Below, piece by piece: positions 1 to 64,000 of a stretch of 64,000 nucleotides of DNA. The translations under genes were made by a program, and so were the position numbers. The stretch covers positions 1 through 64,000 of the forward strand of contig NSIL01000004.1 of the NCBI GenBank assembly GCA_002737365.1, written 5' to 3'. Within the stretch, counting starts at the first letter, position 1; each line of letters begins with the position of its first letter. The notes beneath the pieces were generated by a model. That model searched no databases, was not told the DNA's origin, and was given only the letters and a program-made list of their open reading frames with translations. Source of the stretch: Acidobacterium sp. (GTDB lineage Bacteria > Acidobacteriota > Vicinamibacteria > Vicinamibacterales > UBA2999).

Positions 1-60
1 CCGGGGCGAAGGGGGGCTGGGATCTGAGCAGCAGACAATCTGTTCCGGTTTGTGCCGGCG

Positions 61-2895
<2,835 letters not shown>

Positions 2896-2956
2896 GACCG
2901 TGCCTGGTGAATGCTCGGATGTTTCGGAGGGTCATTTCTGAATCCGCGACTGCCAC

Positions 2957-3916
2957 TCAACCGGTGACTTTCGACCCAAGCTGCACCGTTAGACCGGTAA
3001 CACCGCCCGAGTGCATCCCAATTGCATCAATTGCGCAAAGCACGTCTCGCGACCGCTCTTTCAGATACACAACTGACAGGACAGACGAGATTTCGTGGTT
3101 GATGGCTACCAGCACCATCCGGACAGCGCTGCTGATGGAGTTGCCCCAGATGATCGAATCTTGGCCATTGGCGGAGTTGCCCCAGATAATCGACTGCCCA
3201 TTCAGGGTGCCATCTTCTGGCGTGAAGGTCATCCGTCGCGAAATGGTCATCACAGTCTTGATTCTGTCGGCGTCCACGTTAGCCAGGTCCAGGCTCCCCG
3301 AACCGGGCGCAACCAGATCAGGCTTGATGATGTCAGCCATGAGGGTCGGACCCTTGGAACTCCAAGGAGCAACCTCGTCGTCACTCTTGTCGCCCGTGCC
3401 CGGTGTGCGGATGGCACCCACCGTGATCGCGTATGGCGAGATGGCTGGAGACGCGATGCTGCCGTAAATCTGCTGGTTCTGATCGTTGGTGCCGTAGTTG
3501 CCCGCCCACGCCGCATCAGCCCCCGTCGTCGCCGTCGTCACCGCCATGTGCGAGCGCACCATCGGATCGCCCGACAGGGCTTCGATCTCGTCATCGTCCG
3601 CCAGCGCGATCATGGCGGCTCTCGAGGCCGTCAACACCGCACCTGAACTCAGGAACTTCTTGACCCGCAGACCGTGACGCCTGACCAGCCAATCGATCCG
3701 TTCCTGCGGCCCTGAGACAATCAGGTTCACCGGCGCCGACGAACCGGAGTTGACGTGTGCTGTCAGACCGGACGACAACCGTGCCCGCCGTCCGCTGGTG
3801 GCAGACGAAGTCGCGCAGGCCAGGAGGACGAAGATGGTGAACAGGGCGGTGGCGGCTTGCCACGTTGACCAGGCGCCGGTGCGGCGCCTCAGTCCATTCA
3901 GCTGCGGTCGTTCCAT
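2957..3916 (-). pseudogene. Decayed subtilisin-like (S8) serine protease
   Basis: About 319 residues from an ATG at 3916, preceded by GGAG about 8 nt upstream. The reading frame stays open further upstream, but this start gives a clean signal peptide (WQAATALFTIFVLLACATSS). A pro-domain-like region (residues ~45-110) ends in SGDPMVRSHMAVTTATTGADAAW, quoted here in part: SHMAVTTATTGADAAW. The frame then jumps to a late subtilase segment with SPYAITVGAIRT, PWSSKGPT and KPDLVAPG. The blocks that carry the catalytic Asp and His, and the GTS-type Ser block after KPDLVAPG, are missing. Near the C-terminus are two IIWGNS motifs, the remains of a WGNS-type repeat tail. I infer internal deletions that kept the frame open. 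The product cannot be an active protease. Confidence 0.8.
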
Positions 3917-4349
3917 GTGTGACTCCAGAATCGCGACCATTTCGTTACGGACAACGTGGAAAAACGGCAGTGAAAACTCGTGGCGCACTCGTGCGCGCCG
4001 CGCATTGTCTTCTACCGATTCCGTCAGCACGCGCTGGACGCCCTTGAGGCGTCGCTCAATGTCAGTGTTTGAACGTCTATTGCAGTGCTTCTCCGCACAC
4101 CTGAATGGCACGGCCAGTGCCATCTGAGGAGGCATTGCCGCCAGATTCCGCTAAGTGATTGCATCGGAAGGGTTTGGTGTTTTACGATGCGGACAATCGC
4201 GTCGGCCGCCGGGCCGGTTGCGACGGCCAAGGCGTTGCCCTGGCCGAGGTAGTCGGTTCGGCCGACCGCCAAATTGCACGCAAGGCGAACGAAATTCGGT
4301 TTCCGTGCATTGAAAAAAACGGCCAATCTATTGGCCGACAGGACAAGAA
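3917..4349. other. Gene-free interval with a hairpin before the ABC binding-protein gene
   Basis: About 430 bp between the start of the subtilase remnant and the start of the binding-protein gene. A reading frame continuous with the subtilase extends to 4135, but it has no recognisable domain and lies upstream of the better start. At 4320-4337 an inverted repeat with 7-bp arms CGGCCAA and TTGGCCG around TCTA lies 12 nt before the GTG start at 4350. It may be an operator or an mRNA hairpin. Nothing else was recognised. Confidence 0.5.
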
Positions 4350-6119
4350 GTGAACCGACAACCGCGGGCATTGCTGAGCGTTCTGCTGTTGGGCTTGATC
4401 GCCTTCATGGGCTGGCGCTGGTGGTCCAGTCAGCAGGATCACGCCGACCAGGGGACCGAAATCGTCTTCTCGGACGTCAGCACCCGCGGCGGCGTGCTGA
4501 CGTCGTCGTTGCGCAGCGAACCCCGCTCGTTCAACCGGTGGGTCGATCGCACTTCCCCAACAGTCTTCATGTCGCACCTGATGCAGAGCACGCTGGTTCG
4601 CATCAACCGCTCGACGCAGGAGGTCGAACCAGGGCTGGCCGAATCCTGGACGGCCTCGGCCGACAACCGCACTTTCACGTTGACGTTGCGCGAGGCAACC
4701 TGGTCCGACGGCACGCCGTTCACCTCGGCCGACGTCGTCTTCACCTTCCAGGCCATTTACGATCCGAAGGCCGGCAGCATCCTGGCCGGCTCGCTGCAGG
4801 TCAATGGCCAGCCACTCGTGGTGACTGCGCCAGATGCCCGAACCGTCGTGATCGGCTTCCCGGGTTCTTTTGGCCCCGGCATTGCCATACTCGACAACCT
4901 TGTCCTGGCGCCGAAGCACAAGTTGCAGGCGGCGCTGGCCGCGGGCACCTTTGCACAGACGTGGGGCGTGGCGACCTCGCCGGACCAGCTCGTGTCACTC
5001 GGACCGTTCGTGCTTGCACGCTACGAGCCGGGGCAGCGGCTGGTCTTCGAGCGCAACCCGCGCTACTGGAAGAAGGATGCGGCCGGCGTGGTGCTGCCGT
5101 ATCTCGATCAGATCGTCCTGGACGTGGTGCCCGATCAGGACGCCGAACTGGTGCGCCTGCAGGCTGGGCAGATCGACATGCTGCAGCAACAGGTGCGCCC
5201 CGAGGACATTGCCACGCTACGGCCATTGGTGGACCAGGGAAAGTTGCAGTTGCTGGAACTGGGGGTCGGCACCGATCCCGACCTGTTCTTCTTCAACCTG
5301 CGGCCCGAGCGCTGGGCCAAAGACCCTCGCGGCAGCTGGATCATGCGCCGCGAGTTCCGCCAGGCCATTTCTCATGCCGTCGACCGCGAAGCGTTCGCCA
5401 ACACCGTCTTCCTCGGCGCCGGCGTGCCGATTTGGGGACCGATTACCCCCGGCAACCAGCAATGGTTTTCACCCAACGTGCCGCGCTACAGCTTCTCGGT
5501 CGAGCGTGCCAAGGCGCTGCTGGCCGGCCTGGGCCTGGCCAATCGTGACGCCGATGAGTGGCTCGAGGACGAGAAGGGCACCGAAGCCCGGTTTACGTTG
5601 CTGACCTTTCGCGGCAACACCTCGCTCGAGCGCTCGGCCACGGTGCTGCGCGAAGACCTCCGGCCGATCGGCATTGCCGTGGACGTGGTCGCCCTCGAGC
5701 AGGGTGCCCTCATCGAGCGCATGCTCAAGGGCGACTTCGAGTCGATTTTCTTCTTCTTCTCGTCGAGCAGTTTCGACCCGGCCATGTCGCCGGACTTCTG
5801 GCTCAGTTCAGGCTCTGGACACATCTGGAACATCGGCCAGGCCACACCCGCCACTGAGTGGGAGAAACAGATTGACGACCTGATGCACCAGATGACGGCC
5901 AGCGTCGCCCCGGCCGAACGCAAGCGGCTCTTCGACCAGGTGCAGAACATCTTCGCCGAAAACCTGCCGGCCATCCACTTCGTGGCGCCGCGGATGTACA
6001 TCGGCGTCAGCTCGCGCGTCAGTTCGCTGTCGCCGTCGATTCTGCGGCCGCAGTTGCTGTGGGCCGCCGACACCATTACCGTTCGTTCACCCCCAGTCAC
6101 AGGGCAGGGCGGGCGGTAG
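4350..6119 (+). CDS. Peptide/nickel-type ABC transporter substrate-binding protein
   Basis: A 589-residue solute-binding protein of the SBP_bac_5 (DppA/OppA) family. It begins with GTG at 4350, after the purine-rich stretch aggacaag. The N-terminus has one hydrophobic segment (LLSVLLLGLIAFMGWRWW) without a lipobox Cys, so it is probably membrane-anchored or exported. Family features are the early PRSFNRWV and LVRINRSTQEVEPGLAESW blocks, the WSDGTPFTSADVVFTF block and the late RQAISHAVDRE block. It should capture oligopeptides or a similar ligand in the periplasm. Two permease genes follow immediately, so the three form an uptake operon. No ATP-binding subunit gene is present; the ATPase must come from elsewhere or be shared. 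Confidence 0.88.
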   Translation: MNRQPRALLSVLLLGLIAFMGWRWWSSQQDHADQGTEIVFSDVSTRGGVLTSSLRSEPRSFNRWVDRTSPTVFMSHLMQSTLVRINRSTQEVEPGLAESWTASADNRTFTLTLREATWSDGTPFTSADVVFTFQAIYDPKAGSILAGSLQVNGQPLVVTAPDARTVVIGFPGSFGPGIAILDNLVLAPKHKLQAALAAGTFAQTWGVATSPDQLVSLGPFVLARYEPGQRLVFERNPRYWKKDAAGVVLPYLDQIVLDVVPDQDAELVRLQAGQIDMLQQQVRPEDIATLRPLVDQGKLQLLELGVGTDPDLFFFNLRPERWAKDPRGSWIMRREFRQAISHAVDREAFANTVFLGAGVPIWGPITPGNQQWFSPNVPRYSFSVERAKALLAGLGLANRDADEWLEDEKGTEARFTLLTFRGNTSLERSATVLREDLRPIGIAVDVVALEQGALIERMLKGDFESIFFFFSSSSFDPAMSPDFWLSSGSGHIWNIGQATPATEWEKQIDDLMHQMTASVAPAERKRLFDQVQNIFAENLPAIHFVAPRMYIGVSSRVSSLSPSILRPQLLWAADTITVRSPPVTGQGGR

Positions 6120-6125
6120 ACCGGC

Positions 6126-7094
6126 ATGGGACGCTACCTCCTGAGGCGTCTCGGCTTCGCGCTGCTCCTCGTCCTGGTCGTCTCGTCGGCGTCGTTGCTG
6201 CTCACGCGGCTGGCGCCCGGGGACGTCACCACCGAGCAAGCGCTCGTCCTCGATCCCGAGGCGCGCGCCAGGCTGCGTGCCGAGCTGGGCCTGGATCGAC
6301 CGCTGGCCGTCCAGTACCTGACCTGGCTTGGTGGCGTGGCGCGACTCGACTTCGGCCGCTCGCTGTTGTACTCGCGGCCGGTCAGCACGCTGGTCGGCGA
6401 GCGCGCCCTCAACACCGCCGTGCTCGCCGGCGTCGCGCTGCTGCTGGCCACAGTGATCGGCCTCCCGCTCGGTGCCTATTCCGGCAGCCAGTCGCGCGGC
6501 CTGGGCCGCGCCGTGGTGCGCGTGTGCTCGGTGATCGCGCTGTCGGTGCCGCCGTTGATCGGCTCGCTGGCGCTGGTCTTTCTCGCCGCTCGTACCGGCT
6601 GGTTGCCAGTCGGCGGCATGACCTCGGCATCCGGCATGGACCAGGCGTGGCCCCAGTGGCTGGCGGACCTGGCCAGGCACCTGCCGGTTCCGGCACTCGC
6701 GCTCGCGCTGCCACTGGCCGCGACCCTCGAGCGGCTGCAGTCAGAGGCCATGGTGAAGGCGGTTCACGAGCCGTTTGTGGCGGCCAGCCGGGCTCGCGGC
6801 CTGGGGCCGATACAGGCCGTGATCCGACATGCGTGGCCCGTCTCGTTGCGGTCCGTCCTCGGTCTCTACGGCGTGATGATCGGCGCCCTGTTCAGTGGTT
6901 CGTTCGTGGTCGAGGTGGTGACATCGTGGCCGGGCCTCGGCCGCTTGATGTACGACGCCCTCAAGGCACGTGACTTGTATTTGGTGGCCGGCTGCGCCGC
7001 CAGCGGCGCGTTCTTCCTCGCCGCCGCGACGCTGCTGACCGATGTTCTGCTGGCGTTTGCCGATCCGCGCGTGCGTTCGGAGGAGGCCCAGTGA
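6126..7094 (+). CDS. ABC transporter permease, DppB/OppB type
   Basis: 322 residues with an N-terminal transmembrane helix (GFALLLVLVVSSASLLLTRL), a periplasmic loop with a typical EQALVLDPEARARLRAELGLDRPLAVQYLTW-type stretch, and a bundle of further helices. The coupling loop EPFVAASRARGLGPIQAVIRHA contains the EAA-type motif that contacts the ATPase. It starts 6 bp after the binding-protein stop codon and overlaps the next permease by four bases (GTGA), which implies translational coupling. It forms one half of the membrane channel. The length is normal for the family. Confidence 0.9.
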   Translation: MGRYLLRRLGFALLLVLVVSSASLLLTRLAPGDVTTEQALVLDPEARARLRAELGLDRPLAVQYLTWLGGVARLDFGRSLLYSRPVSTLVGERALNTAVLAGVALLLATVIGLPLGAYSGSQSRGLGRAVVRVCSVIALSVPPLIGSLALVFLAARTGWLPVGGMTSASGMDQAWPQWLADLARHLPVPALALALPLAATLERLQSEAMVKAVHEPFVAASRARGLGPIQAVIRHAWPVSLRSVLGLYGVMIGALFSGSFVVEVVTSWPGLGRLMYDALKARDLYLVAGCAASGAFFLAAATLLTDVLLAFADPRVRSEEAQ

Positions 7095-8014
7095 CCCGCC
7101 GTGCCGCCTGGTTTGTGGTTGTCCTCACAGCCTTGTCGCTGGCCGCGCCCATGCTCGCGCCGTACCCCGCCGGCCAGGGTTTCCGCGATTTCCTGCACGC
7201 GCCCCCCATGCGGCCTTATCTCGAAGGACTCGCGCCGGTCGTGCATCCCATCGTGCTGGCCGACCGTCTCGAGCAGCGCTTCGAAGCGGACCAGTTCCGC
7301 ACCATCCCACTGCCATGGTTTGGTGGCACGGTCGATCAACCGGTCTTCCTGCTGGGCGCCGACAATTTTGGCCGCGATGTCCTGTCTCGTCTGCTCTATG
7401 GTGCGCGCACCTCGGTCGGACTGGCGTTGTTTGCGACACTCGGCGCCGTCGTGATCGGCGCGCTCGTGGGCGCGTGGGCTGGACTGCGTGGCGACTGGGT
7501 CGACGGGGCCGTCATGCGGGTGGCCGATTTCGTCCTGATCCTGCCGGTGATCTATGTCGTGCTGGTGTTGCGATCGGTACTGCCGCTGGTGTTGCCCTCG
7601 TCCACCGTCTTCATGCTGGTCGCGGGCATTTTCGTCGCGGTTGGTTGGCCCTTCGTCGCCAAGGGCGTGCGCGCCATCGTCGCGGCCGAACGCGACCGTG
7701 AGTACGTGCAGGCCGCCCGCTCGCTCGGCGCCGGACCGGGGCGCATCCTCGTGCATCACCTCATTCCCGCTTGTTCGGGACACTTGATCGTGCAAGCCAC
7801 GCTGTTGCTGCCCGGCTTCATTCTCGCCGAGGCCACGCTGTCGTTCGTCGGACTGGGATTTCCCGACCCGGTTGCGAGTTGGGGCACCATGCTCGCCGAG
7901 GCGGGCAACTACAACGCCGTCGCCAGATTTCCCTGGACCCTGGCGCCAGCCGTTGCCATCTTTGCAATCGTCCTCGCCACCAATCTGATCGCGGCTCCAA
8001 GCCGAGAGTCCTAA
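7091..8014 (+). CDS. ABC transporter permease, DppC/OppC type
   Basis: 307 residues starting with GTG at 7091, overlapping the stop of the previous permease. It begins with one helix and a periplasmic segment, then shows the DppC hallmark LGADNFGRDVLSRLLYGARTS. The coupling-loop sequence REYVQAARSLGAGPGRILVHH follows. It pairs with the DppB-like subunit. The next gene on the same strand is a protease lipoprotein with no transport link, so the ATPase genes (DppD/DppF type) are absent from this cluster. Confidence 0.9.
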   Translation: MTRRAAWFVVVLTALSLAAPMLAPYPAGQGFRDFLHAPPMRPYLEGLAPVVHPIVLADRLEQRFEADQFRTIPLPWFGGTVDQPVFLLGADNFGRDVLSRLLYGARTSVGLALFATLGAVVIGALVGAWAGLRGDWVDGAVMRVADFVLILPVIYVVLVLRSVLPLVLPSSTVFMLVAGIFVAVGWPFVAKGVRAIVAAERDREYVQAARSLGAGPGRILVHHLIPACSGHLIVQATLLLPGFILAEATLSFVGLGFPDPVASWGTMLAEAGNYNAVARFPWTLAPAVAIFAIVLATNLIAAPSRES

Positions 8015-8059
8015 AAGCGTGACATTCCACCGTGGTACGGGGGTTGCATTCACTTTGGC

Positions 8060-9514
8060 ATGAGAAAAGGAACCTGCTTCCTGGTTGTGGCCCTGCTGCT
8101 GGCGACGACCGCCTGCGCCACCAATCCCGTGACGGGCAAGAGCCAGATGTCGTTGCTCAGCGAGGCCGAGGAACTCGCCATCGGGCAACAGCAGGACCTT
8201 GAGATTCGCCGCGAGATGGGAGTCTACGACGATCCCCGGCTGCAGGCCTATGTCACGGAGGTCGGCCAGGACCTGGCGCGCGTCTCGCATCGCCCCAGCC
8301 TCCCCTGGACGTTCACCATTGTCGACAGCCCGGCCATCAATGCGTTCGCGTTGCCGGGCGGTTATATCTATGTCACGCGCGGCATTCTTGCCTACCTGGA
8401 TGACGAATCGGAATTAGCCGGCGTGCTCGGCCATGAGATCGGCCACGTTACGGCGCGGCACGCGGCGCAGGCCTACACGCGGCAAGCGCAGGCGAGCCTC
8501 GGCCTGACGGTTCTCAGCATTTTCGTGCCCGGCATGCAGCCGTTCACGGAACTTGGCTCAGCGGGCCTCGGCGTGTTGTTCCTGAAGAACGATCGCGCCG
8601 CTGAACTCGAAGCCGACCGACTGGGCGTTGAGTACGGATCCGGTGCCGGGTGGGATCCGACCGGTGTGCCGCGGTTCCTGGCCACGCTCGCGCGCGTCGA
8701 TGCGCTCAGTGAAGGCGGCGTGCCCAACTGGCTGTCGACGCATCCGGCGCCCGAGTCGCGCGTGGGTCGCGCCGAACCGGTCGCCGGGAAGTTCGCCTCG
8801 ACTAATGCCACCAAGAAGAATCGCGACGTCTACCTCGATCGCATTGCCGGCCTTCTGCACGGTGACGATCCCAAGGACGGCATCGTGCGCGGCAACGTGT
8901 TTCTGCATCCGTCGCTGCGGCTCGGCCTGACCTTTCCGGACGGATGGGAAGTGATGAACTCACCTGCAGCCGTCATGGCGCGCGAACCCGGCACCGAACA
9001 CTACATGGTCTTGCAGGAAGTGGAGCGGCCGCGTGGAGGCGCGGGCGGCAACTCGTTGGGCGACGTGGCGGTCGCTGCCATGCGCCAGTCCGGGTACAGC
9101 GTCGTCGAGGGCCGCTTCGAGCAGATCAACGGCCAGGATGCCCACGTTGGCCTCTATCGGGGCACCGCCAAGGGCACCGGCAAGGTGCTGATGCGCGCGG
9201 CGCACATTGCGATGGGCCGCCAGACGTATGCCGTCGCGGGATTCGCGCCCGAGGCGGAGTTCAACCTGGTCGATCGCGAGGTGCTGTCGGCGATTCAGTC
9301 GTTTCGCACCCTGACCCCGGCCGAGGCCTCGCGAGTGCGGCCGAACCGCGTCGACTTCTACGTGGTGCGGCCCGGTGATTCGTGGCAATCGATCGCCGTT
9401 CGCCAGGGCAAGAACATCGTCAACGCTGCGACGCTGGCGATCATGAACGACCACGAGGTCAGTGCGCAGCCGACCACCGGCGAGCGCATCAAGATCATCG
9501 TCGAAGGAGTCTGA
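8060..9514 (+). CDS. M48-family lipoprotein metalloprotease with a C-terminal LysM-like domain
   Basis: 484 residues. The signal peptide ends in a lipobox (LLATTACAT), so it should be a lipoprotein. The zinc site HEIGH is at residues 125-129, in the context LAGVLGHEIGHVTARHAA, and EADRLGVEY supplies the third ligand region. This matches the periplasmic BepA/LoiP-like M48 proteases involved in outer-membrane protein quality control. The middle region (~280-420) is not recognised. Residues ~430-484 (FYVVRPGDSWQSIA through IKIIVEG) look like a LysM module that would bind peptidoglycan. MtgA follows, so an envelope role fits. Confidence 0.9.
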   Translation: MRKGTCFLVVALLLATTACATNPVTGKSQMSLLSEAEELAIGQQQDLEIRREMGVYDDPRLQAYVTEVGQDLARVSHRPSLPWTFTIVDSPAINAFALPGGYIYVTRGILAYLDDESELAGVLGHEIGHVTARHAAQAYTRQAQASLGLTVLSIFVPGMQPFTELGSAGLGVLFLKNDRAAELEADRLGVEYGSGAGWDPTGVPRFLATLARVDALSEGGVPNWLSTHPAPESRVGRAEPVAGKFASTNATKKNRDVYLDRIAGLLHGDDPKDGIVRGNVFLHPSLRLGLTFPDGWEVMNSPAAVMAREPGTEHYMVLQEVERPRGGAGGNSLGDVAVAAMRQSGYSVVEGRFEQINGQDAHVGLYRGTAKGTGKVLMRAAHIAMGRQTYAVAGFAPEAEFNLVDREVLSAIQSFRTLTPAEASRVRPNRVDFYVVRPGDSWQSIAVRQGKNIVNAATLAIMNDHEVSAQPTTGERIKIIVEGV

Positions 9515-9518
9515 CCCC

Positions 9519-9524
9519 TATAAT
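9519..9524 (+). promoter_or_regulatory. -10 box (TATAAT) for leaderless mtgA
   Basis: A perfect TATAAT lies six bases before the GTG start of mtgA, so transcription should begin at or next to the start codon. No Shine-Dalgarno or clear -35 box is seen. Confidence 0.6.
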
Positions 9525-9530
9525 CCTTGC

Positions 9531-10283
9531 GTGGCGCGCCCGTGGCGGTCGATCGCGAAGCGAATTCTCAAGACCCTGGTCGCCGTGGCGGCCGTCGGGT
9601 TCGCCTACGTCGCCTATCTCTATCTCTCGCTGCCGGATGTCCGCCGGCTGGCCGGCACCAATCCCACCACCACCGCGTTCATGGAACTGCGGATTCGCGA
9701 GGCCGCGGATGCCGGCCGCAGCAAGTTTCAGATTCGATACCGGTGGGTGCCCTACAGCCAGGTGTCCGCGAACCTGCGCCGGGCCGTGATCGTCACCGAG
9801 GACGCCGCGTTCTACGACCATGACGGCATTGACCTGACCGAACTCAAGGCGTCGTTTGAAAAAAACTGGGAGGAAGGTCAGCTGCTGCGTGGCGGCAGCA
9901 CCATCACCCAGCAACTGGCGAAGAATCTCTACCTGTCGCCGACCCGCAATCCCATGCGCAAGGTGGAGGAACTGATGATCGCGCGCCGCCTGGAGGCTGC
10001 GCTGACCAAACGGCGGATCTTCGAGATTTATCTGAACATGATCGAGTGGGGCGACGGCATCTTCGGCTGCGAGGCTGCCGCGCGCGCGTATTTCGGCAGC
10101 CCGTGTGCGTCACTCAGCGTGGAACAGGCGGCGTTGATGGCTGGCGCCATCATCAACCCTCGCGTGCACAGCCCCGCGAAGCCGACCGGCCGTTTGCTGC
10201 GTCGTCAGCAGATCATCATCCGCAGGATGGGGATCAAGGACGCGCCGTCACCGGCACCGCCTCCCGTAGCTCCGCCTAGCTGA
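9531..10283 (+). CDS. mtgA: Monofunctional biosynthetic peptidoglycan transglycosylase
   Basis: About 250 residues from GTG at 9531. The frame is open upstream to 9462, but that would overlap the protease gene, and the TATAAT at 9519 argues for the inner start. One N-terminal membrane helix (TLVAVAAVGFAYVAYLYLSL) precedes a GT51 domain with motif 1 EDAAFYDHDG (catalytic Glu) and motif 2 RGGSTITQQLAKNLYLSP. Further motifs are KRRIFEIYLNMIEWGDGIFGCEAAARAYF (partly quoted: RIFEIYLNMIEWG) and SVEQAALMAG. There is no transpeptidase domain. It polymerises lipid II into glycan strands at the inner membrane. Its 3' end overlaps the convergent NlpC/P60 gene by 8 bp. Confidence 0.93.
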   Translation: MARPWRSIAKRILKTLVAVAAVGFAYVAYLYLSLPDVRRLAGTNPTTTAFMELRIREAADAGRSKFQIRYRWVPYSQVSANLRRAVIVTEDAAFYDHDGIDLTELKASFEKNWEEGQLLRGGSTITQQLAKNLYLSPTRNPMRKVEELMIARRLEAALTKRRIFEIYLNMIEWGDGIFGCEAAARAYFGSPCASLSVEQAALMAGAIINPRVHSPAKPTGRLLRRQQIIIRRMGIKDAPSPAPPPVAPPS

Positions 10284-10875
10284 CCCGCTTGGCGCCGAGG
10301 TAGCGGCTCGCCCAGTACTGAGCGCCGAGGTTCTCGACCCGCACCACCCCGCGTTCGCTTGGGGCGTGGATGAACTGATCGCCGCCAATCATGATGCCGA
10401 CGTGCGACGCGCCTGGCGCGACGGTGCTGAAGAACACCAGGTCCCCGGGTTCCAGCCGGTCGCGTTTGATCGACTTGCCCACCTGAAACTGTTCGCGCAC
10501 CGCGCGCGGCATGGGCACGCCGTGTTGCTGGTAGACATAGCGGACAAAGCCGCTGCAATCGAAGCCGCTGGCCGGGTCCACGCCGCCATTTCGGTACGGC
10601 GCGCCGCGCAGCGACAGGGCCGTACTCGACAGGGCATAGCCGTCGGTGTTCGCGCCGGCGGGCAGGCCACTGACCGGAGGCGAGCCTCGCCCCGGAGCTG
10701 CGGGCGGGGGAACCACCCCCGGCGGGACGCCGGCCTCGGCCGGAGCCGGGGCCGGCCCGGCCACCGTGCCGCCGCCTGGCATGGGGAAGGGCCGGGGCGT
10801 ATGGACCATACCGCCCGAGCTGGCGCAGCCGGTGACGATGACCGCCAGGACCGTGGCGACGAGAGTGCGAACCAT
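10276..10875 (-). CDS. NlpC/P60 family peptidoglycan endopeptidase, lipoprotein
   Basis: 199 residues. The signal peptide has a lipobox (VIVTGCASS). A proline- and glycine-rich linker covers ~25-85. The NlpC/P60 catalytic domain follows, with the nucleophile Cys in DPASGFDCSGFVRYVYQQHG and the His in APGASHVGIMIGGDQFIHAP. It should cleave peptide stems in the periplasm. It is convergent with mtgA, overlapping by 8 bp, so synthase and hydrolase sit side by side. A TAAGCT box lies 8 nt before the ATG on this strand. Confidence 0.9.
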   Translation of the reverse strand: MVRTLVATVLAVIVTGCASSGGMVHTPRPFPMPGGGTVAGPAPAPAEAGVPPGVVPPPAAPGRGSPPVSGLPAGANTDGYALSSTALSLRGAPYRNGGVDPASGFDCSGFVRYVYQQHGVPMPRAVREQFQVGKSIKRDRLEPGDLVFFSTVAPGASHVGIMIGGDQFIHAPSERGVVRVENLGAQYWASRYLGAKRVS

Positions 10876-10883
10876 CTATCCGC

Positions 10884-10889
10884 AGCTTA
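10884..10889 (-). promoter_or_regulatory. -10-like box (TAAGCT) before the NlpC/P60 gene
   Basis: On the minus strand TAAGCT lies 8 nt before the ATG at 10875. The spacing suggests a leaderless or nearly leaderless transcript. Confidence 0.45.
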
Positions 10890-10946
10890 TCGGCCGGTGT
10901 GTCGAATTGTGTAGTCCCGCGTGATTCGTGGCACAATATCGCGTAA

Positions 10947-11480
10947 ATGGAGCAAACGCTCCTCCTTAACGCGACCTACGAGCCGCTGAAAGTCGTCAAC
11001 TGGCAAAAGGCGGTGACGTTGTGGTGCCAGGGCAAGGTCGAGATCATCGCGCATCACGACCGCGAAGTCCGCGCGGTGTCGTTCGCCCTTAAATTGCCCT
11101 CGGTCATCCGGCTGTTGCGGTACGTCCGCATCAAGAAGCGATTCGACTACGTCCCGTTCTCGCGCGCCAACATCTACGCGCGCGACGAATACACCTGCCA
11201 GTACTGCAAAGACGTGCTCCCGACCCAGGAGCTCACGTTCGATCACGTCGTGCCGGTCTCGCAGGGTGGCCGCAAGGACTGGGAGAACATCGTCACGTGT
11301 TGCGTGACCTGCAACCGGCGCAAGGGTGGGCGCACGCCATCCGAGGCGCGGATGCGTTTGATGCGGCCACCGCGGCGGCCCATGTCGGCACCCGCCATTC
11401 GCATCAGCATCGGACTGCGTAGTGCGCCGGAAAGCTGGCGCGACTACTTGTACTGGAATCTCGAGCTGGACGACGCGTAG
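10947..11480 (+). CDS. HNH endonuclease family protein
   Basis: 177 residues. The HNH/zinc module spans about residues 80-130: CQYC and CCVTCNRRKGG give two zinc knuckles, and LTFDHVVPVSQGG carries the catalytic His, with ENIV supplying the Asn. The N-terminal part (LLLNATYEPLKVVNWQKAV) is typical of the short stand-alone HNH proteins found widely in bacteria. The substrate is unknown; restriction, repair and phage-related roles are all possible. There is no methylase or phage gene beside it. It is transcribed divergently from the NlpC/P60 gene across 71 bp. Confidence 0.88.
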   Translation: MEQTLLLNATYEPLKVVNWQKAVTLWCQGKVEIIAHHDREVRAVSFALKLPSVIRLLRYVRIKKRFDYVPFSRANIYARDEYTCQYCKDVLPTQELTFDHVVPVSQGGRKDWENIVTCCVTCNRRKGGRTPSEARMRLMRPPRRPMSAPAIRISIGLRSAPESWRDYLYWNLELDDA

Positions 11481-11510
11481 ATGCCACGTGAGCGTGAGAG
11501 CGATTAGCCA

Positions 11511-12551
11511 TTGCCAGCCCTGACTAGCCTGGCGCCGGTTCGCTGTCTTGAAGGCGGGCGGCTTTGGCTGCGTGGCGACGGCTTTCCACAGCCCGAGTCG
11601 ACCGCCGACCTTGTCACCATTGGCGGCGTCCCGGCGCGCCTGGCGTTTGCCTCGCCCGACCGACTTGCCGTGATTGTGCCCACCGGCCTCGAGGGTGGCG
11701 CCATGCCCGTCAAGGTCGCGTGGGTGCCCGGCGCGACGTTGTATGCCCAGGTAGGCAGCGTGCTGGCCACCGGCCTCCATCAGGTGGACAATCCGGTCTT
11801 TGGTCCCGACGGCGCGCTCTACGTCACCTACAGTGGTTCGCGCGGCCAGGAAGCGTCGGTGTCGGTGTTTCGCATTCCAGCCAATGGCGGCGCGCGCGCG
11901 CCGTTCGTGCATGGACTCGTTAATCCCACCTCGATGGCCATCGGTCCCGACGGACGGCTCTACGTGTCGAGCCGGTTTGAAGGCCGCGTCTATCGCGTGT
12001 TCGACGATGGCCGCTACGAAGTGAAGGCCTCGGATCTCGGCGTCGCCTGTGGCCTGGCCTTCGATGCCGAAGGTGCCCTCTACGTCGGCGACCGCGGTGG
12101 CACCATCTTCCGCATTCTCCCCAGCGGCCGTACCGAAACGTTTGCGACCGTGCCGTCGAGCGTGGCCGCGTTTCACCTGGCCATGTCGCCCGATGGTTAT
12201 TTGTACGTGTCGGCGCCGACACTCGCGTCGTATGACTCGGTGCGGCGCATCAGTCCCAACGGCGTCGTCGAAACCCTGGATGTTCCGTTCGGCCGGCCCC
12301 AGGGCCTGGCCTTTGATGCCGCGGGTACCCTGCACGTGGTCGAAGCGCTCGCGGGCGCGAGTGGCGTGTTCGCGATTCGCCCGGGCTCACCGCCAGAGTT
12401 GCTGGTGGCCGGCGCGGGTCTGGTGGGAGTCGCCTTTGGTTCTGACGGTCGGATGGCGGTCGCGTCAAACGAATCGATCTTCTCGTTTGCCACGGATGTG
12501 GCGTCCGCCTCCGATGTGGCGTCCGGCTTTAGCCGGACCAATCCCGCATGA
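11511..12551 (+). CDS. IPT-like domain plus NHL/SMP-30-type beta-propeller protein
   Basis: 346 residues with an apparent TTG start; no better start exists in this frame after the previous stop. Residues 1-80 resemble an IPT/TIG fold (GGRLWLRGDGFP, TIGGVPARL). The rest has repeated propeller blades of the type PDGALYVTYSG, PDGRLYVSSR, AEGALYVGDRGG, PDGYLYVS and AAGTLHVVEAL, as in SMP-30/gluconolactonase or NHL proteins. No signal peptide is visible, and function and ligand are unknown. The last ~20 residues are encoded by an 18-bp direct repeat and a palindrome (12495-12538), so the C-terminus has probably been extended by repeat DNA. It overlaps the next gene by 4 bp. Confidence 0.75.
   Translation: MPALTSLAPVRCLEGGRLWLRGDGFPQPESTADLVTIGGVPARLAFASPDRLAVIVPTGLEGGAMPVKVAWVPGATLYAQVGSVLATGLHQVDNPVFGPDGALYVTYSGSRGQEASVSVFRIPANGGARAPFVHGLVNPTSMAIGPDGRLYVSSRFEGRVYRVFDDGRYEVKASDLGVACGLAFDAEGALYVGDRGGTIFRILPSGRTETFATVPSSVAAFHLAMSPDGYLYVSAPTLASYDSVRRISPNGVVETLDVPFGRPQGLAFDAAGTLHVVEALAGASGVFAIRPGSPPELLVAGAGLVGVAFGSDGRMAVASNESIFSFATDVASASDVASGFSRTNPA
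12495..12538. repeat. 18-bp tandem duplication ending in a GTCCGGCT palindrome
   Basis: Two near-identical 18-bp units (12495-12512 and 12513-12530) both begin GATGTGGCGTCCG. The second runs into a palindrome at 12521-12538 with arms GTCCGGCT and AGCCGGAC around TT. All of it is translated as the C-terminus of the propeller protein. Confidence 0.75.
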
Positions 12552-12910
12552 CCGTCCTGCTCGCGCTGCTGGTCATACTGGCCGGCCTCTGCCTCGGTCT
12601 TCGCACCACCTCGGTCATGCTGCCTCTCACCGTCCATCCACTGGATCGCCTGGCGCTGTCGATCATCGCTGGCGCGATCTGGACGGCCGTGGTGTTCGAC
12701 GTGGCCAACCGCTATCGCATTTACGATTTCGGTCTGGGCCTGATGCTGTCGCTGTCACCGGCGGGCGTGTTCGACATCACCAAGTGGTGGTTCCGCTCGC
12801 GCGGTCGCCGAGCGGGTTGGCTGCGTGCCGGAGACAGCCCCGGTTGGCTGGTCACGCTCCGTTGGGCCTTCCTCTCGGGCCTGGCGGTCACGGTGTTTTT
12901 TCTCCCCTGA
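12548..12910 (+). CDS. Small hypothetical membrane protein
   Basis: 120 residues, starting in an ATGA overlap with the propeller gene, so probably co-translated. Hydrophobic segments lie at ~2-20 (VLLALLVILAGLCLGL), ~35-50 (LALSIIAGAIWTAVVF), ~60-75 (FGLGLMLSLSPAGVF) and at the C-terminus (FLSGLAVTVFFLP), separated by a basic loop (KWWFRSRGRRAGW). This suggests three or four membrane helices. I recognise no family. It could be a membrane partner of the preceding propeller protein. Confidence 0.6.
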   Translation: MTVLLALLVILAGLCLGLRTTSVMLPLTVHPLDRLALSIIAGAIWTAVVFDVANRYRIYDFGLGLMLSLSPAGVFDITKWWFRSRGRRAGWLRAGDSPGWLVTLRWAFLSGLAVTVFFLP

Positions 12911-12935
12911 TCCCTGATCCCTGGCACTGTGGCAT
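12908..12935. repeat. Short 7-bp-period repeat upstream of the antitoxin gene
   Basis: Two exact TGATCCC heptamers (12908-12921) are followed by the diverged units TGGCACT and GTGGCAT. The first TGA is the stop codon of the previous gene. The period matches the longer heptamer arrays before uvrA, trmFO and the ABC-F gene. Confidence 0.55.
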
Positions 12936-12947
12936 CTGATGACGTGC

Positions 12948-12953
12948 TATGAT
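12948..12953 (+). promoter_or_regulatory. -10 box (TATGAT) for the leaderless toxin-antitoxin operon
   Basis: TATGAT ends five bases before the antitoxin ATG at 12959, with no Shine-Dalgarno between them. Confidence 0.55.
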
Positions 12954-12958
12954 GACGC

Positions 12959-13198
12959 ATGCGAACCATCGTGGATTTGCCGGCAGAACAAGTCGAGTCC
13001 CTGGATGCCTGGTGCCTGGCAGAAGGCGTGTCCAGGGCCGAGGCCGTGCGCCGCGCCGTCGCCGAACACCTGCGTAAGCACCACGCCAGCGGGGCGAAAC
13101 GCGCCTTCGGGATGTGGAAGGACATGGCCGAAGACGGGTTGGCCTACCAGGAGCGACTGCGGAGTGAATGGGCTGCGCGTGAGCGTGACTTCTCGTGA
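12959..13198 (+). CDS. Ribbon-helix-helix antitoxin of a VapBC-type pair
   Basis: 79 residues. The N-terminus (MRTIVDLPAEQVESLD, then GVSRAEAVRRAVAEHLRK) fits a CopG/RHH fold: a beta strand that enters the DNA groove and two helices. The C-terminal tail (AFGMWKDMAEDGLAYQERLRSEW) would bind and block the toxin. It overlaps the PIN toxin gene by four bases (GTGA), the standard arrangement. It should repress its own promoter, which sits directly before the ATG. Assignment to VapB-like antitoxins rests on the fold and the partner gene. Confidence 0.85.
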   Translation: MRTIVDLPAEQVESLDAWCLAEGVSRAEAVRRAVAEHLRKHHASGAKRAFGMWKDMAEDGLAYQERLRSEWAARERDFS

Positions 13199-13560
13199 AA
13201 GCCCTCTTCGATACCAACATCTTGATCGATTACTTGAAGGGCATCGAGCCTGCCGAAGGCGAGCTTGGTCGCCATCGGCAGCGCCTGATCAGCCGCGTGA
13301 CATGGATAGAGGTCCAAGGAGGTGTCCGCAACGACGAAGAGGCCGATGTGGCTGAGATGTTCCTCCGCGACTTCGAGGTCATTGAGTTGACGCGGGCCAT
13401 TTCCAGAGAGGCAGCCGAGATTCGACGCGTCACTCGTATCCGCCTGCCTGACGCTGTGATCTGGGCGACCGCCCGCCGTGAATCAGCGCTGCTCGTGACC
13501 CGCAACACCAAGGACTTTCCGGCCGGCGAGCCGGGCATTCGCATTCCGTATCAGTTGTAG
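13195..13560 (+). CDS. PIN-domain ribonuclease toxin (VapC family)
   Basis: 121 residues from GTG at 13195. The PIN acidic residues are in place: Asp in LFDTNILIDYL, Glu in VTWIEVQGG, Asp in LPDAVIWATA and Asp in TRNTKDF. They chelate the metal ions of a tRNA/rRNA-cleaving nuclease. The length is standard and the frame is intact, so it looks functional. It lies directly before a heavily decayed ATPase/DUF4143 gene, which makes this stretch look like a graveyard for accessory genes. Confidence 0.9.
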   Translation: MKALFDTNILIDYLKGIEPAEGELGRHRQRLISRVTWIEVQGGVRNDEEADVAEMFLRDFEVIELTRAISREAAEIRRVTRIRLPDAVIWATARRESALLVTRNTKDFPAGEPGIRIPYQL

Positions 13561-13566
13561 CCGGGG

Positions 13567-14163
13567 CCCAGCGGCCTGCACGATCCGGAGACCTTCTATC
13601 GAAGCCTGCAGAAGCAGACGGTCGTCTTTGACGAAGTCCACCAGTTGAGCGACCCGGGCCGTTTGCTGAAGATCGACGCAGGAGTTGTTCAATGTGGAGA
13701 AGCGCACGGGCTTCCTCAGGGTGTTCGAGCTGCTCTTGCGTCAGAGCGGCGGGATGCTCGATGTCACGAAGCTCTCGGAAGAGAGTCAGATTTCCCGGCC
13801 GACCATCACGAACTGGCTGGAGGTGCCCTGCGTCCGGATGACTGCGGCGTGTTGTGGGAGCACCTCGTGCTGGATGCGCTGATCGCTTCGGGAACCGACC
13901 GGCTTCACTTCTGGCGCGACAAGCAGCAGCGTGAAGTGGACTTCGTCGTCCCGCGGGGGCGCGACGCGGTGGATGCCATTGAATGCCAGTGGAACCCTGC
14001 CGCCTTCGAGCCGCGCGGCCTGCTGGCGTTTCGTGAGCTCTACCTCAAGGGCTAAAACTATGTCGTGAGCCCGCTGAACGAGCCGCCGTACGAACGCGCA
14101 GAGGGCCGACTGAAGCTACGCCACGTGTCCCCCCAGGAGCTCCGGCTGAGTTTCTCGATGTGA
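13567..14163 (+). pseudogene. Remnant of an ATP-binding DUF4143 protein
   Basis: Three pieces of one family lie in order but in different frames. 13567-13680 reads as a Walker B region (TVVFDEVHQLSDPGRLLKI). 13685-13830 holds a winged-helix piece (LRVFELLLRQSGGML, then SQISRPTITNWLE). 13835-14163 holds the DUF4143 end (LWEHLVLDALIASGTDRLHF, WRDKQQREVDFVVPR, AIECQW), with a TAA interrupting YLKG and NYVVSP before it ends at HVSPQELRLSF. The Walker A region and about 130 residues between the second and third pieces are gone. Such proteins are often exchanged together with toxin-antitoxin genes, as here. Confidence 0.8.
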
Positions 14164-14212
14164 GCAGCTCGGCCCTCATCCCACCCACCTTGGTGAGGTC
14201 GATCTGTTCGCA

Positions 14213-15841
14213 CTATTTCGGACGCCCATCCTGGTTGGCGAGCACCCAGCTTGACTGGTGTACCAGCCGCGCGACCCGTTCCATCTTCTCGTAGTTGATC
14301 TTCTCGGGCCGGTCGTACTGCGTGTGGTAGTCGGGATGCAATCCCGAGTGGAACCACAGCGCCGGCACGCCGTTCTGCAGGAACGGCCACTGGTCGCTGC
14401 GCCGCAGCAGGTTTGAGCTGTTGTTGTCGTAGCGCATCTTCAGCTCGAGCCCGATCCCGACTGCGGATCGGTTGGCGCGCTCGACGGCGGCACTCAACTC
14501 GGGGTGCCGGCTGTAGCCCAAGATGTTGACGGCGTTGCGATTCGACTCCGCCGTCTGGATCTCCAGACCGTTGAAGCGCGGGCCGCCACCGACCTGCACT
14601 TCCTCGTTGCGGCCGATCATGTCCATGTTGAGTACGGCGGCGGTTTGGGCAAGCGGGAACGTCGGGTTCTCGGTATAGGCCCACGCACCCAGCAGCGGAC
14701 CGCGCTCTTCGGATCCCCAGCAGGCAAATAGCACTGACCGGCGCGGCCGCTGGCCTGCTGCGGCCGCCTTCGCGTACGCATCGGCAATCGCCATCAACGC
14801 CACGGTGCCCGACCCATCGTCGTCGGCACCGTTGTAGATCACGGCGCCATCCGCACCTTCGTGATCGTAGTGTGCCGAGACGATCACGACTTCGTTCTTG
14901 AGTTGCGGATCGCTGCCTTCGATCACGCCCAGCACGTTGCGGTCGGCAACGATGTGCCGGCTCACGGCGGTGGTGAGCGCGACCTCGACACCGTCCAGGA
15001 GAATAGCGGTGTAGCCACGCGCGGTTTCCGCCGCCTTCGACAGGTCAAGCAGGGTTTGGCCGGTGCCGCGCACCATGATCTCGGCCAACGCCGGCGAGAT
15101 CTGTCCCACCGGAATTCGGACCCGATCCGCCCAGCTCGCCAGCGTGAAGCGATCGACACGCGGTGCTTGCGGCGGCCAGAACGCGCGCGCCGACGCCTCG
15201 AAGTTGGTGGCGCCCGGATGGTTATGGATGTCGGTGACGAACAACACGCCGACGGCGCCCTTCTCCTGCGCGGCCAGCACCTTCTTGATGGCCACGGCGG
15301 CCTCGGCCGTCACGACGCCGTCGAAGGGGCTCTTGGGATCGCGTTCACCTGGTTCGTGTTCCAGGATCAGGGCGATGCGGCCCTTCACGCGATCGCCGTA
15401 GTCGTCGTAGCCAAGCGCCGGCGCGTGAATACCAAAGCCGGCGTAGACCACTGGTGCCTTGATCGACCCGCTCGCGCTGAACCGCTGCGGGTAGAAATCC
15501 TGTTCGGGCTTCTGGTCCAGCGTCGTGCCACCGGGCAGCGAGACCGCCAGGCTGTTGCGCTCACCCAAGGTGGCAATCATCAACTGCGTCGGCTGCACGA
15601 ACGCGCCGTTTGGTGCGCCCGGCTTCAGGCCCGCGCGCTCGAAACGCGACCGCACGTAGTCGGCGGCGAGCGCGTTTTCCGGGGTGCCGACCAGCCGGCC
15701 CTTGAAGCCGTCGCCGGCCAGGTAGTAGAGGTCGGCCTTCAGTTCGGCGAGGCGAATGGAGTCGTTGAAGGGCGCCGCAGTCTGCGCCGACAACGCCGCC
15801 GCGAAGACCGCCACTAGGATGAGAGAAAGACTCTGCCGCAT
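14213..15841 (-). CDS. Secreted M28-family zinc aminopeptidase with PA domain
   Basis: 542 residues with a signal peptide (LILVAVFAAALSAQTAAP). A protease-associated domain lies in the middle (GAVGVLFVTDIHNHPGA). The M28 catalytic domain shows VIVSAHYDHEG (zinc His), YNGADDDGSGTVALM (bridging Asp), SVLFACWGSEERG (catalytic Glu), NMDMIGRN (Asp) and a late His region (WFHSGLHPDYHTQYDRPEKI, partly: SGLHPDYHTQYD). It should remove N-terminal amino acids from peptides outside the cytoplasm. It is divergent from an amino-acid permease across only 29 bp, so peptide breakdown and uptake may share control. Confidence 0.9.
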   Translation of the reverse strand: MRQSLSLILVAVFAAALSAQTAAPFNDSIRLAELKADLYYLAGDGFKGRLVGTPENALAADYVRSRFERAGLKPGAPNGAFVQPTQLMIATLGERNSLAVSLPGGTTLDQKPEQDFYPQRFSASGSIKAPVVYAGFGIHAPALGYDDYGDRVKGRIALILEHEPGERDPKSPFDGVVTAEAAVAIKKVLAAQEKGAVGVLFVTDIHNHPGATNFEASARAFWPPQAPRVDRFTLASWADRVRIPVGQISPALAEIMVRGTGQTLLDLSKAAETARGYTAILLDGVEVALTTAVSRHIVADRNVLGVIEGSDPQLKNEVVIVSAHYDHEGADGAVIYNGADDDGSGTVALMAIADAYAKAAAAGQRPRRSVLFACWGSEERGPLLGAWAYTENPTFPLAQTAAVLNMDMIGRNEEVQVGGGPRFNGLEIQTAESNRNAVNILGYSRHPELSAAVERANRSAVGIGLELKMRYDNNSSNLLRRSDQWPFLQNGVPALWFHSGLHPDYHTQYDRPEKINYEKMERVARLVHQSSWVLANQDGRPK

Positions 15842-15847
15842 GGCGCC

Positions 15848-15860
15848 ACCATACTAGAAT
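15848..15860. promoter_or_regulatory. Overlapping divergent -10 boxes between the M28 peptidase and permease genes
   Basis: In the 29-bp gap the plus strand has TAGAAT at 15855-15860, 10 nt before the permease ATG. The minus strand has TATGGT (15848-15853), six bases before the peptidase ATG, and TAGTAT (15851-15856). The boxes overlap, so both -35 regions would lie inside the opposite gene. Confidence 0.45.
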
Positions 15861-15870
15861 TCAGGCGTCC

Positions 15871-17355
15871 ATGACTCAACTGTTCAAGCGCAAGCCCATT
15901 GCCGAACTCGTCATTGACGAGAACGACTCCCGCTCGCTCAAGCGCGTGCTCGGCGCCGGCGATTTGATCATGCTGGCGATCGGCGCGGTCATTGGCGCCG
16001 GCATCTTTGGCGCCATCGGCACCGCGGCCGCCGGGCAGGTGGCGCCTGACGGCACCGTCATTCGCTACGGCGCCGGGCCGGCGTTGATCTTCTCGTTCAT
16101 CCTGCTCGGCGGCGCCTGCGCGCTGGCGGCGCTCTGCTACGCGGAGCTGGCGGCGATGATTCCGCAGGCCGGCAGCGCCTACGCCTATTCGTACGCGACG
16201 CTCGGTGAACTGGTGGCGTGGATCATCGGCTGGGACCTGATGCTCGAGTACGCCGTTGGCAACGTCGCCGTCGCCATCTCGTGGGGCGATTACTTCAACT
16301 CGCTGGTGCGCGGCGTTGGCATCGAGCTGCCGGCGTGGCTGACCACCGGCTACCGCACGGCGCTGCTCAGCTCTAACCCCGACGTTAGCGGCCTGCTGAC
16401 CACCGCGCCGCACATTTTAGGCATCCCGGTGCTGGTCAACCTGCCGGCCTTTGGCATCGTGATGCTGATCACCTGGCTGCTGTTGCGAGGCGCGCGCGAG
16501 AGCGCCCGCGCGAACACCGTGATGGTGATCATCAAGCTGTTGGTGATGGCACTCTTCATCTTCGTTGGCCTCGGCAACATCAATCCTGACAACTACACAC
16601 CGTTTGCTCCCAACGGCTTGACCGGCATCCACCATGGTGCGGCGATCGTGTTCTTTGCCTACATCGGCTTCGATGCCATCTCGACCGCCGCTGAAGAGAC
16701 GATCAATCCGCAGCGCAACCTGCCGATCGGGATTCTGGGCGGACTCGCCATTTGCACGCTGATCTACGTCGTGGTTGGCGGTGTCATCACCGGCATGGTG
16801 CCCTACACCGAACTCGGCGTCGCTGACCCGCTGGCGCGCGCGCTCGAACTGATCGGCTACGAGCGGGTCGGCGCCATCGTGGCGTTCGGCGCGGTGATTT
16901 CGATGTCGGCGGTGTTGCTGGTGTTCCAGTATGGTCAGCCGCGCATCTTCTTCGCGATGGCGCGCGACGGCCTGCTGCCGGCGTGGGTGGCGCGCGTTGA
17001 CCAGAAGACCCGTATCCCGTACACCGCGACGCTCGTCACCGGCATCGTCGTCGCCCTGGCGTCGGCGATCGGTGATGCGGCGGAGACCTACGACCTCACC
17101 AACATCGGCACACTGTTTGCGTTTGCCCTGGTGTGCGCCGGCGTGCTGGTGCTCCGCGTGAAGGAACCCGAGCGCCACCGGCCGTTCAAGGTGCCGTTCG
17201 TGTGGGTCATTGCCCCGCTGGGGGTGGCGGCGTGCCTGTTCATCATGGTCGGTCTGCCGTATCACGCCTGGGTTCGCTTCGGCTGGTGGTTGGTCATCGG
17301 CATCGCGTGGTACGCCGTTTACGGCTACAAACACAGCAAACTGCGTCAGCAATAA
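15871..17355 (+). CDS. APC-superfamily amino acid permease
   Basis: 494 residues with about twelve to fourteen membrane helices. The first helix has the APC signature [20 protein letters not shown], where the broken GAGIF helix binds substrate. The conserved stretch [29 protein letters not shown] is present (partly quoted: [17 protein letters not shown]). [10 protein letters not shown] in helix 6-7 and the [13 protein letters not shown] block match cationic-amino-acid-transporter-like permeases. It should import an amino acid by proton-coupled transport. It is divergent from the M28 aminopeptidase. Substrate specificity cannot be read from the sequence. Confidence 0.9.
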
Positions 17356-17359
17356 GAAC

Positions 17360-17443
17360 GGCTTGTGGCTTGGGACTTGGGCCAGCTTTGCTCAAGCCCC
17401 AGGTCTCAAGCCACAAGCCCGTAGTAGAATTGGGGATTGGGGT
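17360..17443. repeat. Degenerate heptamer array (12 units of 7 bp) before uvrA
   Basis: Read in steps of seven: GGCTTGT, GGCTTGG, GACTTGG, GCCAGCT, TTGCTCA, AGCCCCA, GGTCTCA, AGCCACA, AGCCCGT, AGTAGAA, TTGGGGA, TTGGGGT. The first and second halves are largely inverted copies (GGCTTGTGGCTTG against CAAGCCACAAGCC), so the RNA would form a long hairpin. A TAGAAT -10-like box (17425-17430) sits inside the array. No T-tract follows. Confidence 0.7.
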
Positions 17444-17470
17444 CCACGCCGTGGGCCCCGCAGTACCTCA

Positions 17471-20344
17471 ATGGCCCACGATTGGATCTCCGTCCGCGGC
17501 GCTCGCGTCCATAACCTCAAGGACATCGACGTCGACCTGCCTCGCAACAAGCTCGTCGTGATCACGGGTCTGTCGGGGTCGGGCAAGTCGTCGCTGGCGT
17601 TCGACACGCTCTACGCCGAAGGGCAGCGCCGCTACGTCGAGTCGCTGTCGGCCTACGCCCGCCAGTTTCTCGAGCAAATGGAGAAGCCGGACGTCGATCT
17701 CATTGAGGGCCTGTCGCCGGCGATCTCGATCGAGCAGAAAACCACCGGGTCCAATCCGCGCTCGACCGTTGGCACGGTCACCGAAATCTACGACTACCTG
17801 CGCCTGCTGTTCGCCAATATCGGCGTCCCGCACTGCCCGAACTGCAGCCGCGAAATCACCTCGCAGAGCCTTGAACGCATCGTCGACATGGTGATGACGT
17901 ATCCGCAGGACACGCGCATCAACGTGATGGCGCCGATCGTCCGCGGCCGGAAGGGCGAGTTCAAGAAGGAACTGCTGGCACTGCGCACGCGCGGCTTCAC
18001 CAAGGCCCGCGTCGACGGCCAGCTCCGGTCACTCGAAGAGGACATCGCCCTCGATCGCCGCCGCAACCACGACATTGACATCGTCATCGACCGGCTGATC
18101 GTGCGCAGCGGGATCGAGAAACGACTGGCCGAATCGGTCGAAGCGGCGCTGACCATGGCCGACGATGTGGTGGTGATCAATTCACTGGATGCGGGGGACC
18201 GGCTGTTCTCACGCAAGCTGGCCTGCGTCGTTTGCGGCCTCAGCGTGCCGGAAATGTCGCCGCGGGCGTTTTCGTTCAACTCACCGCACGGCGCCTGCCA
18301 GTCGTGCCAGGGCCTGGGCGCGACCTGGGACTTCGACCCGCATCGCATTGTGCCGGACGAATCGCGGTCGCTGGCGGCCGGCGCCATCGCGCCATGGGGC
18401 CGGGGCGACGGCAAGCTGGTGGGCGACGCGGTCATGGCCATCTCGTCGTACTACGGCATCGACCCTCAGGTGCCATTCGGCAAACTGCCGAAGAAGCATC
18501 GCGACCTGATCCTGCTCGGCCCCGGCTCGTCAGGAGGGCGGGACTTTAGTCCCGCCGCAACCCTCGCCGAACCATCCGTCAAGACCGTCAAGAAGACGGT
18601 GAAGAAGAAGCTGGTCACGCCCGAGCCGTTCGGCCGCGACTTTGAGGGCGTGATTCCCAACCTGCGGCGCCGCTTCGAAGAAGGCTCGTGGGCCGTGCAG
18701 GAAGAGCTTGACCCGTATCGAGCGTTGCGCGAGTGCCCGGTCTGCAAGGGCAACCGCCTCAGGCCCGAGAGCCAATCGGTCACGCTCAAGGGCAAGTCGA
18801 TCGCCGACTACGTCAACCTGCCGGTCTCAGGCGCGTTGGCCGTGTTCGACGCGATCGAGTTGAAGGATCGCGAGGCGATTATCGCGACGCGCATCCTGAA
18901 AGAGATTCGCGACCGGTTGCGGTTCCTGAACGACGTTGGGGTCGGCTACCTGACGCTGGCACGTTCAGCGGCCTCGTTGTCCGGCGGTGAAGGCCAGCGC
19001 ATCCGCCTCGCGACACAGATTGGCTCGAACCTCACCGGTGTGCTGTACGTCCTGGACGAGCCGTCGATTGGCCTGCACCAGCGCGACAATCGGAAGTTGC
19101 TGACCACGCTCGGCCGCTTGCGCGATCTCGGCAACACGGTGGTGGTGGTGGAGCACGACGAAGAAACCATTCGCACCGCCGACTACGTCGTCGACCTTGG
19201 TCCCGGTGCCGGCGACCTGGGTGGGCAGGTGATCTTCCAGGGCACGCCCGCGGACCTGCTGGCGAACGGCAACGGCTCGCTGACGGGCGCCTACCTCGCC
19301 GGCCACCACAGCATCGCCACGCCCACGGCCCGGCGGAAAGAGGCCAAAGGCGAGATCGTGATTCGCGGCGCCCGCGCCCACAACCTCAAGGCCGTGGATG
19401 TGAAGATCCCGCTCGGCCGCCTGGTCGCAGTCACCGGCGTCAGCGGCTCGGGCAAGAGCACGCTGGTCAACGATATTCTCTACAAGTCGTTGGCGCGCGA
19501 GTTCTACCGCGCCGCCGACGAGCCCGGCGCCCACGACAAGATTGAGGGCATCAGCCTGATCGACAAGGTGATCGAGATCGATCAGTCGCCGATCGGGCGG
19601 ACGCCGCGATCGAATCCGGCCACCTACACCAACCTGTTCACGTTCATCCGCGAGTTGTTCGCGATGGTGCCTGAAGCGCGCACCCGCGGCTTCAAGCCGG
19701 GTCGCTTTTCGTTCAACGTCAAGGGCGGGCGCTGCGAAGCGTGCCAGGGTGATGGCGTGATTGCCATCGAGATGCACTTCTTGCCCAACGTCTACGTGAC
19801 CTGCGAGCAGTGCAAGGGCCGTCGCTACAACCGCGAGACGCTGGAGATCAAGTACCGCGGCAAGTCGATTGCCGACGTCCTCGATCTGACGGTGGACCAG
19901 GCGCTCCCACTGCTTGAGAATTTTCCGCCGTTGGCAGTCAAGTTGCGGACGCTGCAAAGTGTCGGCCTCGGCTACATCACGCTCGGGCAATCGGCGACGA
20001 CGCTGAGCGGCGGCGAGGCGCAGCGCGTGAAGCTGTCGCGTGAGCTGTCGAAGCGCGGTACCGGGCGCACGCTCTATATCCTTGATGAGCCTACGACCGG
20101 CCTGCACTTCGAAGACGTCCGCAAGCTGCTCGACGTGCTGATGCGGCTGGTCGACCAGGGCAACACGGTCGTAGTGATCGAGCACAACCTAGATGTCATC
20201 AAGTCGGCCGACTGGCTGATCGACTTGGGCCCCGAGGGCGGTGAAGGCGGCGGCCGGGTCGTGGCGCAAGGAACGCCGGAGCAGGTCGCGAAGGTAAAGA
20301 ACTCGGCGACCGGCCAGTTTTTGGCGGAAATGTTGAAGGGCTAG
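17471..20344 (+). CDS. uvrA: Excinuclease ABC subunit A
   Basis: 957 residues from ATG at 17471. The frame is open 260 bp further upstream, but homology begins at [20 protein letters not shown]. It is the DNA damage sensor of nucleotide excision repair. It has two ABC modules: Walker [10 protein letters not shown] and GVSGSGKST, signatures [12 protein letters not shown] and [12 protein letters not shown], and Walker B in [13 protein letters not shown] and [12 protein letters not shown]. Zinc sites are CVVCGLS...CQSC and CEACQGDG...CEQC. About residues 355-385 carry an insertion: a 20-bp palindrome (18537-18556, residues GGRDFSP) and then a lysine-rich stretch ([11 protein letters not shown]). 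The insertion keeps the frame, so the protein is probably functional. Confidence 0.97.
18537..18556. repeat. 20-bp palindrome inserted in frame in uvrA
   Basis: Arms GGCGGGACT and AGTCCCGCC are perfect 9-bp complements around TT. The element lies in a region where UvrA varies in length. Its two-base loop between CT and AG is shared with other palindromes in the window. Confidence 0.8.
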
Positions 20345-20364
20345 TGGCCGATTTGCCACACTTT

Positions 20365-20398
20365 CAGCCTGTAAGGCTGTGGCTCTGGAAACACAGCC
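20365..20398 (+). other. Two mutually exclusive small hairpins upstream of lpxC
   Basis: In the 178-bp, lower-GC gap between uvrA and lpxC, CAGCCT/AGGCTG (20365-20379) and GGCTGTG/CACAGCC (20375-20398) compete for the same bases. An attenuator is possible but unsupported. A short minus-strand frame (20341-20541) has no recognisable domain. Nothing else was found in the gap. Confidence 0.3.
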
Positions 20399-20522
20399 GT
20401 CGGGTGGGTCGTGATGTGCATATCCGTGTAAGCGTTGTAAACAAAAGGCTTAGTCCATTCACCAAGATCGAAGCATCGTAGGCATCGACTTTGCTTCTCT
20501 AGCGACCGGAACCGTAGACGGA

Positions 20523-21428
20523 ATGGACGCACAACGGACACTCAAACGGCAGATTTCGTGCGCTGGCATCGGGCTTCACTCCGGCCAGAAGGTCACGCTG
20601 ACCCTGAAACCCGCCGCCGCGGACACCGGCATCCGGTTCCGTCGCACGGACTTGGGCGTCGAAATTCCCGCCGCGGTCTCTGAAGTTTCGAGCGTCCAGC
20701 ACGCCACGGTGCTTGGCAAGGCGGGCGCCACGGTCGAAACGGTTGAGCACCTGCTCGCCGCGCTTGTCTCGGCCGGCATCGACAACGTCATCGTCGAGCT
20801 CAATCACAAAGAAGTGCCAATCATGGACGGCAGCAGCGCGCCGTTCCTGTATTTGCTGCAGGAAGCGGGCGTCAAGACGCTCGGTCCGGCGCGCAAGTAT
20901 CTGAAGATTCTCAAGCCGGTCCAGATTGCCAGCGGCGACAAGCGCATTGCCATCTACCCGTCGGATCACTTCAAGGTCAGCTACACCATCAGCTTCGACC
21001 ATCCGCTGCTGCGGCACCAGTCGCGCACGGAACGGATTACCGAAGCCAGCTTTGCCGACAACATCGCCGCCGCGCGCACCTTCGGCTTCCTGAAGGAAGT
21101 GGAATGGCTGCGCCAGAACGGCCTGGCGCTCGGTGGCTCGCTCGAGAATGCCATCGTCATTGGCGACACCGGCGTGCTGAACGCACTGCGATTTGAAGAC
21201 GAGTTTGTTCGCCACAAGATCCTCGACGTGGTCGGCGACCTCGCGCTCGTGGGCCGGCCGATCGTGGGTCACGTCGTCGCGCATCGCGCGGGACATGCCC
21301 TGCACACGAAGCTGGCGGCCGAGATTCTTAACGATCAAGAGGCGTGGTGCCTGGTCGAGGCGCCATCGGCCGTGCCCGAAGGGGCTTTCGATACTGTCGG
21401 CGTGCCCGGAGTGGTGCGCGCACACTAG
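20523..21428 (+). CDS. lpxC: UDP-3-O-acyl-N-acetylglucosamine deacetylase
   Basis: 301 residues. It performs the committed step of lipid A synthesis in the cytoplasm, so the organism makes lipopolysaccharide. Family blocks are CAGIGLHSGQKVTLTLKPA near the N-terminus, the zinc His in VETVEHLLAALVSAGIDN, MDGSSAPF, and the second zinc site in VRHKILDVVGDLALVG (His and Asp). The general-acid His is in AHRAGHALHTKL. The length matches single-domain LpxC. The ATG at 20523 has no clear Shine-Dalgarno. A strong intrinsic terminator follows the gene, so it forms its own transcription unit. Confidence 0.95.
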   Translation: MDAQRTLKRQISCAGIGLHSGQKVTLTLKPAAADTGIRFRRTDLGVEIPAAVSEVSSVQHATVLGKAGATVETVEHLLAALVSAGIDNVIVELNHKEVPIMDGSSAPFLYLLQEAGVKTLGPARKYLKILKPVQIASGDKRIAIYPSDHFKVSYTISFDHPLLRHQSRTERITEASFADNIAAARTFGFLKEVEWLRQNGLALGGSLENAIVIGDTGVLNALRFEDEFVRHKILDVVGDLALVGRPIVGHVVAHRAGHALHTKLAAEILNDQEAWCLVEAPSAVPEGAFDTVGVPGVVRAH

Positions 21429-21458
21429 CTCTCGCTCAACCTCCAATGTGAACGCATT

Positions 21459-21489
21459 AGGCCGCGGGGCGCCCCGCGGCCTTTTTTTT
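21459..21489 (+). terminator. Intrinsic terminator after lpxC
   Basis: A perfect 12-bp GC-rich inverted repeat (AGGCCGCGGGGC against GCCCCGCGGCCT, 21459-21482) is followed by eight T residues (21482-21489). It is the clearest rho-independent terminator in the window. It acts on lpxC and insulates the leaderless deacylase gene 43 bp downstream. Confidence 0.92.
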
Positions 21490-21520
21490 GTGCCGGTGCG
21501 GTCTGTGGGCGGGCGTGCGT

Positions 21521-21526
21521 TATAGT
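21521..21526 (+). promoter_or_regulatory. -10 box (TATAGT) for the leaderless deacylase gene
   Basis: TATAGT ends six bases before the ATG at 21533. No Shine-Dalgarno is present, and the box lies downstream of the lpxC terminator. Confidence 0.6.
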
Positions 21527-21532
21527 CGCGCG

Positions 21533-23122
21533 ATGCGCCGACTCCTTCCGCTCCTGCTGCTGATTCCCGTACTGACGTCCGGCCAGGCGCCGGTCTACGA
21601 CCTGGTGTTGCGCAACGGCCGCATCATCGACGGCACCTCCAGCCCGTGGTACCAGGCCGACCTCGCCATCAAGGGCGACACGATTGTCCGCATCGCGCCG
21701 AGGATCACCGAACCGGCCAGTCGCGTCGTCGATGTCACCGGCCTGGTGGTGGCGCCCGGGTTCATCGACATTCATACCCACGCCCGGCGCGGCATCTTCG
21801 AGGTGCCGACGGCTGACAACTACGTCCGTCAGGGCGTGACGACCCTGATCGAAGGCCCGGACGGCAGTTCGCCGCTGCCGCTGGCGCCGTTTTTCGCCAA
21901 GGTCCAGGCCCTGCGCATCACGCCAAATTTTGCCATGTTCATCGGCCAGGGCACGGTGCGCAGCGAGGTGATGGGCGAGGTCGATCGGCCGGCGACGCGG
22001 GCCGAGCTCGACAAGATGCGGGCGCTCGTCACCCAGGGGATGGAAGAGGGTGCCCTCGGCCTCAGCTCTGGGCTGTTCTACGTGCCCGGCAATTTCACGC
22101 CGACCGAAGAGGTGATCGATCTGGCCAGGATCGCGGGCCGCATGGGCGGCATCTATATCTCGCACATGCGCGACGAAGCCAGGGGCCTCGCCGACAGCGT
22201 GCGCGAGACGATCGCCATCGGCGAGAAGGGCGGCCTGCCGACGCAGATTACGCACCACAAAGTGGTCGGCAAGAAGTACTGGGGTGGTTCGGTGGAAACC
22301 CTGCGGATGGTTGATGAGGCCCGCGCGCGCGGCGTCGACGCCACCATCGACCAGTATCCTTATACCGCCTCGGCGACCAGCATCGGTTCGGCGCTGCTGC
22401 CGGCGTGGGCGCTCGAGGGTGGCCGTGAGTCGACGCTCAAGCGGCTGAAGGACCCAGCCACGCGCGCCAAAATTAAGGCCGAGAGCACGGCGATCATCCG
22501 CGACGAGCGCGGCGGTGGCGACCCCAAGAACGTGTCGGTGTCGGCGTGCCAGTTCGACCCCAAGCTGGCGGGCCAGAACCTGGCGCAGATCACCCAGGGC
22601 CGCGGCCTCGCGGTCACGCTCGAGAACGCGGCCGAGACGACGATGTGGATGGTCGAGCAGGGCGGCTGTGGCGGCATCTTCCACGCCATCGGTGAGGAAG
22701 ATCTGCAGCGCATTCTCGTGCACCCAGCCACCATGATCGGCTCCGACGGTGAGGTGCCGATGTTCGGCCGCGACGTGCCACACCCGCGCAGCTACGGCAC
22801 GTTCGCCCGGGTGCTGGGTCTCTACGTGCGCGACAAGAAGCTGCTGTCGCTCGAAACCGCGGTGCAGAAGATGTCGGCGTTTCCGGCGCAGCGCCTCGGC
22901 TTGAGCGATCGCGGTGTGCTCCGCCAGGGCCTGAAGGCCGACCTCGCGGTGTTCGACGCCGCCACCGTGCGCGATACTGCCACCTTCGAGAAGCCGCACA
23001 GCTACGCCGAAGGCGTCAGTCTTGTTATCGTCAACGGCCAGGTGGCCTTCGAGGGCGGCAAGATGACCGCGGCGCGTCCCGGCCGCGTGCTCTACGGGCC
23101 GTCGCTGCGGACGCGCCCGTGA
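21533..23122 (+). CDS. Secreted N-acyl-D-amino-acid deacylase (amidohydrolase superfamily)
   Basis: 529 residues from ATG at 21533. The frame extends to 21488, but the signal peptide (LLPLLLLIPVLTSGQAP) and the -10 box fix this start. It has the family N-terminus YDLVLRNGRIIDGTSSPWYQ and the metal-binding HTH in FIDIHTHARRG. Later metal ligands are ISHMRDEARG and QITHHKVVG; the C-terminal end has the composite beta-domain (LKADLAVFDAATV). It should free D-amino acids or remove acyl caps from N-acylated amino acids. A pyridoxal-phosphate aminotransferase of the BCAT/D-amino-acid group follows, so the pair may degrade D-amino acids from cell walls. Confidence 0.88.
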   Translation: MRRLLPLLLLIPVLTSGQAPVYDLVLRNGRIIDGTSSPWYQADLAIKGDTIVRIAPRITEPASRVVDVTGLVVAPGFIDIHTHARRGIFEVPTADNYVRQGVTTLIEGPDGSSPLPLAPFFAKVQALRITPNFAMFIGQGTVRSEVMGEVDRPATRAELDKMRALVTQGMEEGALGLSSGLFYVPGNFTPTEEVIDLARIAGRMGGIYISHMRDEARGLADSVRETIAIGEKGGLPTQITHHKVVGKKYWGGSVETLRMVDEARARGVDATIDQYPYTASATSIGSALLPAWALEGGRESTLKRLKDPATRAKIKAESTAIIRDERGGGDPKNVSVSACQFDPKLAGQNLAQITQGRGLAVTLENAAETTMWMVEQGGCGGIFHAIGEEDLQRILVHPATMIGSDGEVPMFGRDVPHPRSYGTFARVLGLYVRDKKLLSLETAVQKMSAFPAQRLGLSDRGVLRQGLKADLAVFDAATVRDTATFEKPHSYAEGVSLVIVNGQVAFEGGKMTAARPGRVLYGPSLRTRP

Positions 23123-23203
23123 AATACCTCCTGCGGGCTGGCCCCGTCATTCGCGGCCGCCGCCTCCCAGCCGCTGCCCCGTGCGTTTCGTTTTTCATCA
23201 TGC

Positions 23204-23209
23204 TAGAGT
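23204..23209 (+). promoter_or_regulatory. -10 box (TAGAGT) for the leaderless aminotransferase gene
   Basis: TAGAGT lies seven bases before the ATG at 23217, with no Shine-Dalgarno. Confidence 0.5.
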
Positions 23210-23216
23210 GGCGCCC

Positions 23217-24209
23217 ATGCCTGCCACCCCTTTCGCTCCGCGGCTGCTGACCAGCGGCGACACGCTCGACGCACTGCGCGCGCTGCGCGAACGGCAGCCG
23301 GTCAAGTACTGGGCGTTTTTTTCCAGCCAGCTCGGTGGCGTCGTCACCGATCCCGCGCTGATGGTGATCCCGTTCGACGATCACATGGTGCATCGCGGCC
23401 ACGGCATCTTCGACACCGCCGGCATCGTGAATGGCCGCATCTACGATCTGGACGCGCACCTCGACCGGTTCGTGCGGTCGGCTGAACGATCGAACCTGGC
23501 CCTCTATGGCAGCCGGGAGCAGATGCGCGAGCTCATCATCAAGACGACGGCGCTCAGCGGCAAGCGGGATGGCTCGATTCGCTACTGGTTGTCGTCGGGC
23601 CCCGGGAGCCTTGAGCTCAGCCCGGCCGCCGGCGCCGAGCCGGGATTCTTTGTCATGATTTTCGCCGGTCTCTCGTATCCCGAACGCTGGTCCACTGAGG
23701 GGTTGCGGGTGATGACCACGACGTTTCCGATCAAGCCGCCGCTCTATGCCATCACCAAGAGCACCAATTACCTGCCCAACGTGCTGATGCAGATGGAAGC
23801 CAAGCAGGCCGGGCTCGACAACGGCGTGTTCCTGGATGCTTCGGGCAATGTCGGTGAGAGCTCGAACATGAACGTCGCGTTCGTGACGACGGATGGCGTG
23901 CTTCGGCATCCGAAATTCGATCACATCCTGTCGGGCTGCACCTCGCTGCGGTTGCTGGAACTGGCGCCCGCACTGGTCGAGCTTGGCCTGATCGCGGGCG
24001 TCGAGGTGTGTGACATTCCCGCGGCCGACGCGCGGGCCGCGCGCGAGATGATGCTGATCGGCAGCTCGATCAAGGTGGCGTCGATCGTGGAATGGGATGG
24101 GGCGAAGATTGGCGACGGCCGCCCCGGTGGCATCGCCAAGGCCCTGCTGGCACGGCTGGAAGAAGACATGCGCACGGATCGCGATCGCCTGACCGACGTG
24201 CCGTACTAA
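23217..24209 (+). CDS. Class IV aminotransferase (BCAT / D-amino-acid transaminase group)
   Basis: 330 residues from ATG at 23217, chosen over an upstream in-frame ATG at 23181 because a -10 box lies between the two. Fold-type IV PLP enzyme features are MVHRGHGIFDTAGIVNGRIYDLDAHLDRF near the start (partly: HGIFDTAGIVNGRIYDLD), the Schiff-base Lys in YAITKSTNYLPNVLMQ and GNVGESSNMNVAFV for phosphate binding. Candidate activities are branched-chain transaminase, D-alanine transaminase or aminodeoxychorismate lyase. The preceding D-aminoacylase makes a D-amino acid role plausible, but the substrate is not decided by sequence. Confidence 0.85.
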   Translation: MPATPFAPRLLTSGDTLDALRALRERQPVKYWAFFSSQLGGVVTDPALMVIPFDDHMVHRGHGIFDTAGIVNGRIYDLDAHLDRFVRSAERSNLALYGSREQMRELIIKTTALSGKRDGSIRYWLSSGPGSLELSPAAGAEPGFFVMIFAGLSYPERWSTEGLRVMTTTFPIKPPLYAITKSTNYLPNVLMQMEAKQAGLDNGVFLDASGNVGESSNMNVAFVTTDGVLRHPKFDHILSGCTSLRLLELAPALVELGLIAGVEVCDIPAADARAAREMMLIGSSIKVASIVEWDGAKIGDGRPGGIAKALLARLEEDMRTDRDRLTDVPY

Positions 24210-24327
24210 GAGGCGCCAAGGCGGCATCAGGATGAGGTAGACTCACCCTGCGAGGCGCCGCCCCCCCCCGGACCGCGGCATCGTCTCCCCACCCGCCCGG
24301 GTGCGTCCGGGCCGACAAGGATTCCGC

Positions 24328-24669
24328 ATGCAGATCAACGAACGCACCGTCGGCGACATCACCGTTCTGGACCTTCAGGGCAAACTCACGATCGATGACG
24401 GCGCGACGCTGTTGCGCGACAAGGTCGCCAGCGTCGTGTTCCAGGGTCGGACCAAGGTCATCCTGAACCTCGCGGGCGTTGGCTACATGGACAGCGGCGG
24501 CTTGGGCGAACTGGTTCGCTGCTCGATGGCGGCACGCAAGGTGAACGGCGCGGTCAAACTCGCCAACCTGACCAGCCGCATCACCGATTTGCTGACCATC
24601 ACCAAGTTGCTGACCGTGTTCGACACGTTCGACTCCGAAGAGCAGGCCCTGGCCAGCTTCAGTAAGTAA
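24328..24669 (+). CDS. STAS-domain anti-sigma factor antagonist-like protein
   Basis: 113 residues from ATG at 24328. A single STAS domain of the SpoIIAA/RsbV type: TVGDITVLDLQGKLTIDDG at the start and VGYMDSGGLGELVRC around the usual phosphorylatable Ser. Antagonists of this type bind anti-sigma kinases to release sigma factors, or act as switches for phosphatases. No kinase or phosphatase gene lies nearby, so the partner is unknown. The leader (about 80 nt after a TAGACT box near 24237) includes a run of nine C residues. A second, broken STAS gene lies at 39995-40263. Confidence 0.88.
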   Translation: MQINERTVGDITVLDLQGKLTIDDGATLLRDKVASVVFQGRTKVILNLAGVGYMDSGGLGELVRCSMAARKVNGAVKLANLTSRITDLLTITKLLTVFDTFDSEEQALASFSK

Positions 24670-24741
24670 CGCGCACGCGGTATTTCACGACCGTCGTGCC
24701 GTCAGCCGGGATGGTAGGATTTGGGCGTCAGGAGATCGCCT

Positions 24742-26064
24742 ATGACCCGCCTTGTGACGTTTGCCGCCGCCTTTTTACTGTTCGTCAGCCTCGCCGACCC
24801 GCGGCCCTCGGCCCAGGGCGGCTCTTTGGCCGCTCAGGCCGGCGCCGACGCGGCGCTGGTGGCCAAGGCCAAGGGCATCCACGAGCGCGTCATCACGCTC
24901 GATACGCACGACGACATCAATCCGGATAACTTCACCCGCCAGCAGAACTATACCCAGCGCCTTGAGACCCAGGTCAATCTGCCGAAGATGGTCGAGGGCG
25001 GCCTCGATGCCTCGTTCTTCATCGTTTACGTCGGCCAGGGGCCGCTGACGCCAGAAGGCTACGACGGCGCCTATAAGCAGGCGGTCGCCAAGTTCGACGC
25101 CGTGCATCACCTGACCAAGGAAATTGCGCCGGGCCAGATCGAGCTGGCGCTGACCGCCGCCGATGTGAATCGGATCGCCAAGTCGGGCAAGAAGGTCGCG
25201 CTGATCGGCATCGAGAACGCCTACTCACTCGGCACCGACATCACGCGCGTGAAAGAGTTCTACGACCGCGGCGGCCGTTACATGTCGCTCGCGCACAACG
25301 GCCACAGCCAGCTCGCTGACTCCAACACTGGCGAGCGTGACGGCAAGTGGCTGCACAACGGCTTGAGCGAGCTGGGCCAGCAGGCGATTGACGAGATGAA
25401 CAAGTGGGGCATCATGGTCGACCTGTCGCACCCGTCGAAGGCTGCCAACCTGCAGGCGATCGCCCTGTCGAAGGCGCCGGTCATCGCCTCGCACTCCGCG
25501 GCGCGCGCGCTCGCCGACCACAGCCGCAACATGGATGATGAACAGTTGCTGGCGTTGAAGAAGAACGGCGGCGTGATCCAGACGGTGGCGTTTGCCAGCT
25601 ACGTGAAGGTCAACAAGCCCGATTCGCCCGAGCGCACGGCGGCCATTCTCGCCCTGCGGAAGACCGTCGGCCTCAGTGCTCCCGGCGGCGGCGGTGGTGG
25701 CGGCGGCCGAGGCGGCCTCAACGCGCTGTCGCCTGAGCAGCGCGCCAAGTTCGATGCTGGCGTGGCCGACATCGACAAAAAGACCCCCGGCGATCCGCGG
25801 GCGACGGTCGCCGATTTCGTCAACCACATCGATTACCTCGTCAAGAAGATCGGCCTCGAGCACGTCGGCATCTCGTCGGATTTCGACGGCGGTGGTGGCG
25901 TGACCGGCTGGAACGGCGCCGAAGAGACGTTCAACGTGACGCTCGAGCTGGTGCGGCGCGGCTACACCGAAGAGCAGATCGGCAAGATCTGGAGCGGCAA
26001 CCTGCTGCGCGTGATGGCCGACGTCGAGAAGGTCGCAAAGCAGATCCAGTCGGGGCGCCACTAG
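24742..26064 (+). CDS. Secreted membrane dipeptidase (M19, renal dipeptidase family)
   Basis: 440 residues from ATG at 24742 with Shine-Dalgarno AGGAG (24730-24734) and signal peptide (LVTFAAAFLLFVSLADPRPSAQ, partly: FAAAFLLFVSLAD). M19 features are the zinc ligands in LDTHDDINPDNF and GIENAYSLG, then YMSLAHNGHSQLADS, SHPSKAANLQAIA, VIASHSAARALADHSRN and the late GISSDFDGGGG. Relative to the family, a Gly-rich insertion (about eight Gly, residues ~315-325) interrupts the region before LNALSPEQ. It should split dipeptides in the periplasm. moxR starts immediately after its stop codon, so it may head that operon. Confidence 0.92.
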   Translation: MTRLVTFAAAFLLFVSLADPRPSAQGGSLAAQAGADAALVAKAKGIHERVITLDTHDDINPDNFTRQQNYTQRLETQVNLPKMVEGGLDASFFIVYVGQGPLTPEGYDGAYKQAVAKFDAVHHLTKEIAPGQIELALTAADVNRIAKSGKKVALIGIENAYSLGTDITRVKEFYDRGGRYMSLAHNGHSQLADSNTGERDGKWLHNGLSELGQQAIDEMNKWGIMVDLSHPSKAANLQAIALSKAPVIASHSAARALADHSRNMDDEQLLALKKNGGVIQTVAFASYVKVNKPDSPERTAAILALRKTVGLSAPGGGGGGGGRGGLNALSPEQRAKFDAGVADIDKKTPGDPRATVADFVNHIDYLVKKIGLEHVGISSDFDGGGGVTGWNGAEETFNVTLELVRRGYTEEQIGKIWSGNLLRVMADVEKVAKQIQSGRH

Positions 26065-27105
26065 GTGCACGCGGAGCTCCAGGAGGCGATTGACTTTCAC
26101 GTCGCGGTCATCGCCGAAGGCAGCAAGGCCCTGGTCGGCTACGACACCGCGAAGGCGGTGGCGAACGTGGTCTTGCTGTCCGAGATTCCGACGACCTATG
26201 ACAAGCGCTCGGAGCGCCAGGTCAACGCCGGTAACCTGTTGCTGAGGGGGGTCCCGGGAGTCGGCAAGACGTTTTTCGGCGTGATCCTGTCGGCGATCAG
26301 CGATGCCAAGTTTGCGCGCATCCAGGGCCGCGCCGACCTGCAGCCGACCGAGGTGGTGGGCTTCCAGATGATCAACCCGTCAACTGGCGAGCTGGTGACC
26401 GAGTTTGGTCCGATGGCGTCGGCAGAGGTGATCCTGCTGGACGAGATCAACCGCATCCCCCTGAAGTCGCAAAGCGCGTTTCTCGAAGCGCTGCAGGATC
26501 GCACCATCACCGTTGGCAAGATGACCTACGAGCTGCCGACGTTTAGTTTTGCGATTGCCACCATGAACCCGGTGGAGTTAGGGCAGGGCACGTTTCCGCT
26601 CTCGGAAGCCGCCACCGACCGCTTCGCCGCCATGATCAACATCGGCTACCTGCCGCCCGAAGAAGAAGAGAAGCTGGTGAACTTCGACTTCAAGCAGGTG
26701 AGGCTCAACCCGTTGCTGTCGAAGGAGCGGATTGTCCAGTTGCGAGCGGTGATCAGCAAGGGTGTGTTTCTCCACGATCGGCTCGGCCGCTACATTCAGC
26801 GACTGGTGGCGGCGACGCGGCCGTACAATGAAGACACCGACTGGCGGCACCACTCCGCGTCGGACCTGGTGGAGCGGGGGGTGGACCTGGGCGCTTCGCC
26901 CCGCGCGATCATCTGCTGGAGCCGGCTGGCCAAAGTCTGGGCGCTGCTGCAGCACCGGCGGGCCGAGGTCTATCCCGAAGACATCCAGGAGCTCGCGCCG
27001 TTTGTGCTGGGCCATCGCATCTGGCTGGGGCCGCACGCGGCGGCTCATGGCCTGACGGCCGAGGCGGTGATTCGCGACGTCATCGCGCAGGTGCCGGTGC
27101 CATGA
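26065..27105 (+). CDS. MoxR-family AAA+ ATPase
   Basis: 346 residues. It starts with GTG directly after the stop of the dipeptidase gene. Walker A is LRGVPGVGKTFF, Walker B LLDEINR, sensor 1 IATMNP. MoxR proteins work as chaperones with von Willebrand factor A (VWA) partners to activate or insert cofactors into enzymes. Here four genes follow in a tight chain with overlaps: an Ig/membrane protein, a VWA protein, a small anchored protein and another VWA protein. That is the order mxaR-A-C-K-L of methanol dehydrogenase maturation clusters. The usual DUF58 gene (mxaS) is missing. A general MoxR/Bat cluster is the alternative reading. Confidence 0.9.
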   Translation: MHAELQEAIDFHVAVIAEGSKALVGYDTAKAVANVVLLSEIPTTYDKRSERQVNAGNLLLRGVPGVGKTFFGVILSAISDAKFARIQGRADLQPTEVVGFQMINPSTGELVTEFGPMASAEVILLDEINRIPLKSQSAFLEALQDRTITVGKMTYELPTFSFAIATMNPVELGQGTFPLSEAATDRFAAMINIGYLPPEEEEKLVNFDFKQVRLNPLLSKERIVQLRAVISKGVFLHDRLGRYIQRLVAATRPYNEDTDWRHHSASDLVERGVDLGASPRAIICWSRLAKVWALLQHRRAEVYPEDIQELAPFVLGHRIWLGPHAAAHGLTAEAVIRDVIAQVPVP

Positions 27106-28259
27106 AAACGATTCTGGTGATCGTGGCGCTGATGCTTCCGGCGGTGGCACCGGCGCAAGGTGTGGACCCGATTCGCTGCTGGTGGCAGTCAAGCGCCGGG
27201 GCGATCACCATCGGTGAATCGTTTGACGTGGTGTTGACGTGTGCCGTGATTGAGACTGCGTCGATGCAAGTCGTGGCTGACGAATCGCGGCTTGGGGTTG
27301 CCTCCATCCAGATGGCACCGTTCGAGATTCTTGGTGGCTCGCATCCGGCCGACGCGCACCGCGACCAACGCCGGTTCTTTCAGTATCACTACCAGTTGCG
27401 GTTGATTGGCGCCGACGCTATTGGTCGAGATGTCAACGTGCCGGCGCTGCAGATTCCGTATCGCGTGCACAGTCGCGTCGGCGCAGCCGCCGCGCTCGAG
27501 GGCCGCGACCTCACCTACCTGATGCCGGCGCTGCCGATCAAGGTGCTGTCGTTGGTGCCCAGGGAGGCCATCGACATCCGCGATGGTTCGGATGCGAGCC
27601 TGGGCGCGGTCGAGTCGTTGCGGTTCCGCAGCAGCCTGTTTCAGATCCTGGCGGTCGCCTTCGGTGCGATGGCTGCGGTGATGGCCGTCATGGCGCTGAT
27701 GCCGTTGACCCGCGGCACCGGCAAGGCTGGTGTCGTCGAGAGCGACCGTCTGCCGGACCGCGCGGTGGCACGGCATGCCGCTCGTGCCTTGACCGAGGCT
27801 CAGGCGGCCGCGACGGGCGATGGGTGGACGGACGAAGCCGTGGCGAAGGCGCTGGCGTCGGTGCGCGTGATCGCGGCCCTGGCGATCTGCCAACCCGTGA
27901 GCGAGAAGATTCTGGCCGCCACGGCGCCGGTGCCTGAAGGCCGGCTTGCGGTCAGTCACGGCTGGCTGAGAACACGCCGAGCGTCAGTGTCGAGCCCGGT
28001 GACCGCCGCTGATCTGGCCAAGTCGCTGACGCATCGGCAACACCTTGCAGGCCTGCAGTCGGCGCTGACCGACCTGACGGCGGCGTTGTATCGACAGACG
28101 CCGAGCCGCGATGCGGTGACCCTGAACGAGGCCGTGCGGCACGGTCTCGAAGTGGCGGATGATCTGCAACGCGACCGCAGCGCTTGGAGCCGCCTTCGCC
28201 AAGGCTTCCCCCTTCGCCGCGGCTACGGGGGACGGGTCGGCGGCCAAGGCGCATCATGA
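27102..28259 (+). CDS. MxaA-like / BatD-like periplasmic-facing membrane protein
   Basis: 385 residues, ATG in a 4-bp overlap with moxR. A signal peptide (ILVIVALMLPAVAPAQG) precedes a beta-rich extracytoplasmic domain (~20-170; e.g. ITIGESFDVVLTCAV, then FFQYHYQLRLIG). One membrane helix lies at ~183-205 (ILAVAFGAMAAVMAVMALM), followed by an alpha-helical cytoplasmic part. Position after moxR, length and topology match MxaA, which acts in metal insertion into PQQ methanol dehydrogenase; BatD is the other candidate. The sequence itself is too divergent for a firm name. Confidence 0.6.
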   Translation: MKTILVIVALMLPAVAPAQGVDPIRCWWQSSAGAITIGESFDVVLTCAVIETASMQVVADESRLGVASIQMAPFEILGGSHPADAHRDQRRFFQYHYQLRLIGADAIGRDVNVPALQIPYRVHSRVGAAAALEGRDLTYLMPALPIKVLSLVPREAIDIRDGSDASLGAVESLRFRSSLFQILAVAFGAMAAVMAVMALMPLTRGTGKAGVVESDRLPDRAVARHAARALTEAQAAATGDGWTDEAVAKALASVRVIAALAICQPVSEKILAATAPVPEGRLAVSHGWLRTRRASVSSPVTAADLAKSLTHRQHLAGLQSALTDLTAALYRQTPSRDAVTLNEAVRHGLEVADDLQRDRSAWSRLRQGFPLRRGYGGRVGGQGAS

Positions 28260-29353
28260 TCTCGGCGCTGACCGCGGTGGCCCAGTCGGTGGCTGCTGAG
28301 TGGGCGGTGTTTGATTTCGCCGGCTTGCAGTTCTGGCGTCGCGATACCGGCCGCCTGGCCCTGCTCGCCGTCGCCGGCATCGCGATCCTGATGCTGCTGC
28401 TCCGCGCCGCGGCCGCCCGCAAACCCGGACACCATCAAATCATCCTGCCGGCGTTACTGCGCTCGATGCCAGGCGCGCGCCTGGCTTGGACGCGTCACCT
28501 GCCGGTGGTGCTGTTTGTCGCCGCACTGCCGGCCGCATTGCTGGCGTTTGCCGATCCGTTTTCGTCGCTGGTGGTCGAGAACGTCACTTATCCCGGCCGT
28601 CGCATCAGCCTGATGATCGACGCGTCCGACAGCATGCAGACCGCGTTCACGGCCGCCACGCTCAATACCCGCAACACCGTGCAGCCGGCCTTCTTCACGA
28701 CCATCGCCGCCGCCGAGCGGTTCGTGCACTTGCGGCGCAAGGGCCGCCATCGAGATTTGATGGCGCTGGTTGAGTTCGGCAGCCGCGCCTACGTTATTAC
28801 GCCGTTCACCAGCGACTATGACAACCTGTTATTGAGCATGTCGCTGATTGGCGATCCGGTGGAGTTTTCGCAGTTCCCAGAGTCGGGCACCGTCATTGCG
28901 AGCGCGCTCGAGGAGAGCATCGAGATCTTCAAGGCCTTCAACTATCTCGAGGCCTCGGGCAACCTGATGGTGATCTTCACCGATGGCGAAGACACCACGT
29001 CGATTGTCCACGGCCGCAGCCTAGACGACATCCTGAAGAGTGCGGTCGACAACAAGATCCCGTTGTTCTTTGTCCGCACCAACTACAACAAAGAGTTCGG
29101 CGAAGGCATTCCCGACGCGAAGTGGCAGGCCGCGGTCGAGAAGACTGGCGGCCGCTACTACGTGGCCAAGAACGAGGCCAGCCTGATCGCCGCCGTCGAA
29201 GACATCGATCGCGAGGCCCTCGGCACCATCGAGACGCGCCAGTATTCGAGTCAGCAATCCCGCTTCAGTCTGTTTGCGCTCACCGCCGCCGTGCTGTGGA
29301 CATCAGCCGCCGGTCTCAAGCTCGCGACGCCCTGGTTTGGAAAATTGCCATGA
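28256..29353 (+). CDS. VWA-domain membrane protein, MxaC-like
   Basis: 365 residues from ATG at 28256, overlapping the previous stop (ATGA). Two hydrophobic segments (~45-65 LALLAVAGIAILMLLL; ~85-105 LPVVLFVAALPAALLAF) precede a VWA domain. The MIDAS metal site is DASDS in SLMIDASDSMQ, with MVIFTDGEDTT later. A final helix lies near the C-terminus (LFALTAAVLWTSAAGL). The topology and place between the MxaA-like and MxaK-like genes fit MxaC. It should interact with the MoxR ATPase and present a substrate protein. Confidence 0.75.
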   Translation: MISALTAVAQSVAAEWAVFDFAGLQFWRRDTGRLALLAVAGIAILMLLLRAAAARKPGHHQIILPALLRSMPGARLAWTRHLPVVLFVAALPAALLAFADPFSSLVVENVTYPGRRISLMIDASDSMQTAFTAATLNTRNTVQPAFFTTIAAAERFVHLRRKGRHRDLMALVEFGSRAYVITPFTSDYDNLLLSMSLIGDPVEFSQFPESGTVIASALEESIEIFKAFNYLEASGNLMVIFTDGEDTTSIVHGRSLDDILKSAVDNKIPLFFVRTNYNKEFGEGIPDAKWQAAVEKTGGRYYVAKNEASLIAAVEDIDREALGTIETRQYSSQQSRFSLFALTAAVLWTSAAGLKLATPWFGKLP

Positions 29354-30054
29354 TCAATAGCGCCGTCATCACCCGCATGCTGATCGCGATCGTTTTGTCG
29401 GCGGCCGCGTGGCTGTCCTGGTCTGAAGCCAGGCTGGCGGCGCGAGTGGCCGACGCTCGACAGCAGATGGCGACCCTGCAGTTCCAGATCGACGACACGC
29501 TGAAGCCGGCCGCGTCACTATCGGATTACATGCCTGGTGATCAGGGCAGCTTGTCCAGTGACATCCGGCGCATTCGCGCGCGGGTGGCGTATTGGATTGG
29601 CGGCTACGACGATGTGATAGAGGAGAGGAGTCAGGAGCTGGATCCAGAGGTTCTGCTGACGGCGGCCAACGCGGCGTTCCGCGTCAGCGAACGCGAGGCG
29701 GCCGCGCCGCAGCAGCAACTGGTGCAGCAGCTGGATGGGGTACTGCAGGCCTATGCCGCAGTATTGAAGGCATCGCCGCGTCATGCCGATGCCGCCTACA
29801 ACTACGAGTACGTGTCGCGCGTTCGCGACAAGGTCGCGTCTCGGGTGGCCGGCAAGACCCCGCCGGTCGCCGTGGCGAAGGCGCGTGGCCGCGCTGGGGA
29901 CTTACCCGAGGGCAACACCATCCACGGCCGTCCCGGCGGTCCGCCTCCCGATGCCCCGACCGAGGAGTTCCAGGTGATTGCGCCCATGGAATACGGCGAC
30001 CGCGAAGCCCAGCCAGAGGCCACGCCTGGCGGGAAGATCCAGCGAAAAGGGTAA
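29350..30054 (+). CDS. Small membrane-anchored protein, MxaK-like position
   Basis: 234 residues from ATG at 29350 (ATGA overlap with the VWA gene). One N-terminal helix (MLIAIVLSAAAWLSWSEARL) anchors a helical domain with paired-helix, TPR-like content (RIRARVAYWIGGYDDVIEE; QAYAAVLKASPRHADAAYNY). A Pro- and Gly-rich tail follows. Size and gene order match MxaK, whose biochemical role is poorly known. Identification rests on synteny more than on sequence. Confidence 0.55.
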   Translation: MINSAVITRMLIAIVLSAAAWLSWSEARLAARVADARQQMATLQFQIDDTLKPAASLSDYMPGDQGSLSSDIRRIRARVAYWIGGYDDVIEERSQELDPEVLLTAANAAFRVSEREAAAPQQQLVQQLDGVLQAYAAVLKASPRHADAAYNYEYVSRVRDKVASRVAGKTPPVAVAKARGRAGDLPEGNTIHGRPGGPPPDAPTEEFQVIAPMEYGDREAQPEATPGGKIQRKG

Positions 30055-31140
30055 GTGCGCGAAGGACTGCAATTCGGCGCGCCACAGTTCCTGTGGCTGC
30101 TGGCCGCACCGGCCGTGCTGTTGGTGGCCTGGTGCTGGCGCGTGTGGCGCCGGTGGTCTGACCTGCGGAGCCTGCGCGCGCACCGCACCATTCCGATTCG
30201 CGAACGATTCGGCGTGGCAGGTGACCTGCCGTTCTGGTTGTGCCTGCTGCTGGCATCGGCCGCACTGATCATCGCCACCGCTCGCCCCCAGGGCGTCACC
30301 ACCGTCGTCGGCCGCGCCGGCGTCGACATCGTCGTGCTGCAGGATGGTTCGGCCTCAATGCACGTGACCGACGTCCCGGGCAATCGCTGGCAGCGGGCGA
30401 TGACGTTTCTCCGCCTGCTCGGAGATTCGCTTAGCTGGAACGACGACCGCCTGGCGCTCACGGTCTTCGCGCATATTGCCACGCCGCAGATCCGGTTGAC
30501 GCGCGATCCCAACACCGTGTTCTTTTTTCTCGATCACCTGTTCGTGCGTCCACCGTTTCGCTTGGACGACGACACGACGTGGGACACCAACTTGGAGCAG
30601 GGCATTGCCTGGGGCTTGCGGCTGATCGAGAAGGATCGCGAGATTCACGGCCCCTCGCCCAATGCCAAGTTGTTCGTGATGCTGTCGGACGGCGAGTCCT
30701 GGAGCGGCGAGGTGGCACGCTCAATCGAGCTGGCCGGCCAGGCGCATGTGCCGCTCAATGTCATTGGTGTCGGCACGCTGTCGGGCGGGATGCTGCCGGT
30801 GAGCAGGGACGCTGACGGCGCCGAAGTGCCGTCGCCTGGACGCTCGCGACTTGATCGCCCGTCCCTTCAGCGCATTGCCGCCGCCGGCGGCGGTCAGTAC
30901 TTCGAGCTGGGTCGCGACGTTGATCGCGAAATTGCCAACGCCATCATCGATGCCGGCCGCCGCCAGGCACCGACGACGACTGAAGAAGGGCAGGTGCAGG
31001 AACTGTATTGGCGCTTCCTCGCCGCCGGTGTGGCGCTCGCCGTGTTCGGCACCGTGTTCCTGCGCGAGCGTGCCGAATTGGGGTTGCAGCTGGTCGCCGC
31101 CCTGGCGACCGCCATCGCCCTTTCGTCCGTCCTCTGGTAA
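30055..31140 (+). CDS. VWA-domain membrane protein, MxaL-like
   Basis: 361 residues starting with GTG directly after the MxaK-like stop. Membrane helices lie at ~12-28 (FLWLLAAPAVLLVAWCW) and ~60-78 (FWLCLLLASAALIIATA). The VWA domain has MIDAS DGSAS in VVLQDGSASMHV and the second loop VMLSDGESWSG. A C-terminal helix (FLAAGVALAVFGTVFL) follows. BatB and MxaL share this plan. A TAAACT box (31138-31143) formed partly by its stop codon is a promoter candidate for the next gene. Confidence 0.75.
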   Translation: MREGLQFGAPQFLWLLAAPAVLLVAWCWRVWRRWSDLRSLRAHRTIPIRERFGVAGDLPFWLCLLLASAALIIATARPQGVTTVVGRAGVDIVVLQDGSASMHVTDVPGNRWQRAMTFLRLLGDSLSWNDDRLALTVFAHIATPQIRLTRDPNTVFFFLDHLFVRPPFRLDDDTTWDTNLEQGIAWGLRLIEKDREIHGPSPNAKLFVMLSDGESWSGEVARSIELAGQAHVPLNVIGVGTLSGGMLPVSRDADGAEVPSPGRSRLDRPSLQRIAAAGGGQYFELGRDVDREIANAIIDAGRRQAPTTTEEGQVQELYWRFLAAGVALAVFGTVFLRERAELGLQLVAALATAIALSSVLW

Positions 31141-31164
31141 ACTGCCTGCCGACAGGAGACTTCC

Positions 31165-32400
31165 ATGCGTCACCGATTGATTCTCGCTGGCGCCCTCATC
31201 GCCACCGGGCTTGCCGCCGTCTCGGCATCACAGCAACCACTGACGCCGCAGGCCATCGCAGAGCGAGCCGCACGGTTCAAGCAGCAATCGATTGATGCCG
31301 AGGCCAAGGGTCTGTCGGAGCCGTTCAAGGGCATCACAGCCAACGGCAGCATTGCTCCCGGGTTGTTTGGGGTGCGCTCGACCGGCGTGTCGACCGAGTC
31401 CGTGCGCAAAGCCGCCGACGCGTTCCTGGCCGCCCTGTCGAGCGCGGCGCGATCGGCGACCCAGTTCAAGGTCGATGACGATGAATGGCGCAAGTGGATG
31501 AACCAGGACTTCTACGTGCGGCAGGGTGTCGGCTTCAACGACATGACCGAAGCCCAGCGCGAAGCGGGCTTCGCTCTGTTGCGCGCCGGCTTAAGCGCGA
31601 AAGGGCTGAAGCAGACGCGCGACATCATGAAGTTGAACCACACGCTCGGTGAGTTGACGGGCAACGACTTCGATCGTTACTCCGAATGGCTTTATCACAT
31701 CACCGTCATGGGCACACCGTCGGCCACCGAACCGTGGGGCTGGCAGTTCGACGGGCATCACGCGATCATTAACTACTTCGTGCTCGGCGACCAGGTGGTG
31801 ATGACGCCGTTCTTCGCCGGTTCGGAGCCGGTGATCGCGACCTCGGGCAAGTACAGCGGCACCGCGGTGCTTCAGGACGAACAGGCGGCGGGCCGCAAGA
31901 TGATCAACGCGCTGGCCGAGGCGCAGCGCAAGGCGGCGATGATCAGCGCCGCCAAGACCCGGAACAACAACCTGACGGAAGCATGGAGGGACAATGCGGT
32001 CGTCGACTATGCCGGCGCCTCGGCCGCGGAGTTCTCAGCAGCTCAGCAGCAACAGCTCGTCGATCTGATCGGCTTGTATGTCGCCAACATGGCCGACGGC
32101 CATGCCCGTGTGCGGATGGATGACGTGCGCCGGCACATTGACCAGACCCGGTTCGCGTGGATCGGCGAGACGGCGCCCGGTAGCGTGTTTTACTACCGCA
32201 TCCACAGCCCGGTGATTCTGATCGAGTTCGATCACCAGACGCCGGCCAACCTTCGGCACCTGGCGAAGGACCCCACGGCGCCCAACCCGCAACACATCCA
32301 CGTCGTCGTGCGGACGCCGAACGGAAATGACTACGGCAAGGACCTGCTGCGGCAGCACTACGCGCAGCATCCACATCCCTCGCCGATTAGGGAAAGGTGA
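31165..32400 (+). CDS. Secreted DUF3500 family protein
   Basis: 411 residues from ATG at 31165 with Shine-Dalgarno CAGGAG. Signal peptide LILAGALIATGLAAVSASQQ. The body fits DUF3500: RYSEWLYHITVMGTPS, EPWGWQFDGHHAIINYFVLG and VMTPFFAGSEPV. The conserved His-rich GWQFDGHH and late IRIHSPVILIEFDHQ suggest a metal site or hydrolase, but no activity is established for this family to my knowledge. Its 3' end overlaps the convergent oxidase-fold gene by 14 bp. It lies between the mxa-like block and the PQQ dehydrogenase. Confidence 0.82.
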   Translation: MRHRLILAGALIATGLAAVSASQQPLTPQAIAERAARFKQQSIDAEAKGLSEPFKGITANGSIAPGLFGVRSTGVSTESVRKAADAFLAALSSAARSATQFKVDDDEWRKWMNQDFYVRQGVGFNDMTEAQREAGFALLRAGLSAKGLKQTRDIMKLNHTLGELTGNDFDRYSEWLYHITVMGTPSATEPWGWQFDGHHAIINYFVLGDQVVMTPFFAGSEPVIATSGKYSGTAVLQDEQAAGRKMINALAEAQRKAAMISAAKTRNNNLTEAWRDNAVVDYAGASAAEFSAAQQQQLVDLIGLYVANMADGHARVRMDDVRRHIDQTRFAWIGETAPGSVFYYRIHSPVILIEFDHQTPANLRHLAKDPTAPNPQHIHVVVRTPNGNDYGKDLLRQHYAQHPHPSPIRER

Positions 32401-32938
32401 TCGTCAGCGGTAGCCAGGTCTTGGGGTCACCAGCCATGCCGCGTTCAGTGCTGACGATTTCAAGTCGAAGCGGGCTGAGGCGAATCAGGACGACGTCGGT
32501 GCCCTTTGCTCCGTTCGGATAGAACGGCGTCCACTCCGCCTTCCAGTGCCGCGCCTTCTCGGCGGCGTCGGCAATGAGTTCTCCACGCGCGATGATCGTC
32601 ACATAGCTTGAGGTCGCAGCCTCGAAGCAGGACAGCGTCACTCTGGCGTTCCGCCGCACTTCATCAACCTTGCGCGTGAGCGGATTGGTGGCCACCCAAA
32701 TCATAAACCCCTCGTCCGGGCCCAACGGATCCACAATCCGCGCTTGCGGATGGCCATCGGCGGCGATGGTGATGAACGTGCAATAGCGCGCCTTCGCGAT
32801 GACGTCTCGGCTGGCTGCCAGGATCGCACCTCGGGAGGGTTGCGAGGACGGGGCCGCCTGGGCGCCGGCGAGAGCCGGCGCATTTGAGAACACCAGGAGG
32901 CCCAAAGCGACGGCGTGTACCAGCGAGCGACTTGTCAT
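32387..32938 (-). CDS. Exported pyridoxamine 5'-phosphate oxidase-fold (split-barrel) protein
   Basis: 183 residues from ATG at 32938. An upstream in-frame ATG at 33010 would translate the 9-bp repeat array, and a TAGAAT box between the two favours the inner start. A signal-peptide-like N-terminus (AVALGLLVFSNAPALAGAQ) is followed by a split-barrel domain: ARYCTFITIAADGHPQARIV, WVATNPLTRKVDEVRRNARV and YVTIIARGELIAD. Such domains bind FMN, F420 or heme. Export is unusual for cofactor-dependent versions. The substrate is unknown. Confidence 0.78.
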   Translation of the reverse strand: MTSRSLVHAVALGLLVFSNAPALAGAQAAPSSQPSRGAILAASRDVIAKARYCTFITIAADGHPQARIVDPLGPDEGFMIWVATNPLTRKVDEVRRNARVTLSCFEAATSSYVTIIARGELIADAAEKARHWKAEWTPFYPNGAKGTDVVLIRLSPLRLEIVSTERGMAGDPKTWLPLTITFP

Positions 32939-32946
32939 CAGAAACG

Positions 32947-32952
32947 ATTCTA
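32947..32952 (-). promoter_or_regulatory. -10 box (TAGAAT) for the split-barrel gene
   Basis: On the minus strand TAGAAT lies eight bases before the ATG at 32938, with no Shine-Dalgarno between. Confidence 0.55.
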
Positions 32953-32966
32953 GTCGGGGATGTGCC

Positions 32967-33011
32967 CCTGGCACCCCTGGCACCGGTAGCACCTTTGGCA
33001 CCTTTGGCACT
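32967..33011. repeat. Five 9-bp tandem repeats in a divergent promoter region
   Basis: Units: CCTGGCACC, CCTGGCACC, GGTAGCACC, TTTGGCACC, TTTGGCACT. The array fills the space between two divergent leaderless-type promoters (32947-32952 and 33023-33028). Closely related GGCACC units occur inside the ABC-F gene at 60385-60468. Confidence 0.8.
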
Positions 33012-33022
33012 TAGTTCTTAGG

Positions 33023-33028
33023 TATTAT
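33023..33028 (+). promoter_or_regulatory. -10 box (TATTAT) for the CHRD gene
   Basis: TATTAT ends eight bases before the ATG at 33037; no Shine-Dalgarno is seen. Confidence 0.5.
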
Positions 33029-33036
33029 TCTGGTCC

Positions 33037-33480
33037 ATGACCAGACGGTTAATCTTCGTTGCCGCCTTCACGGTGGCAGCTTCAGTGGCAATGGTCGGCG
33101 CGCAGACGCGCCAGTACCGCACACGCCTCTCGCCGGTCGCCCTCGACGTGGCCATGCAAGCCGCGATTGCCGGCTCCGGCTCGGTGACGGCGACCCTCAA
33201 CGGCACCACCCTGACGCTGACCGGCAACTACACTGGCTTCAGGACGGCGTCGACAGTCGCGCGCGTGCATCGCAGTCCGCGGACCGCCATGCGCGGTCCG
33301 GCGATCGGCGACCTTAAGATCACGCCGGGCACGAGCGGCACCATCAGCGGCACGCTTGAACTGACGAAAGACCAGGTCGACGACCTGGCCAACGGACGAA
33401 TCTACATTCAACTGCATAGCGAGAAGGCGCCAGACGGGAACCTCTGGGGCTGGCTCTTCATTCAAGAGGGCAAGAAATGA
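33037..33480 (+). CDS. Exported CHRD-domain protein
   Basis: 147 residues with signal peptide ([17 protein letters not shown]). A single CHRD domain: [20 protein letters not shown], then an alternating beta pattern ending in [20 protein letters not shown] with the conserved His of this fold. CHRD domains occur in chordin and in many secreted bacterial proteins, without a known catalytic role. It overlaps the PQQ dehydrogenase gene by four bases (ATGA), so the two are translated together. It may be a periplasmic partner of that enzyme. Confidence 0.85.
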
Positions 33481-35621
33481 GGACGTGGATTAGTTTCGCC
33501 GTTCTGGTGCTCATTTCCGGCGCCCACCTCACGCTCACCGCCACGCAGACGCCGTCGCCGGCGGTCTACACCGCCGCACAGGCGGATGCGGGTCAGGCGT
33601 CGTATCAAGCCAACTGCGCCAGTTGCCACCAGCCCACGCTCGTGGGGCAGAACGAAGCGCCGGCCCTGGCCGGTGCCAACTTCATGACGACGTGGCGCGG
33701 CCGGACGACGAAGGATCTGGTCGAGTACATGGCGGCGACCATGCCGCCCGGAAAGCCGAGCCTGGGTGAAGCGGAGTACCTCAACATCTCCGCCTACATC
33801 CTGCAGTTCAACGGCGCGGCCGCGGGTGCGCAGCCGCTGGTCGCCGCTACCGCGACGCCCATCGGCACGGTTGCCACCGGCCAGCGCGCTGCCGCCAGGC
33901 CTGGCACACCAGCACCTCCAGCCGGCGCCGCACCGCCGGCCCGTGCTGCCGTCGCGCCACCGCGCGGCCACTCGGTGAAGGGCGAAGTGAAGAACTACGT
34001 GCCGGTCACCGACGCGATGCTGAAGAACCCCGAGCCGGGCGACTGGCTGATGGCGCGCCGCAATTACCAGGCGTGGAGCTACAGCCCGCTCGCAGAGATC
34101 ACCACCAAGAACGTGAAGGACCTCAAGCTGGCGTGGAGCTGGTCGATGAACGAGGCGGGCGCCAATCAGCCGATGCCGCTCGTGCACAACGGCATCATGT
34201 ACCTGGCCCACACGCTCAACATGGTGCAGGCGCTCGATGCCGCCACCGGCGATCTGATCTGGGAAAACCAGGTCGGTCCGAACGCCATAGTCGGTTCGTT
34301 CGGGTCGATGCGCAACATCGCGATTTACCAGGACAAGATCTTCCTTTCGACCACCGACGCCAAGCTGTATGCGCTCGATGCCCGGACCGGGGCCGTGGTC
34401 TGGACCGTGACCGTGGCCGACAACACCAAAGGCTACTACCAGACCAGCGGTCCGCTGGTGGTTCGCGGCAAGGTGATCCAGGGGTTACAGGGCTGCGATC
34501 GCTTCCGCGCCACGGAGCGCTGTTTCATCAGTGCCTACGATTCAAGCACCGGCAAGCTGCTGTGGAAGTTCCATACCGTCGCGCGAACCGGCGAACCGGG
34601 CGGCGACACCTGGGGCGCACTGCCTGACGGGATGCGCGCAGGAGGTGATACCTGGATCGTCGGCAGCTACGATCCCGACCTCGATCTCATCTACTACGGT
34701 GTCGCTCAGGCCAAGCCGTGGATGCCGGCGAGCCGCGGCACCAAGGTCAGTGACGCGGCCCTCTACACCGGCTCCACGGTGGCGCTCAGAGCCGAGGACG
34801 GCTCGCTGGCATGGCACTACCAGCACATTCCCGGTGAGACGCTCGACCAGGACGAGGTCTACGAGCGCGTGCTGGTCGACAACGGTCCCGAGAAGGCGGT
34901 CTTCACCATCGGCAAGGCCGGCATCCTGTGGAAGCTCGAGCGCAAGACCGGCAAGTTCCTGGGCTACCAGCAGACCGTGTTCCAGAACATGTTCGACAAG
35001 ATCGATCCCGAGAAGGGCACGCCGACCTACCGGCAGGACATCATTGACCAGAAGATCGACGAATGGCTGGCGGTCTGCCCGAGCACCGAGGGCGGGCACA
35101 ACTGGCAGGCGATGACGTATCACCCGCCGACCCACCAGTTGATCATTCCGCTCAGCCAGTCGTGCATGGAGATCGTCGCCCGCAAGGTGGAGTTCGCCGA
35201 AGGCTCTGGCGGTACCTCGGCCGCGCGTAAATTCTTCGAGATGCCCGGCAGCGACGGCAACGTCGGCAAGCTGCTGGCCATCGATGTCACGACCATGAAG
35301 GAGACGTGGAGTGTGCAGCAGCGAGCGGCCTACCTGACCGCCGCGCTCAGCACCGCTGGCGGCGTGATGTTCATCGGCGATCTGGATCGCCAGTTCCGCG
35401 CCCACGATGTGAAGACCGGCGAAGTGTTGTGGTCGGCCCGGCTCGGCACCGCCGTGCAGGGTTTCCCGGTCACCTTTACCGCCAACGGCAAGCAGTATGT
35501 CGCCGTCACGACCGGCGTCGGCGGCGGCAGCCCGCGTGTCGTGCCGCGGACGATCACGCCGGAGATCAACCCGCCGGCCAACGGCCACACCTTGTACGTC
35601 TTCGAGCTCCCGAAGCGCTAG
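33477..35621 (+). CDS. PQQ-dependent alcohol dehydrogenase with N-terminal cytochrome c
   Basis: 714 residues, secreted ([17 protein letters not shown]). Residues ~25-120 are a cytochrome c domain with CASCH and a distal Met region (ATMPPGKPS). A Pro/Ala linker follows, then an eight-bladed propeller with [21 protein letters not shown] and tryptophan-docking blades. Active-site sequence [11 protein letters not shown] has Asp457 (catalytic) and Asp459; an Asp two residues after the catalytic Asp is the mark of lanthanide-dependent PQQ enzymes such as Xox[10 protein letters not shown] lies in the PQQ region. It should oxidise an alcohol or aldehyde in the periplasm and pass electrons to its own heme, then to the diheme cytochrome encoded downstream. 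In quinohemoprotein alcohol dehydrogenases the heme domain is usually C-terminal. Confidence 0.9.
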
Positions 35622-35633
35622 CTTGTAGGGTGG

Positions 35634-35789
35634 ATGCTGACGGCGTTCGCCCCGCGCAAGAACCACATCACTCTCGACATCATGTCGGGGTGCCTGCACA
35701 TCAGGCGGCTGTCTGAGGTGCACGTGCCAACCTTGACGAAGCTCATCGTCGCCTCGGTCAAGCACGTCAGGAAAACCTATCCGGCCTGA
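35634..35789 (+). pseudogene. DUF1801-type protein fragment
   Basis: A 51-codon frame: FAPRKNHITLDIMSG, then CLHIRRLSEVHVPTLTKLIV and SVKHVRKTYP. This matches the C-terminal half of DUF1801 (YdhG-like) proteins, where a FAPRKxxLTLYIM block and a CLYIKRLSDVD block are normally separated by about 20 residues that are missing here. The N-terminal half is also absent. It sits in the 215-bp gap between the dehydrogenase and its cytochrome, so a small gene probably landed there and decayed. Confidence 0.65.
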
Positions 35790-35836
35790 GCCACCGGCGA
35801 ACGCCAATTCGCACAAAGGAACAGGGACAGAGATTC

Positions 35837-36808
35837 ATGATTCAACAATCGGGACTGGCGCTCTGCGCCGTCATGCTGGCCGTGGGAGTTGCCGAGGCGC
35901 AGTCTCCCGCACCGCCTCCGCCGTGGGCCTACACGGTAAACCCGCCGCCGTCGCCTGGCGCCAAGCCGCCGCCGCCCGATCCGGCGCCGCAGCAGGTGCC
36001 CGGTAGCACGGCATCGCTCACCGTCGCGCAGACGCGCGATGCGTTCAATCCACCTGACTGGCATCCCTCGGCGCATCCCTCGATGCCCGAAGCCGTGGCG
36101 CACGGTCGCCGGCCCGAGATGCGGGCGTGCGGATTCTGTCACCTCGTCAACGGGCAAGGTCGTCCGGAGAACGCCTCGTTGGCGGGACTGCCGGCGGCGT
36201 ACATCGTTCAGCAGATGGCCGACTTCAAGAGCGGCGACCGCAAGAGTGCCGAGCCGAGGATGGGGCCACCCAACGCGATGATCCAGGACGCGAAGGCCGC
36301 GAACGAGGAAGAGATCCGCACCGCGGCGGCGTACTTCGCCTCGTTCCCTTTCAAGAAGTGGATTCGCGTGGTCGAAGCGGCCGACGTTTTGAAGACGCGC
36401 ATTGCCGGATCGATGCACATGCCGACCGGGGAAGGCACTGAACCGCTCGGCCAGCGCATCGTCGAGATGCCTGAGGACTTGCGACGGACCGAACTGCGGG
36501 ATGCCGCGTCTGGATTCGTGGCGTACGTCCCAAAGGGGAGCGTTGCGAAAGGCGAGTCGCTGGTGAAAACCGGCGGCGCAGGGAAGACCGTCGCGTGCGG
36601 CACGTGCCATGGTCCAGACCTCAAAGGCCTGGGGCCGGTGCCACCGCTGGCGGGTCGCTCGCCCAGCTACACGGTCCGGCAGTTATTCGACCTGCAGCAG
36701 GGGGTGCGCAAGGGGCCGTGGTCGGCGCTGATGAAGAGCGCAGTCGAGAAGCTCACCGTTGACGACATGATCGCGATCGCTGCCTACACCGCGTCGAGGG
36801 AACCGTAG
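35837..36808 (+). CDS. Secreted diheme cytochrome c
   Basis: 323 residues with signal peptide (LALCAVMLAVGVAEAQ), then a Pro-rich linker (~25-60). Two heme motifs: CGFCH (after RPEMRA) and CGTCH (after AGKTVA), each with a downstream Met/PPxAG-type region (GPVPPLAGRSPSYTVRQLFD in the second). It is probably the electron acceptor of the PQQ dehydrogenase and passes electrons to the respiratory chain. The next gene starts directly at its stop codon. Confidence 0.88.
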   Translation: MIQQSGLALCAVMLAVGVAEAQSPAPPPPWAYTVNPPPSPGAKPPPPDPAPQQVPGSTASLTVAQTRDAFNPPDWHPSAHPSMPEAVAHGRRPEMRACGFCHLVNGQGRPENASLAGLPAAYIVQQMADFKSGDRKSAEPRMGPPNAMIQDAKAANEEEIRTAAAYFASFPFKKWIRVVEAADVLKTRIAGSMHMPTGEGTEPLGQRIVEMPEDLRRTELRDAASGFVAYVPKGSVAKGESLVKTGGAGKTVACGTCHGPDLKGLGPVPPLAGRSPSYTVRQLFDLQQGVRKGPWSALMKSAVEKLTVDDMIAIAAYTASREP

Positions 36809-37441
36809 GTGATGAAGCCACCGCGGAAGGTGCATCCCCTGATCAAGGTTGGGGTGGTGCTGCTGTTATTGGCCGGCCTGGGCCTGCTGTTCATTCGTTC
36901 CGTCAAAGACGCCAGGGCCGAGCCCTATGTGATCTCCGTGCGCCACTTGCAGGGGTGGACACTCGGCATCGACACCGCGGCCGACTCGCAAGGTTCCGTG
37001 GTGTCGTTGCGACCACCGCCGGAAATGCCGATGAACCTGTTCCGGCAGTTGTTCAGCCGCCAGATGGAGTCGATGGGCACGCCCAGCGAGCCGGGCATTC
37101 CGCTGGCGCTCAGGCAGGAATTGCCGGCGTCGGTGACGCCGGGCCAGGTCCTGGAATTGGCACGGTCCGCGGGATTGGATAAAGCCGCGATCACTCCAGA
37201 GTGCGTCGGCTACAAGCGCGTCTCGGCGATGGGCGCGACGCGCCAGTTGTATTACGTGCGGTTCTCCGTGACAGGCTTCGAGGGATTTCGATCGGCGTTG
37301 GGTGCGCAAGCCGGCCCGGACTTCAAGCCGGCCGCGCTATCGCCGACCCTGATGATGGCTTCCCAGCCGGACTTCACCGGCTGGATGCCGATTGGCGCGG
37401 ATGCCAAGGGCGACTGCATCGCGCCCGTAACGATCGAGTAG
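36809..37441 (+). CDS. Membrane-anchored protein of unknown function
   Basis: 210 residues. Start is GTG 36809 or ATG 36812, immediately after the cytochrome stop. One N-terminal helix (VGVVLLLLAGLGLLFIRSV) anchors an extracytoplasmic domain with motifs YVISVRHLQGWTLGID, SRQMESMGTPSEPGIPLALR and QLYYVRFSVTGFEGF, and two Cys (ECVGY, GDCIAP) that may form a disulfide. I recognise no family. Linkage to the cytochrome and dehydrogenase suggests a role in the same electron-transfer module. Confidence 0.6.
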   Translation: MMKPPRKVHPLIKVGVVLLLLAGLGLLFIRSVKDARAEPYVISVRHLQGWTLGIDTAADSQGSVVSLRPPPEMPMNLFRQLFSRQMESMGTPSEPGIPLALRQELPASVTPGQVLELARSAGLDKAAITPECVGYKRVSAMGATRQLYYVRFSVTGFEGFRSALGAQAGPDFKPAALSPTLMMASQPDFTGWMPIGADAKGDCIAPVTIE

Positions 37442-37467
37442 GGCTCCCCTTTACGGCGGGCCGGCGT

Positions 37468-38589
37468 CTACTTCCTGGTCTTTGCGAAGTATTCGGCCCG
37501 CAGCGCTTCGACGAATCGTGCATCCACCAGGCCCGGCGGGTTGCCCTGGTAGTTCAGGTTCTTGTCGGCACGGAACTTGTCCACCGCCGCAATCGTGTCA
37601 TCGTCAAAGGTCGCGTAGTCACGGGTGTAGGCGGCTGACGCCTGGCGCGCCTCGGTCTGCGCTTTTTCGAACGCGGCCGGGTTCGTCTTGCGCAGTTCCT
37701 GCATGGCGGGCGTGTTCATGGCGGCAGGAGCGCTCGGGAAGGTCGCGAGCGTGGCCTTCCAATAGCCCAGCGCGTGCAGCATCCGCTTCAACTCGATGAC
37801 GTCGGCGCCTTCGACCTTCGAGAAGTTGCGATAGCCCAACCGGCGAGCGGTCGTGTAGTAGATGCGCTTCAGCTCCGCCACCGGCTCCGGGTGCTCGCCG
37901 ACTTCAATGGCCAGCGTAATGTGATCGCCGCCGCGGCCGGGATCGTTGGGATCCGCAATCTTGATGGCGGCCGATTGCAGGTTGCCCCAGCGCCGATCGC
38001 CACCCTTGGCCTGGCCGGCTGCCATGGCCAGAATCATCCGTTCCGCCAGCGGCATGCCGGTGCCGGCGGAGGCCTCGAACGTGGTCGCGACCGCTTCGAC
38101 CACTTCCGGACCAACCATGATGTTGGCTTGCACGGTGTAGTTGAGGCCCTGGCGGCTGCCGGCCCAGTTGCCGTTCTGCTTGCCGGTGTGAGCGGCGGCG
38201 CGGCCCTTCATGTCGATCAGGGCGAGCTGACGCGATTCGCGCTGCTCGTCATTGGCGAGCAACTGTGAGAGGGCGGTCTGCGGTTCCACACCCTTGGCGA
38301 GCAGATCCAATCCGCGTGGTCCGTATTCAACCATGGTCGACGCCTGCGTGCAGACCGCGCCGATGCCGGCGCGCACGTGCGGCACCGCTCGACCGACGAA
38401 CGGTACGCGCGTGGTCACACCCGCACCTGACTGGCCGGTGATCGGATCGATCGCGCACAGCGAGAACGTGGAGTATTGAGGCAAGCCCTCGTCGTTGAGG
38501 GTCACGCCGTCTGCCGCCCGCTGCTGGGCGATGGCCGTGATCGAGAGGCAGCCGACGAGCAGGACTACGCCCAGGATGGTCTTATTCAT
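37468..38589 (-). CDS. DUF1028 (Ntn-hydrolase fold) protein with C-terminal peptidoglycan-binding-like domain
   Basis: 373 residues from ATG at 38589, which overlaps the radical SAM stop codon (ATGA). An alternative ATG at 38598 follows GAGGG. After the signal peptide (ILGVVLLVGCLSITAIAQ), residues ~35-260 match DUF1028: STFSLCAIDPITGQSGAGV, AGIGAVCTQA and HTGKQNGNWAGSRQG. The last ~110 residues (VIELKRMLHALGYW, DDTIAAVDKFRADKNL) resemble a peptidoglycan-binding helix bundle. Proteins of this family are annotated as putative hydrolases; the substrate is unknown. It is coupled to an unusual radical SAM gene. Confidence 0.85.
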   Translation of the reverse strand: MNKTILGVVLLVGCLSITAIAQQRAADGVTLNDEGLPQYSTFSLCAIDPITGQSGAGVTTRVPFVGRAVPHVRAGIGAVCTQASTMVEYGPRGLDLLAKGVEPQTALSQLLANDEQRESRQLALIDMKGRAAAHTGKQNGNWAGSRQGLNYTVQANIMVGPEVVEAVATTFEASAGTGMPLAERMILAMAAGQAKGGDRRWGNLQSAAIKIADPNDPGRGGDHITLAIEVGEHPEPVAELKRIYYTTARRLGYRNFSKVEGADVIELKRMLHALGYWKATLATFPSAPAAMNTPAMQELRKTNPAAFEKAQTEARQASAAYTRDYATFDDDTIAAVDKFRADKNLNYQGNPPGLVDARFVEALRAEYFAKTRK

Positions 38590-39947
38590 CGAACCCATAA
38601 CCCTCGAGTGATAGTGGGCGAGCCGCAGGCTTCGAACCAGTCGATGCCTTCGCTCACCAGGTCGAACTTCAGCCCGTAGCGTCCCGGCGTCAGCGGCGCC
38701 GGGACTTCGATCTGCACCGCGGCCTGCGCCCCGGGCGCGAGGTCGTGGGGCAGCCACGCCCGCGCGTAGTCGCGATTGATCATCGCGCCGGCGTCGGTCG
38801 TCAATTGGGCGCCGAGGCGAACCAGGCGCCGGCCGTAGCTGGCCTGGGCTCGGAACGGCCGCGCCGACAGGTTTTTGACGTGCGCCGTGAGCGTCAGCGG
38901 GGTATCGGTGCGAGCCAGGAACGGCAGGTCGGGCAGCACGGTCCGGACGTCGATCTCGGCCCTTGGCGTGGCGCCCGGAATGGCGTTGCCAAGGTTGTTG
39001 CTGTCCCAGATCTCGTGGCGGATGCGATCGTGGTCGGGCGTGCCCGGCGCGAACCGGCGCGAGTAGCCATCTTCGGGGTGATCGGTGATCTCCCAGCACA
39101 GGCGGTCGACGCCGAGGTCGGCTGCCATGTGCTGTGCGCGCGTCATCTCTTCGTCGTGGTCGTTCCAGTTGAAGAGAATGTAGCGCCAGTTCACGAACGG
39201 CACATCGCGCCCGCTCCTGGCTTTTTCGTCAAGCAAGGCACGCAGGTTGGCAATCGCCTTCTCGAAGTTCCCGCGCTGGCGGTACTTGACGTACGCCTCT
39301 TGCGACGAGCCATCGAGTGAGAAGGTCACTTCATCAATGCCCGAGTGCGCGAGCTGGCGGGCCTTCTCTTCGGTGAAAGCGAGTCCGTTGGTGCTGGTAT
39401 ACAGGTAGATGTGTGGAAACGTGGTTTTGATGTACTCGCACATCTCGACCGCCCGCTTGTGCAGGAAGGCCTCGCCGTAATTGAAGAAGTCGATGCGTCC
39501 GAGTGACGGCCCGGCCTCGTCCACCACCCTCTTGAAGACCTCGAAGTCGAGCATGCCGGCCTGGCGCGTGCGCGTGATGCCGGTTTCCGGCGCGCAGCAC
39601 GCATTCAGGCACGAGATGTTGCAGGCAGCGGTGCACTCGATGTAGAGCCGTCCCGGGATGCCGGCGACGTTGAGATCACGCTGGGGTGGGGCTTGGTCCT
39701 CGGCGAGCGGCAGCTTGAGGGGGCAATCGCCGCAGAAGCTGGAGCCGCCGTGGTTGAGGTCGGCGCGCAGTTGTGAGGCCACCGGCCCCTGCCAGATGTC
39801 AGCCACCGACGTCGTGCGCGTGTCGCCGAGGACGCGCTTGGCATAAGGATCGGCGCAGCCGCACACCATGCGGCCATCGCACAGCAGCACGCCAATCGAC
39901 CACGGCCACGAACACGTAAAACGCGTCGCCTGATAGTTGAGCGACAT
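38586..39947 (-). CDS. Radical SAM protein with N-terminal SPASM-like region and C-terminal beta-sandwich
   Basis: 453 residues. The first ~90 look like a SPASM/auxiliary cluster region placed before the core: LLCDGRMVCGCADPYAKRVL, IWQGPVASQLRADL and SSFCGDCPLKLP. The radical SAM core starts near residue 100 with IECTAACNISCLNACC; the Cys spacing is C-x3-C-x3-C, not the standard C-x3-C-x2-C, so the cluster ligands need checking. Core blocks are FFNYGEAFLHKRAVEM and STNGLAFTEEKARQLAHSGI. The C-terminal ~120 residues form an Ig/Wzt-like fold ending in RYGLKFDLVSEGIDWFE. The substrate is unknown; a polysaccharide or peptide modification is possible. A degenerate AG-rich run precedes the gene. 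Confidence 0.8.
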   Translation of the reverse strand: MSLNYQATRFTCSWPWSIGVLLCDGRMVCGCADPYAKRVLGDTRTTSVADIWQGPVASQLRADLNHGGSSFCGDCPLKLPLAEDQAPPQRDLNVAGIPGRLYIECTAACNISCLNACCAPETGITRTRQAGMLDFEVFKRVVDEAGPSLGRIDFFNYGEAFLHKRAVEMCEYIKTTFPHIYLYTSTNGLAFTEEKARQLAHSGIDEVTFSLDGSSQEAYVKYRQRGNFEKAIANLRALLDEKARSGRDVPFVNWRYILFNWNDHDEEMTRAQHMAADLGVDRLCWEITDHPEDGYSRRFAPGTPDHDRIRHEIWDSNNLGNAIPGATPRAEIDVRTVLPDLPFLARTDTPLTLTAHVKNLSARPFRAQASYGRRLVRLGAQLTTDAGAMINRDYARAWLPHDLAPGAQAAVQIEVPAPLTPGRYGLKFDLVSEGIDWFEACGSPTITRGLWVR

Positions 39948-39994
39948 GACAGGTTTCTTAGTGCCTCACTACTTTCTCAACTCTTCCCAATCTT

Positions 39995-40263
39995 CTACAA
40001 ATACGCCTCGAGCTTGTCGTTCTCGTACTTGACCTGGTCCAGGAACAGGTTTTCCGCGAGATACGCCCGCCGCTCATCATCGGTCAACTGGCCGACCGGG
40101 TGATTGATCTCGCGAGCAGGTCGCCGTCGAGGACGAGCTCGGTGCCGGATGTCAGTAGCGCCATGACCGTGCCGGAGAAATCGGCCAGCAGCGGATACAT
40201 CAGTCGCGTTTCGCTAATGCGGACAATGGCGACACCTTGAGCACGGTCGGTCGTGAGATTCAT
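39995..40263 (-). pseudogene. Broken STAS-domain (anti-sigma antagonist) gene
   Basis: From ATG at 40263 the frame reads TTDRAQGVAIVRISETRLMY and PLLADFSGTVMALLTSG, the start of a STAS antagonist. It then loses the phosphorylation-site half and stops at 40084. In the next frame an unrecognised tail (INHPVGQLTDDERRAYLAEN, LFLDQVKYENDKLEAYL) continues to a stop at 39995. This looks like a deletion that fused two coding pieces out of frame. A complete STAS gene is at 24328. Confidence 0.6.
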
Positions 40264-40489
40264 CCGGTTACCCCTTCGTCTTCTTCTCGAATGCGTTGCA
40301 CCTGGCGAACGAGTTCGGTGCGGCCGCGGTTGAGGCGCGACTTCGCGGTGCCTTCCGGCAACTCGGCCATCGCCTGGCGCAGCAACTCGACGCGGTCGGC
40401 CTGTTCCAGCGCCTGGAAGGCATTCTGGCCAGACCACTGGCGATCAGCGCGTCGATTGCTGCCGTGGGATTCGGTATGAGATCAGCCAT
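40260..40489 (-). pseudogene. Remnant resembling the end of an ECF sigma factor
   Basis: In the frame ending at 40260 the translation is QNAFQALEQADRVELLRQAM, AELPEGTAKSRLNRGRTELV, RQVQRIREE. The KSRLNRGR helix is like sigma-70 region 4, but the helix-turn-helix between LPE and GTAKSRL is missing. A start at 40489 is in another frame. It overlaps the broken STAS gene by four bases (ATGA), the remains of a coupled sigma/antagonist operon. The family call is tentative. Confidence 0.45.
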
Positions 40490-40569
40490 GTGTCAGAGGG
40501 TCGAGGACGAGCTGTCCCCGACCCGAAATCATATCATCCCGTCACGGCTGGATTGCCCCGTCGACGCGA

Positions 40570-40575
40570 TAGAAT
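40570..40575 (+). promoter_or_regulatory. -10 box (TAGAAT) for lysA
   Basis: TAGAAT ends seven bases before the GTG start of lysA at 40583. The intervening CAAGGAA could act as a weak Shine-Dalgarno if transcription started further upstream. Confidence 0.5.
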
Positions 40576-40582
40576 CAAGGAA

Positions 40583-41779
40583 GTGGGCCTTCAGGACATT
40601 GCCGCCGCCGTCGGGACGCCTTGCTACGTCTACGACGCCGACCTGATTCGTGGCGCTTACGCCACTTTGGACGAGGCGTTTGAGGGCTATCCGCACGCGA
40701 TTCATTACGCGCTGAAAGCGAATTCGGCACTGGCGGTGGTGCGGCTGTTGCACGCACTGGGCGCCCACGCCGATGCCAATTCGCTCGGCGAAGTGGACGT
40801 CGCGACGCGCTGCGGGTTCAGGCCCGATCAGATCATTTTCACCGGCGTCGGCAAGAGCGCCGCCGAGATCGATCGCGCCGTCTCGCTCGGCCTGCTCGCC
40901 ATCAACGTTGAATCACCGGGCGAACTGGACCGCATTGACCAGCGGGCGGTCGCGCAAGGCACGGTCGCCCGCGTCGCGCTGCGGGTCAATCCCGACATCG
41001 ACGCCAGGAGCCATCCCCACATTTCGACCGGGTTGAAGTCGAACAAGTTCGGCGTGCCAATCGACGAGGCACCGGCCTTGTTTCGCGAGATGGCGCGTCG
41101 CAAGGGCCTGCGGCCGGTGGGGGCACACGTCCACATCGGTTCGCAGATCACCACGCTCGATCCGCTGACCCGCGCCGCCGAAGCCGTCGTGGCGCTGGCC
41201 CATGCGCTGCGTGCTGAAGGCATTGCCCTGCAGCATCTCGACATGGGTGGCGGACTCGGCATTTCGTACGACGGCGGCCCGGTCGTGAATCCCGCCGACT
41301 ATGTGCGCGCGCTGGTCACCGCCACCCGGGCCAGCGGCCTGCAAATTGCGATCGAGCCCGGACGCGTGCTCGTCGGTCCGGCCGGCGTGCTGCTGACGAC
41401 GGTGGTTGACGTGAAGCAGTTTCCGGGTGCCAAGCGGTTCGTGGTGGTGGATGCCGGCATGACCGAGCTGATGCGGCCCGCGCTCTACAACGCGTTTCAC
41501 CGCATCGAACCGGTCGTGCCGAGAGCCGGCGAGCCGGGCCCAGTGGATGTCGTCGGGCCGATCTGCGAAAGTACCGACGCCTATGCGCGAGATCGCCTGC
41601 TCGCACCAGTGGAAGTGGGCGACCTGCTCGCCGTCCGCGACGTGGGCGCCTATGGCGCCGGCATGGCCCACACCTATCTGCGACGGCCCCTGTCGCCAGA
41701 AGTCATGGTCGAACGCGGCGAATGGCGGGTGATCCGCCGCCGCCAGACGCTCGACGAGTTGCTCTCGCTTGAGGAATAA
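40583..41779 (+). CDS. lysA: Diaminopimelate decarboxylase
   Basis: 398 residues from GTG at 40583; the frame is open to 40490, but homology begins at LQDIAAAVGTPCYVYD. It makes L-lysine from meso-diaminopimelate in the cytoplasm. PLP Lys45 is in HYALKANSALAVV; HADANSLGEVDVATRCG, HVHIGSQI, DMGGGLGISYDG, EPGRVLVGPAGVLLT and VGPICESTDAYARDR (substrate Cys) follow in the family order. It forms an operon with tmk, with one base between them. lysA-tmk converges on the obg-comF operon. Confidence 0.96.
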   Translation: MGLQDIAAAVGTPCYVYDADLIRGAYATLDEAFEGYPHAIHYALKANSALAVVRLLHALGAHADANSLGEVDVATRCGFRPDQIIFTGVGKSAAEIDRAVSLGLLAINVESPGELDRIDQRAVAQGTVARVALRVNPDIDARSHPHISTGLKSNKFGVPIDEAPALFREMARRKGLRPVGAHVHIGSQITTLDPLTRAAEAVVALAHALRAEGIALQHLDMGGGLGISYDGGPVVNPADYVRALVTATRASGLQIAIEPGRVLVGPAGVLLTTVVDVKQFPGAKRFVVVDAGMTELMRPALYNAFHRIEPVVPRAGEPGPVDVVGPICESTDAYARDRLLAPVEVGDLLAVRDVGAYGAGMAHTYLRRPLSPEVMVERGEWRVIRRRQTLDELLSLEE

Positions 41780-41780
41780 C

Positions 41781-42383
41781 GTGGCCGCCCGTGGACATCT
41801 CATCGCCTTCGAAGGCCTCGACCAAAGCGGCAAGCAGACCCAAGCCGAGCGGCTGCTGGCGGCCTTTCGCGCCGCCGGACATGGCGCCGAGTTCCTGACC
41901 TTTCCTGAATACACGACGGCCATCGGCACCGAGATTGGCCACGCCTTGCAGGGCGAGCGCCACTACGACCCAGACACGCTGCAGTTGCTCTACATCGCCA
42001 ACCGCTTCGAGTTCCGTCCGCAGATCTTGCGATGGCTCGATGACGGCCGTATGGTGGTGTGCGATCGCTACCTGGCCTCGAGCATTGCGTACGGTGAGGC
42101 ACAGGGGCTGGACGCCGTGTGGCTGACCCAGATTCAGAGCCGCCTGCCGCAGCCGTCGTTAACCCTGTTGCTCGACATTCCGCCCGACGCGTCGCTCAAT
42201 CGCAAGCAAGTGGCGCGCGACAAGTTCGAGCGCGACCTGCCGCTGCTGGGCCGGGTGCGCGAAAGCTACCTGCACCAGGCCGGCCGCGACGCCAACTGGA
42301 TGCACCTGGACGGCGCGCGCGACAAGGATGCCGTGTCGGCTGACGTGCTCACCGCCGTCCGGTCACGACTCGGGCTGCGGTAA
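41781..42383 (+). CDS. tmk: Thymidylate kinase
   Basis: 200 residues from GTG at 41781, preceded by GAGGA at the lysA stop. It phosphorylates dTMP to dTDP. The P-loop is FEGLDQSGKQTQ; VVCDRYLASSIAYGEAQG is the DRY motif with the lid region after it (LLLDIPPDASLNRKQVARDK, where R and K lie in the LID). The Asp-Gln in DQSGK differs slightly from the usual DGxGK but keeps the fold. Its end overlaps the convergent comF-like gene by 35 bp. Confidence 0.93.
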   Translation: MAARGHLIAFEGLDQSGKQTQAERLLAAFRAAGHGAEFLTFPEYTTAIGTEIGHALQGERHYDPDTLQLLYIANRFEFRPQILRWLDDGRMVVCDRYLASSIAYGEAQGLDAVWLTQIQSRLPQPSLTLLLDIPPDASLNRKQVARDKFERDLPLLGRVRESYLHQAGRDANWMHLDGARDKDAVSADVLTAVRSRLGLR

Positions 42384-43020
42384 GCGCCCGCACTTCCTTC
42401 ACCCCGCTCCGTTTCAACACCTTCGCACAGGCCTCCAGCGTCGCCCCCGTCGTCGAGACGTCGTCCACCAAGACGATCACTGTCGGAAGACGCGAGCCGG
42501 GATCCGGGATCCGCGCGAGGTCGAATGCGTCACGCACGTTCTGGTTACGCGCATCCGCCGGGAGTTCGATTTGCGATGTCGTGTGTCGAATGCGGCGGAG
42601 GAGCGGCACGACCGGCAGGCCAAGTTGTCGCGCCAGGTCGTCGGCCTGATTGAAGCCGCGTTCTTGCTCACGGCGAGGGTGCAACGGCACCGGCACCACC
42701 ACCTCGGCACCAGCCAGCAGCTGCGCGCCGCTGGTCCGCATCAAGGTGCCGAGCGGGCGGGCAAGGGAGCGGCGCCGCTCATATTTCAAGGCATGAATGA
42801 TGTCGCGCAGGCGCCCTTCGTATAGGTCAACTGCGCCGACCCAGTCCACGGCGTGCCGGCCATGCAGGTGCTCGTTCAGCGCCACGCCGCGGCGAATGGA
42901 TGCCCAGCAGTGTTCACACACCGCGCCGTCGAGCGGATGTGGCAGCACCTGCGCACACGCGGCGCACGGCGGTTCGAAGAGGGACGAGAGCAGCGTGTTG
43001 GCGAGGGCGCGCAAGGTCAT
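42349..43020 (-). CDS. ComF family phosphoribosyltransferase-like protein
   Basis: 223 residues. The N-terminal zinc-ribbon pairs are CAAC and CEHC; the phosphoribosyltransferase fold follows with LKYERRRSLARPLG, VVPVPLHPRREQERGFNQAD and the PRPP loop VILVDDVSTTGATLEAC. ComF proteins act in DNA uptake for natural transformation in competent species; a role in nucleotide salvage is the alternative. dprA is only 4 kb away on the other strand. It is last in the minus-strand operon and is separated from rsfS by a 22-bp palindrome. Confidence 0.88.
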   Translation of the reverse strand: MTLRALANTLLSSLFEPPCAACAQVLPHPLDGAVCEHCWASIRRGVALNEHLHGRHAVDWVGAVDLYEGRLRDIIHALKYERRRSLARPLGTLMRTSGAQLLAGAEVVVPVPLHPRREQERGFNQADDLARQLGLPVVPLLRRIRHTTSQIELPADARNQNVRDAFDLARIPDPGSRLPTVIVLVDDVSTTGATLEACAKVLKRSGVKEVRALTAARVVTGRR

Positions 43021-43032
43021 GCGCGCCTCAGG

Positions 43033-43054
43033 TTGGACAAACCTGAAGGTTTGT
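43033..43054. repeat. 22-bp palindrome, copy 1, downstream of rsfS
   Basis: Arms GGACAAACCT and AGGTTTGTCC around GA. It lies between comF and rsfS, 14 bp after the rsfS stop. An identical pair of arms flanks AA at 43518-43539, so rsfS sits between two copies. Confidence 0.85.
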
Positions 43055-43068
43055 CCCTACGGACGTGG

Positions 43069-43497
43069 CTAGTCGAGGTCGGGGAGTTCGTGGCGGACCG
43101 CGCTGCCCCAGAGGCGGTCGAGGGCGTAGAAATCGCGCGCGTGCTTCGAGAAGACATGAACCACGAAATCAAAATAGTCGAGCAGCACCCACTCCGCGCG
43201 CGCGTAGCCTTCCACGAGCGACGGACGTTGTTTCTGCGCCTTGAGCGCTTCTTCCACCGAATCGGCAATGGCCTGCACCTGTCGCGGATTGGCACCCGAG
43301 CAAATCACGAAGTAATCCGTGAACGCGCCCGCCTTCTTCAGGTCGAGCACCACCACGCCGGTAGCCTTCTTGTCCTGCGCCGCCTCGATCACCGCCTGAA
43401 TGGACTTGGGCAGCTTGGGCAACTTGGACGACTTGGGCGCACTCGCCGGAGTCTTCGTGCTGGTTTTGGGTTTCCGCGGACTCGGAGTCTTAGCCAT
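43069..43497 (-). CDS. rsfS: Ribosomal silencing factor RsfS
   Basis: 142 residues from ATG at 43497; an upstream frame to 43608 would run through the palindrome and nadD. It binds ribosomal protein L14 and blocks subunit joining when nutrients are scarce. Family blocks are AVIEAAQDKKATGVVVLDL, TDYFVICSGANPRQVQAIAD, VEGYARAEWVLLDYFDFVVHVF and HARDFYALDRLWG. The first ~35 residues are an extra Lys/Pro/Ser-rich leader, partly encoded by 9-bp tandem repeats (43403-43438). nadD-rsfS is a common gene order. Copies of a 22-bp palindrome flank the gene on both sides. Confidence 0.94.
   Translation of the reverse strand: MAKTPSPRKPKTSTKTPASAPKSSKLPKLPKSIQAVIEAAQDKKATGVVVLDLKKAGAFTDYFVICSGANPRQVQAIADSVEEALKAQKQRPSLVEGYARAEWVLLDYFDFVVHVFSKHARDFYALDRLWGSAVRHELPDLD
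43403..43438. repeat. Four 9-bp tandem repeats inside rsfS
   Basis: On the plus strand the units are GACTTGGGC, AGCTTGGGC, AACTTGGAC, GACTTGGGC. They encode the Lys-Leu-Pro-type repeats (KSSKLPKLPKS) of the extra N-terminal segment of RsfS. The 9-bp period keeps the frame open. Confidence 0.8.
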
Positions 43498-43517
43498 GCA
43501 AAGTGCTTTCCAGTTTC

Positions 43518-43539
43518 GGACAAACCTAAAGGTTTGTCC
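43518..43539. repeat. 22-bp palindrome, copy 2, forming the 3' end of nadD
   Basis: Arms GGACAAACCT and AGGTTTGTCC around AA. The nadD stop codon (43526-43528) lies inside it, so the palindrome supplies the last residues (GTNL) and the stop. Confidence 0.85.
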
Positions 43540-44197
43540 CCACGTACAAATGATGGGTGGAGATGTACGACGCGACGGATGCGGGAACCAGCTCGCTGAT
43601 GCTCTCACCGGCGCGAACCCGCCGGCGAATCGTCGTCGACGAAAGATCCGGAGTTTCCGCCTGAATCAGGATGATTGCAGGCCGAACGCTCGATGATTGC
43701 TTGCCCGCCGAAGCCTTGGCGTAGGTGGGGGGCTTGAACAAGTCCGGCGTCGTCATGCGTTCAGCAAGGTCGGGCAATCGCTTCTGCAGAGAGTCTAGCG
43801 TGATTCCGGGCCGCGCGACGACGGCGAAGTGAGCAAGGTCGAGGACGGCCGGGTAGCGTGACCAAGTGGCAATTTCTGCGAACGCATCGGCCCCAATGAT
43901 GAAGAAAAACTGCTGCGTCAAGGTCGCGCGGAGTGCCGTGAGCGTATCGAAGGTGTACGACAGTCCCTCGCGCTTCAGCTCGATGTCCGACGCGGTCCAA
44001 CCCCGCTGTTGCGCGGCCGCCAGGCTCGCCATGGCCAGCCGGTCCTGCGGTGATGCGCCGGTGGACCGATGGGGCGGTATTCGCGAGGGCACCACCAGGA
44101 CCTGCGCCAGCCCGAGTGCGGCTTGCGCGCGCAAGCCGGCCGCGAGGTGGCCATTGTGAATGGGATCGAACGTGCCGCCGAGGACGCCGAGCGTCAT
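43526..44197 (-). CDS. nadD: Nicotinate-nucleotide adenylyltransferase
   Basis: 223 residues; overlaps the obg stop by four bases (ATGA). It joins ATP and nicotinate mononucleotide in NAD synthesis. The nucleotide-binding motif GGTFDPIHNGH is at residues 7-17, FIIGADAFAEIATW lies mid-protein, and the late ISSTTIRRR-type motif is DLSSTTIRRRV. Residues ~156-168 (PPTYAKASAGKQ) are an insertion encoded by a dispersed palindromic repeat (43700-43728), between the core and the C-terminal motif. The insertion keeps the frame. The 3' end is also repeat-derived. Confidence 0.94.
   Translation of the reverse strand: MTLGVLGGTFDPIHNGHLAAGLRAQAALGLAQVLVVPSRIPPHRSTGASPQDRLAMASLAAAQQRGWTASDIELKREGLSYTFDTLTALRATLTQQFFFIIGADAFAEIATWSRYPAVLDLAHFAVVARPGITLDSLQKRLPDLAERMTTPDLFKPPTYAKASAGKQSSSVRPAIILIQAETPDLSSTTIRRRVRAGESISELVPASVASYISTHHLYVGTNL
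43700..43728. repeat. YAKASAGK-encoding repeat element inserted in nadD
   Basis: A 29-bp quasi-palindrome, read on the minus strand as THE peptide TYAKASAGK. It matches an intergenic copy at 62795-62823 at 23 of 29 positions in the same orientation. Confidence 0.75.
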
Positions 44198-45324
44198 CGC
44201 TTCTTGGGCGTGCCGCTGCGCAGGGGCGGCATCAGTGCGGGATTGTAGTCCGCCGGCACTTCGCGTTCTTCCTGCTCATCTTGATCGATCGCGATGGCCT
44301 TGGCTTCGAGCTCACGCGCCTTGGCGATGATGGGCCACGCCGCCTCGATGAGTTCTTTCACGCCGGTACCAGCCACCGCGGAGATCTCAAAAAACTTGAG
44401 CTTGAGTTTCTTCGCGCGCTTCTCGAGCGCGGTGACGCGCTTCGGGTCATCGACGGCGTCGATCTTGTTGGCCGCCACCAGGTGCGGCTTCTTCAGCAAC
44501 TCGGGGTTGTAGAGCTTGAGTTCCTTGCGGATGGTGTCGAAGTCTTCAACCGCGTCGCGGCCGGAGGCGCTGGAGACATCCACCAGGTGAATGATCACTT
44601 TCGTGCGTTCGATGTGGCGCAGGAACTGGTGGCCCAGGCCGTGGCCTTCGTGCGCTCCTTCGATCAAGCCCGGCACGTCAGCGACGACGAAGTCGCGGTC
44701 GCCGCTGAGCGCGACGACACCGAGATTCGGCGTGAGGGTGGTAAACGGGTAGGCGGCAATTTTCGGCTTGGCGGCCGAGATCACCGAGATCAACGTCGAC
44801 TTGCCGGCGTTGGGGTAGCCGACCAGGCCGACGTCGGCCAGCAGCTTCAGTTTGAGGTGAAGCTCGAACTCTTGCCCCGGCTCGCCCGGCTGCACCTTGC
44901 GGGGCGCGCGGTTGGTCGAGGTCGCGAAATGCGCGTTGCCGAGGCCGCCGCGTCCGCCCTGCGCGAGCAGCGCGCGCTGGCCGACCACCGTGAGGTCCGC
45001 CGCCTGCTGCTTCTCGCCGGTCTCGGGATCGATCTTGAAGACCAGCGTGCCGACCGGCACGGGGATCTCGAGATCGCGTCCGCCACGGCCGGTACGCAGC
45101 GCGCCGGCGCCGTTGCCGCCACGCTGGGCTTTGTAGTCGGGATTGAAACGGAAGTGGACGAGCGTGTTGCGGTGAGGGTCGGCGACGAGGAAGACGGAAC
45201 CGCCCGCACCGCCGTTGCCGCCGTCTGGTCCGCCCTTGGGGACGAACTTCTCGCGACGGAAGCTGAGAGACCCGCTGCCGCCGTCGCCTGCTTCGATGTG
45301 GATGTCGACTTCGTCGACGAACAC
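44194..45324 (-). CDS. obg: Obg/CgtA GTPase
   Basis: 376 residues. A ribosome-assembly and stress GTPase. The Gly-rich Obg fold is at ~1-158 (FVDEVDIHIEAGDGGSGSLS, GGPDGGNGGAGGSVF). The G domain starts near 162 with P-loop GYPNAGKST (169-177), then PFTTLTPNLGVV (switch I), DVPGLIEGAHEG (switch II) and NKID. The C-terminal ~30 residues are a short charged tail in place of a full OCT domain. The order rplU-rpmA-obg-nadD-rsfS is widely conserved in bacteria. It is 8 bp downstream of rpmA. Confidence 0.97.
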   Translation of the reverse strand: MFVDEVDIHIEAGDGGSGSLSFRREKFVPKGGPDGGNGGAGGSVFLVADPHRNTLVHFRFNPDYKAQRGGNGAGALRTGRGGRDLEIPVPVGTLVFKIDPETGEKQQAADLTVVGQRALLAQGGRGGLGNAHFATSTNRAPRKVQPGEPGQEFELHLKLKLLADVGLVGYPNAGKSTLISVISAAKPKIAAYPFTTLTPNLGVVALSGDRDFVVADVPGLIEGAHEGHGLGHQFLRHIERTKVIIHLVDVSSASGRDAVEDFDTIRKELKLYNPELLKKPHLVAANKIDAVDDPKRVTALEKRAKKLKLKFFEISAVAGTGVKELIEAAWPIIAKARELEAKAIAIDQDEQEEREVPADYNPALMPPLRSGTPKKR

Positions 45325-45332
45325 GTACTTAG

Positions 45333-45590
45333 TTACTCGACCGGGTGGACCGAGATGAAGCGTCCGCGCTGACCGTGATCTTCGAACTTCACCTTGCCGG
45401 TGACCTTCGCGAAGAGCGTGTCGTCCTTGCCGAGGCCGACGTTCAGCCCGGGCTGGTACTTACGGCCACGCTGGCGCACGAGGATCGACCCGCCGGTGAC
45501 GAGGTTGCCTTCGAAGCGCTTGACGCCGAGCCGCTGCGAGTTGCTGTCGCGGCCGTTACGAGAGGATCCTTGACCTTTTTTAGTAGCCAT
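45333..45590 (-). CDS. rpmA: Ribosomal protein L27
   Basis: 85 residues. It begins [20 protein letters not shown] and continues with the typical [22 protein letters not shown]. The basic N-terminal tail reaches the peptidyl-transferase centre, and no N-terminal extension needing cleavage is present. It lies 6 bp downstream of rplU and 8 bp upstream of obg in one operon. Confidence 0.98.
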
Positions 45591-45596
45591 GTGCGC

Positions 45597-45914
45597 TTAG
45601 ACCTGGATGTCGGTGATGCGGACGCGCGTCAGCAGGCTGCGATGGCCCTTGGTCCGACGGTACTGCTTGCGCCGCTTCTTCTTGAAGACGCGGATTTTCT
45701 TGGTCTTGTCGAGCTCGCCGATGACGCCGACCACCTTGGCGCCCGTCACGAACGGGGTGCCCGCGGTCACGTCGCCGGCGTCATTACTGACGAGGAGGAC
45801 CTGGTCGAACGAGACTTCGCCGCCGGCTTCACCGGCGTTGTGTCCGTCGATGGCGATAATGGCGCCCGTCTCGACACGGAACTGGCGGCCCGAGGCCTGG
45901 ATGATTGCAAACAC
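45597..45914 (-). CDS. rplU: Ribosomal protein L21
   Basis: 105 residues from GTG at 45914, giving the family start FAIIQASGRQFRVE. A TTG two codons upstream (45920) directly abuts the Shine-Dalgarno GGAGAG, so it cannot be the start; the GTG has a 6-nt spacer. The family motifs GHRSLLTRVRITDI and KKKRRKQYRRTKGHR are at the C-terminus. It binds 23S rRNA near L20. It heads the ribosomal part of the operon after a 69-bp gap in which TATGCT is a possible -10 box. Confidence 0.97.
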   Translation of the reverse strand: MFAIIQASGRQFRVETGAIIAIDGHNAGEAGGEVSFDQVLLVSNDAGDVTAGTPFVTGAKVVGVIGELDKTKKIRVFKKKRRKQYRRTKGHRSLLTRVRITDIQV

Positions 45915-45983
45915 GGTCAACTCTCCGAATCAGGCGGCGGAACTGAATTCCCGCGCCACAGGAACTACAAAGCATACCACAAG

Positions 45984-46790
45984 TTATTTGAGGAGGGTCC
46001 TGGTGCCCTTTATCTTCTGTGAACTCAACGTGTTAAGGAAGGCCGGCAGCAGCCGATCCATGAGCTCGAAATAGGATGACAGCGCCGGGGTCTGCTGGTT
46101 GGCGTTATACAGAATTTCTTCCCGGAACGTCTCGCTATGCAGGGTCTCGCCGGTGCGGCCGTCGATGAAGATGAACGTGGGGCGCAGGACAAAGCCCTTG
46201 CGCTCCATGTAGGTGCGGACCGGCACGACCTGGCGGCGGCCGAACGAGTCGTAGACTTCCTGTTCACGCTGGACGAATCCTGAGCGCTGTTGCGGCGCGA
46301 ACAAGACCGCGCCGGTCACGATCAACGGCTGCTGGAACTCCTCGCCAATCCGCTTCCAGTACGCCACGTTCGCGAAGATCTGGTTGTAGGGCTCGAGGTC
46401 TTTCTCGTCGTTGAAGACCGGCGGCTTGTTGGCCTCGGGTTCCTGGACCGGCGCGACGGCCTGCTGATCGGGGACCGGCGGCGCCGGGGTCTCGCCGCTC
46501 TGCTTGGCGACTTCGAGCAGAGGCAAGGTGTCGGCATCGATCACGCGCATGATGCCCTTGTTGCGCAACTGGCTGCGGAGCAGGCGCACCGTTTCCATGT
46601 TGGCGTCGACGTCTTCGTTGGCGCCGGCAATGAAGCCGGCAATGAAGATGCGCTGGAACGCCGACACGTCCAGCTTGGACTGGATCGGCGTTTCAATGGG
46701 GATCTCGGTATAGCTGGCAGAGCACGCCACGAGGGCGGCTACGAGCGCCAAGCTAACGCTGAGCGCCGTCTTTCTGAGCCGCGCGGTCAT
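45984..46790 (-). CDS. Putative lipoprotein of unknown function
   Basis: 268 residues from ATG at 46790; a longer frame to 47084 overlaps the TPR gene and is not used. A lipobox is visible (LVAALVACSAS). The mature part begins with an FQRIFIAGFIAG strand and has ANMETVRLLRSQLRNKG, which resembles proteins that define a metabolic or envelope component by nucleotide-like beta-alpha units. The middle has a Pro-rich stretch (ETPAPPVPDQQAVAPVQEP). TFIFIDGRTGETLHSETFRE recalls Curli/CsgG-like lipoproteins, but this is weak. It is coupled to the TPR gene by a 38-bp overlap. Function unknown. Confidence 0.7.
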   Translation of the reverse strand: MTARLRKTALSVSLALVAALVACSASYTEIPIETPIQSKLDVSAFQRIFIAGFIAGANEDVDANMETVRLLRSQLRNKGIMRVIDADTLPLLEVAKQSGETPAPPVPDQQAVAPVQEPEANKPPVFNDEKDLEPYNQIFANVAYWKRIGEEFQQPLIVTGAVLFAPQQRSGFVQREQEVYDSFGRRQVVPVRTYMERKGFVLRPTFIFIDGRTGETLHSETFREEILYNANQQTPALSSYFELMDRLLPAFLNTLSSQKIKGTRTLLK

Positions 46791-47115
46791 TGATTTCCTT
46801 GAACAGGTCGTAGTTCTGCCGGACGAGCGCATTGTTGGGTTCGAGCGCGAGCGCCTTTTCGTAGGCCGCCCGTGCCTTTGCCAACTGACCCTGGTGCTCG
46901 TAGGCCACGGCGAGGTTGTTGAACGCTGCGGCGTAAGTAGGATCGAGCTGGGCGGCGCGTTCCCAGCGGTAGATCGCCTCTTTCCACAGACCGCGCTGAG
47001 CGACCTGGATGCCGAATTCGACCTGTTCCTTGGCCTGACCCCGCTGCTCGGCCCATGCAGATGGAGCCGACGCCACGACCACAAACAACGCCAAAACCAG
47101 AGGGCGTACAGACAT
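46753..47115 (-). CDS. Exported small TPR protein
   Basis: 120 residues from ATG at 47115, five codons inside the longest frame, because AGAGG stands about 5 nt before it. Signal peptide LVLALFVVVASAPSAWAEQ. Two TPR repeats follow: WKEAIYRWERAAQLDPTYAA and KARAAYEKALALEPNNA. TPR domains mediate protein contacts; here the likely partner is the lipoprotein encoded next, whose start lies inside this gene. A TATAGT box (47129-47134, minus strand) lies 13 nt before the ATG. Confidence 0.85.
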   Translation of the reverse strand: MSVRPLVLALFVVVASAPSAWAEQRGQAKEQVEFGIQVAQRGLWKEAIYRWERAAQLDPTYAAAFNNLAVAYEHQGQLAKARAAYEKALALEPNNALVRQNYDLFKEINDRAAQKDGAQR

Positions 47116-47207
47116 CGATCCTCTCTGCACTATATCGGCCTACCCCGGGGGCGGCAAGTACGGTATCGTCCTGTTCAGGTCAGGCGGGCGTCAGTCGAGG
47201 TTTCTTC

Positions 47208-48029
47208 ATGGAATCCATCAGGCTGGGCGCTCCGCGTTTTCCCTCACTCCTCGCCGAAATCTCCAATCCGCCGCAGGTGCTGTGGTTCCGCGGAGATCTG
47301 TCGTCTTGTGACCGGACGGTGGTAGCTGTCGTTGGCGCTCGAACCGCGTCTCGGGAGGGCATGATCGCGGCCGAGGCGATGGCCGGCGACCTGGCGCGGG
47401 CCGGCGTGGTCATCGCCAGCGGGCTCGCGCGTGGCATTGACGCCGCGGCCCACACCGGCGCGTTAGATGCCGGCGGCACAACCATCGCCGTGCTGGGTAC
47501 CGGCATCGACATCGTCTATCCACCCGAAAACGCGGCGCTGTTTGAGCGCATTGGCCGCTCGGGGCTGATTATGAGCGAGTTCCCGCCGGGCACCTTGCCG
47601 TTTCCGGGAAACTTCCCGAGACGCAATCGCATCATCAGCGGGCTGTCGCGGGCGGTTCTCGTGGTCGAGGCCGCCGAGAAGAGCGGGTCACTGATCACCG
47701 CCCGCCTGGCCGCGGACCAGGGCCGCGACGTGATGGCCATGCCCGGCTTGACGGCCGGCGGCCGAAATCGCGGCGCCCACGCCCTGTTGAGGGACGGGGC
47801 AAAGCTCGTGGAGTCAGCGGTCGATATCCTGCAAGAGCTGGGCATCGGTCACACCGGGTCTGCCATGTCAGAAAACCCGGAAACCGTTGAATTCACGGTA
47901 GATGACATTGCTGCTGAACTGAAAATTTCCGCGGGCGATGCGCTGGCCCGACTGCTCGAATGGGAGCTGACCGGGGAAATTCGCCGAATTGGATCGGGCA
48001 GGTTCGTTCGATCCCGGAGTAAGGTGTAG
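47208..48029 (+). CDS. dprA: DNA-processing protein A
   Basis: 273 residues from ATG at 47208 with GAGG seven nt upstream. DprA loads RecA on incoming single-stranded DNA during transformation. The Rossmann-fold core has VVAVVGARTASREG, VIASGLARGIDAAAHTGAL, TIAVLGTGIDIVYPPEN, SEFPPGTLPFPGNFPRRNRI (partly: LPFPGNFPRRNRII) and EKSGSLITARLAADQGR. A winged-helix end (DDIAAELKISAGDALARLLE) is present. The N-terminal SAM-like domain of longer forms is mostly absent. It heads dprA-topA-trmFO-xerC, an order also known in Firmicutes. Confidence 0.95.
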   Translation: MESIRLGAPRFPSLLAEISNPPQVLWFRGDLSSCDRTVVAVVGARTASREGMIAAEAMAGDLARAGVVIASGLARGIDAAAHTGALDAGGTTIAVLGTGIDIVYPPENAALFERIGRSGLIMSEFPPGTLPFPGNFPRRNRIISGLSRAVLVVEAAEKSGSLITARLAADQGRDVMAMPGLTAGGRNRGAHALLRDGAKLVESAVDILQELGIGHTGSAMSENPETVEFTVDDIAAELKISAGDALARLLEWELTGEIRRIGSGRFVRSRSKV

Positions 48030-48039
48030 AGATATTTCG

Positions 48040-50751
48040 ATGCCGATACCGTTAGTAATTGTCGAATCCCCGGCCAAAGCTCGGACCCTCGCCCGTTTTC
48101 TCGGCAAGAAGTACCGGGTGGAGGCCAGCTATGGCCACATCAGGGACCTTCCAGAATCGGCCTCTGAGGTGCCGGCGGAGATCAAGGGTAAGTCGTGGGG
48201 CCGGATGGGCATCGACACCGACGGCGACTTCACGCCCTACTACGTCGTCCCGGGCGACAAGAAGAAGAACGTCACGGCCCTCAAGGCCGCCATGAAGGAC
48301 GCCTCGGAACTGATTCTCGCCACCGACCCCGACCGTGAGGGCGAGGCGATCAGCTGGCACTTGAAGGAGCTGCTCAAGCCCAAGGTCAAGGTTCGCCGCA
48401 TCGTCTTTCACGAAATCACCGAAGAAGCCGTGAAAGCTGCCCTGGCCGAGCAACACGACGTGGACGAGAACCTGGTCCGCGCGCAAGAGAGCCGTCGCAT
48501 TCTCGATCGCCTGTATGGCTACACGCTGTCGCCGGTGCTGTGGAAGAAGGTGCAGACCGGACTGAGCGCGGGCCGCGTGCAGAGCGTCGCCGTTCGCGTG
48601 ATTGTCGAGCGCGAAGAAGAACGCCTGGCGTTTCGCACCGCGAGCTATTGGGACCTCGAGGCCAAGCTGCGCGGTGGCGCGATTGAGTTTACCGCCACGC
48701 TCGCGAAGGTCGGCGGCCAGCGCGTCGCCACCGGCAAGGACTTCGACAGCAAGGGCGTGCTCGAATCGAGCACCGTCCGCTTGCTCGACGAGAAGACCGC
48801 GACCGACTGGCGCGACACGCTGATGCGCCAGTTGCCGTGGTCGGTGACGAGCGTCGAAGAGAAGCCCTACGCGCAGCGGCCCTCGCCACCCTTTACGACC
48901 TCGACGCTGCAGCAGGAAGCGAACCGCAAGCTGAGCTACTCCTCGGAGCGCACCATGCAGATCGCGCAGCGGTTGTTTCAGGGTATGGACCTGGGCGGCG
49001 GTGATCTCGAGGGTTTGATTTCGTATCACCGAACCGATTCCACCACGCTCAGCAACAAGGCGCTGGTCGAAGCGGAGCACGCGGTAGTCGAGCTGTACGG
49101 GGCCGACTTCCACAAGGGCCCGCGCCAGTACCAGACCAAGGTCCGCAACGCCCAGGAAGCGCACGAAGCGATTCGCCCCACTGACTTCCGTCGCACGCCG
49201 GCGTCGCTCGAACGCATTCTCGAGAGTGACGAGATGCGCCTGTACGATTTGATCTGGAAGCGCGCGGTCGCGTCACAGATGGCCGACGCCAAGCTGCTGC
49301 GCACCTCGGTGGAGATCACCGGCGAATCGAGCAACGGCACGCCCGCGACGTTCAATGCCAGCGGCAAGGCGATTGAGTTCGCCGGTTACCTTCGCGCCTA
49401 CGTCGAAGGTTCGGACGATCCGTCGGCCGAATTGCTTGAGCAGGACACCGTGTTGCCGAAGCTCGCGGTTGGCGATCAGGTCTGGTCGCCTGACAAACTG
49501 GAGCAGGAACTGATCCTGTTGGGCCTTGACGCCAAGGGCCACCAGACCTCGCCGCCGGCGCGCTACACCGAAGCGTCGCTGGTGAAGAAGCTCGAAGAAG
49601 AAGGCATTGGCCGTCCCTCGACCTACGCGCCGACCGTCGCCACCATTCAGCGTCGCGGCTACATCTCGCGCCAGGGCAAGGCGCTGGTGCCGAGCTTCAC
49701 GGCTTTTGCCGTCACGCGCCTGCTGCGCAATCACTTCGGCGATTACGTCGACCTCGCGTTCACCGCCGAGATGGAAGAGATTCTCGACAAGATCTCCAAC
49801 GGCGAAAAAGACTGGCTGGAGTTTCTGGCCGAGTTCTATCGCGGCGACGGCAAGCACCCCGGCCTCGAGCACCTGGTCGAGGACAAGGGCCAGAATATCG
49901 AATACCCGATCATCGAATTGGGCATCGATCCCGAAAGCAACCTGCCCATTCGCGTGCGCATTGGCCGCTACGGTCCGTTCCTGCAGATGGGCTCACAGGC
50001 CGACAACGGCCCACGCGCGTCACTGCCGGAGGAGCTCGCGCCGGCCGACCTCACGCTCGAGAAAGCGATTGCGCTGCTGAAGGCCAAGGCGCAGGGCCCG
50101 AAGTCGCTTGGCGTCGATCCCGCCAGCAGCCAGCACGTCTACATCATGCACGGCCGCTTCGGTGCCTACGTGCAACTGGGTGAGACGCCGGAGGATCGCG
50201 AGATCAAGCCGCGCCGCGCCTCGCTCGGCCGCGATCACACCGAAGACACGATCACGCTCGAGGTGGCGCTGAAGCTGTTGTCGTTGCCGCGTGAACTCGG
50301 CGTGGCTGAAGACGGTGAAGCAATCCTGACCAACGTCGGCCGCTTCGGTCCGTATGTCAAGCAGGGCACCGAGTTCCGCTCGCTCGAAGAGACCGATGAT
50401 GTCCACACGATTACGCTGGAGCGGGCGAAAGAACTGCTGCTGCAGCCGAAGAAGTCGGGTCGTCGGCAGCGGAGTGAGCCGAAAGCACTGAAGGCGCTCG
50501 GCAAGCACCCGACCAGCGGCGAAAACGTCCGCATTCTCGACGGCCGCTATGGCCCCTACGTCAGCGATGGCACCACCAACGCCTCGGTGCCAAAGGGCAC
50601 GCAGGTCGAGGCGGTGACGATGGCTGTCGCGGTGGAGCTGCTGGCGGCGCGCGAAGGCATGTCGAAGTCGAAGAAACCGGCGCGTGGCCGCAAGGCCGCG
50701 AAGGCGCCGGCGAAGAAGAAGGCCGCCAAGAAGGCTAAGAAGGCGGAGTAG
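48040..50751 (+). CDS. topA: DNA topoisomerase I
   Basis: 903 residues from ATG at 48040, 10 bp after dprA. It relaxes negative supercoils through a 5'-phosphotyrosine. The Toprim domain is at the start (VIVESPAKARTLARFLG, ATDPDREGEAISWHL). The active-site Tyr is in LISYHRTDSTTLS, and AQEAHEAIRPTDFRR follows. The usual C-terminal zinc fingers are replaced by four zinc-less repeats of the GRYGPF type (IGRYGPFLQMG, GRFGAYVQLG, GRFGPYVKQG, GRYGPYVSDG). A Lys/Ala-rich tail follows. The frame is intact. Confidence 0.96.
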   Translation: MPIPLVIVESPAKARTLARFLGKKYRVEASYGHIRDLPESASEVPAEIKGKSWGRMGIDTDGDFTPYYVVPGDKKKNVTALKAAMKDASELILATDPDREGEAISWHLKELLKPKVKVRRIVFHEITEEAVKAALAEQHDVDENLVRAQESRRILDRLYGYTLSPVLWKKVQTGLSAGRVQSVAVRVIVEREEERLAFRTASYWDLEAKLRGGAIEFTATLAKVGGQRVATGKDFDSKGVLESSTVRLLDEKTATDWRDTLMRQLPWSVTSVEEKPYAQRPSPPFTTSTLQQEANRKLSYSSERTMQIAQRLFQGMDLGGGDLEGLISYHRTDSTTLSNKALVEAEHAVVELYGADFHKGPRQYQTKVRNAQEAHEAIRPTDFRRTPASLERILESDEMRLYDLIWKRAVASQMADAKLLRTSVEITGESSNGTPATFNASGKAIEFAGYLRAYVEGSDDPSAELLEQDTVLPKLAVGDQVWSPDKLEQELILLGLDAKGHQTSPPARYTEASLVKKLEEEGIGRPSTYAPTVATIQRRGYISRQGKALVPSFTAFAVTRLLRNHFGDYVDLAFTAEMEEILDKISNGEKDWLEFLAEFYRGDGKHPGLEHLVEDKGQNIEYPIIELGIDPESNLPIRVRIGRYGPFLQMGSQADNGPRASLPEELAPADLTLEKAIALLKAKAQGPKSLGVDPASSQHVYIMHGRFGAYVQLGETPEDREIKPRRASLGRDHTEDTITLEVALKLLSLPRELGVAEDGEAILTNVGRFGPYVKQGTEFRSLEETDDVHTITLERAKELLLQPKKSGRRQRSEPKALKALGKHPTSGENVRILDGRYGPYVSDGTTNASVPKGTQVEAVTMAVAVELLAAREGMSKSKKPARGRKAAKAPAKKKAAKKAKKAE

Positions 50752-50764
50752 GCCCTCGGCGGGA

Positions 50765-50780
50765 GATGGCTTTAGCCGTC
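50765..50780. repeat. Imperfect GGCTTTAGCC palindrome after topA
   Basis: Arms GATGGCT and AGCCGTC around TT, with one G-T pair. The core GGCTTTAGCC equals that of the palindrome at 12521-12538. It starts 13 bp after the topA stop; the remaining ~200 bp up to the heptamer array hold nothing I recognise. Confidence 0.55.
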
Positions 50781-50980
50781 GCCGTCTTTGGCCTCGAGCG
50801 TCGTCGCCGGGTGCGCCTCAAGGTGGTTCCCGAGCGCCAGCGTCAGTCGCAGCGAGGGTGTCGACCACGCTGAATCTGCGACCTCGAGAACGCTGGCATG
50901 ACGAAGAATCTGCGAGCTTCCAGTAAGATGGCGTCACGATGATCGACGCAAAACGGCCGCAGATGTTCCACTGAAACTGA

Positions 50981-51029
50981 AACTTCCAACTTCAACTGCC
51001 AACTATCAATGTTCAAGTTTCAACTGACA
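50981..51029. repeat. Heptamer array (7 units of 7 bp) ending at the trmFO start codon
   Basis: Read in steps of seven: AACTTCC, AACTTCA, ACTGCCA, ACTATCA, ATGTTCA, AGTTTCA, ACTGACA. The last A is the first base of the trmFO ATG. The array is much richer in A and T than its surroundings and contains no Shine-Dalgarno. Confidence 0.7.
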
Positions 51030-52384
51030 TGATTCATGTAATCGGTGGCGGCCTGGCCGGCTGCGAAGCGGCGTGGCAGGCCGCTGAGGCCGGCAGGGAC
51101 GTCACGATTCACGAGATGCGGCCGGTGAAGCCGACGGCGGTACACCTGACCGACGGGCTGGCTGAATTGGTGTGCAGCAACTCGTTTCGCGCCGACAAGG
51201 TGGATAACGCGGTCGGCCTGATCAAGGAAGAGATGCGGCGGCTGGGGTCGCTCGTGATGCGGGCGGCCGATGCCACGCGGGTGCCGGCCGGCGCCGCGCT
51301 GGCCGTCGATCGCCACGCGTTCTCGAAGGCCATGACCGAGACCGTGCTGGCGCATCCGCGCATCACGGTCGAGCGTGGTGAAGTCGCGAAGGTGCCTGGC
51401 GGCGAGTGGTCGCCGGTCATCATCGCGACCGGGCCGCTGACGTCCGATGCGCTGTCGCAGGACATCCAGGCCATGGTCGGCGAGGAACACCTGGCGTTCT
51501 ACGATGCGATCAGCCCGATCGTGCTGGCCGAATCCATCGACCTGTCGAAGGTCTTCCGCGCGTCACGCTGGGGCCGCAACGTCTGGAGCGCCGTCCCGGG
51601 CGAGGCCCTGGAGACGACCGAAGAAGGCGATTACCTGAACTGCCCGATGACCAAGGCCGAGTACGACGCCTTCTACGCGGCGCTCGTCGCGTCCGAGTCG
51701 GCCACGGTGCATGACTTCGACAACACCAAATTCTTCGAGGGCTGCCTGCCGATTGAAGTGATGGCGCATCGCGGTGAGGGCACCCTCAGATTCGGCCCCA
51801 TGAAACCGGTCGGCCTGAAGGATCCACGTACTGGCCGATTGCCGTATGCCGTGGTGCAGTTACGGCAAGACACGCTCGCCGGCGATCACTACAGCCTGGT
51901 CGGGTTTCAGACCCAGATCAAATGGGGCGACCAATCGCGGCTGCTGAAGATGATTCCCGGCCTGGCAAACGCCGAGTTCGTTCGCTTCGGCATGGTCCAC
52001 CGCAACACCTACATCTGCGGCCCCAAAGTGCTGTTGCCGACGTGGCAAACGCGTCATCGCGCCGACTTGTTCTTTGCCGGCCAAGTCTCCGGTGTCGAAG
52101 GCTACGTCGAGTCCGCCGCCTCGGGACTGGTCGCCGGCCGTAACGCCGCTGCGCTCGCCCGTGGTGAGGCGCCCCAGGCGCCACCGCGCAACACGGCCAT
52201 CGGGTCACTCGCGCATTACGTGTCGCACGCGGATCCCAAGACCTATCAGCCGACCAACATCACCCACGGCATCATGCCGCCGCTGGACGACCCGCCGCGC
52301 GACAAAATGAAAAAGAAGTTAATGATCGCCGAGCGTGCGCTCGCGGCTCTCGATGGGTGGCGCGGAGCAGCCGTTAGTGCGTGA
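51029..52384 (+). CDS. trmFO: tRNA (uracil-54-C5-)-methyltransferase, folate/FAD-dependent
   Basis: 451 residues. It makes ribothymidine at position 54 of tRNA with methylene-tetrahydrofolate and FAD. The N-terminal FAD motif is VIGGGLAGCEAAWQAAEAG, followed by HEMRPVKPTAVHLTDGLAEL (partly: MRPVKPTAVHLTDGLAE) and ELVCSNSFRAD with the conserved Cys. YNL-type blocks EEGDYLNCPMTKAEYDAFY and the C-terminal FAGQVSGVEGYVESAASG follow. There is no Shine-Dalgarno; the ATG directly follows a heptamer array. Its end overlaps the xerC start by 32 bp. Confidence 0.95.
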   Translation: MIHVIGGGLAGCEAAWQAAEAGRDVTIHEMRPVKPTAVHLTDGLAELVCSNSFRADKVDNAVGLIKEEMRRLGSLVMRAADATRVPAGAALAVDRHAFSKAMTETVLAHPRITVERGEVAKVPGGEWSPVIIATGPLTSDALSQDIQAMVGEEHLAFYDAISPIVLAESIDLSKVFRASRWGRNVWSAVPGEALETTEEGDYLNCPMTKAEYDAFYAALVASESATVHDFDNTKFFEGCLPIEVMAHRGEGTLRFGPMKPVGLKDPRTGRLPYAVVQLRQDTLAGDHYSLVGFQTQIKWGDQSRLLKMIPGLANAEFVRFGMVHRNTYICGPKVLLPTWQTRHRADLFFAGQVSGVEGYVESAASGLVAGRNAAALARGEAPQAPPRNTAIGSLAHYVSHADPKTYQPTNITHGIMPPLDDPPRDKMKKKLMIAERALAALDGWRGAAVSA

Positions 52385-53357
52385 ACACCTGAAGGAATTC
52401 CTGGCCTATATCAAGCTCAATCGCCACGTCTCGCCGCATACCGTGCGCGCCTACGACAGTGACATCACGCAGTATCTGGCGTGGGTCGCCGGCGACCAGC
52501 AGCGCAAGATGTCCGAGCTGACCGTCGACGACCTTGACCTGACGTCGGTTCGCGCCCACCTCGCCGAGCTGAACAAGGCAGGGAAAGCGCGCTCGTCGGT
52601 GGCGCGTAAGCTGTCGGCACTCCGGACGTTCGTGAAGTACCTACGGCGCGAGGACCTGATTGCGCACGACCCAACGGCCATGGCGGTGGCGCCCAAGCGC
52701 GACCAGACGATTCCCACCCACCTCTCGGAACCTGAGATGGCGCGGCTGATCGAGATGCCCAGTACCGGCGATCCGCTCGGCCGACGCGACCGCGCCATCC
52801 TCGAGCTGTTCTATGCCTCGGGCCTGCGCCTGAGCGAGCTGGTCGGGATCGATCTCGAGGACCTCAACCTATCGGGCCGCATGGTCAGGGTCATGGGCAA
52901 GGGCGGCAAAGAACGCCTGTTGCCGTTCAACCAGAGCACGGTGTTGGCACTGCGGGCCTGGCTGGCCGACCGGGCCGGCATTCTGGCGGACCGACAAACG
53001 CGGGCGCGGCGGCGCACCGTGGTCGCGCCCCGCAAGACGGTCGCCGGCGGGCGGCAGAAGGCCCCGACCGAGCCCTTGTTCCTGAATGCCCGCGGCGGCC
53101 GGCTGACCGGACGCAGCGTCGACCGCCTGCTGCGACGCTACGTCGCGCAGTGCAGCACGAGGCTGGGTATCAGCCCTCACGCCTTGCGTCACTCGTTCGC
53201 GACGCACCTGTTGCAGCGCGGCGCCGACCTCAGGGCCATCCAGGAGCTGCTCGGCCACTCGCGCCTCAGCACGACCCAGCGCTACACCCATGTCAATGCC
53301 GCGCAGCTGATCGAGGTCTATCGCAAATCGCACCCGCGAGCCGCAAAGAGCGAGTAG
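52353..53357 (+). CDS. xerC: Tyrosine site-specific recombinase XerC/XerD
   Basis: 334 residues from ATG at 52353; GTG at 52377 after GGAG is an alternative start. It resolves chromosome dimers at dif sites. The N-terminal SAM-like domain (LKEFLAYIKLNRHVSPHTV) precedes the catalytic domain with Arg in YASGLRLSELVG, Lys in GKGGKERLLP, His-Arg in SPHALRHSFATH, His in LLGHSRLSTT and Tyr in QRYTHVN. An insertion of ~30 basic residues (TRARRRTVVAPRKTVAGGRQ) lies between the Lys motif and the late catalytic block. Position after trmFO matches codV/xerC order in Firmicutes, so I call it xerC; XerD is not excluded. Confidence 0.9.
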   Translation: MGGAEQPLVREHLKEFLAYIKLNRHVSPHTVRAYDSDITQYLAWVAGDQQRKMSELTVDDLDLTSVRAHLAELNKAGKARSSVARKLSALRTFVKYLRREDLIAHDPTAMAVAPKRDQTIPTHLSEPEMARLIEMPSTGDPLGRRDRAILELFYASGLRLSELVGIDLEDLNLSGRMVRVMGKGGKERLLPFNQSTVLALRAWLADRAGILADRQTRARRRTVVAPRKTVAGGRQKAPTEPLFLNARGGRLTGRSVDRLLRRYVAQCSTRLGISPHALRHSFATHLLQRGADLRAIQELLGHSRLSTTQRYTHVNAAQLIEVYRKSHPRAAKSE

Positions 53358-53360
53358 AAT
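53355..53360 (+). promoter_or_regulatory. -10 box (TAGAAT) overlapping the xerC stop codon
   Basis: The TAG stop of xerC forms the first half of TAGAAT, which ends eight bases before the GTG start at 53369. No Shine-Dalgarno follows. Confidence 0.55.
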
Positions 53361-53368
53361 CTCGCCAG

Positions 53369-54769
53369 GTGCCTGCTTCGAAACTTCTCGTCCGACACCG
53401 ATCGCTTTGCACGGCGGCCGCACTTCTCATCCTCTTTGTCACCGTTCCCGCCTACGGGCAAGAGACCGCGCCGGCGTCAAGGCCACCAGGCGAACCGGTC
53501 GACTTCTTCGGCTTCAAGTTCTCGCAGAGCGAACGCTTCAAGTTTGGCGGCGAACTGGTGGTCGGCTGGTCGCACGATGGCGCCCAGGCGGCACTGGGCT
53601 TCGAAAAGCAGGGCCGCGTCGGCATGGCCATTCTCTCGGTCGCGGGCAAGGTCAGCGATCACGTGCGCTTCTTCGCCTCGGTGAATCCCGTCAGCGAAAC
53701 CAACGCGCGGCCGGCCTGTGGCGAGAAGGACTATTTCTTTCCCAGCGACCCCAACCTCTACGCCGGCATCGGCCCGATCGTGAAGTGCGACGTTGAAGAC
53801 GGCCTGAAGCGCGTCGACACCTACAACACTTTTTCGCTCGACTACATCACGCAGCAGGGCATCCTGCGCGAGGGCTACCTCGACTGGGGCATCTCCGACA
53901 GCGTCTCGCTGCGCGGCGGCCGCTTCATCCTGCCGATCGGCTTCGCGCCGCGCGATGTCGGCGCGGCCACTGCCAAGGACATGACGCGTCTCACGCGACT
54001 CAACGCCGAAGCCAACTTCGGCGCCATGCTCGCGGTCACGGCCCGGCGCGGCGAGCGCGCCATCTTCGATGCCGGCCTGATGGCGGTGCTCGGCGACGGC
54101 AATCGCGAGAAGGACTACGACTGGTTCTACTTCGTCAACACCTCGCTCGACACCAACAGCGCGATCACCGTGGTGGCGTCGGCGCGGATGACGCCGATCA
54201 AGGCCATCGACGTGCGGGCCGCTTTCAAGAAGGGCTACACCGGCTCGAAGGTGGAGCGCCTGCCCAGCTACTGGGCGTCCAAGCGCAACGACGATGCACT
54301 GGTGGTGAGCGTGAAGCTGTCGCCGACGTCGTGGGCGTCGGTGTTTGGCGAGTACGCCAAGTACACGTGGGGGCCGACGCTGACCTCTGGCGAGCTGGTC
54401 GGTTTGCCGGATCTCGCGGCCATCGACAAGGCCGGCTACTTCATGGGCGCGCAGCTCGAGGCGCCGATTACCGGCCAGGTCCGCGCCGGCTTCAGCTTCG
54501 TGCGCGAGGAGCTGTCGCGCGACGACAGCATGATCCAGTACCTCGCCCTGAACCGGTTGTACGGCGTCCAGATGGGCAAGAAGGATCGCGAGCTGGTGGT
54601 CCGCGGCTTCGTCGACGTCAACCGCCTGGTTAACGTCAGCTTCTTCTGGATGGACGTCTCGAACCCGTTCCCCTGGGTCAGCGCCAGCTGGCCGGTCACC
54701 GGCCCGACGGCGTTTACCGGCCGCGAGCCCGACCGCATTGGCGTGACGGTCACCGTCCGCACGCCCTGA
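53369..54769 (+). CDS. Porin-like outer-membrane beta-barrel protein
   Basis: 466 residues from GTG at 53369; the frame extends into xerC, but the signal peptide (LCTAAALLILFVTVPAYGQ) and -10 box fix this start. The mature protein has repeating amphipathic beta strands rich in aromatic ends (FKFGGELVVGWSHDG, HVRFFASVNPVSE, VSLRGGRFILPIGFAPRDVG, ASVFGEYAKYTWGP, GFSFVREELSRDDS, VNVSFFWMDVSNPFPWV). FILPIGFAPRDVG resembles OprP/OprO-type phosphate porins. Pore specificity is unknown. It ends with a beta-strand-like VTVTVRTP, not the usual terminal Phe. Confidence 0.7.
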   Translation: MPASKLLVRHRSLCTAAALLILFVTVPAYGQETAPASRPPGEPVDFFGFKFSQSERFKFGGELVVGWSHDGAQAALGFEKQGRVGMAILSVAGKVSDHVRFFASVNPVSETNARPACGEKDYFFPSDPNLYAGIGPIVKCDVEDGLKRVDTYNTFSLDYITQQGILREGYLDWGISDSVSLRGGRFILPIGFAPRDVGAATAKDMTRLTRLNAEANFGAMLAVTARRGERAIFDAGLMAVLGDGNREKDYDWFYFVNTSLDTNSAITVVASARMTPIKAIDVRAAFKKGYTGSKVERLPSYWASKRNDDALVVSVKLSPTSWASVFGEYAKYTWGPTLTSGELVGLPDLAAIDKAGYFMGAQLEAPITGQVRAGFSFVREELSRDDSMIQYLALNRLYGVQMGKKDRELVVRGFVDVNRLVNVSFFWMDVSNPFPWVSASWPVTGPTAFTGREPDRIGVTVTVRTP

Positions 54770-54847
54770 CAGGATGCTCAACGAGCCCCTTTCGCCGAAA
54801 CCGCATCCGGGGCGATACTTACGAGCCTGTTACTGGAGGAGATTCTG

Positions 54848-55498
54848 ATGATTCGTGTCACGACCGTTGCGTTTGCCCTATTTGCCGCCTTGGCTCTGAT
54901 GCCCACCGGCGCCGCCGCCCAGGGGGCGTCGCTTAAGAACCCCGCTTCCTTGAAGGAACAGGCGCCGGCCTCCTACAAGGTGAAGTTCGATACGAGCGTG
55001 GGCGTCTTCGTCATCCAGGTGAACCGCGAGTGGGCCCCACTGGGTGCCGACCGCTTCTACAACCTCGTGAAGAGCGGCTTCTATGACGAGGCGCGCTTCT
55101 TCCGCGCCATCTCGGGCTTCATGGTGCAGTTCGGCATCAGTGGTGACCCGACCGTGTCCGCGGCCTGGCGCAATGCGCGGATCGGCGTCGATCCGGTCAA
55201 GCAGAGCAACAAGCCCATGTACATCACCTACGCGATGGGCGGCAGCCCCGACACCCGCACCACCCAGGTGTTCATCAACTACGGCAACAACGCCAACCTC
55301 GACTCGATGGGCTTCGCACCGTTCGGCGAGGTCATTGAAGGCAAGGACGTAGTCAACAAGATCCACACCGGCTACGGTGAAGGCGCGCCGCGCGGCAAGG
55401 GTCCCGACCAGGGGCGCACCCAGGCCGAAGGCAACGCCTACCTGATGAAGGACTTTCCGAAGCTGGACTTCATCAAGAAGGCGACGATCGAGAAGTAA
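54848..55498 (+). CDS. Exported cyclophilin-type peptidylprolyl isomerase
   Basis: 216 residues from ATG at 54848 with strong Shine-Dalgarno GGAGGAG. Signal peptide FALFAALALMPTGAAAQG. The cyclophilin domain shows FDTSVGVFVIQVNREWAPLG, FYNLVKSGFYDEARFFRAI, GFMVQFGISGDP, QVFINYGNNANLDSMGFAPF and EVIEGKDVVNKI. It speeds proline isomerisation during folding of exported proteins. The usual Trp of drug-binding cyclophilins is absent. It is 10 bp upstream of the gamma-glutamyltransferase gene and probably co-transcribed. Confidence 0.93.
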   Translation: MIRVTTVAFALFAALALMPTGAAAQGASLKNPASLKEQAPASYKVKFDTSVGVFVIQVNREWAPLGADRFYNLVKSGFYDEARFFRAISGFMVQFGISGDPTVSAAWRNARIGVDPVKQSNKPMYITYAMGGSPDTRTTQVFINYGNNANLDSMGFAPFGEVIEGKDVVNKIHTGYGEGAPRGKGPDQGRTQAEGNAYLMKDFPKLDFIKKATIEK

Positions 55499-55508
55499 GG
55501 AGGGGACC

Positions 55509-57365
55509 GTGAGAGCTTCGCTACTCGTTGTCACATTGGCACTCACGGCTTCCCTCGCGGCACAGGTGCCGGTGCAGGATCGGCAGCCTGCCGGTTCGGC
55601 GTTGAGGCCTGCGGTGATGGGACCGACCGGTGGCGTCTCCACCGGTCATCCCCTCACGACATCCGTGGCGCTGGCCATTCTCCTGAAGGGCGGCAACGCC
55701 TTCGACGCCGGGGTCGCGTCGCTGATCACCGGTGGTGTGCTCGAGCAGGATCTCTACAGTCTTGGCGGCGAGGCGCTCGTCCTCGTGTATCCCAAGCAAG
55801 ACAACAAGGTCACCGCGATCGTCGGCCAGGGCTGGGCGCCGAAGGCGGTCGACGTCGACTGGTATCTGTCTCGCAAGAAGAACCTGCAGGGCGAAGGCCT
55901 TGACCCGGCTGTCGTGCCCGGCGCGCTGCACGCCTCGCTGACCGTCCTCGAGAAGTGGGGGACGATGAGCTTCGAGCAAGTGGCGGCGTCGGCCATCGGC
56001 TATGCCGAAGGCGGCTTTCCCATGCGCACGAGCACCTATCGTGCGATTCAGAACCAACTCACGTTCTTCAAGAAGTGGCCGGGCAACCAGGCTTATTGGC
56101 TGAAGCCGGACGGCTCCCTCTACAAGCCTGGCGAAACCATCAAGCTGCCGGCGCTGGCGCGGACCCTCAAGCGGATGGTGGCCGCCGAGCGCGCGGCGAA
56201 GGGCAAGGGCCGCGTGGCCGGCATCGCCGCCGCGCGTGACCGCTTCTACAAGGGCGACATCGCGAAGGAGATGGTGGCGTTCCTCCAGAAGCACGGCGCG
56301 CCATTCGATGCCTCCGACTTCGCGGACTATTACGCACGCATCGAGGAGCCCGCCAAGACGACCTACCGTGGTTATACGGTCTACAAGCACGGCTTCGGCA
56401 GCCAGGGTCCGGTGATGTTGCAGGCGCTCAACATCCTGGAGAATTTCGATCTCCACGCCATGGGCTATGGCAGCGCGGACTATCTCCACACGGTGATCGA
56501 GGCAATCAAGCTGGCGTACGCCGATCGCGATACCTACTACGCGGATCCCGCATTCGTGCAGACACCGGCAGAAGGCCTGTTGTCGAAGGCCTATGCGAAA
56601 GAACGCGCGGCGCTGATCGATCCGAAGCAGTCGTCCACCGCGTTCATCGCCGGCGATCCGCTGAAGTATGACTCGAAGGTGAAGCAGTGGCCGTTCTGGA
56701 AGGCGAACGTCGCGAACGGCGCTACGCCCAGGGCCGGCCGAGTCCAAGACGACTCGTCCGGCATCGTCAAAGACACCACCCACATGGCGGTGATCGACAA
56801 GGACGGCAACATCTTCGACGTGACGCCGAGCGGCGGCTGGGTGCCGGGCGCGGTGATTCTCGGCGACACCGGCATCGGCATGAGCGTGCGCGGCGAGCAG
56901 TTCTGGCTCGATAAGACGCACGCCAACCAGATTCGCCCCCGCGCCCGGCCGCGCTATACGCTGACGCCGAGCCTGGTGTTCAAGGGCGATACGCCGATGA
57001 TGGGCCTCGGCACGCCCGGCGGCGACAACCAGGACCAGACCATCCTGCAGGCGTTCCTCAGCATCGTCGACTTCTGGGACGAGTGGTATCCGAACCTGCA
57101 CGCCGCGCTCGAACGCCCGCGCGCACAGACCATGCACTTCTACGGATCGTTCTGGCCCCACACGGCGGGCTTCAATCAGCTGAACGTTGAAGCAACGATT
57201 CCCGACGCGGTCTACAACGAGTTGAAGGCGCGCGGCCACGACGTGAGCCGGCTGCGGCCGTTCGGCATGTCAGGATGTGCGACCGCGGTGATGATCGATC
57301 CGGCCACCGGCAATCGCTTCGCTGCCGCTGATCCTCGCCGGGACTGTTATGCGATTGCGTATTAG
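55509..57365 (+). CDS. ggt: Gamma-glutamyltransferase
   Basis: 618 residues from GTG at 55509 with Shine-Dalgarno AAGGAGG. Signal peptide LLVVTLALTASLAAQ. It is a self-cleaving Ntn-hydrolase; the nucleophile of the small subunit is predicted as Thr423 in KDTTHMAVIDKDGN. Other blocks are STGHPLTTSVALAILLKGGN, VPGALHASLTVLEKWG, GSQGPVMLQALNILENFD and GLGTPGGDNQDQTILQAFL. It splits gamma-glutamyl bonds of glutathione or peptides in the periplasm. An extra ~40 residues before the nucleophile (KYDSKVKQWPFWKAN) lengthen it a little beyond the usual 580. Confidence 0.93.
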   Translation: MRASLLVVTLALTASLAAQVPVQDRQPAGSALRPAVMGPTGGVSTGHPLTTSVALAILLKGGNAFDAGVASLITGGVLEQDLYSLGGEALVLVYPKQDNKVTAIVGQGWAPKAVDVDWYLSRKKNLQGEGLDPAVVPGALHASLTVLEKWGTMSFEQVAASAIGYAEGGFPMRTSTYRAIQNQLTFFKKWPGNQAYWLKPDGSLYKPGETIKLPALARTLKRMVAAERAAKGKGRVAGIAAARDRFYKGDIAKEMVAFLQKHGAPFDASDFADYYARIEEPAKTTYRGYTVYKHGFGSQGPVMLQALNILENFDLHAMGYGSADYLHTVIEAIKLAYADRDTYYADPAFVQTPAEGLLSKAYAKERAALIDPKQSSTAFIAGDPLKYDSKVKQWPFWKANVANGATPRAGRVQDDSSGIVKDTTHMAVIDKDGNIFDVTPSGGWVPGAVILGDTGIGMSVRGEQFWLDKTHANQIRPRARPRYTLTPSLVFKGDTPMMGLGTPGGDNQDQTILQAFLSIVDFWDEWYPNLHAALERPRAQTMHFYGSFWPHTAGFNQLNVEATIPDAVYNELKARGHDVSRLRPFGMSGCATAVMIDPATGNRFAAADPRRDCYAIAY

Positions 57366-57392
57366 GACGCCTCGCTTCGCCCGGCGTGCGCC

Positions 57393-58790
<1,398 letters not shown>

Positions 58791-58814
58791 ATGCTGAGGT
58801 CTCCGTCTGTGGCG

Positions 58815-59981
58815 TTAGTGGTGCGTGCCGTGCTGGTGCGGTGCCACCGGCAACGTGACCCGGAAGCACGTGCCGCGGCCGTCAGTGGTGGTCATGTCGA
58901 TACGGCCTTCGTGCGCGTCCACGATCTTCCGGACAATGGCGAGGCCAAGCCCCGAACCTTTTGGCTTGGTCGTGAAGAACGGATTGAAAATCTTGTCGGC
59001 GACATCGGCCGGCACCCCCGGACCGTTGTCGGCCACCTCCACCACCACAGTTGGCGCCGCGGTCTGGCCGCCGGGAACCAGGGCCCCTGCCTCCTCGGTC
59101 GTCGCCAGGCGCGCCGTCACGTGCACGTGACCGCGGCCAGCGAGGGCCTGGTAGGCGTTGATCAAGAGATTCGCGAAGACCTGCGTCAGTTGATGGTAGT
59201 CCCCGCCGACCGGAGGCAGGTCGGTCGGCACGTGCAAGGTGACGGCGGTGGCGCCGCGCGCGGCTTCACCGTCGACGAGGGTGAGGGCGCTGTTGAGGGC
59301 ATCGGCCACCGACGTGGGAAACAACTGCAGGCGGATCGGCCGCACGAAGGCCAGCACCTCCTGCACGATCGCGTTGGCGAGCTTCGACTCGTTGATGATC
59401 TCGGTGACCAGGGTCTGCGCGTCGGGGTTGTCGCGGGTCTTGCGCCTGAGCAGGGCCGCCATGACCTCGATGCCCGCCAGCGGGTTCTTGATCTCGTGCG
59501 CCATGACCGCCGCCATCTCGCCGACCGCGGCCAGCCGGTCGCGCAGGCGCTCGCGTTCTTCGATCTGCTCGACGTCGGTCAGGTCCTTGAAGAACAGCGC
59601 CGCGCCAACCGTCGTGCCCGCTTCGTCGCGGACCAACGACAGGGTGTAGCCAATCACCGTACTAGTAGAGCGGAGCCGCAACTCGGCGCGGTTGGGCAGC
59701 GTGACCATGTCGAACGCGCCACCGAGTACGCGCACGATGTCGGGATGACCGTGCAGCACCTCGCCGTAGGGCATGCCCACCAGGCTGGCGCCCGGCGGCA
59801 GGTCGAACAGGCGGCAGGCTTCGTCGTTGACCAGCACCACCGCGCCATCACGGGCAATGGCGAGCACGCCATTGCGCATGTTGCCCACCATATGGCGGAA
59901 GAAAACATCGGTCAGTCGCGAAGGCTTCGCAGCGCGTTTCGGCATGTGCATGACGCCGGCACAAGCGGGAGCAAAGCTCAT
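58815..59981 (-). CDS. PAS-domain histidine kinase, partner of the adjacent NtrC regulator
   Basis: 388 residues, no membrane helices, so a cytosolic NtrB-like kinase. A PAS domain lies at ~35-140 (MRNGVLAIARDGAVVLVND). The HisKA motif MAHEIKNPLAGIE has His162. The ATP-binding domain has the N box NLLINAYQALAG, G1 VADNGPGVP and G2 GSGLGLAIVRKI. The start is uncertain: ATG 59981 or 59945. It phosphorylates the downstream regulator. Lack of a periplasmic sensor suggests an intracellular signal. Confidence 0.95.
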   Translation of the reverse strand: MSFAPACAGVMHMPKRAAKPSRLTDVFFRHMVGNMRNGVLAIARDGAVVLVNDEACRLFDLPPGASLVGMPYGEVLHGHPDIVRVLGGAFDMVTLPNRAELRLRSTSTVIGYTLSLVRDEAGTTVGAALFFKDLTDVEQIEERERLRDRLAAVGEMAAVMAHEIKNPLAGIEVMAALLRRKTRDNPDAQTLVTEIINESKLANAIVQEVLAFVRPIRLQLFPTSVADALNSALTLVDGEAARGATAVTLHVPTDLPPVGGDYHQLTQVFANLLINAYQALAGRGHVHVTARLATTEEAGALVPGGQTAAPTVVVEVADNGPGVPADVADKIFNPFFTTKPKGSGLGLAIVRKIVDAHEGRIDMTTTDGRGTCFRVTLPVAPHQHGTHH

Positions 59982-60080
59982 GCCTCGAACTGAAGGAACC
60001 GGGTGACGCTCTAAGTCGTTGCGATTACAGAAGTTGGATTATGACCCAGACCGGGCCGGCATGACGAAAATGTAATCGAA

Positions 60081-62093
<2,013 letters not shown>

Positions 62094-62096
62094 TGC

Positions 62097-62131
62097 GGAG
62101 GCTTGCGCCCTGGGGCCCCAAGCCCCAAGCC
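62097..62131. repeat. Heptamer array (5 units of 7 bp) before the ABC-F gene
   Basis: On the minus strand, in steps of seven: GGCTTGG, GGCTTGG, GGCCCCA, GGGCGCA, AGCCTCC, then GCA and the ATG. The GGCTTGG unit is identical to units in the array before uvrA. GGGGCCCC forms the centre of a hairpin. Confidence 0.7.
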
Positions 62132-62135
62132 GGTT

Positions 62136-62741
62136 CTATTCGCCGAGGGCGCGAGCCGAGGCGGCCAACACCTGGGGCACGCGGAACGGCTTGGTCAGGT
62201 AGCCCGCCACGCCGAGGTTGATCGCCTCGATGGCGCTCGACTCGGTGGAGAAGCCCGTGATGATGATCACCGGGATGTCCGACTTCAGCCGCTTGGCTTC
62301 GCGGATTAGTGTGAGGCCGTCCATGCCAGGCATCTTCAGATCGGCAATCAGCAGGCCGTAGTGACCGAGCCGCAGGCGCTCGAGCGCGGCCCGGCCGTCA
62401 GGCGCGGTGTCAACGTCGTACTCGGCGAGGGCCAGGGTCTTGGCCAGCAGTTCCCGGATACTCGACTCGTCGTCCACGACCAGCACGCGCGAACGGCCTT
62501 CGCGGGCCTGCGGCTTGTCCGAGACTTCCGCCTGGGGCATCGGCCCACCGCCGTGAGGGCGCTGGGTGTCCAACCAGGCGTCGATGTCCCGTTTGCGGAA
62601 TCGCCACTGCCGGCCCACCCGGACCGCAGGGATCTTTCCGGCCTTGATCAGCCGGTAGACCGTGCGAAGGTTCACCTGGAGGTATTCCAGGACCTCCTCG
62701 GTCGTGAGAAAGATTTCATCGTCTGGAAAATTCACGCCCAC
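62136..62741 (-). CDS. Response regulator with an N-terminal excisionase/MerR-like DNA-binding domain
   Basis: 201 residues from GTG at 62741. Residues 10-60 form a winged-helix/excisionase-type domain (FLTTEEVLEYLQVNLRTVYR, LIKAGKIPAVRVGRQWRFRK). A linker leads to a receiver domain (85-200) with acidic pair DDE at 90-92, phospho-acceptor Asp134 (LLIADLKMPGMDG) and Lys in YLTKPF. The domain order is the reverse of most regulators. No kinase gene is adjacent. It is divergent from the ECF sigma gene; the 163 bp between them contain a repeat element and a strong hairpin. Confidence 0.92.
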   Translation of the reverse strand: MGVNFPDDEIFLTTEEVLEYLQVNLRTVYRLIKAGKIPAVRVGRQWRFRKRDIDAWLDTQRPHGGGPMPQAEVSDKPQAREGRSRVLVVDDESSIRELLAKTLALAEYDVDTAPDGRAALERLRLGHYGLLIADLKMPGMDGLTLIREAKRLKSDIPVIIITGFSTESSAIEAINLGVAGYLTKPFRVPQVLAASARALGE

Positions 62742-62794
62742 TAAATGTCTCTGAAACCGGTATCTTACCCTAACACTTCGGTTTAGCCTGCCGA

Positions 62795-62835
62795 CTTGTC
62801 CACCGTAGCGTTAGCGAAGGTGGCAGCCTTCGCTA
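62795..62835. repeat. Intergenic copy of the nadD repeat, joined to a 9-bp-stem hairpin
   Basis: 62795-62823 matches the element in nadD at 23 of 29 positions. Its end forms one arm of a perfect hairpin: TAGCGAAGG (62812-62820), loop TGGCAG, CCTTCGCTA (62827-62835). On the minus strand the element would read FANATVDK. It lies in the divergent region between the HTH-receiver gene and the ECF sigma gene. Confidence 0.75.
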
Positions 62836-62904
62836 GGTTACCGACTTTCGGGGCACCCCCGCCGTCTTAGGGGTATCGCAAGTGCCATTGGCCAAACGTT
62901 CTTG

Positions 62905-63495
62905 ATGGTTGCAACTGACGAAGAACTCGTCGCCAGGTCCATGGCCGGCGACGCAGAAAGCTTCAACCAGCTGGTTTTACGCTGGGAACGGCCGATCTAT
63001 GCCTTGGCGTACCGCGTGATCGGCCGGGATGAGGATGCCCGGGACGTCGCGCAGGAAACCTTTCTGCGGGCCTTCCGCGCCTTGCCTGGGTTCAAGGGCC
63101 AGGCGAAATTTTCCTCGTGGCTCTACCGAATCGCCCTGAATCTGTGCCGGGACTGGATCCGCCGGAAAAAGCGGACGCCCGTCGTCCAGATGCCAGAGGA
63201 CATGGACGTCATCGAAATGGCCGCCGACCGGGGGCCGGTTGAGTCGATTGAAGACCTGGTCGCCCGAAACGAGATGAGCCGAATCGTGGCCGAGGGCATG
63301 AAGCTGCTGCCCGACGAGCAGCGCACGGCCATTGTTCTGAAGGAATATCACGGCCTGACCTTTCAGGAGATCGCCGACCTGCAGGGCTGCCCGCTGAGTA
63401 CGGTCAAGACGCGGCTGTACCAAGGATTAAGCGTGTTGCGCAAGCACCTGGAGAGCCAGGGCATGACGAGTTTTGCGAGTGGAAGAGCATCATGA
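62905..63495 (+). CDS. ECF sigma-70 factor (RpoE-like)
   Basis: 196 residues from ATG at 62905 (TTG at 62902 is also possible). Region 2: FNQLVLRWERPIYALAYRVI, DVAQETFLRAFRALPGF, FSSWLYRIALNLCRDWIRRK. Region 4: LLPDEQRTAIVLKEYHGLTF, QEIADLQGCPLSTVKTRLYQ. The linker between them (RTPVVQMPEDMDVIEMAADR) is normal in length. It directs RNA polymerase to stress-type promoters. It overlaps an anti-sigma gene by four bases (ATGA), so the two are a coupled switch. No clear -10 box or Shine-Dalgarno is seen before the start. Confidence 0.95.
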   Translation: MVATDEELVARSMAGDAESFNQLVLRWERPIYALAYRVIGRDEDARDVAQETFLRAFRALPGFKGQAKFSSWLYRIALNLCRDWIRRKKRTPVVQMPEDMDVIEMAADRGPVESIEDLVARNEMSRIVAEGMKLLPDEQRTAIVLKEYHGLTFQEIADLQGCPLSTVKTRLYQGLSVLRKHLESQGMTSFASGRAS

Positions 63496-64000
63496 GCCTC
63501 ATGTTCACCTGTGACGACAAGGCCACCCTGGTGGCGTACCTCTACGACGAGCTTGATGCGCAGGCCCGACTGCGCGTTGACGAACACCTGCGGCAGTGCG
63601 CGGCCTGCGCGGCCGACGTGGGCGCCCTCGCTGGTGTGCGGATCGAGCTGACGCAGTGGGCGGCTCCCAACGTCGAATTGGGTGTTACCGTCGTGCGCGC
63701 CGGCGCGCCACCGCCGTCCGCGACGGTGCTGCGACCCGTGCCATGGTGGAACACCGTGCCCGTGTGGGCCCAGGCCGTGGCCGCCATCCTCGTGCTGGCC
63801 GTCAGTGCGGCCATTGCCAACGTGCAGGTCAAGTCGGGTCCCGAGGGCTTCGTGGTCTCGACCGGCTGGATGACGTCGACGGCTGGTTCAGTAGCGCCGG
63901 CGGTGGTTCCCGCGCCGGCCGGCGACGCACAGTGGCGGCCCGCGTTGATCGCCCTCGAGCAAAAGTTGCGTGATGGAATTCGCGCCAACAAAGAGACCGG
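63492..64000 (+). CDS. Zinc-finger anti-sigma factor, truncated by the window end
   Basis: 169 codons are visible from ATG at 63492; the gene continues past the window. The N-terminus has the zinc anti-sigma domain: FTCDDKATLVAYLYDELDA and HLRQCAACAADV, with the H-x3-C-x2-C ligands. A membrane helix follows at ~97-115 (WAQAVAAILVLAVSAAIANV), then a periplasmic part (FVVSTGWMTSTAGSV). It should hold the adjacent ECF factor inactive at the membrane and release it on a signal. The ATGA overlap ensures balanced synthesis. Confidence 0.88.
   Translation, partial: MSLMFTCDDKATLVAYLYDELDAQARLRVDEHLRQCAACAADVGALAGVRIELTQWAAPNVELGVTVVRAGAPPPSATVLRPVPWWNTVPVWAQAVAAILVLAVSAAIANVQVKSGPEGFVVSTGWMTSTAGSVAPAVVPAPAGDAQWRPALIALEQKLRDGIRANKET

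Follow-up and report, generated by a model that had tools for sequence, protein, structure and literature searches.

TANNNT hexamers lie just upstream of far more start codons than expected in a Vicinamibacterales genome, and these boxes are very probably -10 elements whose predicted products are leaderless mRNAs. They were analyzed in a stretch of 64,000 nt (the window) and genome-wide in 1.324 Mb of the source genome with 1,138 usable starts. Leaderless transcription is the best reading because the boxes form a positional peak, the peak is specific to this motif, it occurs at genes that can start a transcript, Shine-Dalgarno (SD) sequences are rare at boxed starts, and the boxes recur in orthologs.

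The gap was defined as the number of nucleotides between the hexamer and the start codon, so that at gap 6 the first T lies 12 nt upstream. Genes were called with a home-made program whose choice of starts is imperfect, and for the genome-wide peak test starts were picked blind to the upstream sequence. Among the 1,178 called genes, 40 whose starts lie less than 70 nt into a stretch, read on their own strand, were dropped from the positional count, and 51 whose starts lie less than 140 nt into one were dropped from the counts of SD sequences, inner bases, and -35 elements. With every stop-derived box left out, 120 boxes were observed at gaps 5–9 versus 31.5 expected. The maximum falls at gap 6 (44 vs. 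6.3), which is the sharp peak by distance that the sequence-only reading of the window had named as support for its proposal. The excess is also seen with the window removed (116 vs. 29.5 at gaps 5–9) and repeats in 800 kb added once the first test had been run (77 vs. 19.2). When stop-derived boxes are included, 128 of 1,127 genes carry a box, compared with maxima of 47 and 54 in 100 dinucleotide shuffles each for 60-nt and 30-nt, respectively. In the first 464 kb, neither out-of-frame starts (n = 1,668) nor in-frame starts inside genes (n = 8,731) had a peak. With the same script, an Escherichia coli sample was negative and the MP1 plasmid of Deinococcus radiodurans positive. At fixed starts the excess amounts to 7.8%, and over candidate starts to 9.4%.

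When 13 hexamer patterns were compared over 524 kb, only TANNNT clearly peaked at gaps 6–8 (35 vs. 7.3 expected). The next-highest pattern was TANTNN (10 vs. 5.2), and no peak was found for TANNNA, TANNNC, or TANNNG. The inner bases, which are outside the definition of the box, are A-leaning (A4 45% and A5 53%, versus 29% and 33% in other TANNNT boxes), as in a -10 box. Genes with a divergent upstream neighbor (n = 306) have 63 boxes versus 16.4 expected. SD sequences (GGAG, AGGA, or GAGG in an 11-nt window before the start) were found at 3 of 116 boxed starts and 205 of 1,011 other starts, in line with the earlier remark that boxed starts have little or no SD; for the control hexamers TANNN[ACG] at matching gaps, 13 of 86 genes have them (P = 0.0014 against the boxed starts). 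On the other hand, enrichment of a -35 element was not seen, as TTG at spacers 16–18 sums to 6.9% of the 116 boxes versus 8.6% of 266 control boxes. The -35 half (TTGACA) expected upstream in classical sigma-70 promoters is thus not seen, which counts against the promoter reading.

Both the promoter role of the hexamer and the exact transcription start are inferred. Sigma-70-type -10 boxes at this position would place the start of transcription on, or within 1–2 nt of, the start codon, and the leaderless mRNAs would be translated without SD interaction, ribosomes presumably being loaded by the route that leaderless mRNAs take in other bacteria. This mode would serve approximately 8–10% of the genes of the source genome beside ordinary SD genes, and about one-fifth of genes with a divergent upstream neighbor. 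The coexistence of leadered and leaderless modes, also proposed earlier, agrees with the presence of an SD 4-mer at 86 of 457 starts, compared with 31 for a background interval.

The most serious alternative, to which we assign a low probability, is that the -10 boxes are real but the transcript begins a few nucleotides before the start codon, or translation truly starts at a codon further downstream, giving short leaders. Start choice is uncertain, and the distribution has a tail at gaps 9–12 (13, 11, 10, and 16 vs. 6.3 expected) with a small rise at gaps 15–16 (13 and 10). However, the mode lies exactly at gap 6, the spacing at which a typical sigma-70 promoter would have its +1 on the start codon, and an SD is missing in 113 of the 116 cases.

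A second alternative is that boxes arise by chance and are selected through free choice among several starts per gene. The ten boxes listed by the sequence-only reading were all found 5–8 nt before an open start codon:

9519..9524, plus strand: TATAAT, gap 6 to GTG 9531, transglycosylase-domain protein (PF00912).
10884..10889, minus strand: TAAGCT, gap 8 to ATG 10875, NlpC/P60 protein.
12948..12953, plus strand: TATGAT, gap 5 to ATG 12959, ribbon-helix-helix protein, with a PIN-domain gene downstream at 13195.
15848..15853, minus strand: TATGGT, gap 6 to ATG 15841, M28 peptidase.
21521..21526, plus strand: TATAGT, gap 6 to ATG 21533, amidohydrolase family protein.
23204..23209, plus strand: TAGAGT, gap 7 to ATG 23217, class IV aminotransferase.
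32947..32952, minus strand: TAGAAT, gap 8 to ATG 32938, pyridoxamine-phosphate-oxidase-like protein.
33023..33028, plus strand: TATTAT, gap 8 to ATG 33037, CHRD-domain protein.
40570..40575, plus strand: TAGAAT, gap 7 to GTG 40583, PLP-dependent decarboxylase.
53355..53360, plus strand: TAGAAT, gap 8 to GTG 53369, a gene without a Pfam match.

The earlier estimate of about one chance box per 50 starts is correct for a fixed start (6.3/1,138 × 4 positions = 2.2%) but neglects that each gene offers several starts. When any start within 60 nt may be chosen, 9 of 59 called genes in the window have a box at gaps 5–8, versus a mean of 3.4 (range 1–6) at eleven control gaps, an excess of approximately 2.7-fold. 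Eight of these nine genes are on the above list, and the ninth box precedes an internal start of the gene at 58815–59891. Gene 12959 is absent from the called genes and so falls outside this count, and 53369 was set aside because the TAG of its box also terminates the gene at 52335–53357. Single sites are uncertain because about 31 of the 120 genome-wide boxes are expected by chance, and the 15848 site is unconserved. As a whole account, chance is very improbable and is refuted by the sharp peak at blindly chosen starts, by the shuffles, and by the recurrence of the box in orthologs; it may account for one in four of the individual sites.

For the ortholog comparison, pairs were dropped if they were not the best for their place, had less than 55% identity or 60% coverage, began after residue 40, or projected to less than 80 nt from the end of a stretch. 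The ortholog is boxed in 14 of 19 pairs in which the source genome is boxed, and in 2 of 79 in which it is not. At control gaps 20–44, boxes are shared in 12 of 31 pairs, 8 of which are at gaps 40–44 (14/19 vs. 12/31, P = 0.02).

Sharing at control gaps is also fair, which counts against the ortholog argument.

Among the sites in the window, the 9519 box retains gap 6 in the relatives G004 and G008, and the 12948 box, judged by eye, retains gap 5 in G004, the sole ortholog found among the DNA compared. The counterpart of the 33023 box is TATCAT at gap 8 in G002, G004, and G008. The 10884 box is present in G004 (gap 7) and absent in G008. The 23204 box has gap 6 in G004, and G008 has TAGAGT at gap 10, outside the range counted. 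Orthologs of 40583 in G004 and G008 have a gap-7 box before a candidate start 42 nt further upstream. The 15848 box is absent in both same-genus relatives examined (G004 and G008), suggesting that it is a weak member of the set. For genes 32938 and 53369, orthologs were not found among the DNA of the relatives compared. The 53355 site, confounded by the stop codon, is an uncertain member.

The comparison of the 21533 gene across loci left out those that shared an identical first 300 nt or had under 60 nt of upstream sequence. The box was found in all 13 distinct loci with at least about 71% identity (its own gene included), in 14 of 26 loci with at least 60% identity, and in 23 of 42 overall. 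The -10-adjacent layout thus occurs in close relatives and is missing in many distant ones, some of which have a GAGG-like stretch. Such variation would allow switches between leadered and leaderless modes to be studied gene by gene. The box also gives gene finders a signal for correct start codons in this soil lineage: where the recurrent box points to 33037 and 23217, calling without sight of the upstream sequence had picked 33091 and 23208.

Bacterial genes often have an AT bias upstream of their starts, and general AT-richness or low structure just before the start codon might raise TANNNT frequency without any promoter role. This explanation is highly improbable and is refuted by the hexamer comparison in 524 kb, as the equally AT-rich ATNNNT (7 vs. 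8.6), TTNNNT (11 vs. 8.1), AANNNT (8 vs. 9.5), and TANNNA (7 vs. 5.0) show no clear peak at gaps 6–8. Moreover, genes that overlap the upstream gene or follow it within 5 nt (n = 295) show no clear excess (5 vs. 2.8).

TAG/TAA stops of upstream genes that lie close by can mimic the TA of the box, as at 53355 and at 12 of the 30 such stops 8–12 nt before the next start. As a general cause, this mimicry is next to negligible and is refuted by the excess that persists when stop-derived boxes are excluded.

A related and tentative idea, with the odds against it, is that in closely spaced genes, as at 53355, the TAG/TAA stop may double as the TA of the -10 element of the next leaderless gene. If so, one trinucleotide would end translation of the first gene and start transcription of the second. 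T at position 6 follows 12 of 30 TAG/TAA stops 8–12 nt before the next start and 52 of 294 at other distances (one-sided P = 0.006), a test sought after part of the data had been seen. The proportions are 9/20 versus 29/122 in the first 524 kb (P = 0.05) and 3/10 versus 23/172 in the later 800 kb (P = 0.16), which is the same direction and not a replication.

Two boxes in the window provide a leadered contrast to the leaderless arrangement:

24715..24720, plus strand: TAGGAT, 21 nt before ATG 24742 (M19 dipeptidase), with AGGAGA between.
31138..31143, plus strand: TAAACT, 21 nt before ATG 31165 (DUF3500), with AGGAGA between.

TAGGAT and AGGAGA are likewise present at the 24742 counterparts in G002, G004, and G008; an ortholog of the 31165 gene was not found among the DNA of the relatives compared. 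Both boxes exist as described in the sequence-only reading, but a second class of boxes at 21 nt, looked for genome-wide, showed no positional peak (8 vs. 6.3 expected).

Of 15 Acidobacteriota samples surveyed, 9 had a box excess at P < 0.05 without correction (G000, G004, G002, G013, G026, G082, G118, G107, and G049). Among the six without significant excess, G110, G109, G132, and G060 show none, and G008 and G067 a slight one. These samples are small (31–118 genes per genome, vs. 1,127 in the source genome), and for G004, G008, G002, and G013 sampling was confined to the surroundings of the region that matches the window, so these four are not independent of it. The MP1 plasmid of D. radiodurans shows a similar TANNNT excess (7.8%). 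Leaderless transcriptomes of Mycobacterium, a member of another phylum, reportedly have transcription starts mapped at the start codon with the -10 element just upstream; the starts reported here are predicted from sequence.

The leaderless interpretation of the sequence-only reading thus stands as the best one by position, motif, context, SD, and orthologs, but its novelty for Acidobacteriota does not. According to Zheng et al. (2011; PMC3160421), leaderless genes were predicted in all three Acidobacteria genomes analyzed, at an average of 13.3% (9.7–19.4%) and with the same TANNNT signal. The boxes here resemble the TA-like genes of that study in motif, in the first T approximately 12 nt before the start, and in the high-GC genome; the excess here is 7.8% at fixed and 9.4% at candidate starts. 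The present case differs in that the genome is from an uncultivated Vicinamibacterales member and that tests of orthologs, operon position, and SD were included. In Deinococcus-Thermus, Zhong et al. (2025; PMC12340547) report that the -10 region adjoins approximately 30% of ORFs and that leaderless promoters were tested by mutation and reporters, the -35 element being an enhancer and not a need. TANNNT likewise directly precedes the ORF here, with no -35 enriched, whereas the Vicinamibacterales boxes are known from sequence alone. No transcription-start map for Acidobacteriota was among the matches listed from the open-licence literature (titles and abstract openings). The box pattern is real and conserved, is of a known kind, and was predicted for the phylum in 2011. 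It opens no new mechanism; comparative evidence extends a known mode of initiation to an abundant, mostly uncultivated soil lineage.

The window belongs to a genome of 3.05 Mb (54 contigs, G+C content 64.8%). Genes were called with a simple dicodon model, in which starts were picked from coding potential only, blind to upstream sequence; the genome-wide set comprised 1.324 Mb of this genome, with 1,178 genes and 1,138 usable starts. The sequence-only reading had placed ten -10-like TANNNT hexamers (boxes) at 9519, 10884, 12948, 15848, 21521, 23204, 32947, 33023, 40570, and 53355, and all ten were found there, each 5–8 nt upstream of an open start codon (the distance from box end to start codon is hereafter called the gap). 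Nine of the ten encoded proteins have a Pfam match, whereas the protein starting at 53369 has none. At 12959–13560, a ribbon-helix-helix protein gene overlaps a PIN-domain protein gene, a layout as in a VapBC-like toxin–antitoxin pair, and the first gene (12959) has its box at gap 5.

The same reading had held that a positional peak 5–8 nt before start codons, counted genome-wide against shuffled sequence, would support it, and such a peak was detected. With stop-derived boxes left out, 9, 44, 27, 27, and 13 boxes were found at gaps 5, 6, 7, 8, and 9, respectively, compared with a background of 6.3 per position (1,138 starts), or 120 versus 31.5 expected in 1.324 Mb. The peak was present in the first 524 kb (43 vs. 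12.2 expected), in 800 kb added afterwards (77 vs. 19.2), and with the window left out (116 vs. 29.5). Counting stop-derived boxes in, 128 of 1,127 genes were boxed, compared with maxima of 47 and 54 genes when the upstream 60 or 30 nt were dinucleotide-shuffled (100 shuffles each). No such peak was seen in the first 464 kb at nearby out-of-frame start codons (n = 1,668) or at in-frame ones inside genes (n = 8,731). TANNNT was also the sole clear peak among 13 hexamer patterns in the 524 kb set (35 vs. 7.3 at gaps 6–8); TANNNA (7 vs. 5.0), TANNNC (4 vs. 7.4), and TANNNG (9 vs. 6.3) showed none at these gaps, and the second-highest ratio was that of TANTNN (10 vs. 5.2).

The boxes track transcription units, as revealed by their counts in different classes of upstream neighbor.

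Boxes at gaps 5–9 by upstream-neighbor class (observed vs. expected)
Divergent neighbor: 63 vs. 16.4 (n = 306)
Same strand, >100 nt away: 10 vs. 4.1 (n = 135)
Same strand, 26–100 nt away: 24 vs. 5.1 (n = 217)
Same strand, 5–25 nt away: 13 vs. 1.9 (n = 138)
Overlapping or <5 nt away: 5 vs. 2.8 (n = 295)

In addition, inner box bases to which the box definition is blind favor A (45% at position 4 and 53% at position 5, compared with 29% and 33% in other TANNNT boxes). ATG starts were found in 78 of 116 boxed genes versus 609 of all 1,178 genes, a surplus which may be partly owed to imperfect start choice. No enrichment of a -35 hexamer was observed upstream of boxes in this genome.

A Shine-Dalgarno (SD) 4-mer was present in 3 of 116 boxed genes, compared with 205 of 1,011 others. 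Because the box fills part of the SD region, genes with TANNN[ACG] at the same gaps are a fairer control; 13 of 86 such genes have an SD, which still differs from boxed genes (P = 0.0014), and the count for VANNNT genes is 36 of 186. SD-led starts occur in the same genome (86/457 vs. 31 in the background window), and thus two initiation modes coexist, as the sequence-only reading had held.

Conservation was examined in syntenic DNA of four relatives, three from the same genus and one from the same family, which yielded 98 ortholog pairs representing 50 of this genome's genes. A gene with a box here (gaps 5–9) has a boxed ortholog in 14 of 19 pairs, compared with 2 of 79 pairs for genes unboxed here. 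TANNN[ACG] at these gaps was common to both orthologs in 2 of 14. At control gaps of 20–44, sharing was 12 of 31 (8 of them at gaps 40–44), from which the box sharing differs only at P = 0.02. Eight of the ten window genes have an ortholog in the DNA compared, seven of them boxed in at least one relative (the box of the 12959 ortholog was judged by eye); the box of 15841 was found in no relative examined, and no ortholog of 32938 or 53369 was found in this DNA. A candidate start of the decarboxylase gene (40583 here) lies 14 codons earlier in two relatives, again with a box at gap 7.

The clearest case of conservation is the amidohydrolase gene at 21533 (42 distinct loci, its own included). 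All 13 loci with at least about 71% identity have TATAGT, TATACT, or TAGACT 6–8 nt before ATG, in upstream DNA that is otherwise unlike. Boxes were found in 14 of 26 loci at ≥60% identity and in 23 of 42 overall; the more distant loci may include paralogs. In several of the unboxed loci, a GAGG-like stretch stands close to the start in place of a box (read by eye). The -10-adjacent arrangement occurs in close relatives and is mostly absent in more distant ones (loci L031–L034, L084–L087, and others vs. L021–L027 and L071–L081), a possible case of a switch in initiation mode among these orthologs.

The TAG of the box at 53355 is the stop codon of the upstream gene (52335–53357). Among TAG/TAA stops located 8–12 nt before the next start, T is at position 6 in 12 of 30, versus 52 of 294 stops at other distances (P = 0.006, post hoc). 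This is a hint that a stop codon may at times serve as a -10 box as well; within the 800 kb added afterwards, the counts were 3 of 10 versus 23 of 172 (P = 0.16). Only 12 stop-derived boxes were found in the full 1.324 Mb: 53355–53369 and 11 more places, including a second window case before 35634. Their surplus (gaps 5–9) lies mostly in the first 524 kb, which has 10, compared with a total of 3 across the remaining 14 Acidobacteriota samples.

Short tandem repeats with 8–9 nt units (e.g., CCCCTGGCA, ACTTGGGCA, GGTGCCACG, TTGGCACC) were observed at 32965–33010, 43404–43438, and 60379–60470. Similar GGCACC-type words are upstream of some boxed genes elsewhere in this genome, and AGCACCTG-type words precede the ortholog of 33037 in another Acidobacteriota genome (G004).

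At fixed starts, the excess corresponds to 7.8% of genes. If any in-frame start within 60 nt is allowed, 187 of 1,127 genes are boxed versus 80.5 at control gaps (excess 9.4%), and 98 of 306 versus 38.0 for genes with a divergent upstream neighbor (excess 19.6%). In the window, free start choice gave 9 of 59 genes versus 3.4 (range 1–6), eight of the nine being among the ten sites; thus, the large excess proposed from sequence is real but smaller than was thought.

The boxes are most likely -10 elements positioned for transcription to start at the start codon, producing leaderless mRNAs. The sequence data establish the position and motif specificity of the boxes, their genomic context, the scarcity of SD motifs, and the recurrence at orthologous starts, and we infer that the boxes act as promoters, where exactly the 5′ end falls, and how ribosomes load. 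The sequence-only reading knew of no description of leaderless genes in Acidobacteriota, which is incorrect as to predictions: Zheng et al. 2011 (PMC3160421) predicted such genes from the TANNNT signal in 3 of 3 Acidobacteria genomes (9.7–19.4%). No transcription-start map for this phylum was found among the matches listed in open-licence literature. When one script was applied throughout, an excess at P < 0.05 was seen in 9 of 15 Acidobacteriota samples, including that of this genome (uncorrected; samples are small and four are not independent of the window). E. coli showed no excess (22/120 vs. 19.4), and the MP1 plasmid of Deinococcus radiodurans did (16/116 vs. 7.0). The adjacent-box arrangement has been tested in Deinococcus (Zhong et al. 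2025, PMC12340547), and about 30% of ORFs is reported there for Deinococcus-Thermus, whereas our script gave 7.8% on MP1; therefore, either the present percentages may be too low or this plasmid may be unlike the chromosome.

Follow-up and report, generated by a model that had tools for sequence, protein, structure and literature searches.

A diverged MoxR-VWA operon copy without its own DUF58 gene in Vicinamibacterales, with mxa gene order and Bat-like sequences

What is the role of a compact gene block in an acidobacterium when its genes follow the order of the methanol dehydrogenase maturation genes and a PQQ dehydrogenase gene lies nearby? Such a block is found in the window analyzed here, by which we mean the whole stretch of DNA of 64,000 nucleotides. 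A sequence-only reading had described it as an mxaR-A-C-K-L-like maturation block lacking mxaS (DUF58), which might insert metal into a cytochrome-fused, possibly lanthanide-dependent enzyme.

Gene content, distribution and selection of the block

The predicted series of a MoxR protein, an Ig/membrane protein, a VWA protein, a small anchored protein and a second VWA protein was confirmed at positions 26065-31140. All five genes are on the + strand, and their junctions measure 0-4 bp, being either ATGA overlaps or abutting ends:

26065..27105, + strand, MoxR-type AAA+ ATPase (R), 346 aa; Pfam AAA_3/AAA_lid_2
27102..28259, + strand, A protein with Ig-like and transmembrane parts, 385 aa
28256..29353, + strand, C protein, membrane-anchored VWA, 365 aa; Pfam VWA, MIDAS DASDS intact
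29350..30054, + strand, K protein, small and anchored, 234 aa; profile match to MxaK
30055..31140, + strand, L protein, membrane-anchored VWA, 361 aa; Pfam VWA, MIDAS DGSAS intact

The Walker A (GVPGVGKT) and Walker B (VILLDE) motifs of the ATPase are intact. The A protein consists of a signal peptide, an Ig-like beta-sandwich (20-150), a long membrane helix (167-204) and a helical C-terminal part, and its predicted structure (pLDDT 84) had Ig-like folds as top structural matches (Z ≤8.8). The K protein has an N-terminal membrane helix followed by a short helical, TPR-like region (model pLDDT 74). Pfam gave no family above cut-off for either A or K. A fold search with K returned generic helical-repeat matches only (Z ≤9.2) and was set aside as evidence.

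Relatives of the block were gathered by a scan with a MoxR alignment, which found 101 loci, of which 80 were kept. Nearly all of these were labelled Acidobacteria or Vicinamibacteria, the few other labels resembling misnamed bins, and R identity across them was 73-99%. These relatives support a Vicinamibacterales-type organism, in agreement with the probable acidobacterial origin suggested from sequence alone. The six-gene version of the operon (MoxR-DUF58-A-VWA-K-VWA, or RSACKL) was seen here only in Vicinamibacterales. K was present in all 61 loci that have C and L, and the MIDAS motif (DxSxS) was kept in 66 of 66 C homologues and 58 of 58 L homologues. The most specific marker was the A protein, detected in 12 of 247 Acidobacteriota genomes, all within Vicinamibacterales, in a survey that scored seven candidates per genome and could therefore miss distant copies. 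In the deeper relatives L127, L129 and L132, just MoxR and DUF58 of the block were recognized, A, C, K and L not being found next to them.

All five block proteins are under purifying selection, with dN/dS values against a Baikal congener of 0.028 (R), 0.16 (A), 0.072 (C), 0.119 (K) and 0.114 (L). Because the gene set and order are identical in dozens of genomes and dN/dS stays at 0.03-0.16 throughout, the block is not a chance arrangement.

A second copy of the operon and the loss of DUF58

The source genome (3.05 Mb, 97% complete) contains a complete second operon, locus L036, on contig C45 (9193-15245) in the order MoxR-DUF58-A-VWA-K-VWA. Identity between the window and L036 copies is 80% for MoxR and 44% for the first VWA proteins, and the dN/dS values of the window copy are close to those of the L036 copy; judged from these sequences, the window copy seems to be a functional operon rather than a remnant. 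No DUF58 gene was found inside the window block. The reported absence of mxaS/DUF58 thus stands for the block but not for the genome, in which four DUF58 genes scored over the cut-off, one of them in L036. Since L036 and other MoxR loci on contigs C52 and C29 carry DUF58 genes, DUF58 is gone from the window block yet present in the cell.

Among the 74 loci having both R and A, DUF58 was present in 65. The nine loci lacking it were the eight window-type loci of the genus and L119, from another genus, and wherever the second copy in one of these genomes was located, that copy bears DUF58. The window block is a diverged duplicate of the six-gene RSACKL operon that has lost its own DUF58. It probably functions without DUF58, or borrows it from the complete second copy; the DUF58-less copy could also have taken on a role needing no DUF58 at all.

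A different arrangement was observed in the genome of L119, where the two incomplete copies look complementary. One copy (L073) is R-S-A-C, including DUF58, with no K or L found beside it; the other (L119/L146) is R-A without S, plus C-K-L on a separate contig.

Affinity to Mxa and Bat operons

As Pfam and NCBIfam returned no curated profiles for true MxaA, MxaK and MxaL, Mxa profiles were built from real mxa operons on six plasmids (Methylobacterium, Methylocystis, Paracoccus). The Bat reference operons were those of Bacteroides, Parabacteroides and Prevotella. Compared with the real mxa operons, the proposed gene order was borne out: R-(S)-A-C-K-L equals the mxa order, the full set being found in the order-wide family and in L036, while the window copy lacks S. 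The individual proteins gave another picture. By hhalign, R scored 281 with Bat and 144 with Mxa, C scored 140 with BatA and 91 with MxaC, and L scored 179 with BatB and 41 with MxaL. For S, which is missing from the window copy and was therefore compared as a family, the scores were 124 with Bat and 106 with Mxa. Single-sequence and profile comparisons concur that R, DUF58, C and L are nearer Bat than Mxa, whereas A had no profile match to MxaA (hhalign probability <1%) and no match to BatD.

K matched MxaK with an hhalign probability of 92-94% and a score of about 51, against a shuffled-column maximum of 19.7, and its profile-profile probability with BatC was 16%. This signal lies largely or partly in a TPR-like motif, which is also weakly shared with BatC, and one BatC scored equally in a simple hmmsearch; K is therefore likely, rather than proven, to be homologous to MxaK. 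As for the second VWA protein, DxSxS was absent from MxaL in all six reference operons but is kept in the window L protein. MxaF, MxaJ, MxaG and MxaI were not seen among the neighbouring genes scanned, which include one for a divergent PQQ/cytochrome protein. The description as an Mxa-like maturation block was hence upheld in its gene order and its combination of a MoxR protein with two anchored VWA proteins, and less surely in the MxaK-like profile of K. It was not supported by the Bat-like character of MoxR, DUF58 and both VWA proteins, the MIDAS motif of L, the lack of detectable similarity between A and MxaA, the missing S of the window copy and the lack of methanol dehydrogenase genes beside the block. 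The sequence-only reading had named two results that would jointly refute it, better matches to Bat proteins and no genomic association with PQQ enzymes; the former was obtained for four of the six families.

These scores, together with a MIDAS motif in both VWA proteins (BatB also retains it) and no neighbour conserved across the order, are what would be expected of a general stress module of the Bat kind, tied to no single enzyme. Such operons, known also from Leptospira, have the order BatA-BatB-BatC-BatD with a long BatD, and this order was not found in the block. K sits between the VWA genes, an arrangement shared with mxa but not with Bacteroides Bat operons, in which the small protein follows them; no large BatD-like protein is encoded; K is nearer MxaK than BatC in profile-profile comparison; and trees do not put the block with Bat. 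We consider a Bat-kind stress module unlikely. In the VWA tree, C joined MxaC (support 90/78), but a grouping of C with BatA was not rejected (AU test, p 0.18), and L joined BatB at 39/63 with no alternative rejected by AU tests. From these trees, Mxa and Bat affinity cannot be distinguished. A first VWA tree that grouped C with MxaC and L with MxaL was dropped, as row removal and AU tests gave no resolution, and a MoxR tree was not trusted for the placement of MxaR, which was on a very long branch.

From its mxa order and its sequences nearer Bat, the block is therefore best regarded, on present comparisons, as a distinct lineage of the Bat/Mxa kind. The open-access literature yielded no described counterpart. 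The working of Mxa- and Bat-kind helper operons is poorly understood, and a lineage that combines the mxa layout and intact MIDAS motifs with a naturally DUF58-less duplicate could reveal their essential parts; it could also tell whether the mxa layout predates methanol oxidation.

Proposed function and neighbouring enzymes

With moderate confidence, we favour the reading that the block is an envelope protein-remodelling module of lake and soil acidobacteria, represented in the window by a diverged, selected RSACKL duplicate without its own DUF58. This reading starts from the observed gene content, order, duplication, DUF58 loss, selection and motifs. A cytoplasmic MoxR ATPase ring would, on the analogy of NorQ/NorD and Mxa, act via the two VWA proteins anchored in the membrane, C and L; the Ig-domain membrane protein A and the small anchored helical protein K may serve as adaptors or scaffold. 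The clients thereby opened or matured would be membrane or exported proteins, and an M19 dipeptidase and a PQQ/cytochrome c enzyme encoded nearby are candidates for this role. Intact motifs, membrane anchors and purifying selection would fit a MoxR-VWA remodelling module of this type. In the MoxR/VWA pair NorQ/NorD, the VWA MIDAS has been proposed to dock on the client, with ATP hydrolysis supporting iron insertion (PMC9976466), and MxaACKL have been credited with calcium insertion (PMC6028718). The likeness of the block to NorQ/NorD and RavA/ViaA is one of presumed mechanism, a MoxR ATPase coupled to a client-docking VWA partner, rather than of sequence comparison, and these two systems differ in having one ATPase, one VWA partner and known clients. 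What counts against the remodelling reading is that we know of no proven cofactor role for Bat-type systems, which in sequence are at least as close to the block.

The neighbouring genes that bear on the identity of a client are as follows:

24721..26064, + strand, M19 (renal-type) dipeptidase; Pfam M19, E 5e-91; abuts the block upstream
33477..35621, + strand, PQQ-family dehydrogenase with an N-terminal cytochrome c; Pfam; TIGR03075, 396 bits
35837..36808, + strand, protein with two cytochrome c domain matches; Pfam; downstream of the PQQ gene

Within the genus, the M19 dipeptidase is the most tightly linked neighbour, and the PQQ enzyme comes second. In seven of seven window-type loci, the M19 gene abuts or directly precedes R on the same strand, and it is possible that the dipeptidase is a member of the same transcript. 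This constant position is what would suggest an envelope module dedicated to the dipeptidase. The linkage is, however, confined to one genus and to the window-type copy, no other block type having an M19 gene beside it. No M19 enzyme is known to need helpers of the MoxR-VWA type, and we regard a dedicated M19 module as highly improbable. As no neighbour is common to the blocks across the order, no client is indicated.

The PQQ dehydrogenase gene placed 2.3 kb downstream on the same strand by the sequence-only reading was recovered. Within the genus, a same-strand orthologue lies downstream in all six window-type loci whose contig reaches far enough, so that the proposed co-occurrence was seen there. 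The neighbourhood of the L036 copy is conserved in the genus about as well as that of the window copy. Between the block and the PQQ gene are a DUF3500 gene, an opposite-strand gene and a small secreted-type gene, a set that differs among congeners. A cytochrome c protein also follows the PQQ gene in L061. Outside the genus, the edge of a PQQ-family gene was within 1 kb in 5 of 73 loci (about four independent cases). About 0.35-0.42 would be expected from a whole-genome PF01011 density of about 0.3-0.36 per 100 kb (P between about 1e-4 and 1e-3, according to whether L095 and L101 are treated as a single case). Across the entire flanks, 690 kb held 7 PQQ-family genes, as opposed to 2 in the 1,560 kb of control sequence (p 0.005), both tests involving interrelated loci and control regions that are not strictly random. 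High PQQ-gene density as the cause of this adjacency was not borne out by sampling and by the whole-genome count, which left a modest excess. In a Pfam neighbour scan against random genes, 5 of 116 neighbours were PQQ members and PQQ was outside the 25 commonest families of the control, a count not used as a test because four of the five had been added by hand as second-nearest genes. Haem-motif neighbours within 3 kb showed no excess (10 of 67 loci versus 10.5% in controls). The link to PQQ genes is thus weak but not nil, the excess being significant yet small, and a complete lack of association, which would have spoken against an Mxa-type role, does not strictly hold.

The window PQQ protein itself scored below the TIGR03075 cut-off of 480 bits. 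The Cys-Cys pair of MxaF is missing from it and the Glu and Asn metal positions are changed, while the catalytic Asp is kept. XoxF enzymes have Asp-x-Asp at the catalytic site, and the window protein likewise has an Asp at +2 of its catalytic Asp; the whole pattern is the same in four orthologues. The combination of Cys-Cys, Glu, Asn and Asp with the extra Asp that marks XoxF-type lanthanide dehydrogenases was not found in this protein. Among the solved structures closest to it are those of a PQQ alcohol dehydrogenase (4cvb) and a sorbose dehydrogenase (4mh1). Most sampled genomes of the order carry PQQ-family dehydrogenase genes. Among 60 relatives of the order, none had PqqC and none had PqqE over the cut-off; a phylum-wide search found PqqC over the cut-off in 13 genomes, all from other orders. 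This agrees with a report that, within Acidobacteria, the PQQ importer PqqU occurs only in Vicinamibacteria, without PQQ synthesis genes, and that these bacteria are PQQ scavengers (PMC12124388). The suggestion of metal insertion into a lanthanide enzyme was not supported by this neighbour, Asp-x-Asp notwithstanding, nor by relatives devoid of PqqC and true PqqE.

Maturation of the neighbouring PQQ/cytochrome c dehydrogenase, by calcium or lanthanide insertion or another activation, as MxaACKL act for methanol dehydrogenase, would draw on the mxa gene order with its MxaK-like K, on the conserved orthologue in the genus, on the excess of PQQ genes elsewhere and on the reported scavenging of PQQ. 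Against it, no PQQ gene lies within 1 kb of the block in 93% of the loci outside the genus, and the PQQ genes that do occur near them vary in side, strand and subfamily. Moreover, many genomes of the order hold PQQ-family genes without the block, one genome (G024, 84% complete) has the block and no TIGR03075 match, the intervening genes vary within the genus, and in the neighbour both the Cys-Cys pair and the canonical Glu and Asn ligands are missing. We find this reading decidedly unlikely. A further one is that the block represents a third Mxa/Bat lineage, with the mxa layout and without methanol dehydrogenase. It would be a client-flexible cofactor or metal inserter that has repeatedly paired with different PQQ enzymes and whose duplicates share one DUF58 in trans; we see this as speculative and quite unlikely. 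Whichever the client of the envelope remodelling module that we favour, the locus calls for caution, as an mxa-like gene order and a nearby PQQ gene are insufficient to call a methanol dehydrogenase maturation system. Beside the second copy, at 6116-9071 of the L036 contig, two divergent genes for CxxCH proteins (a long haem-type protein and a beta-propeller) were observed, and this pair is conserved in the genus.
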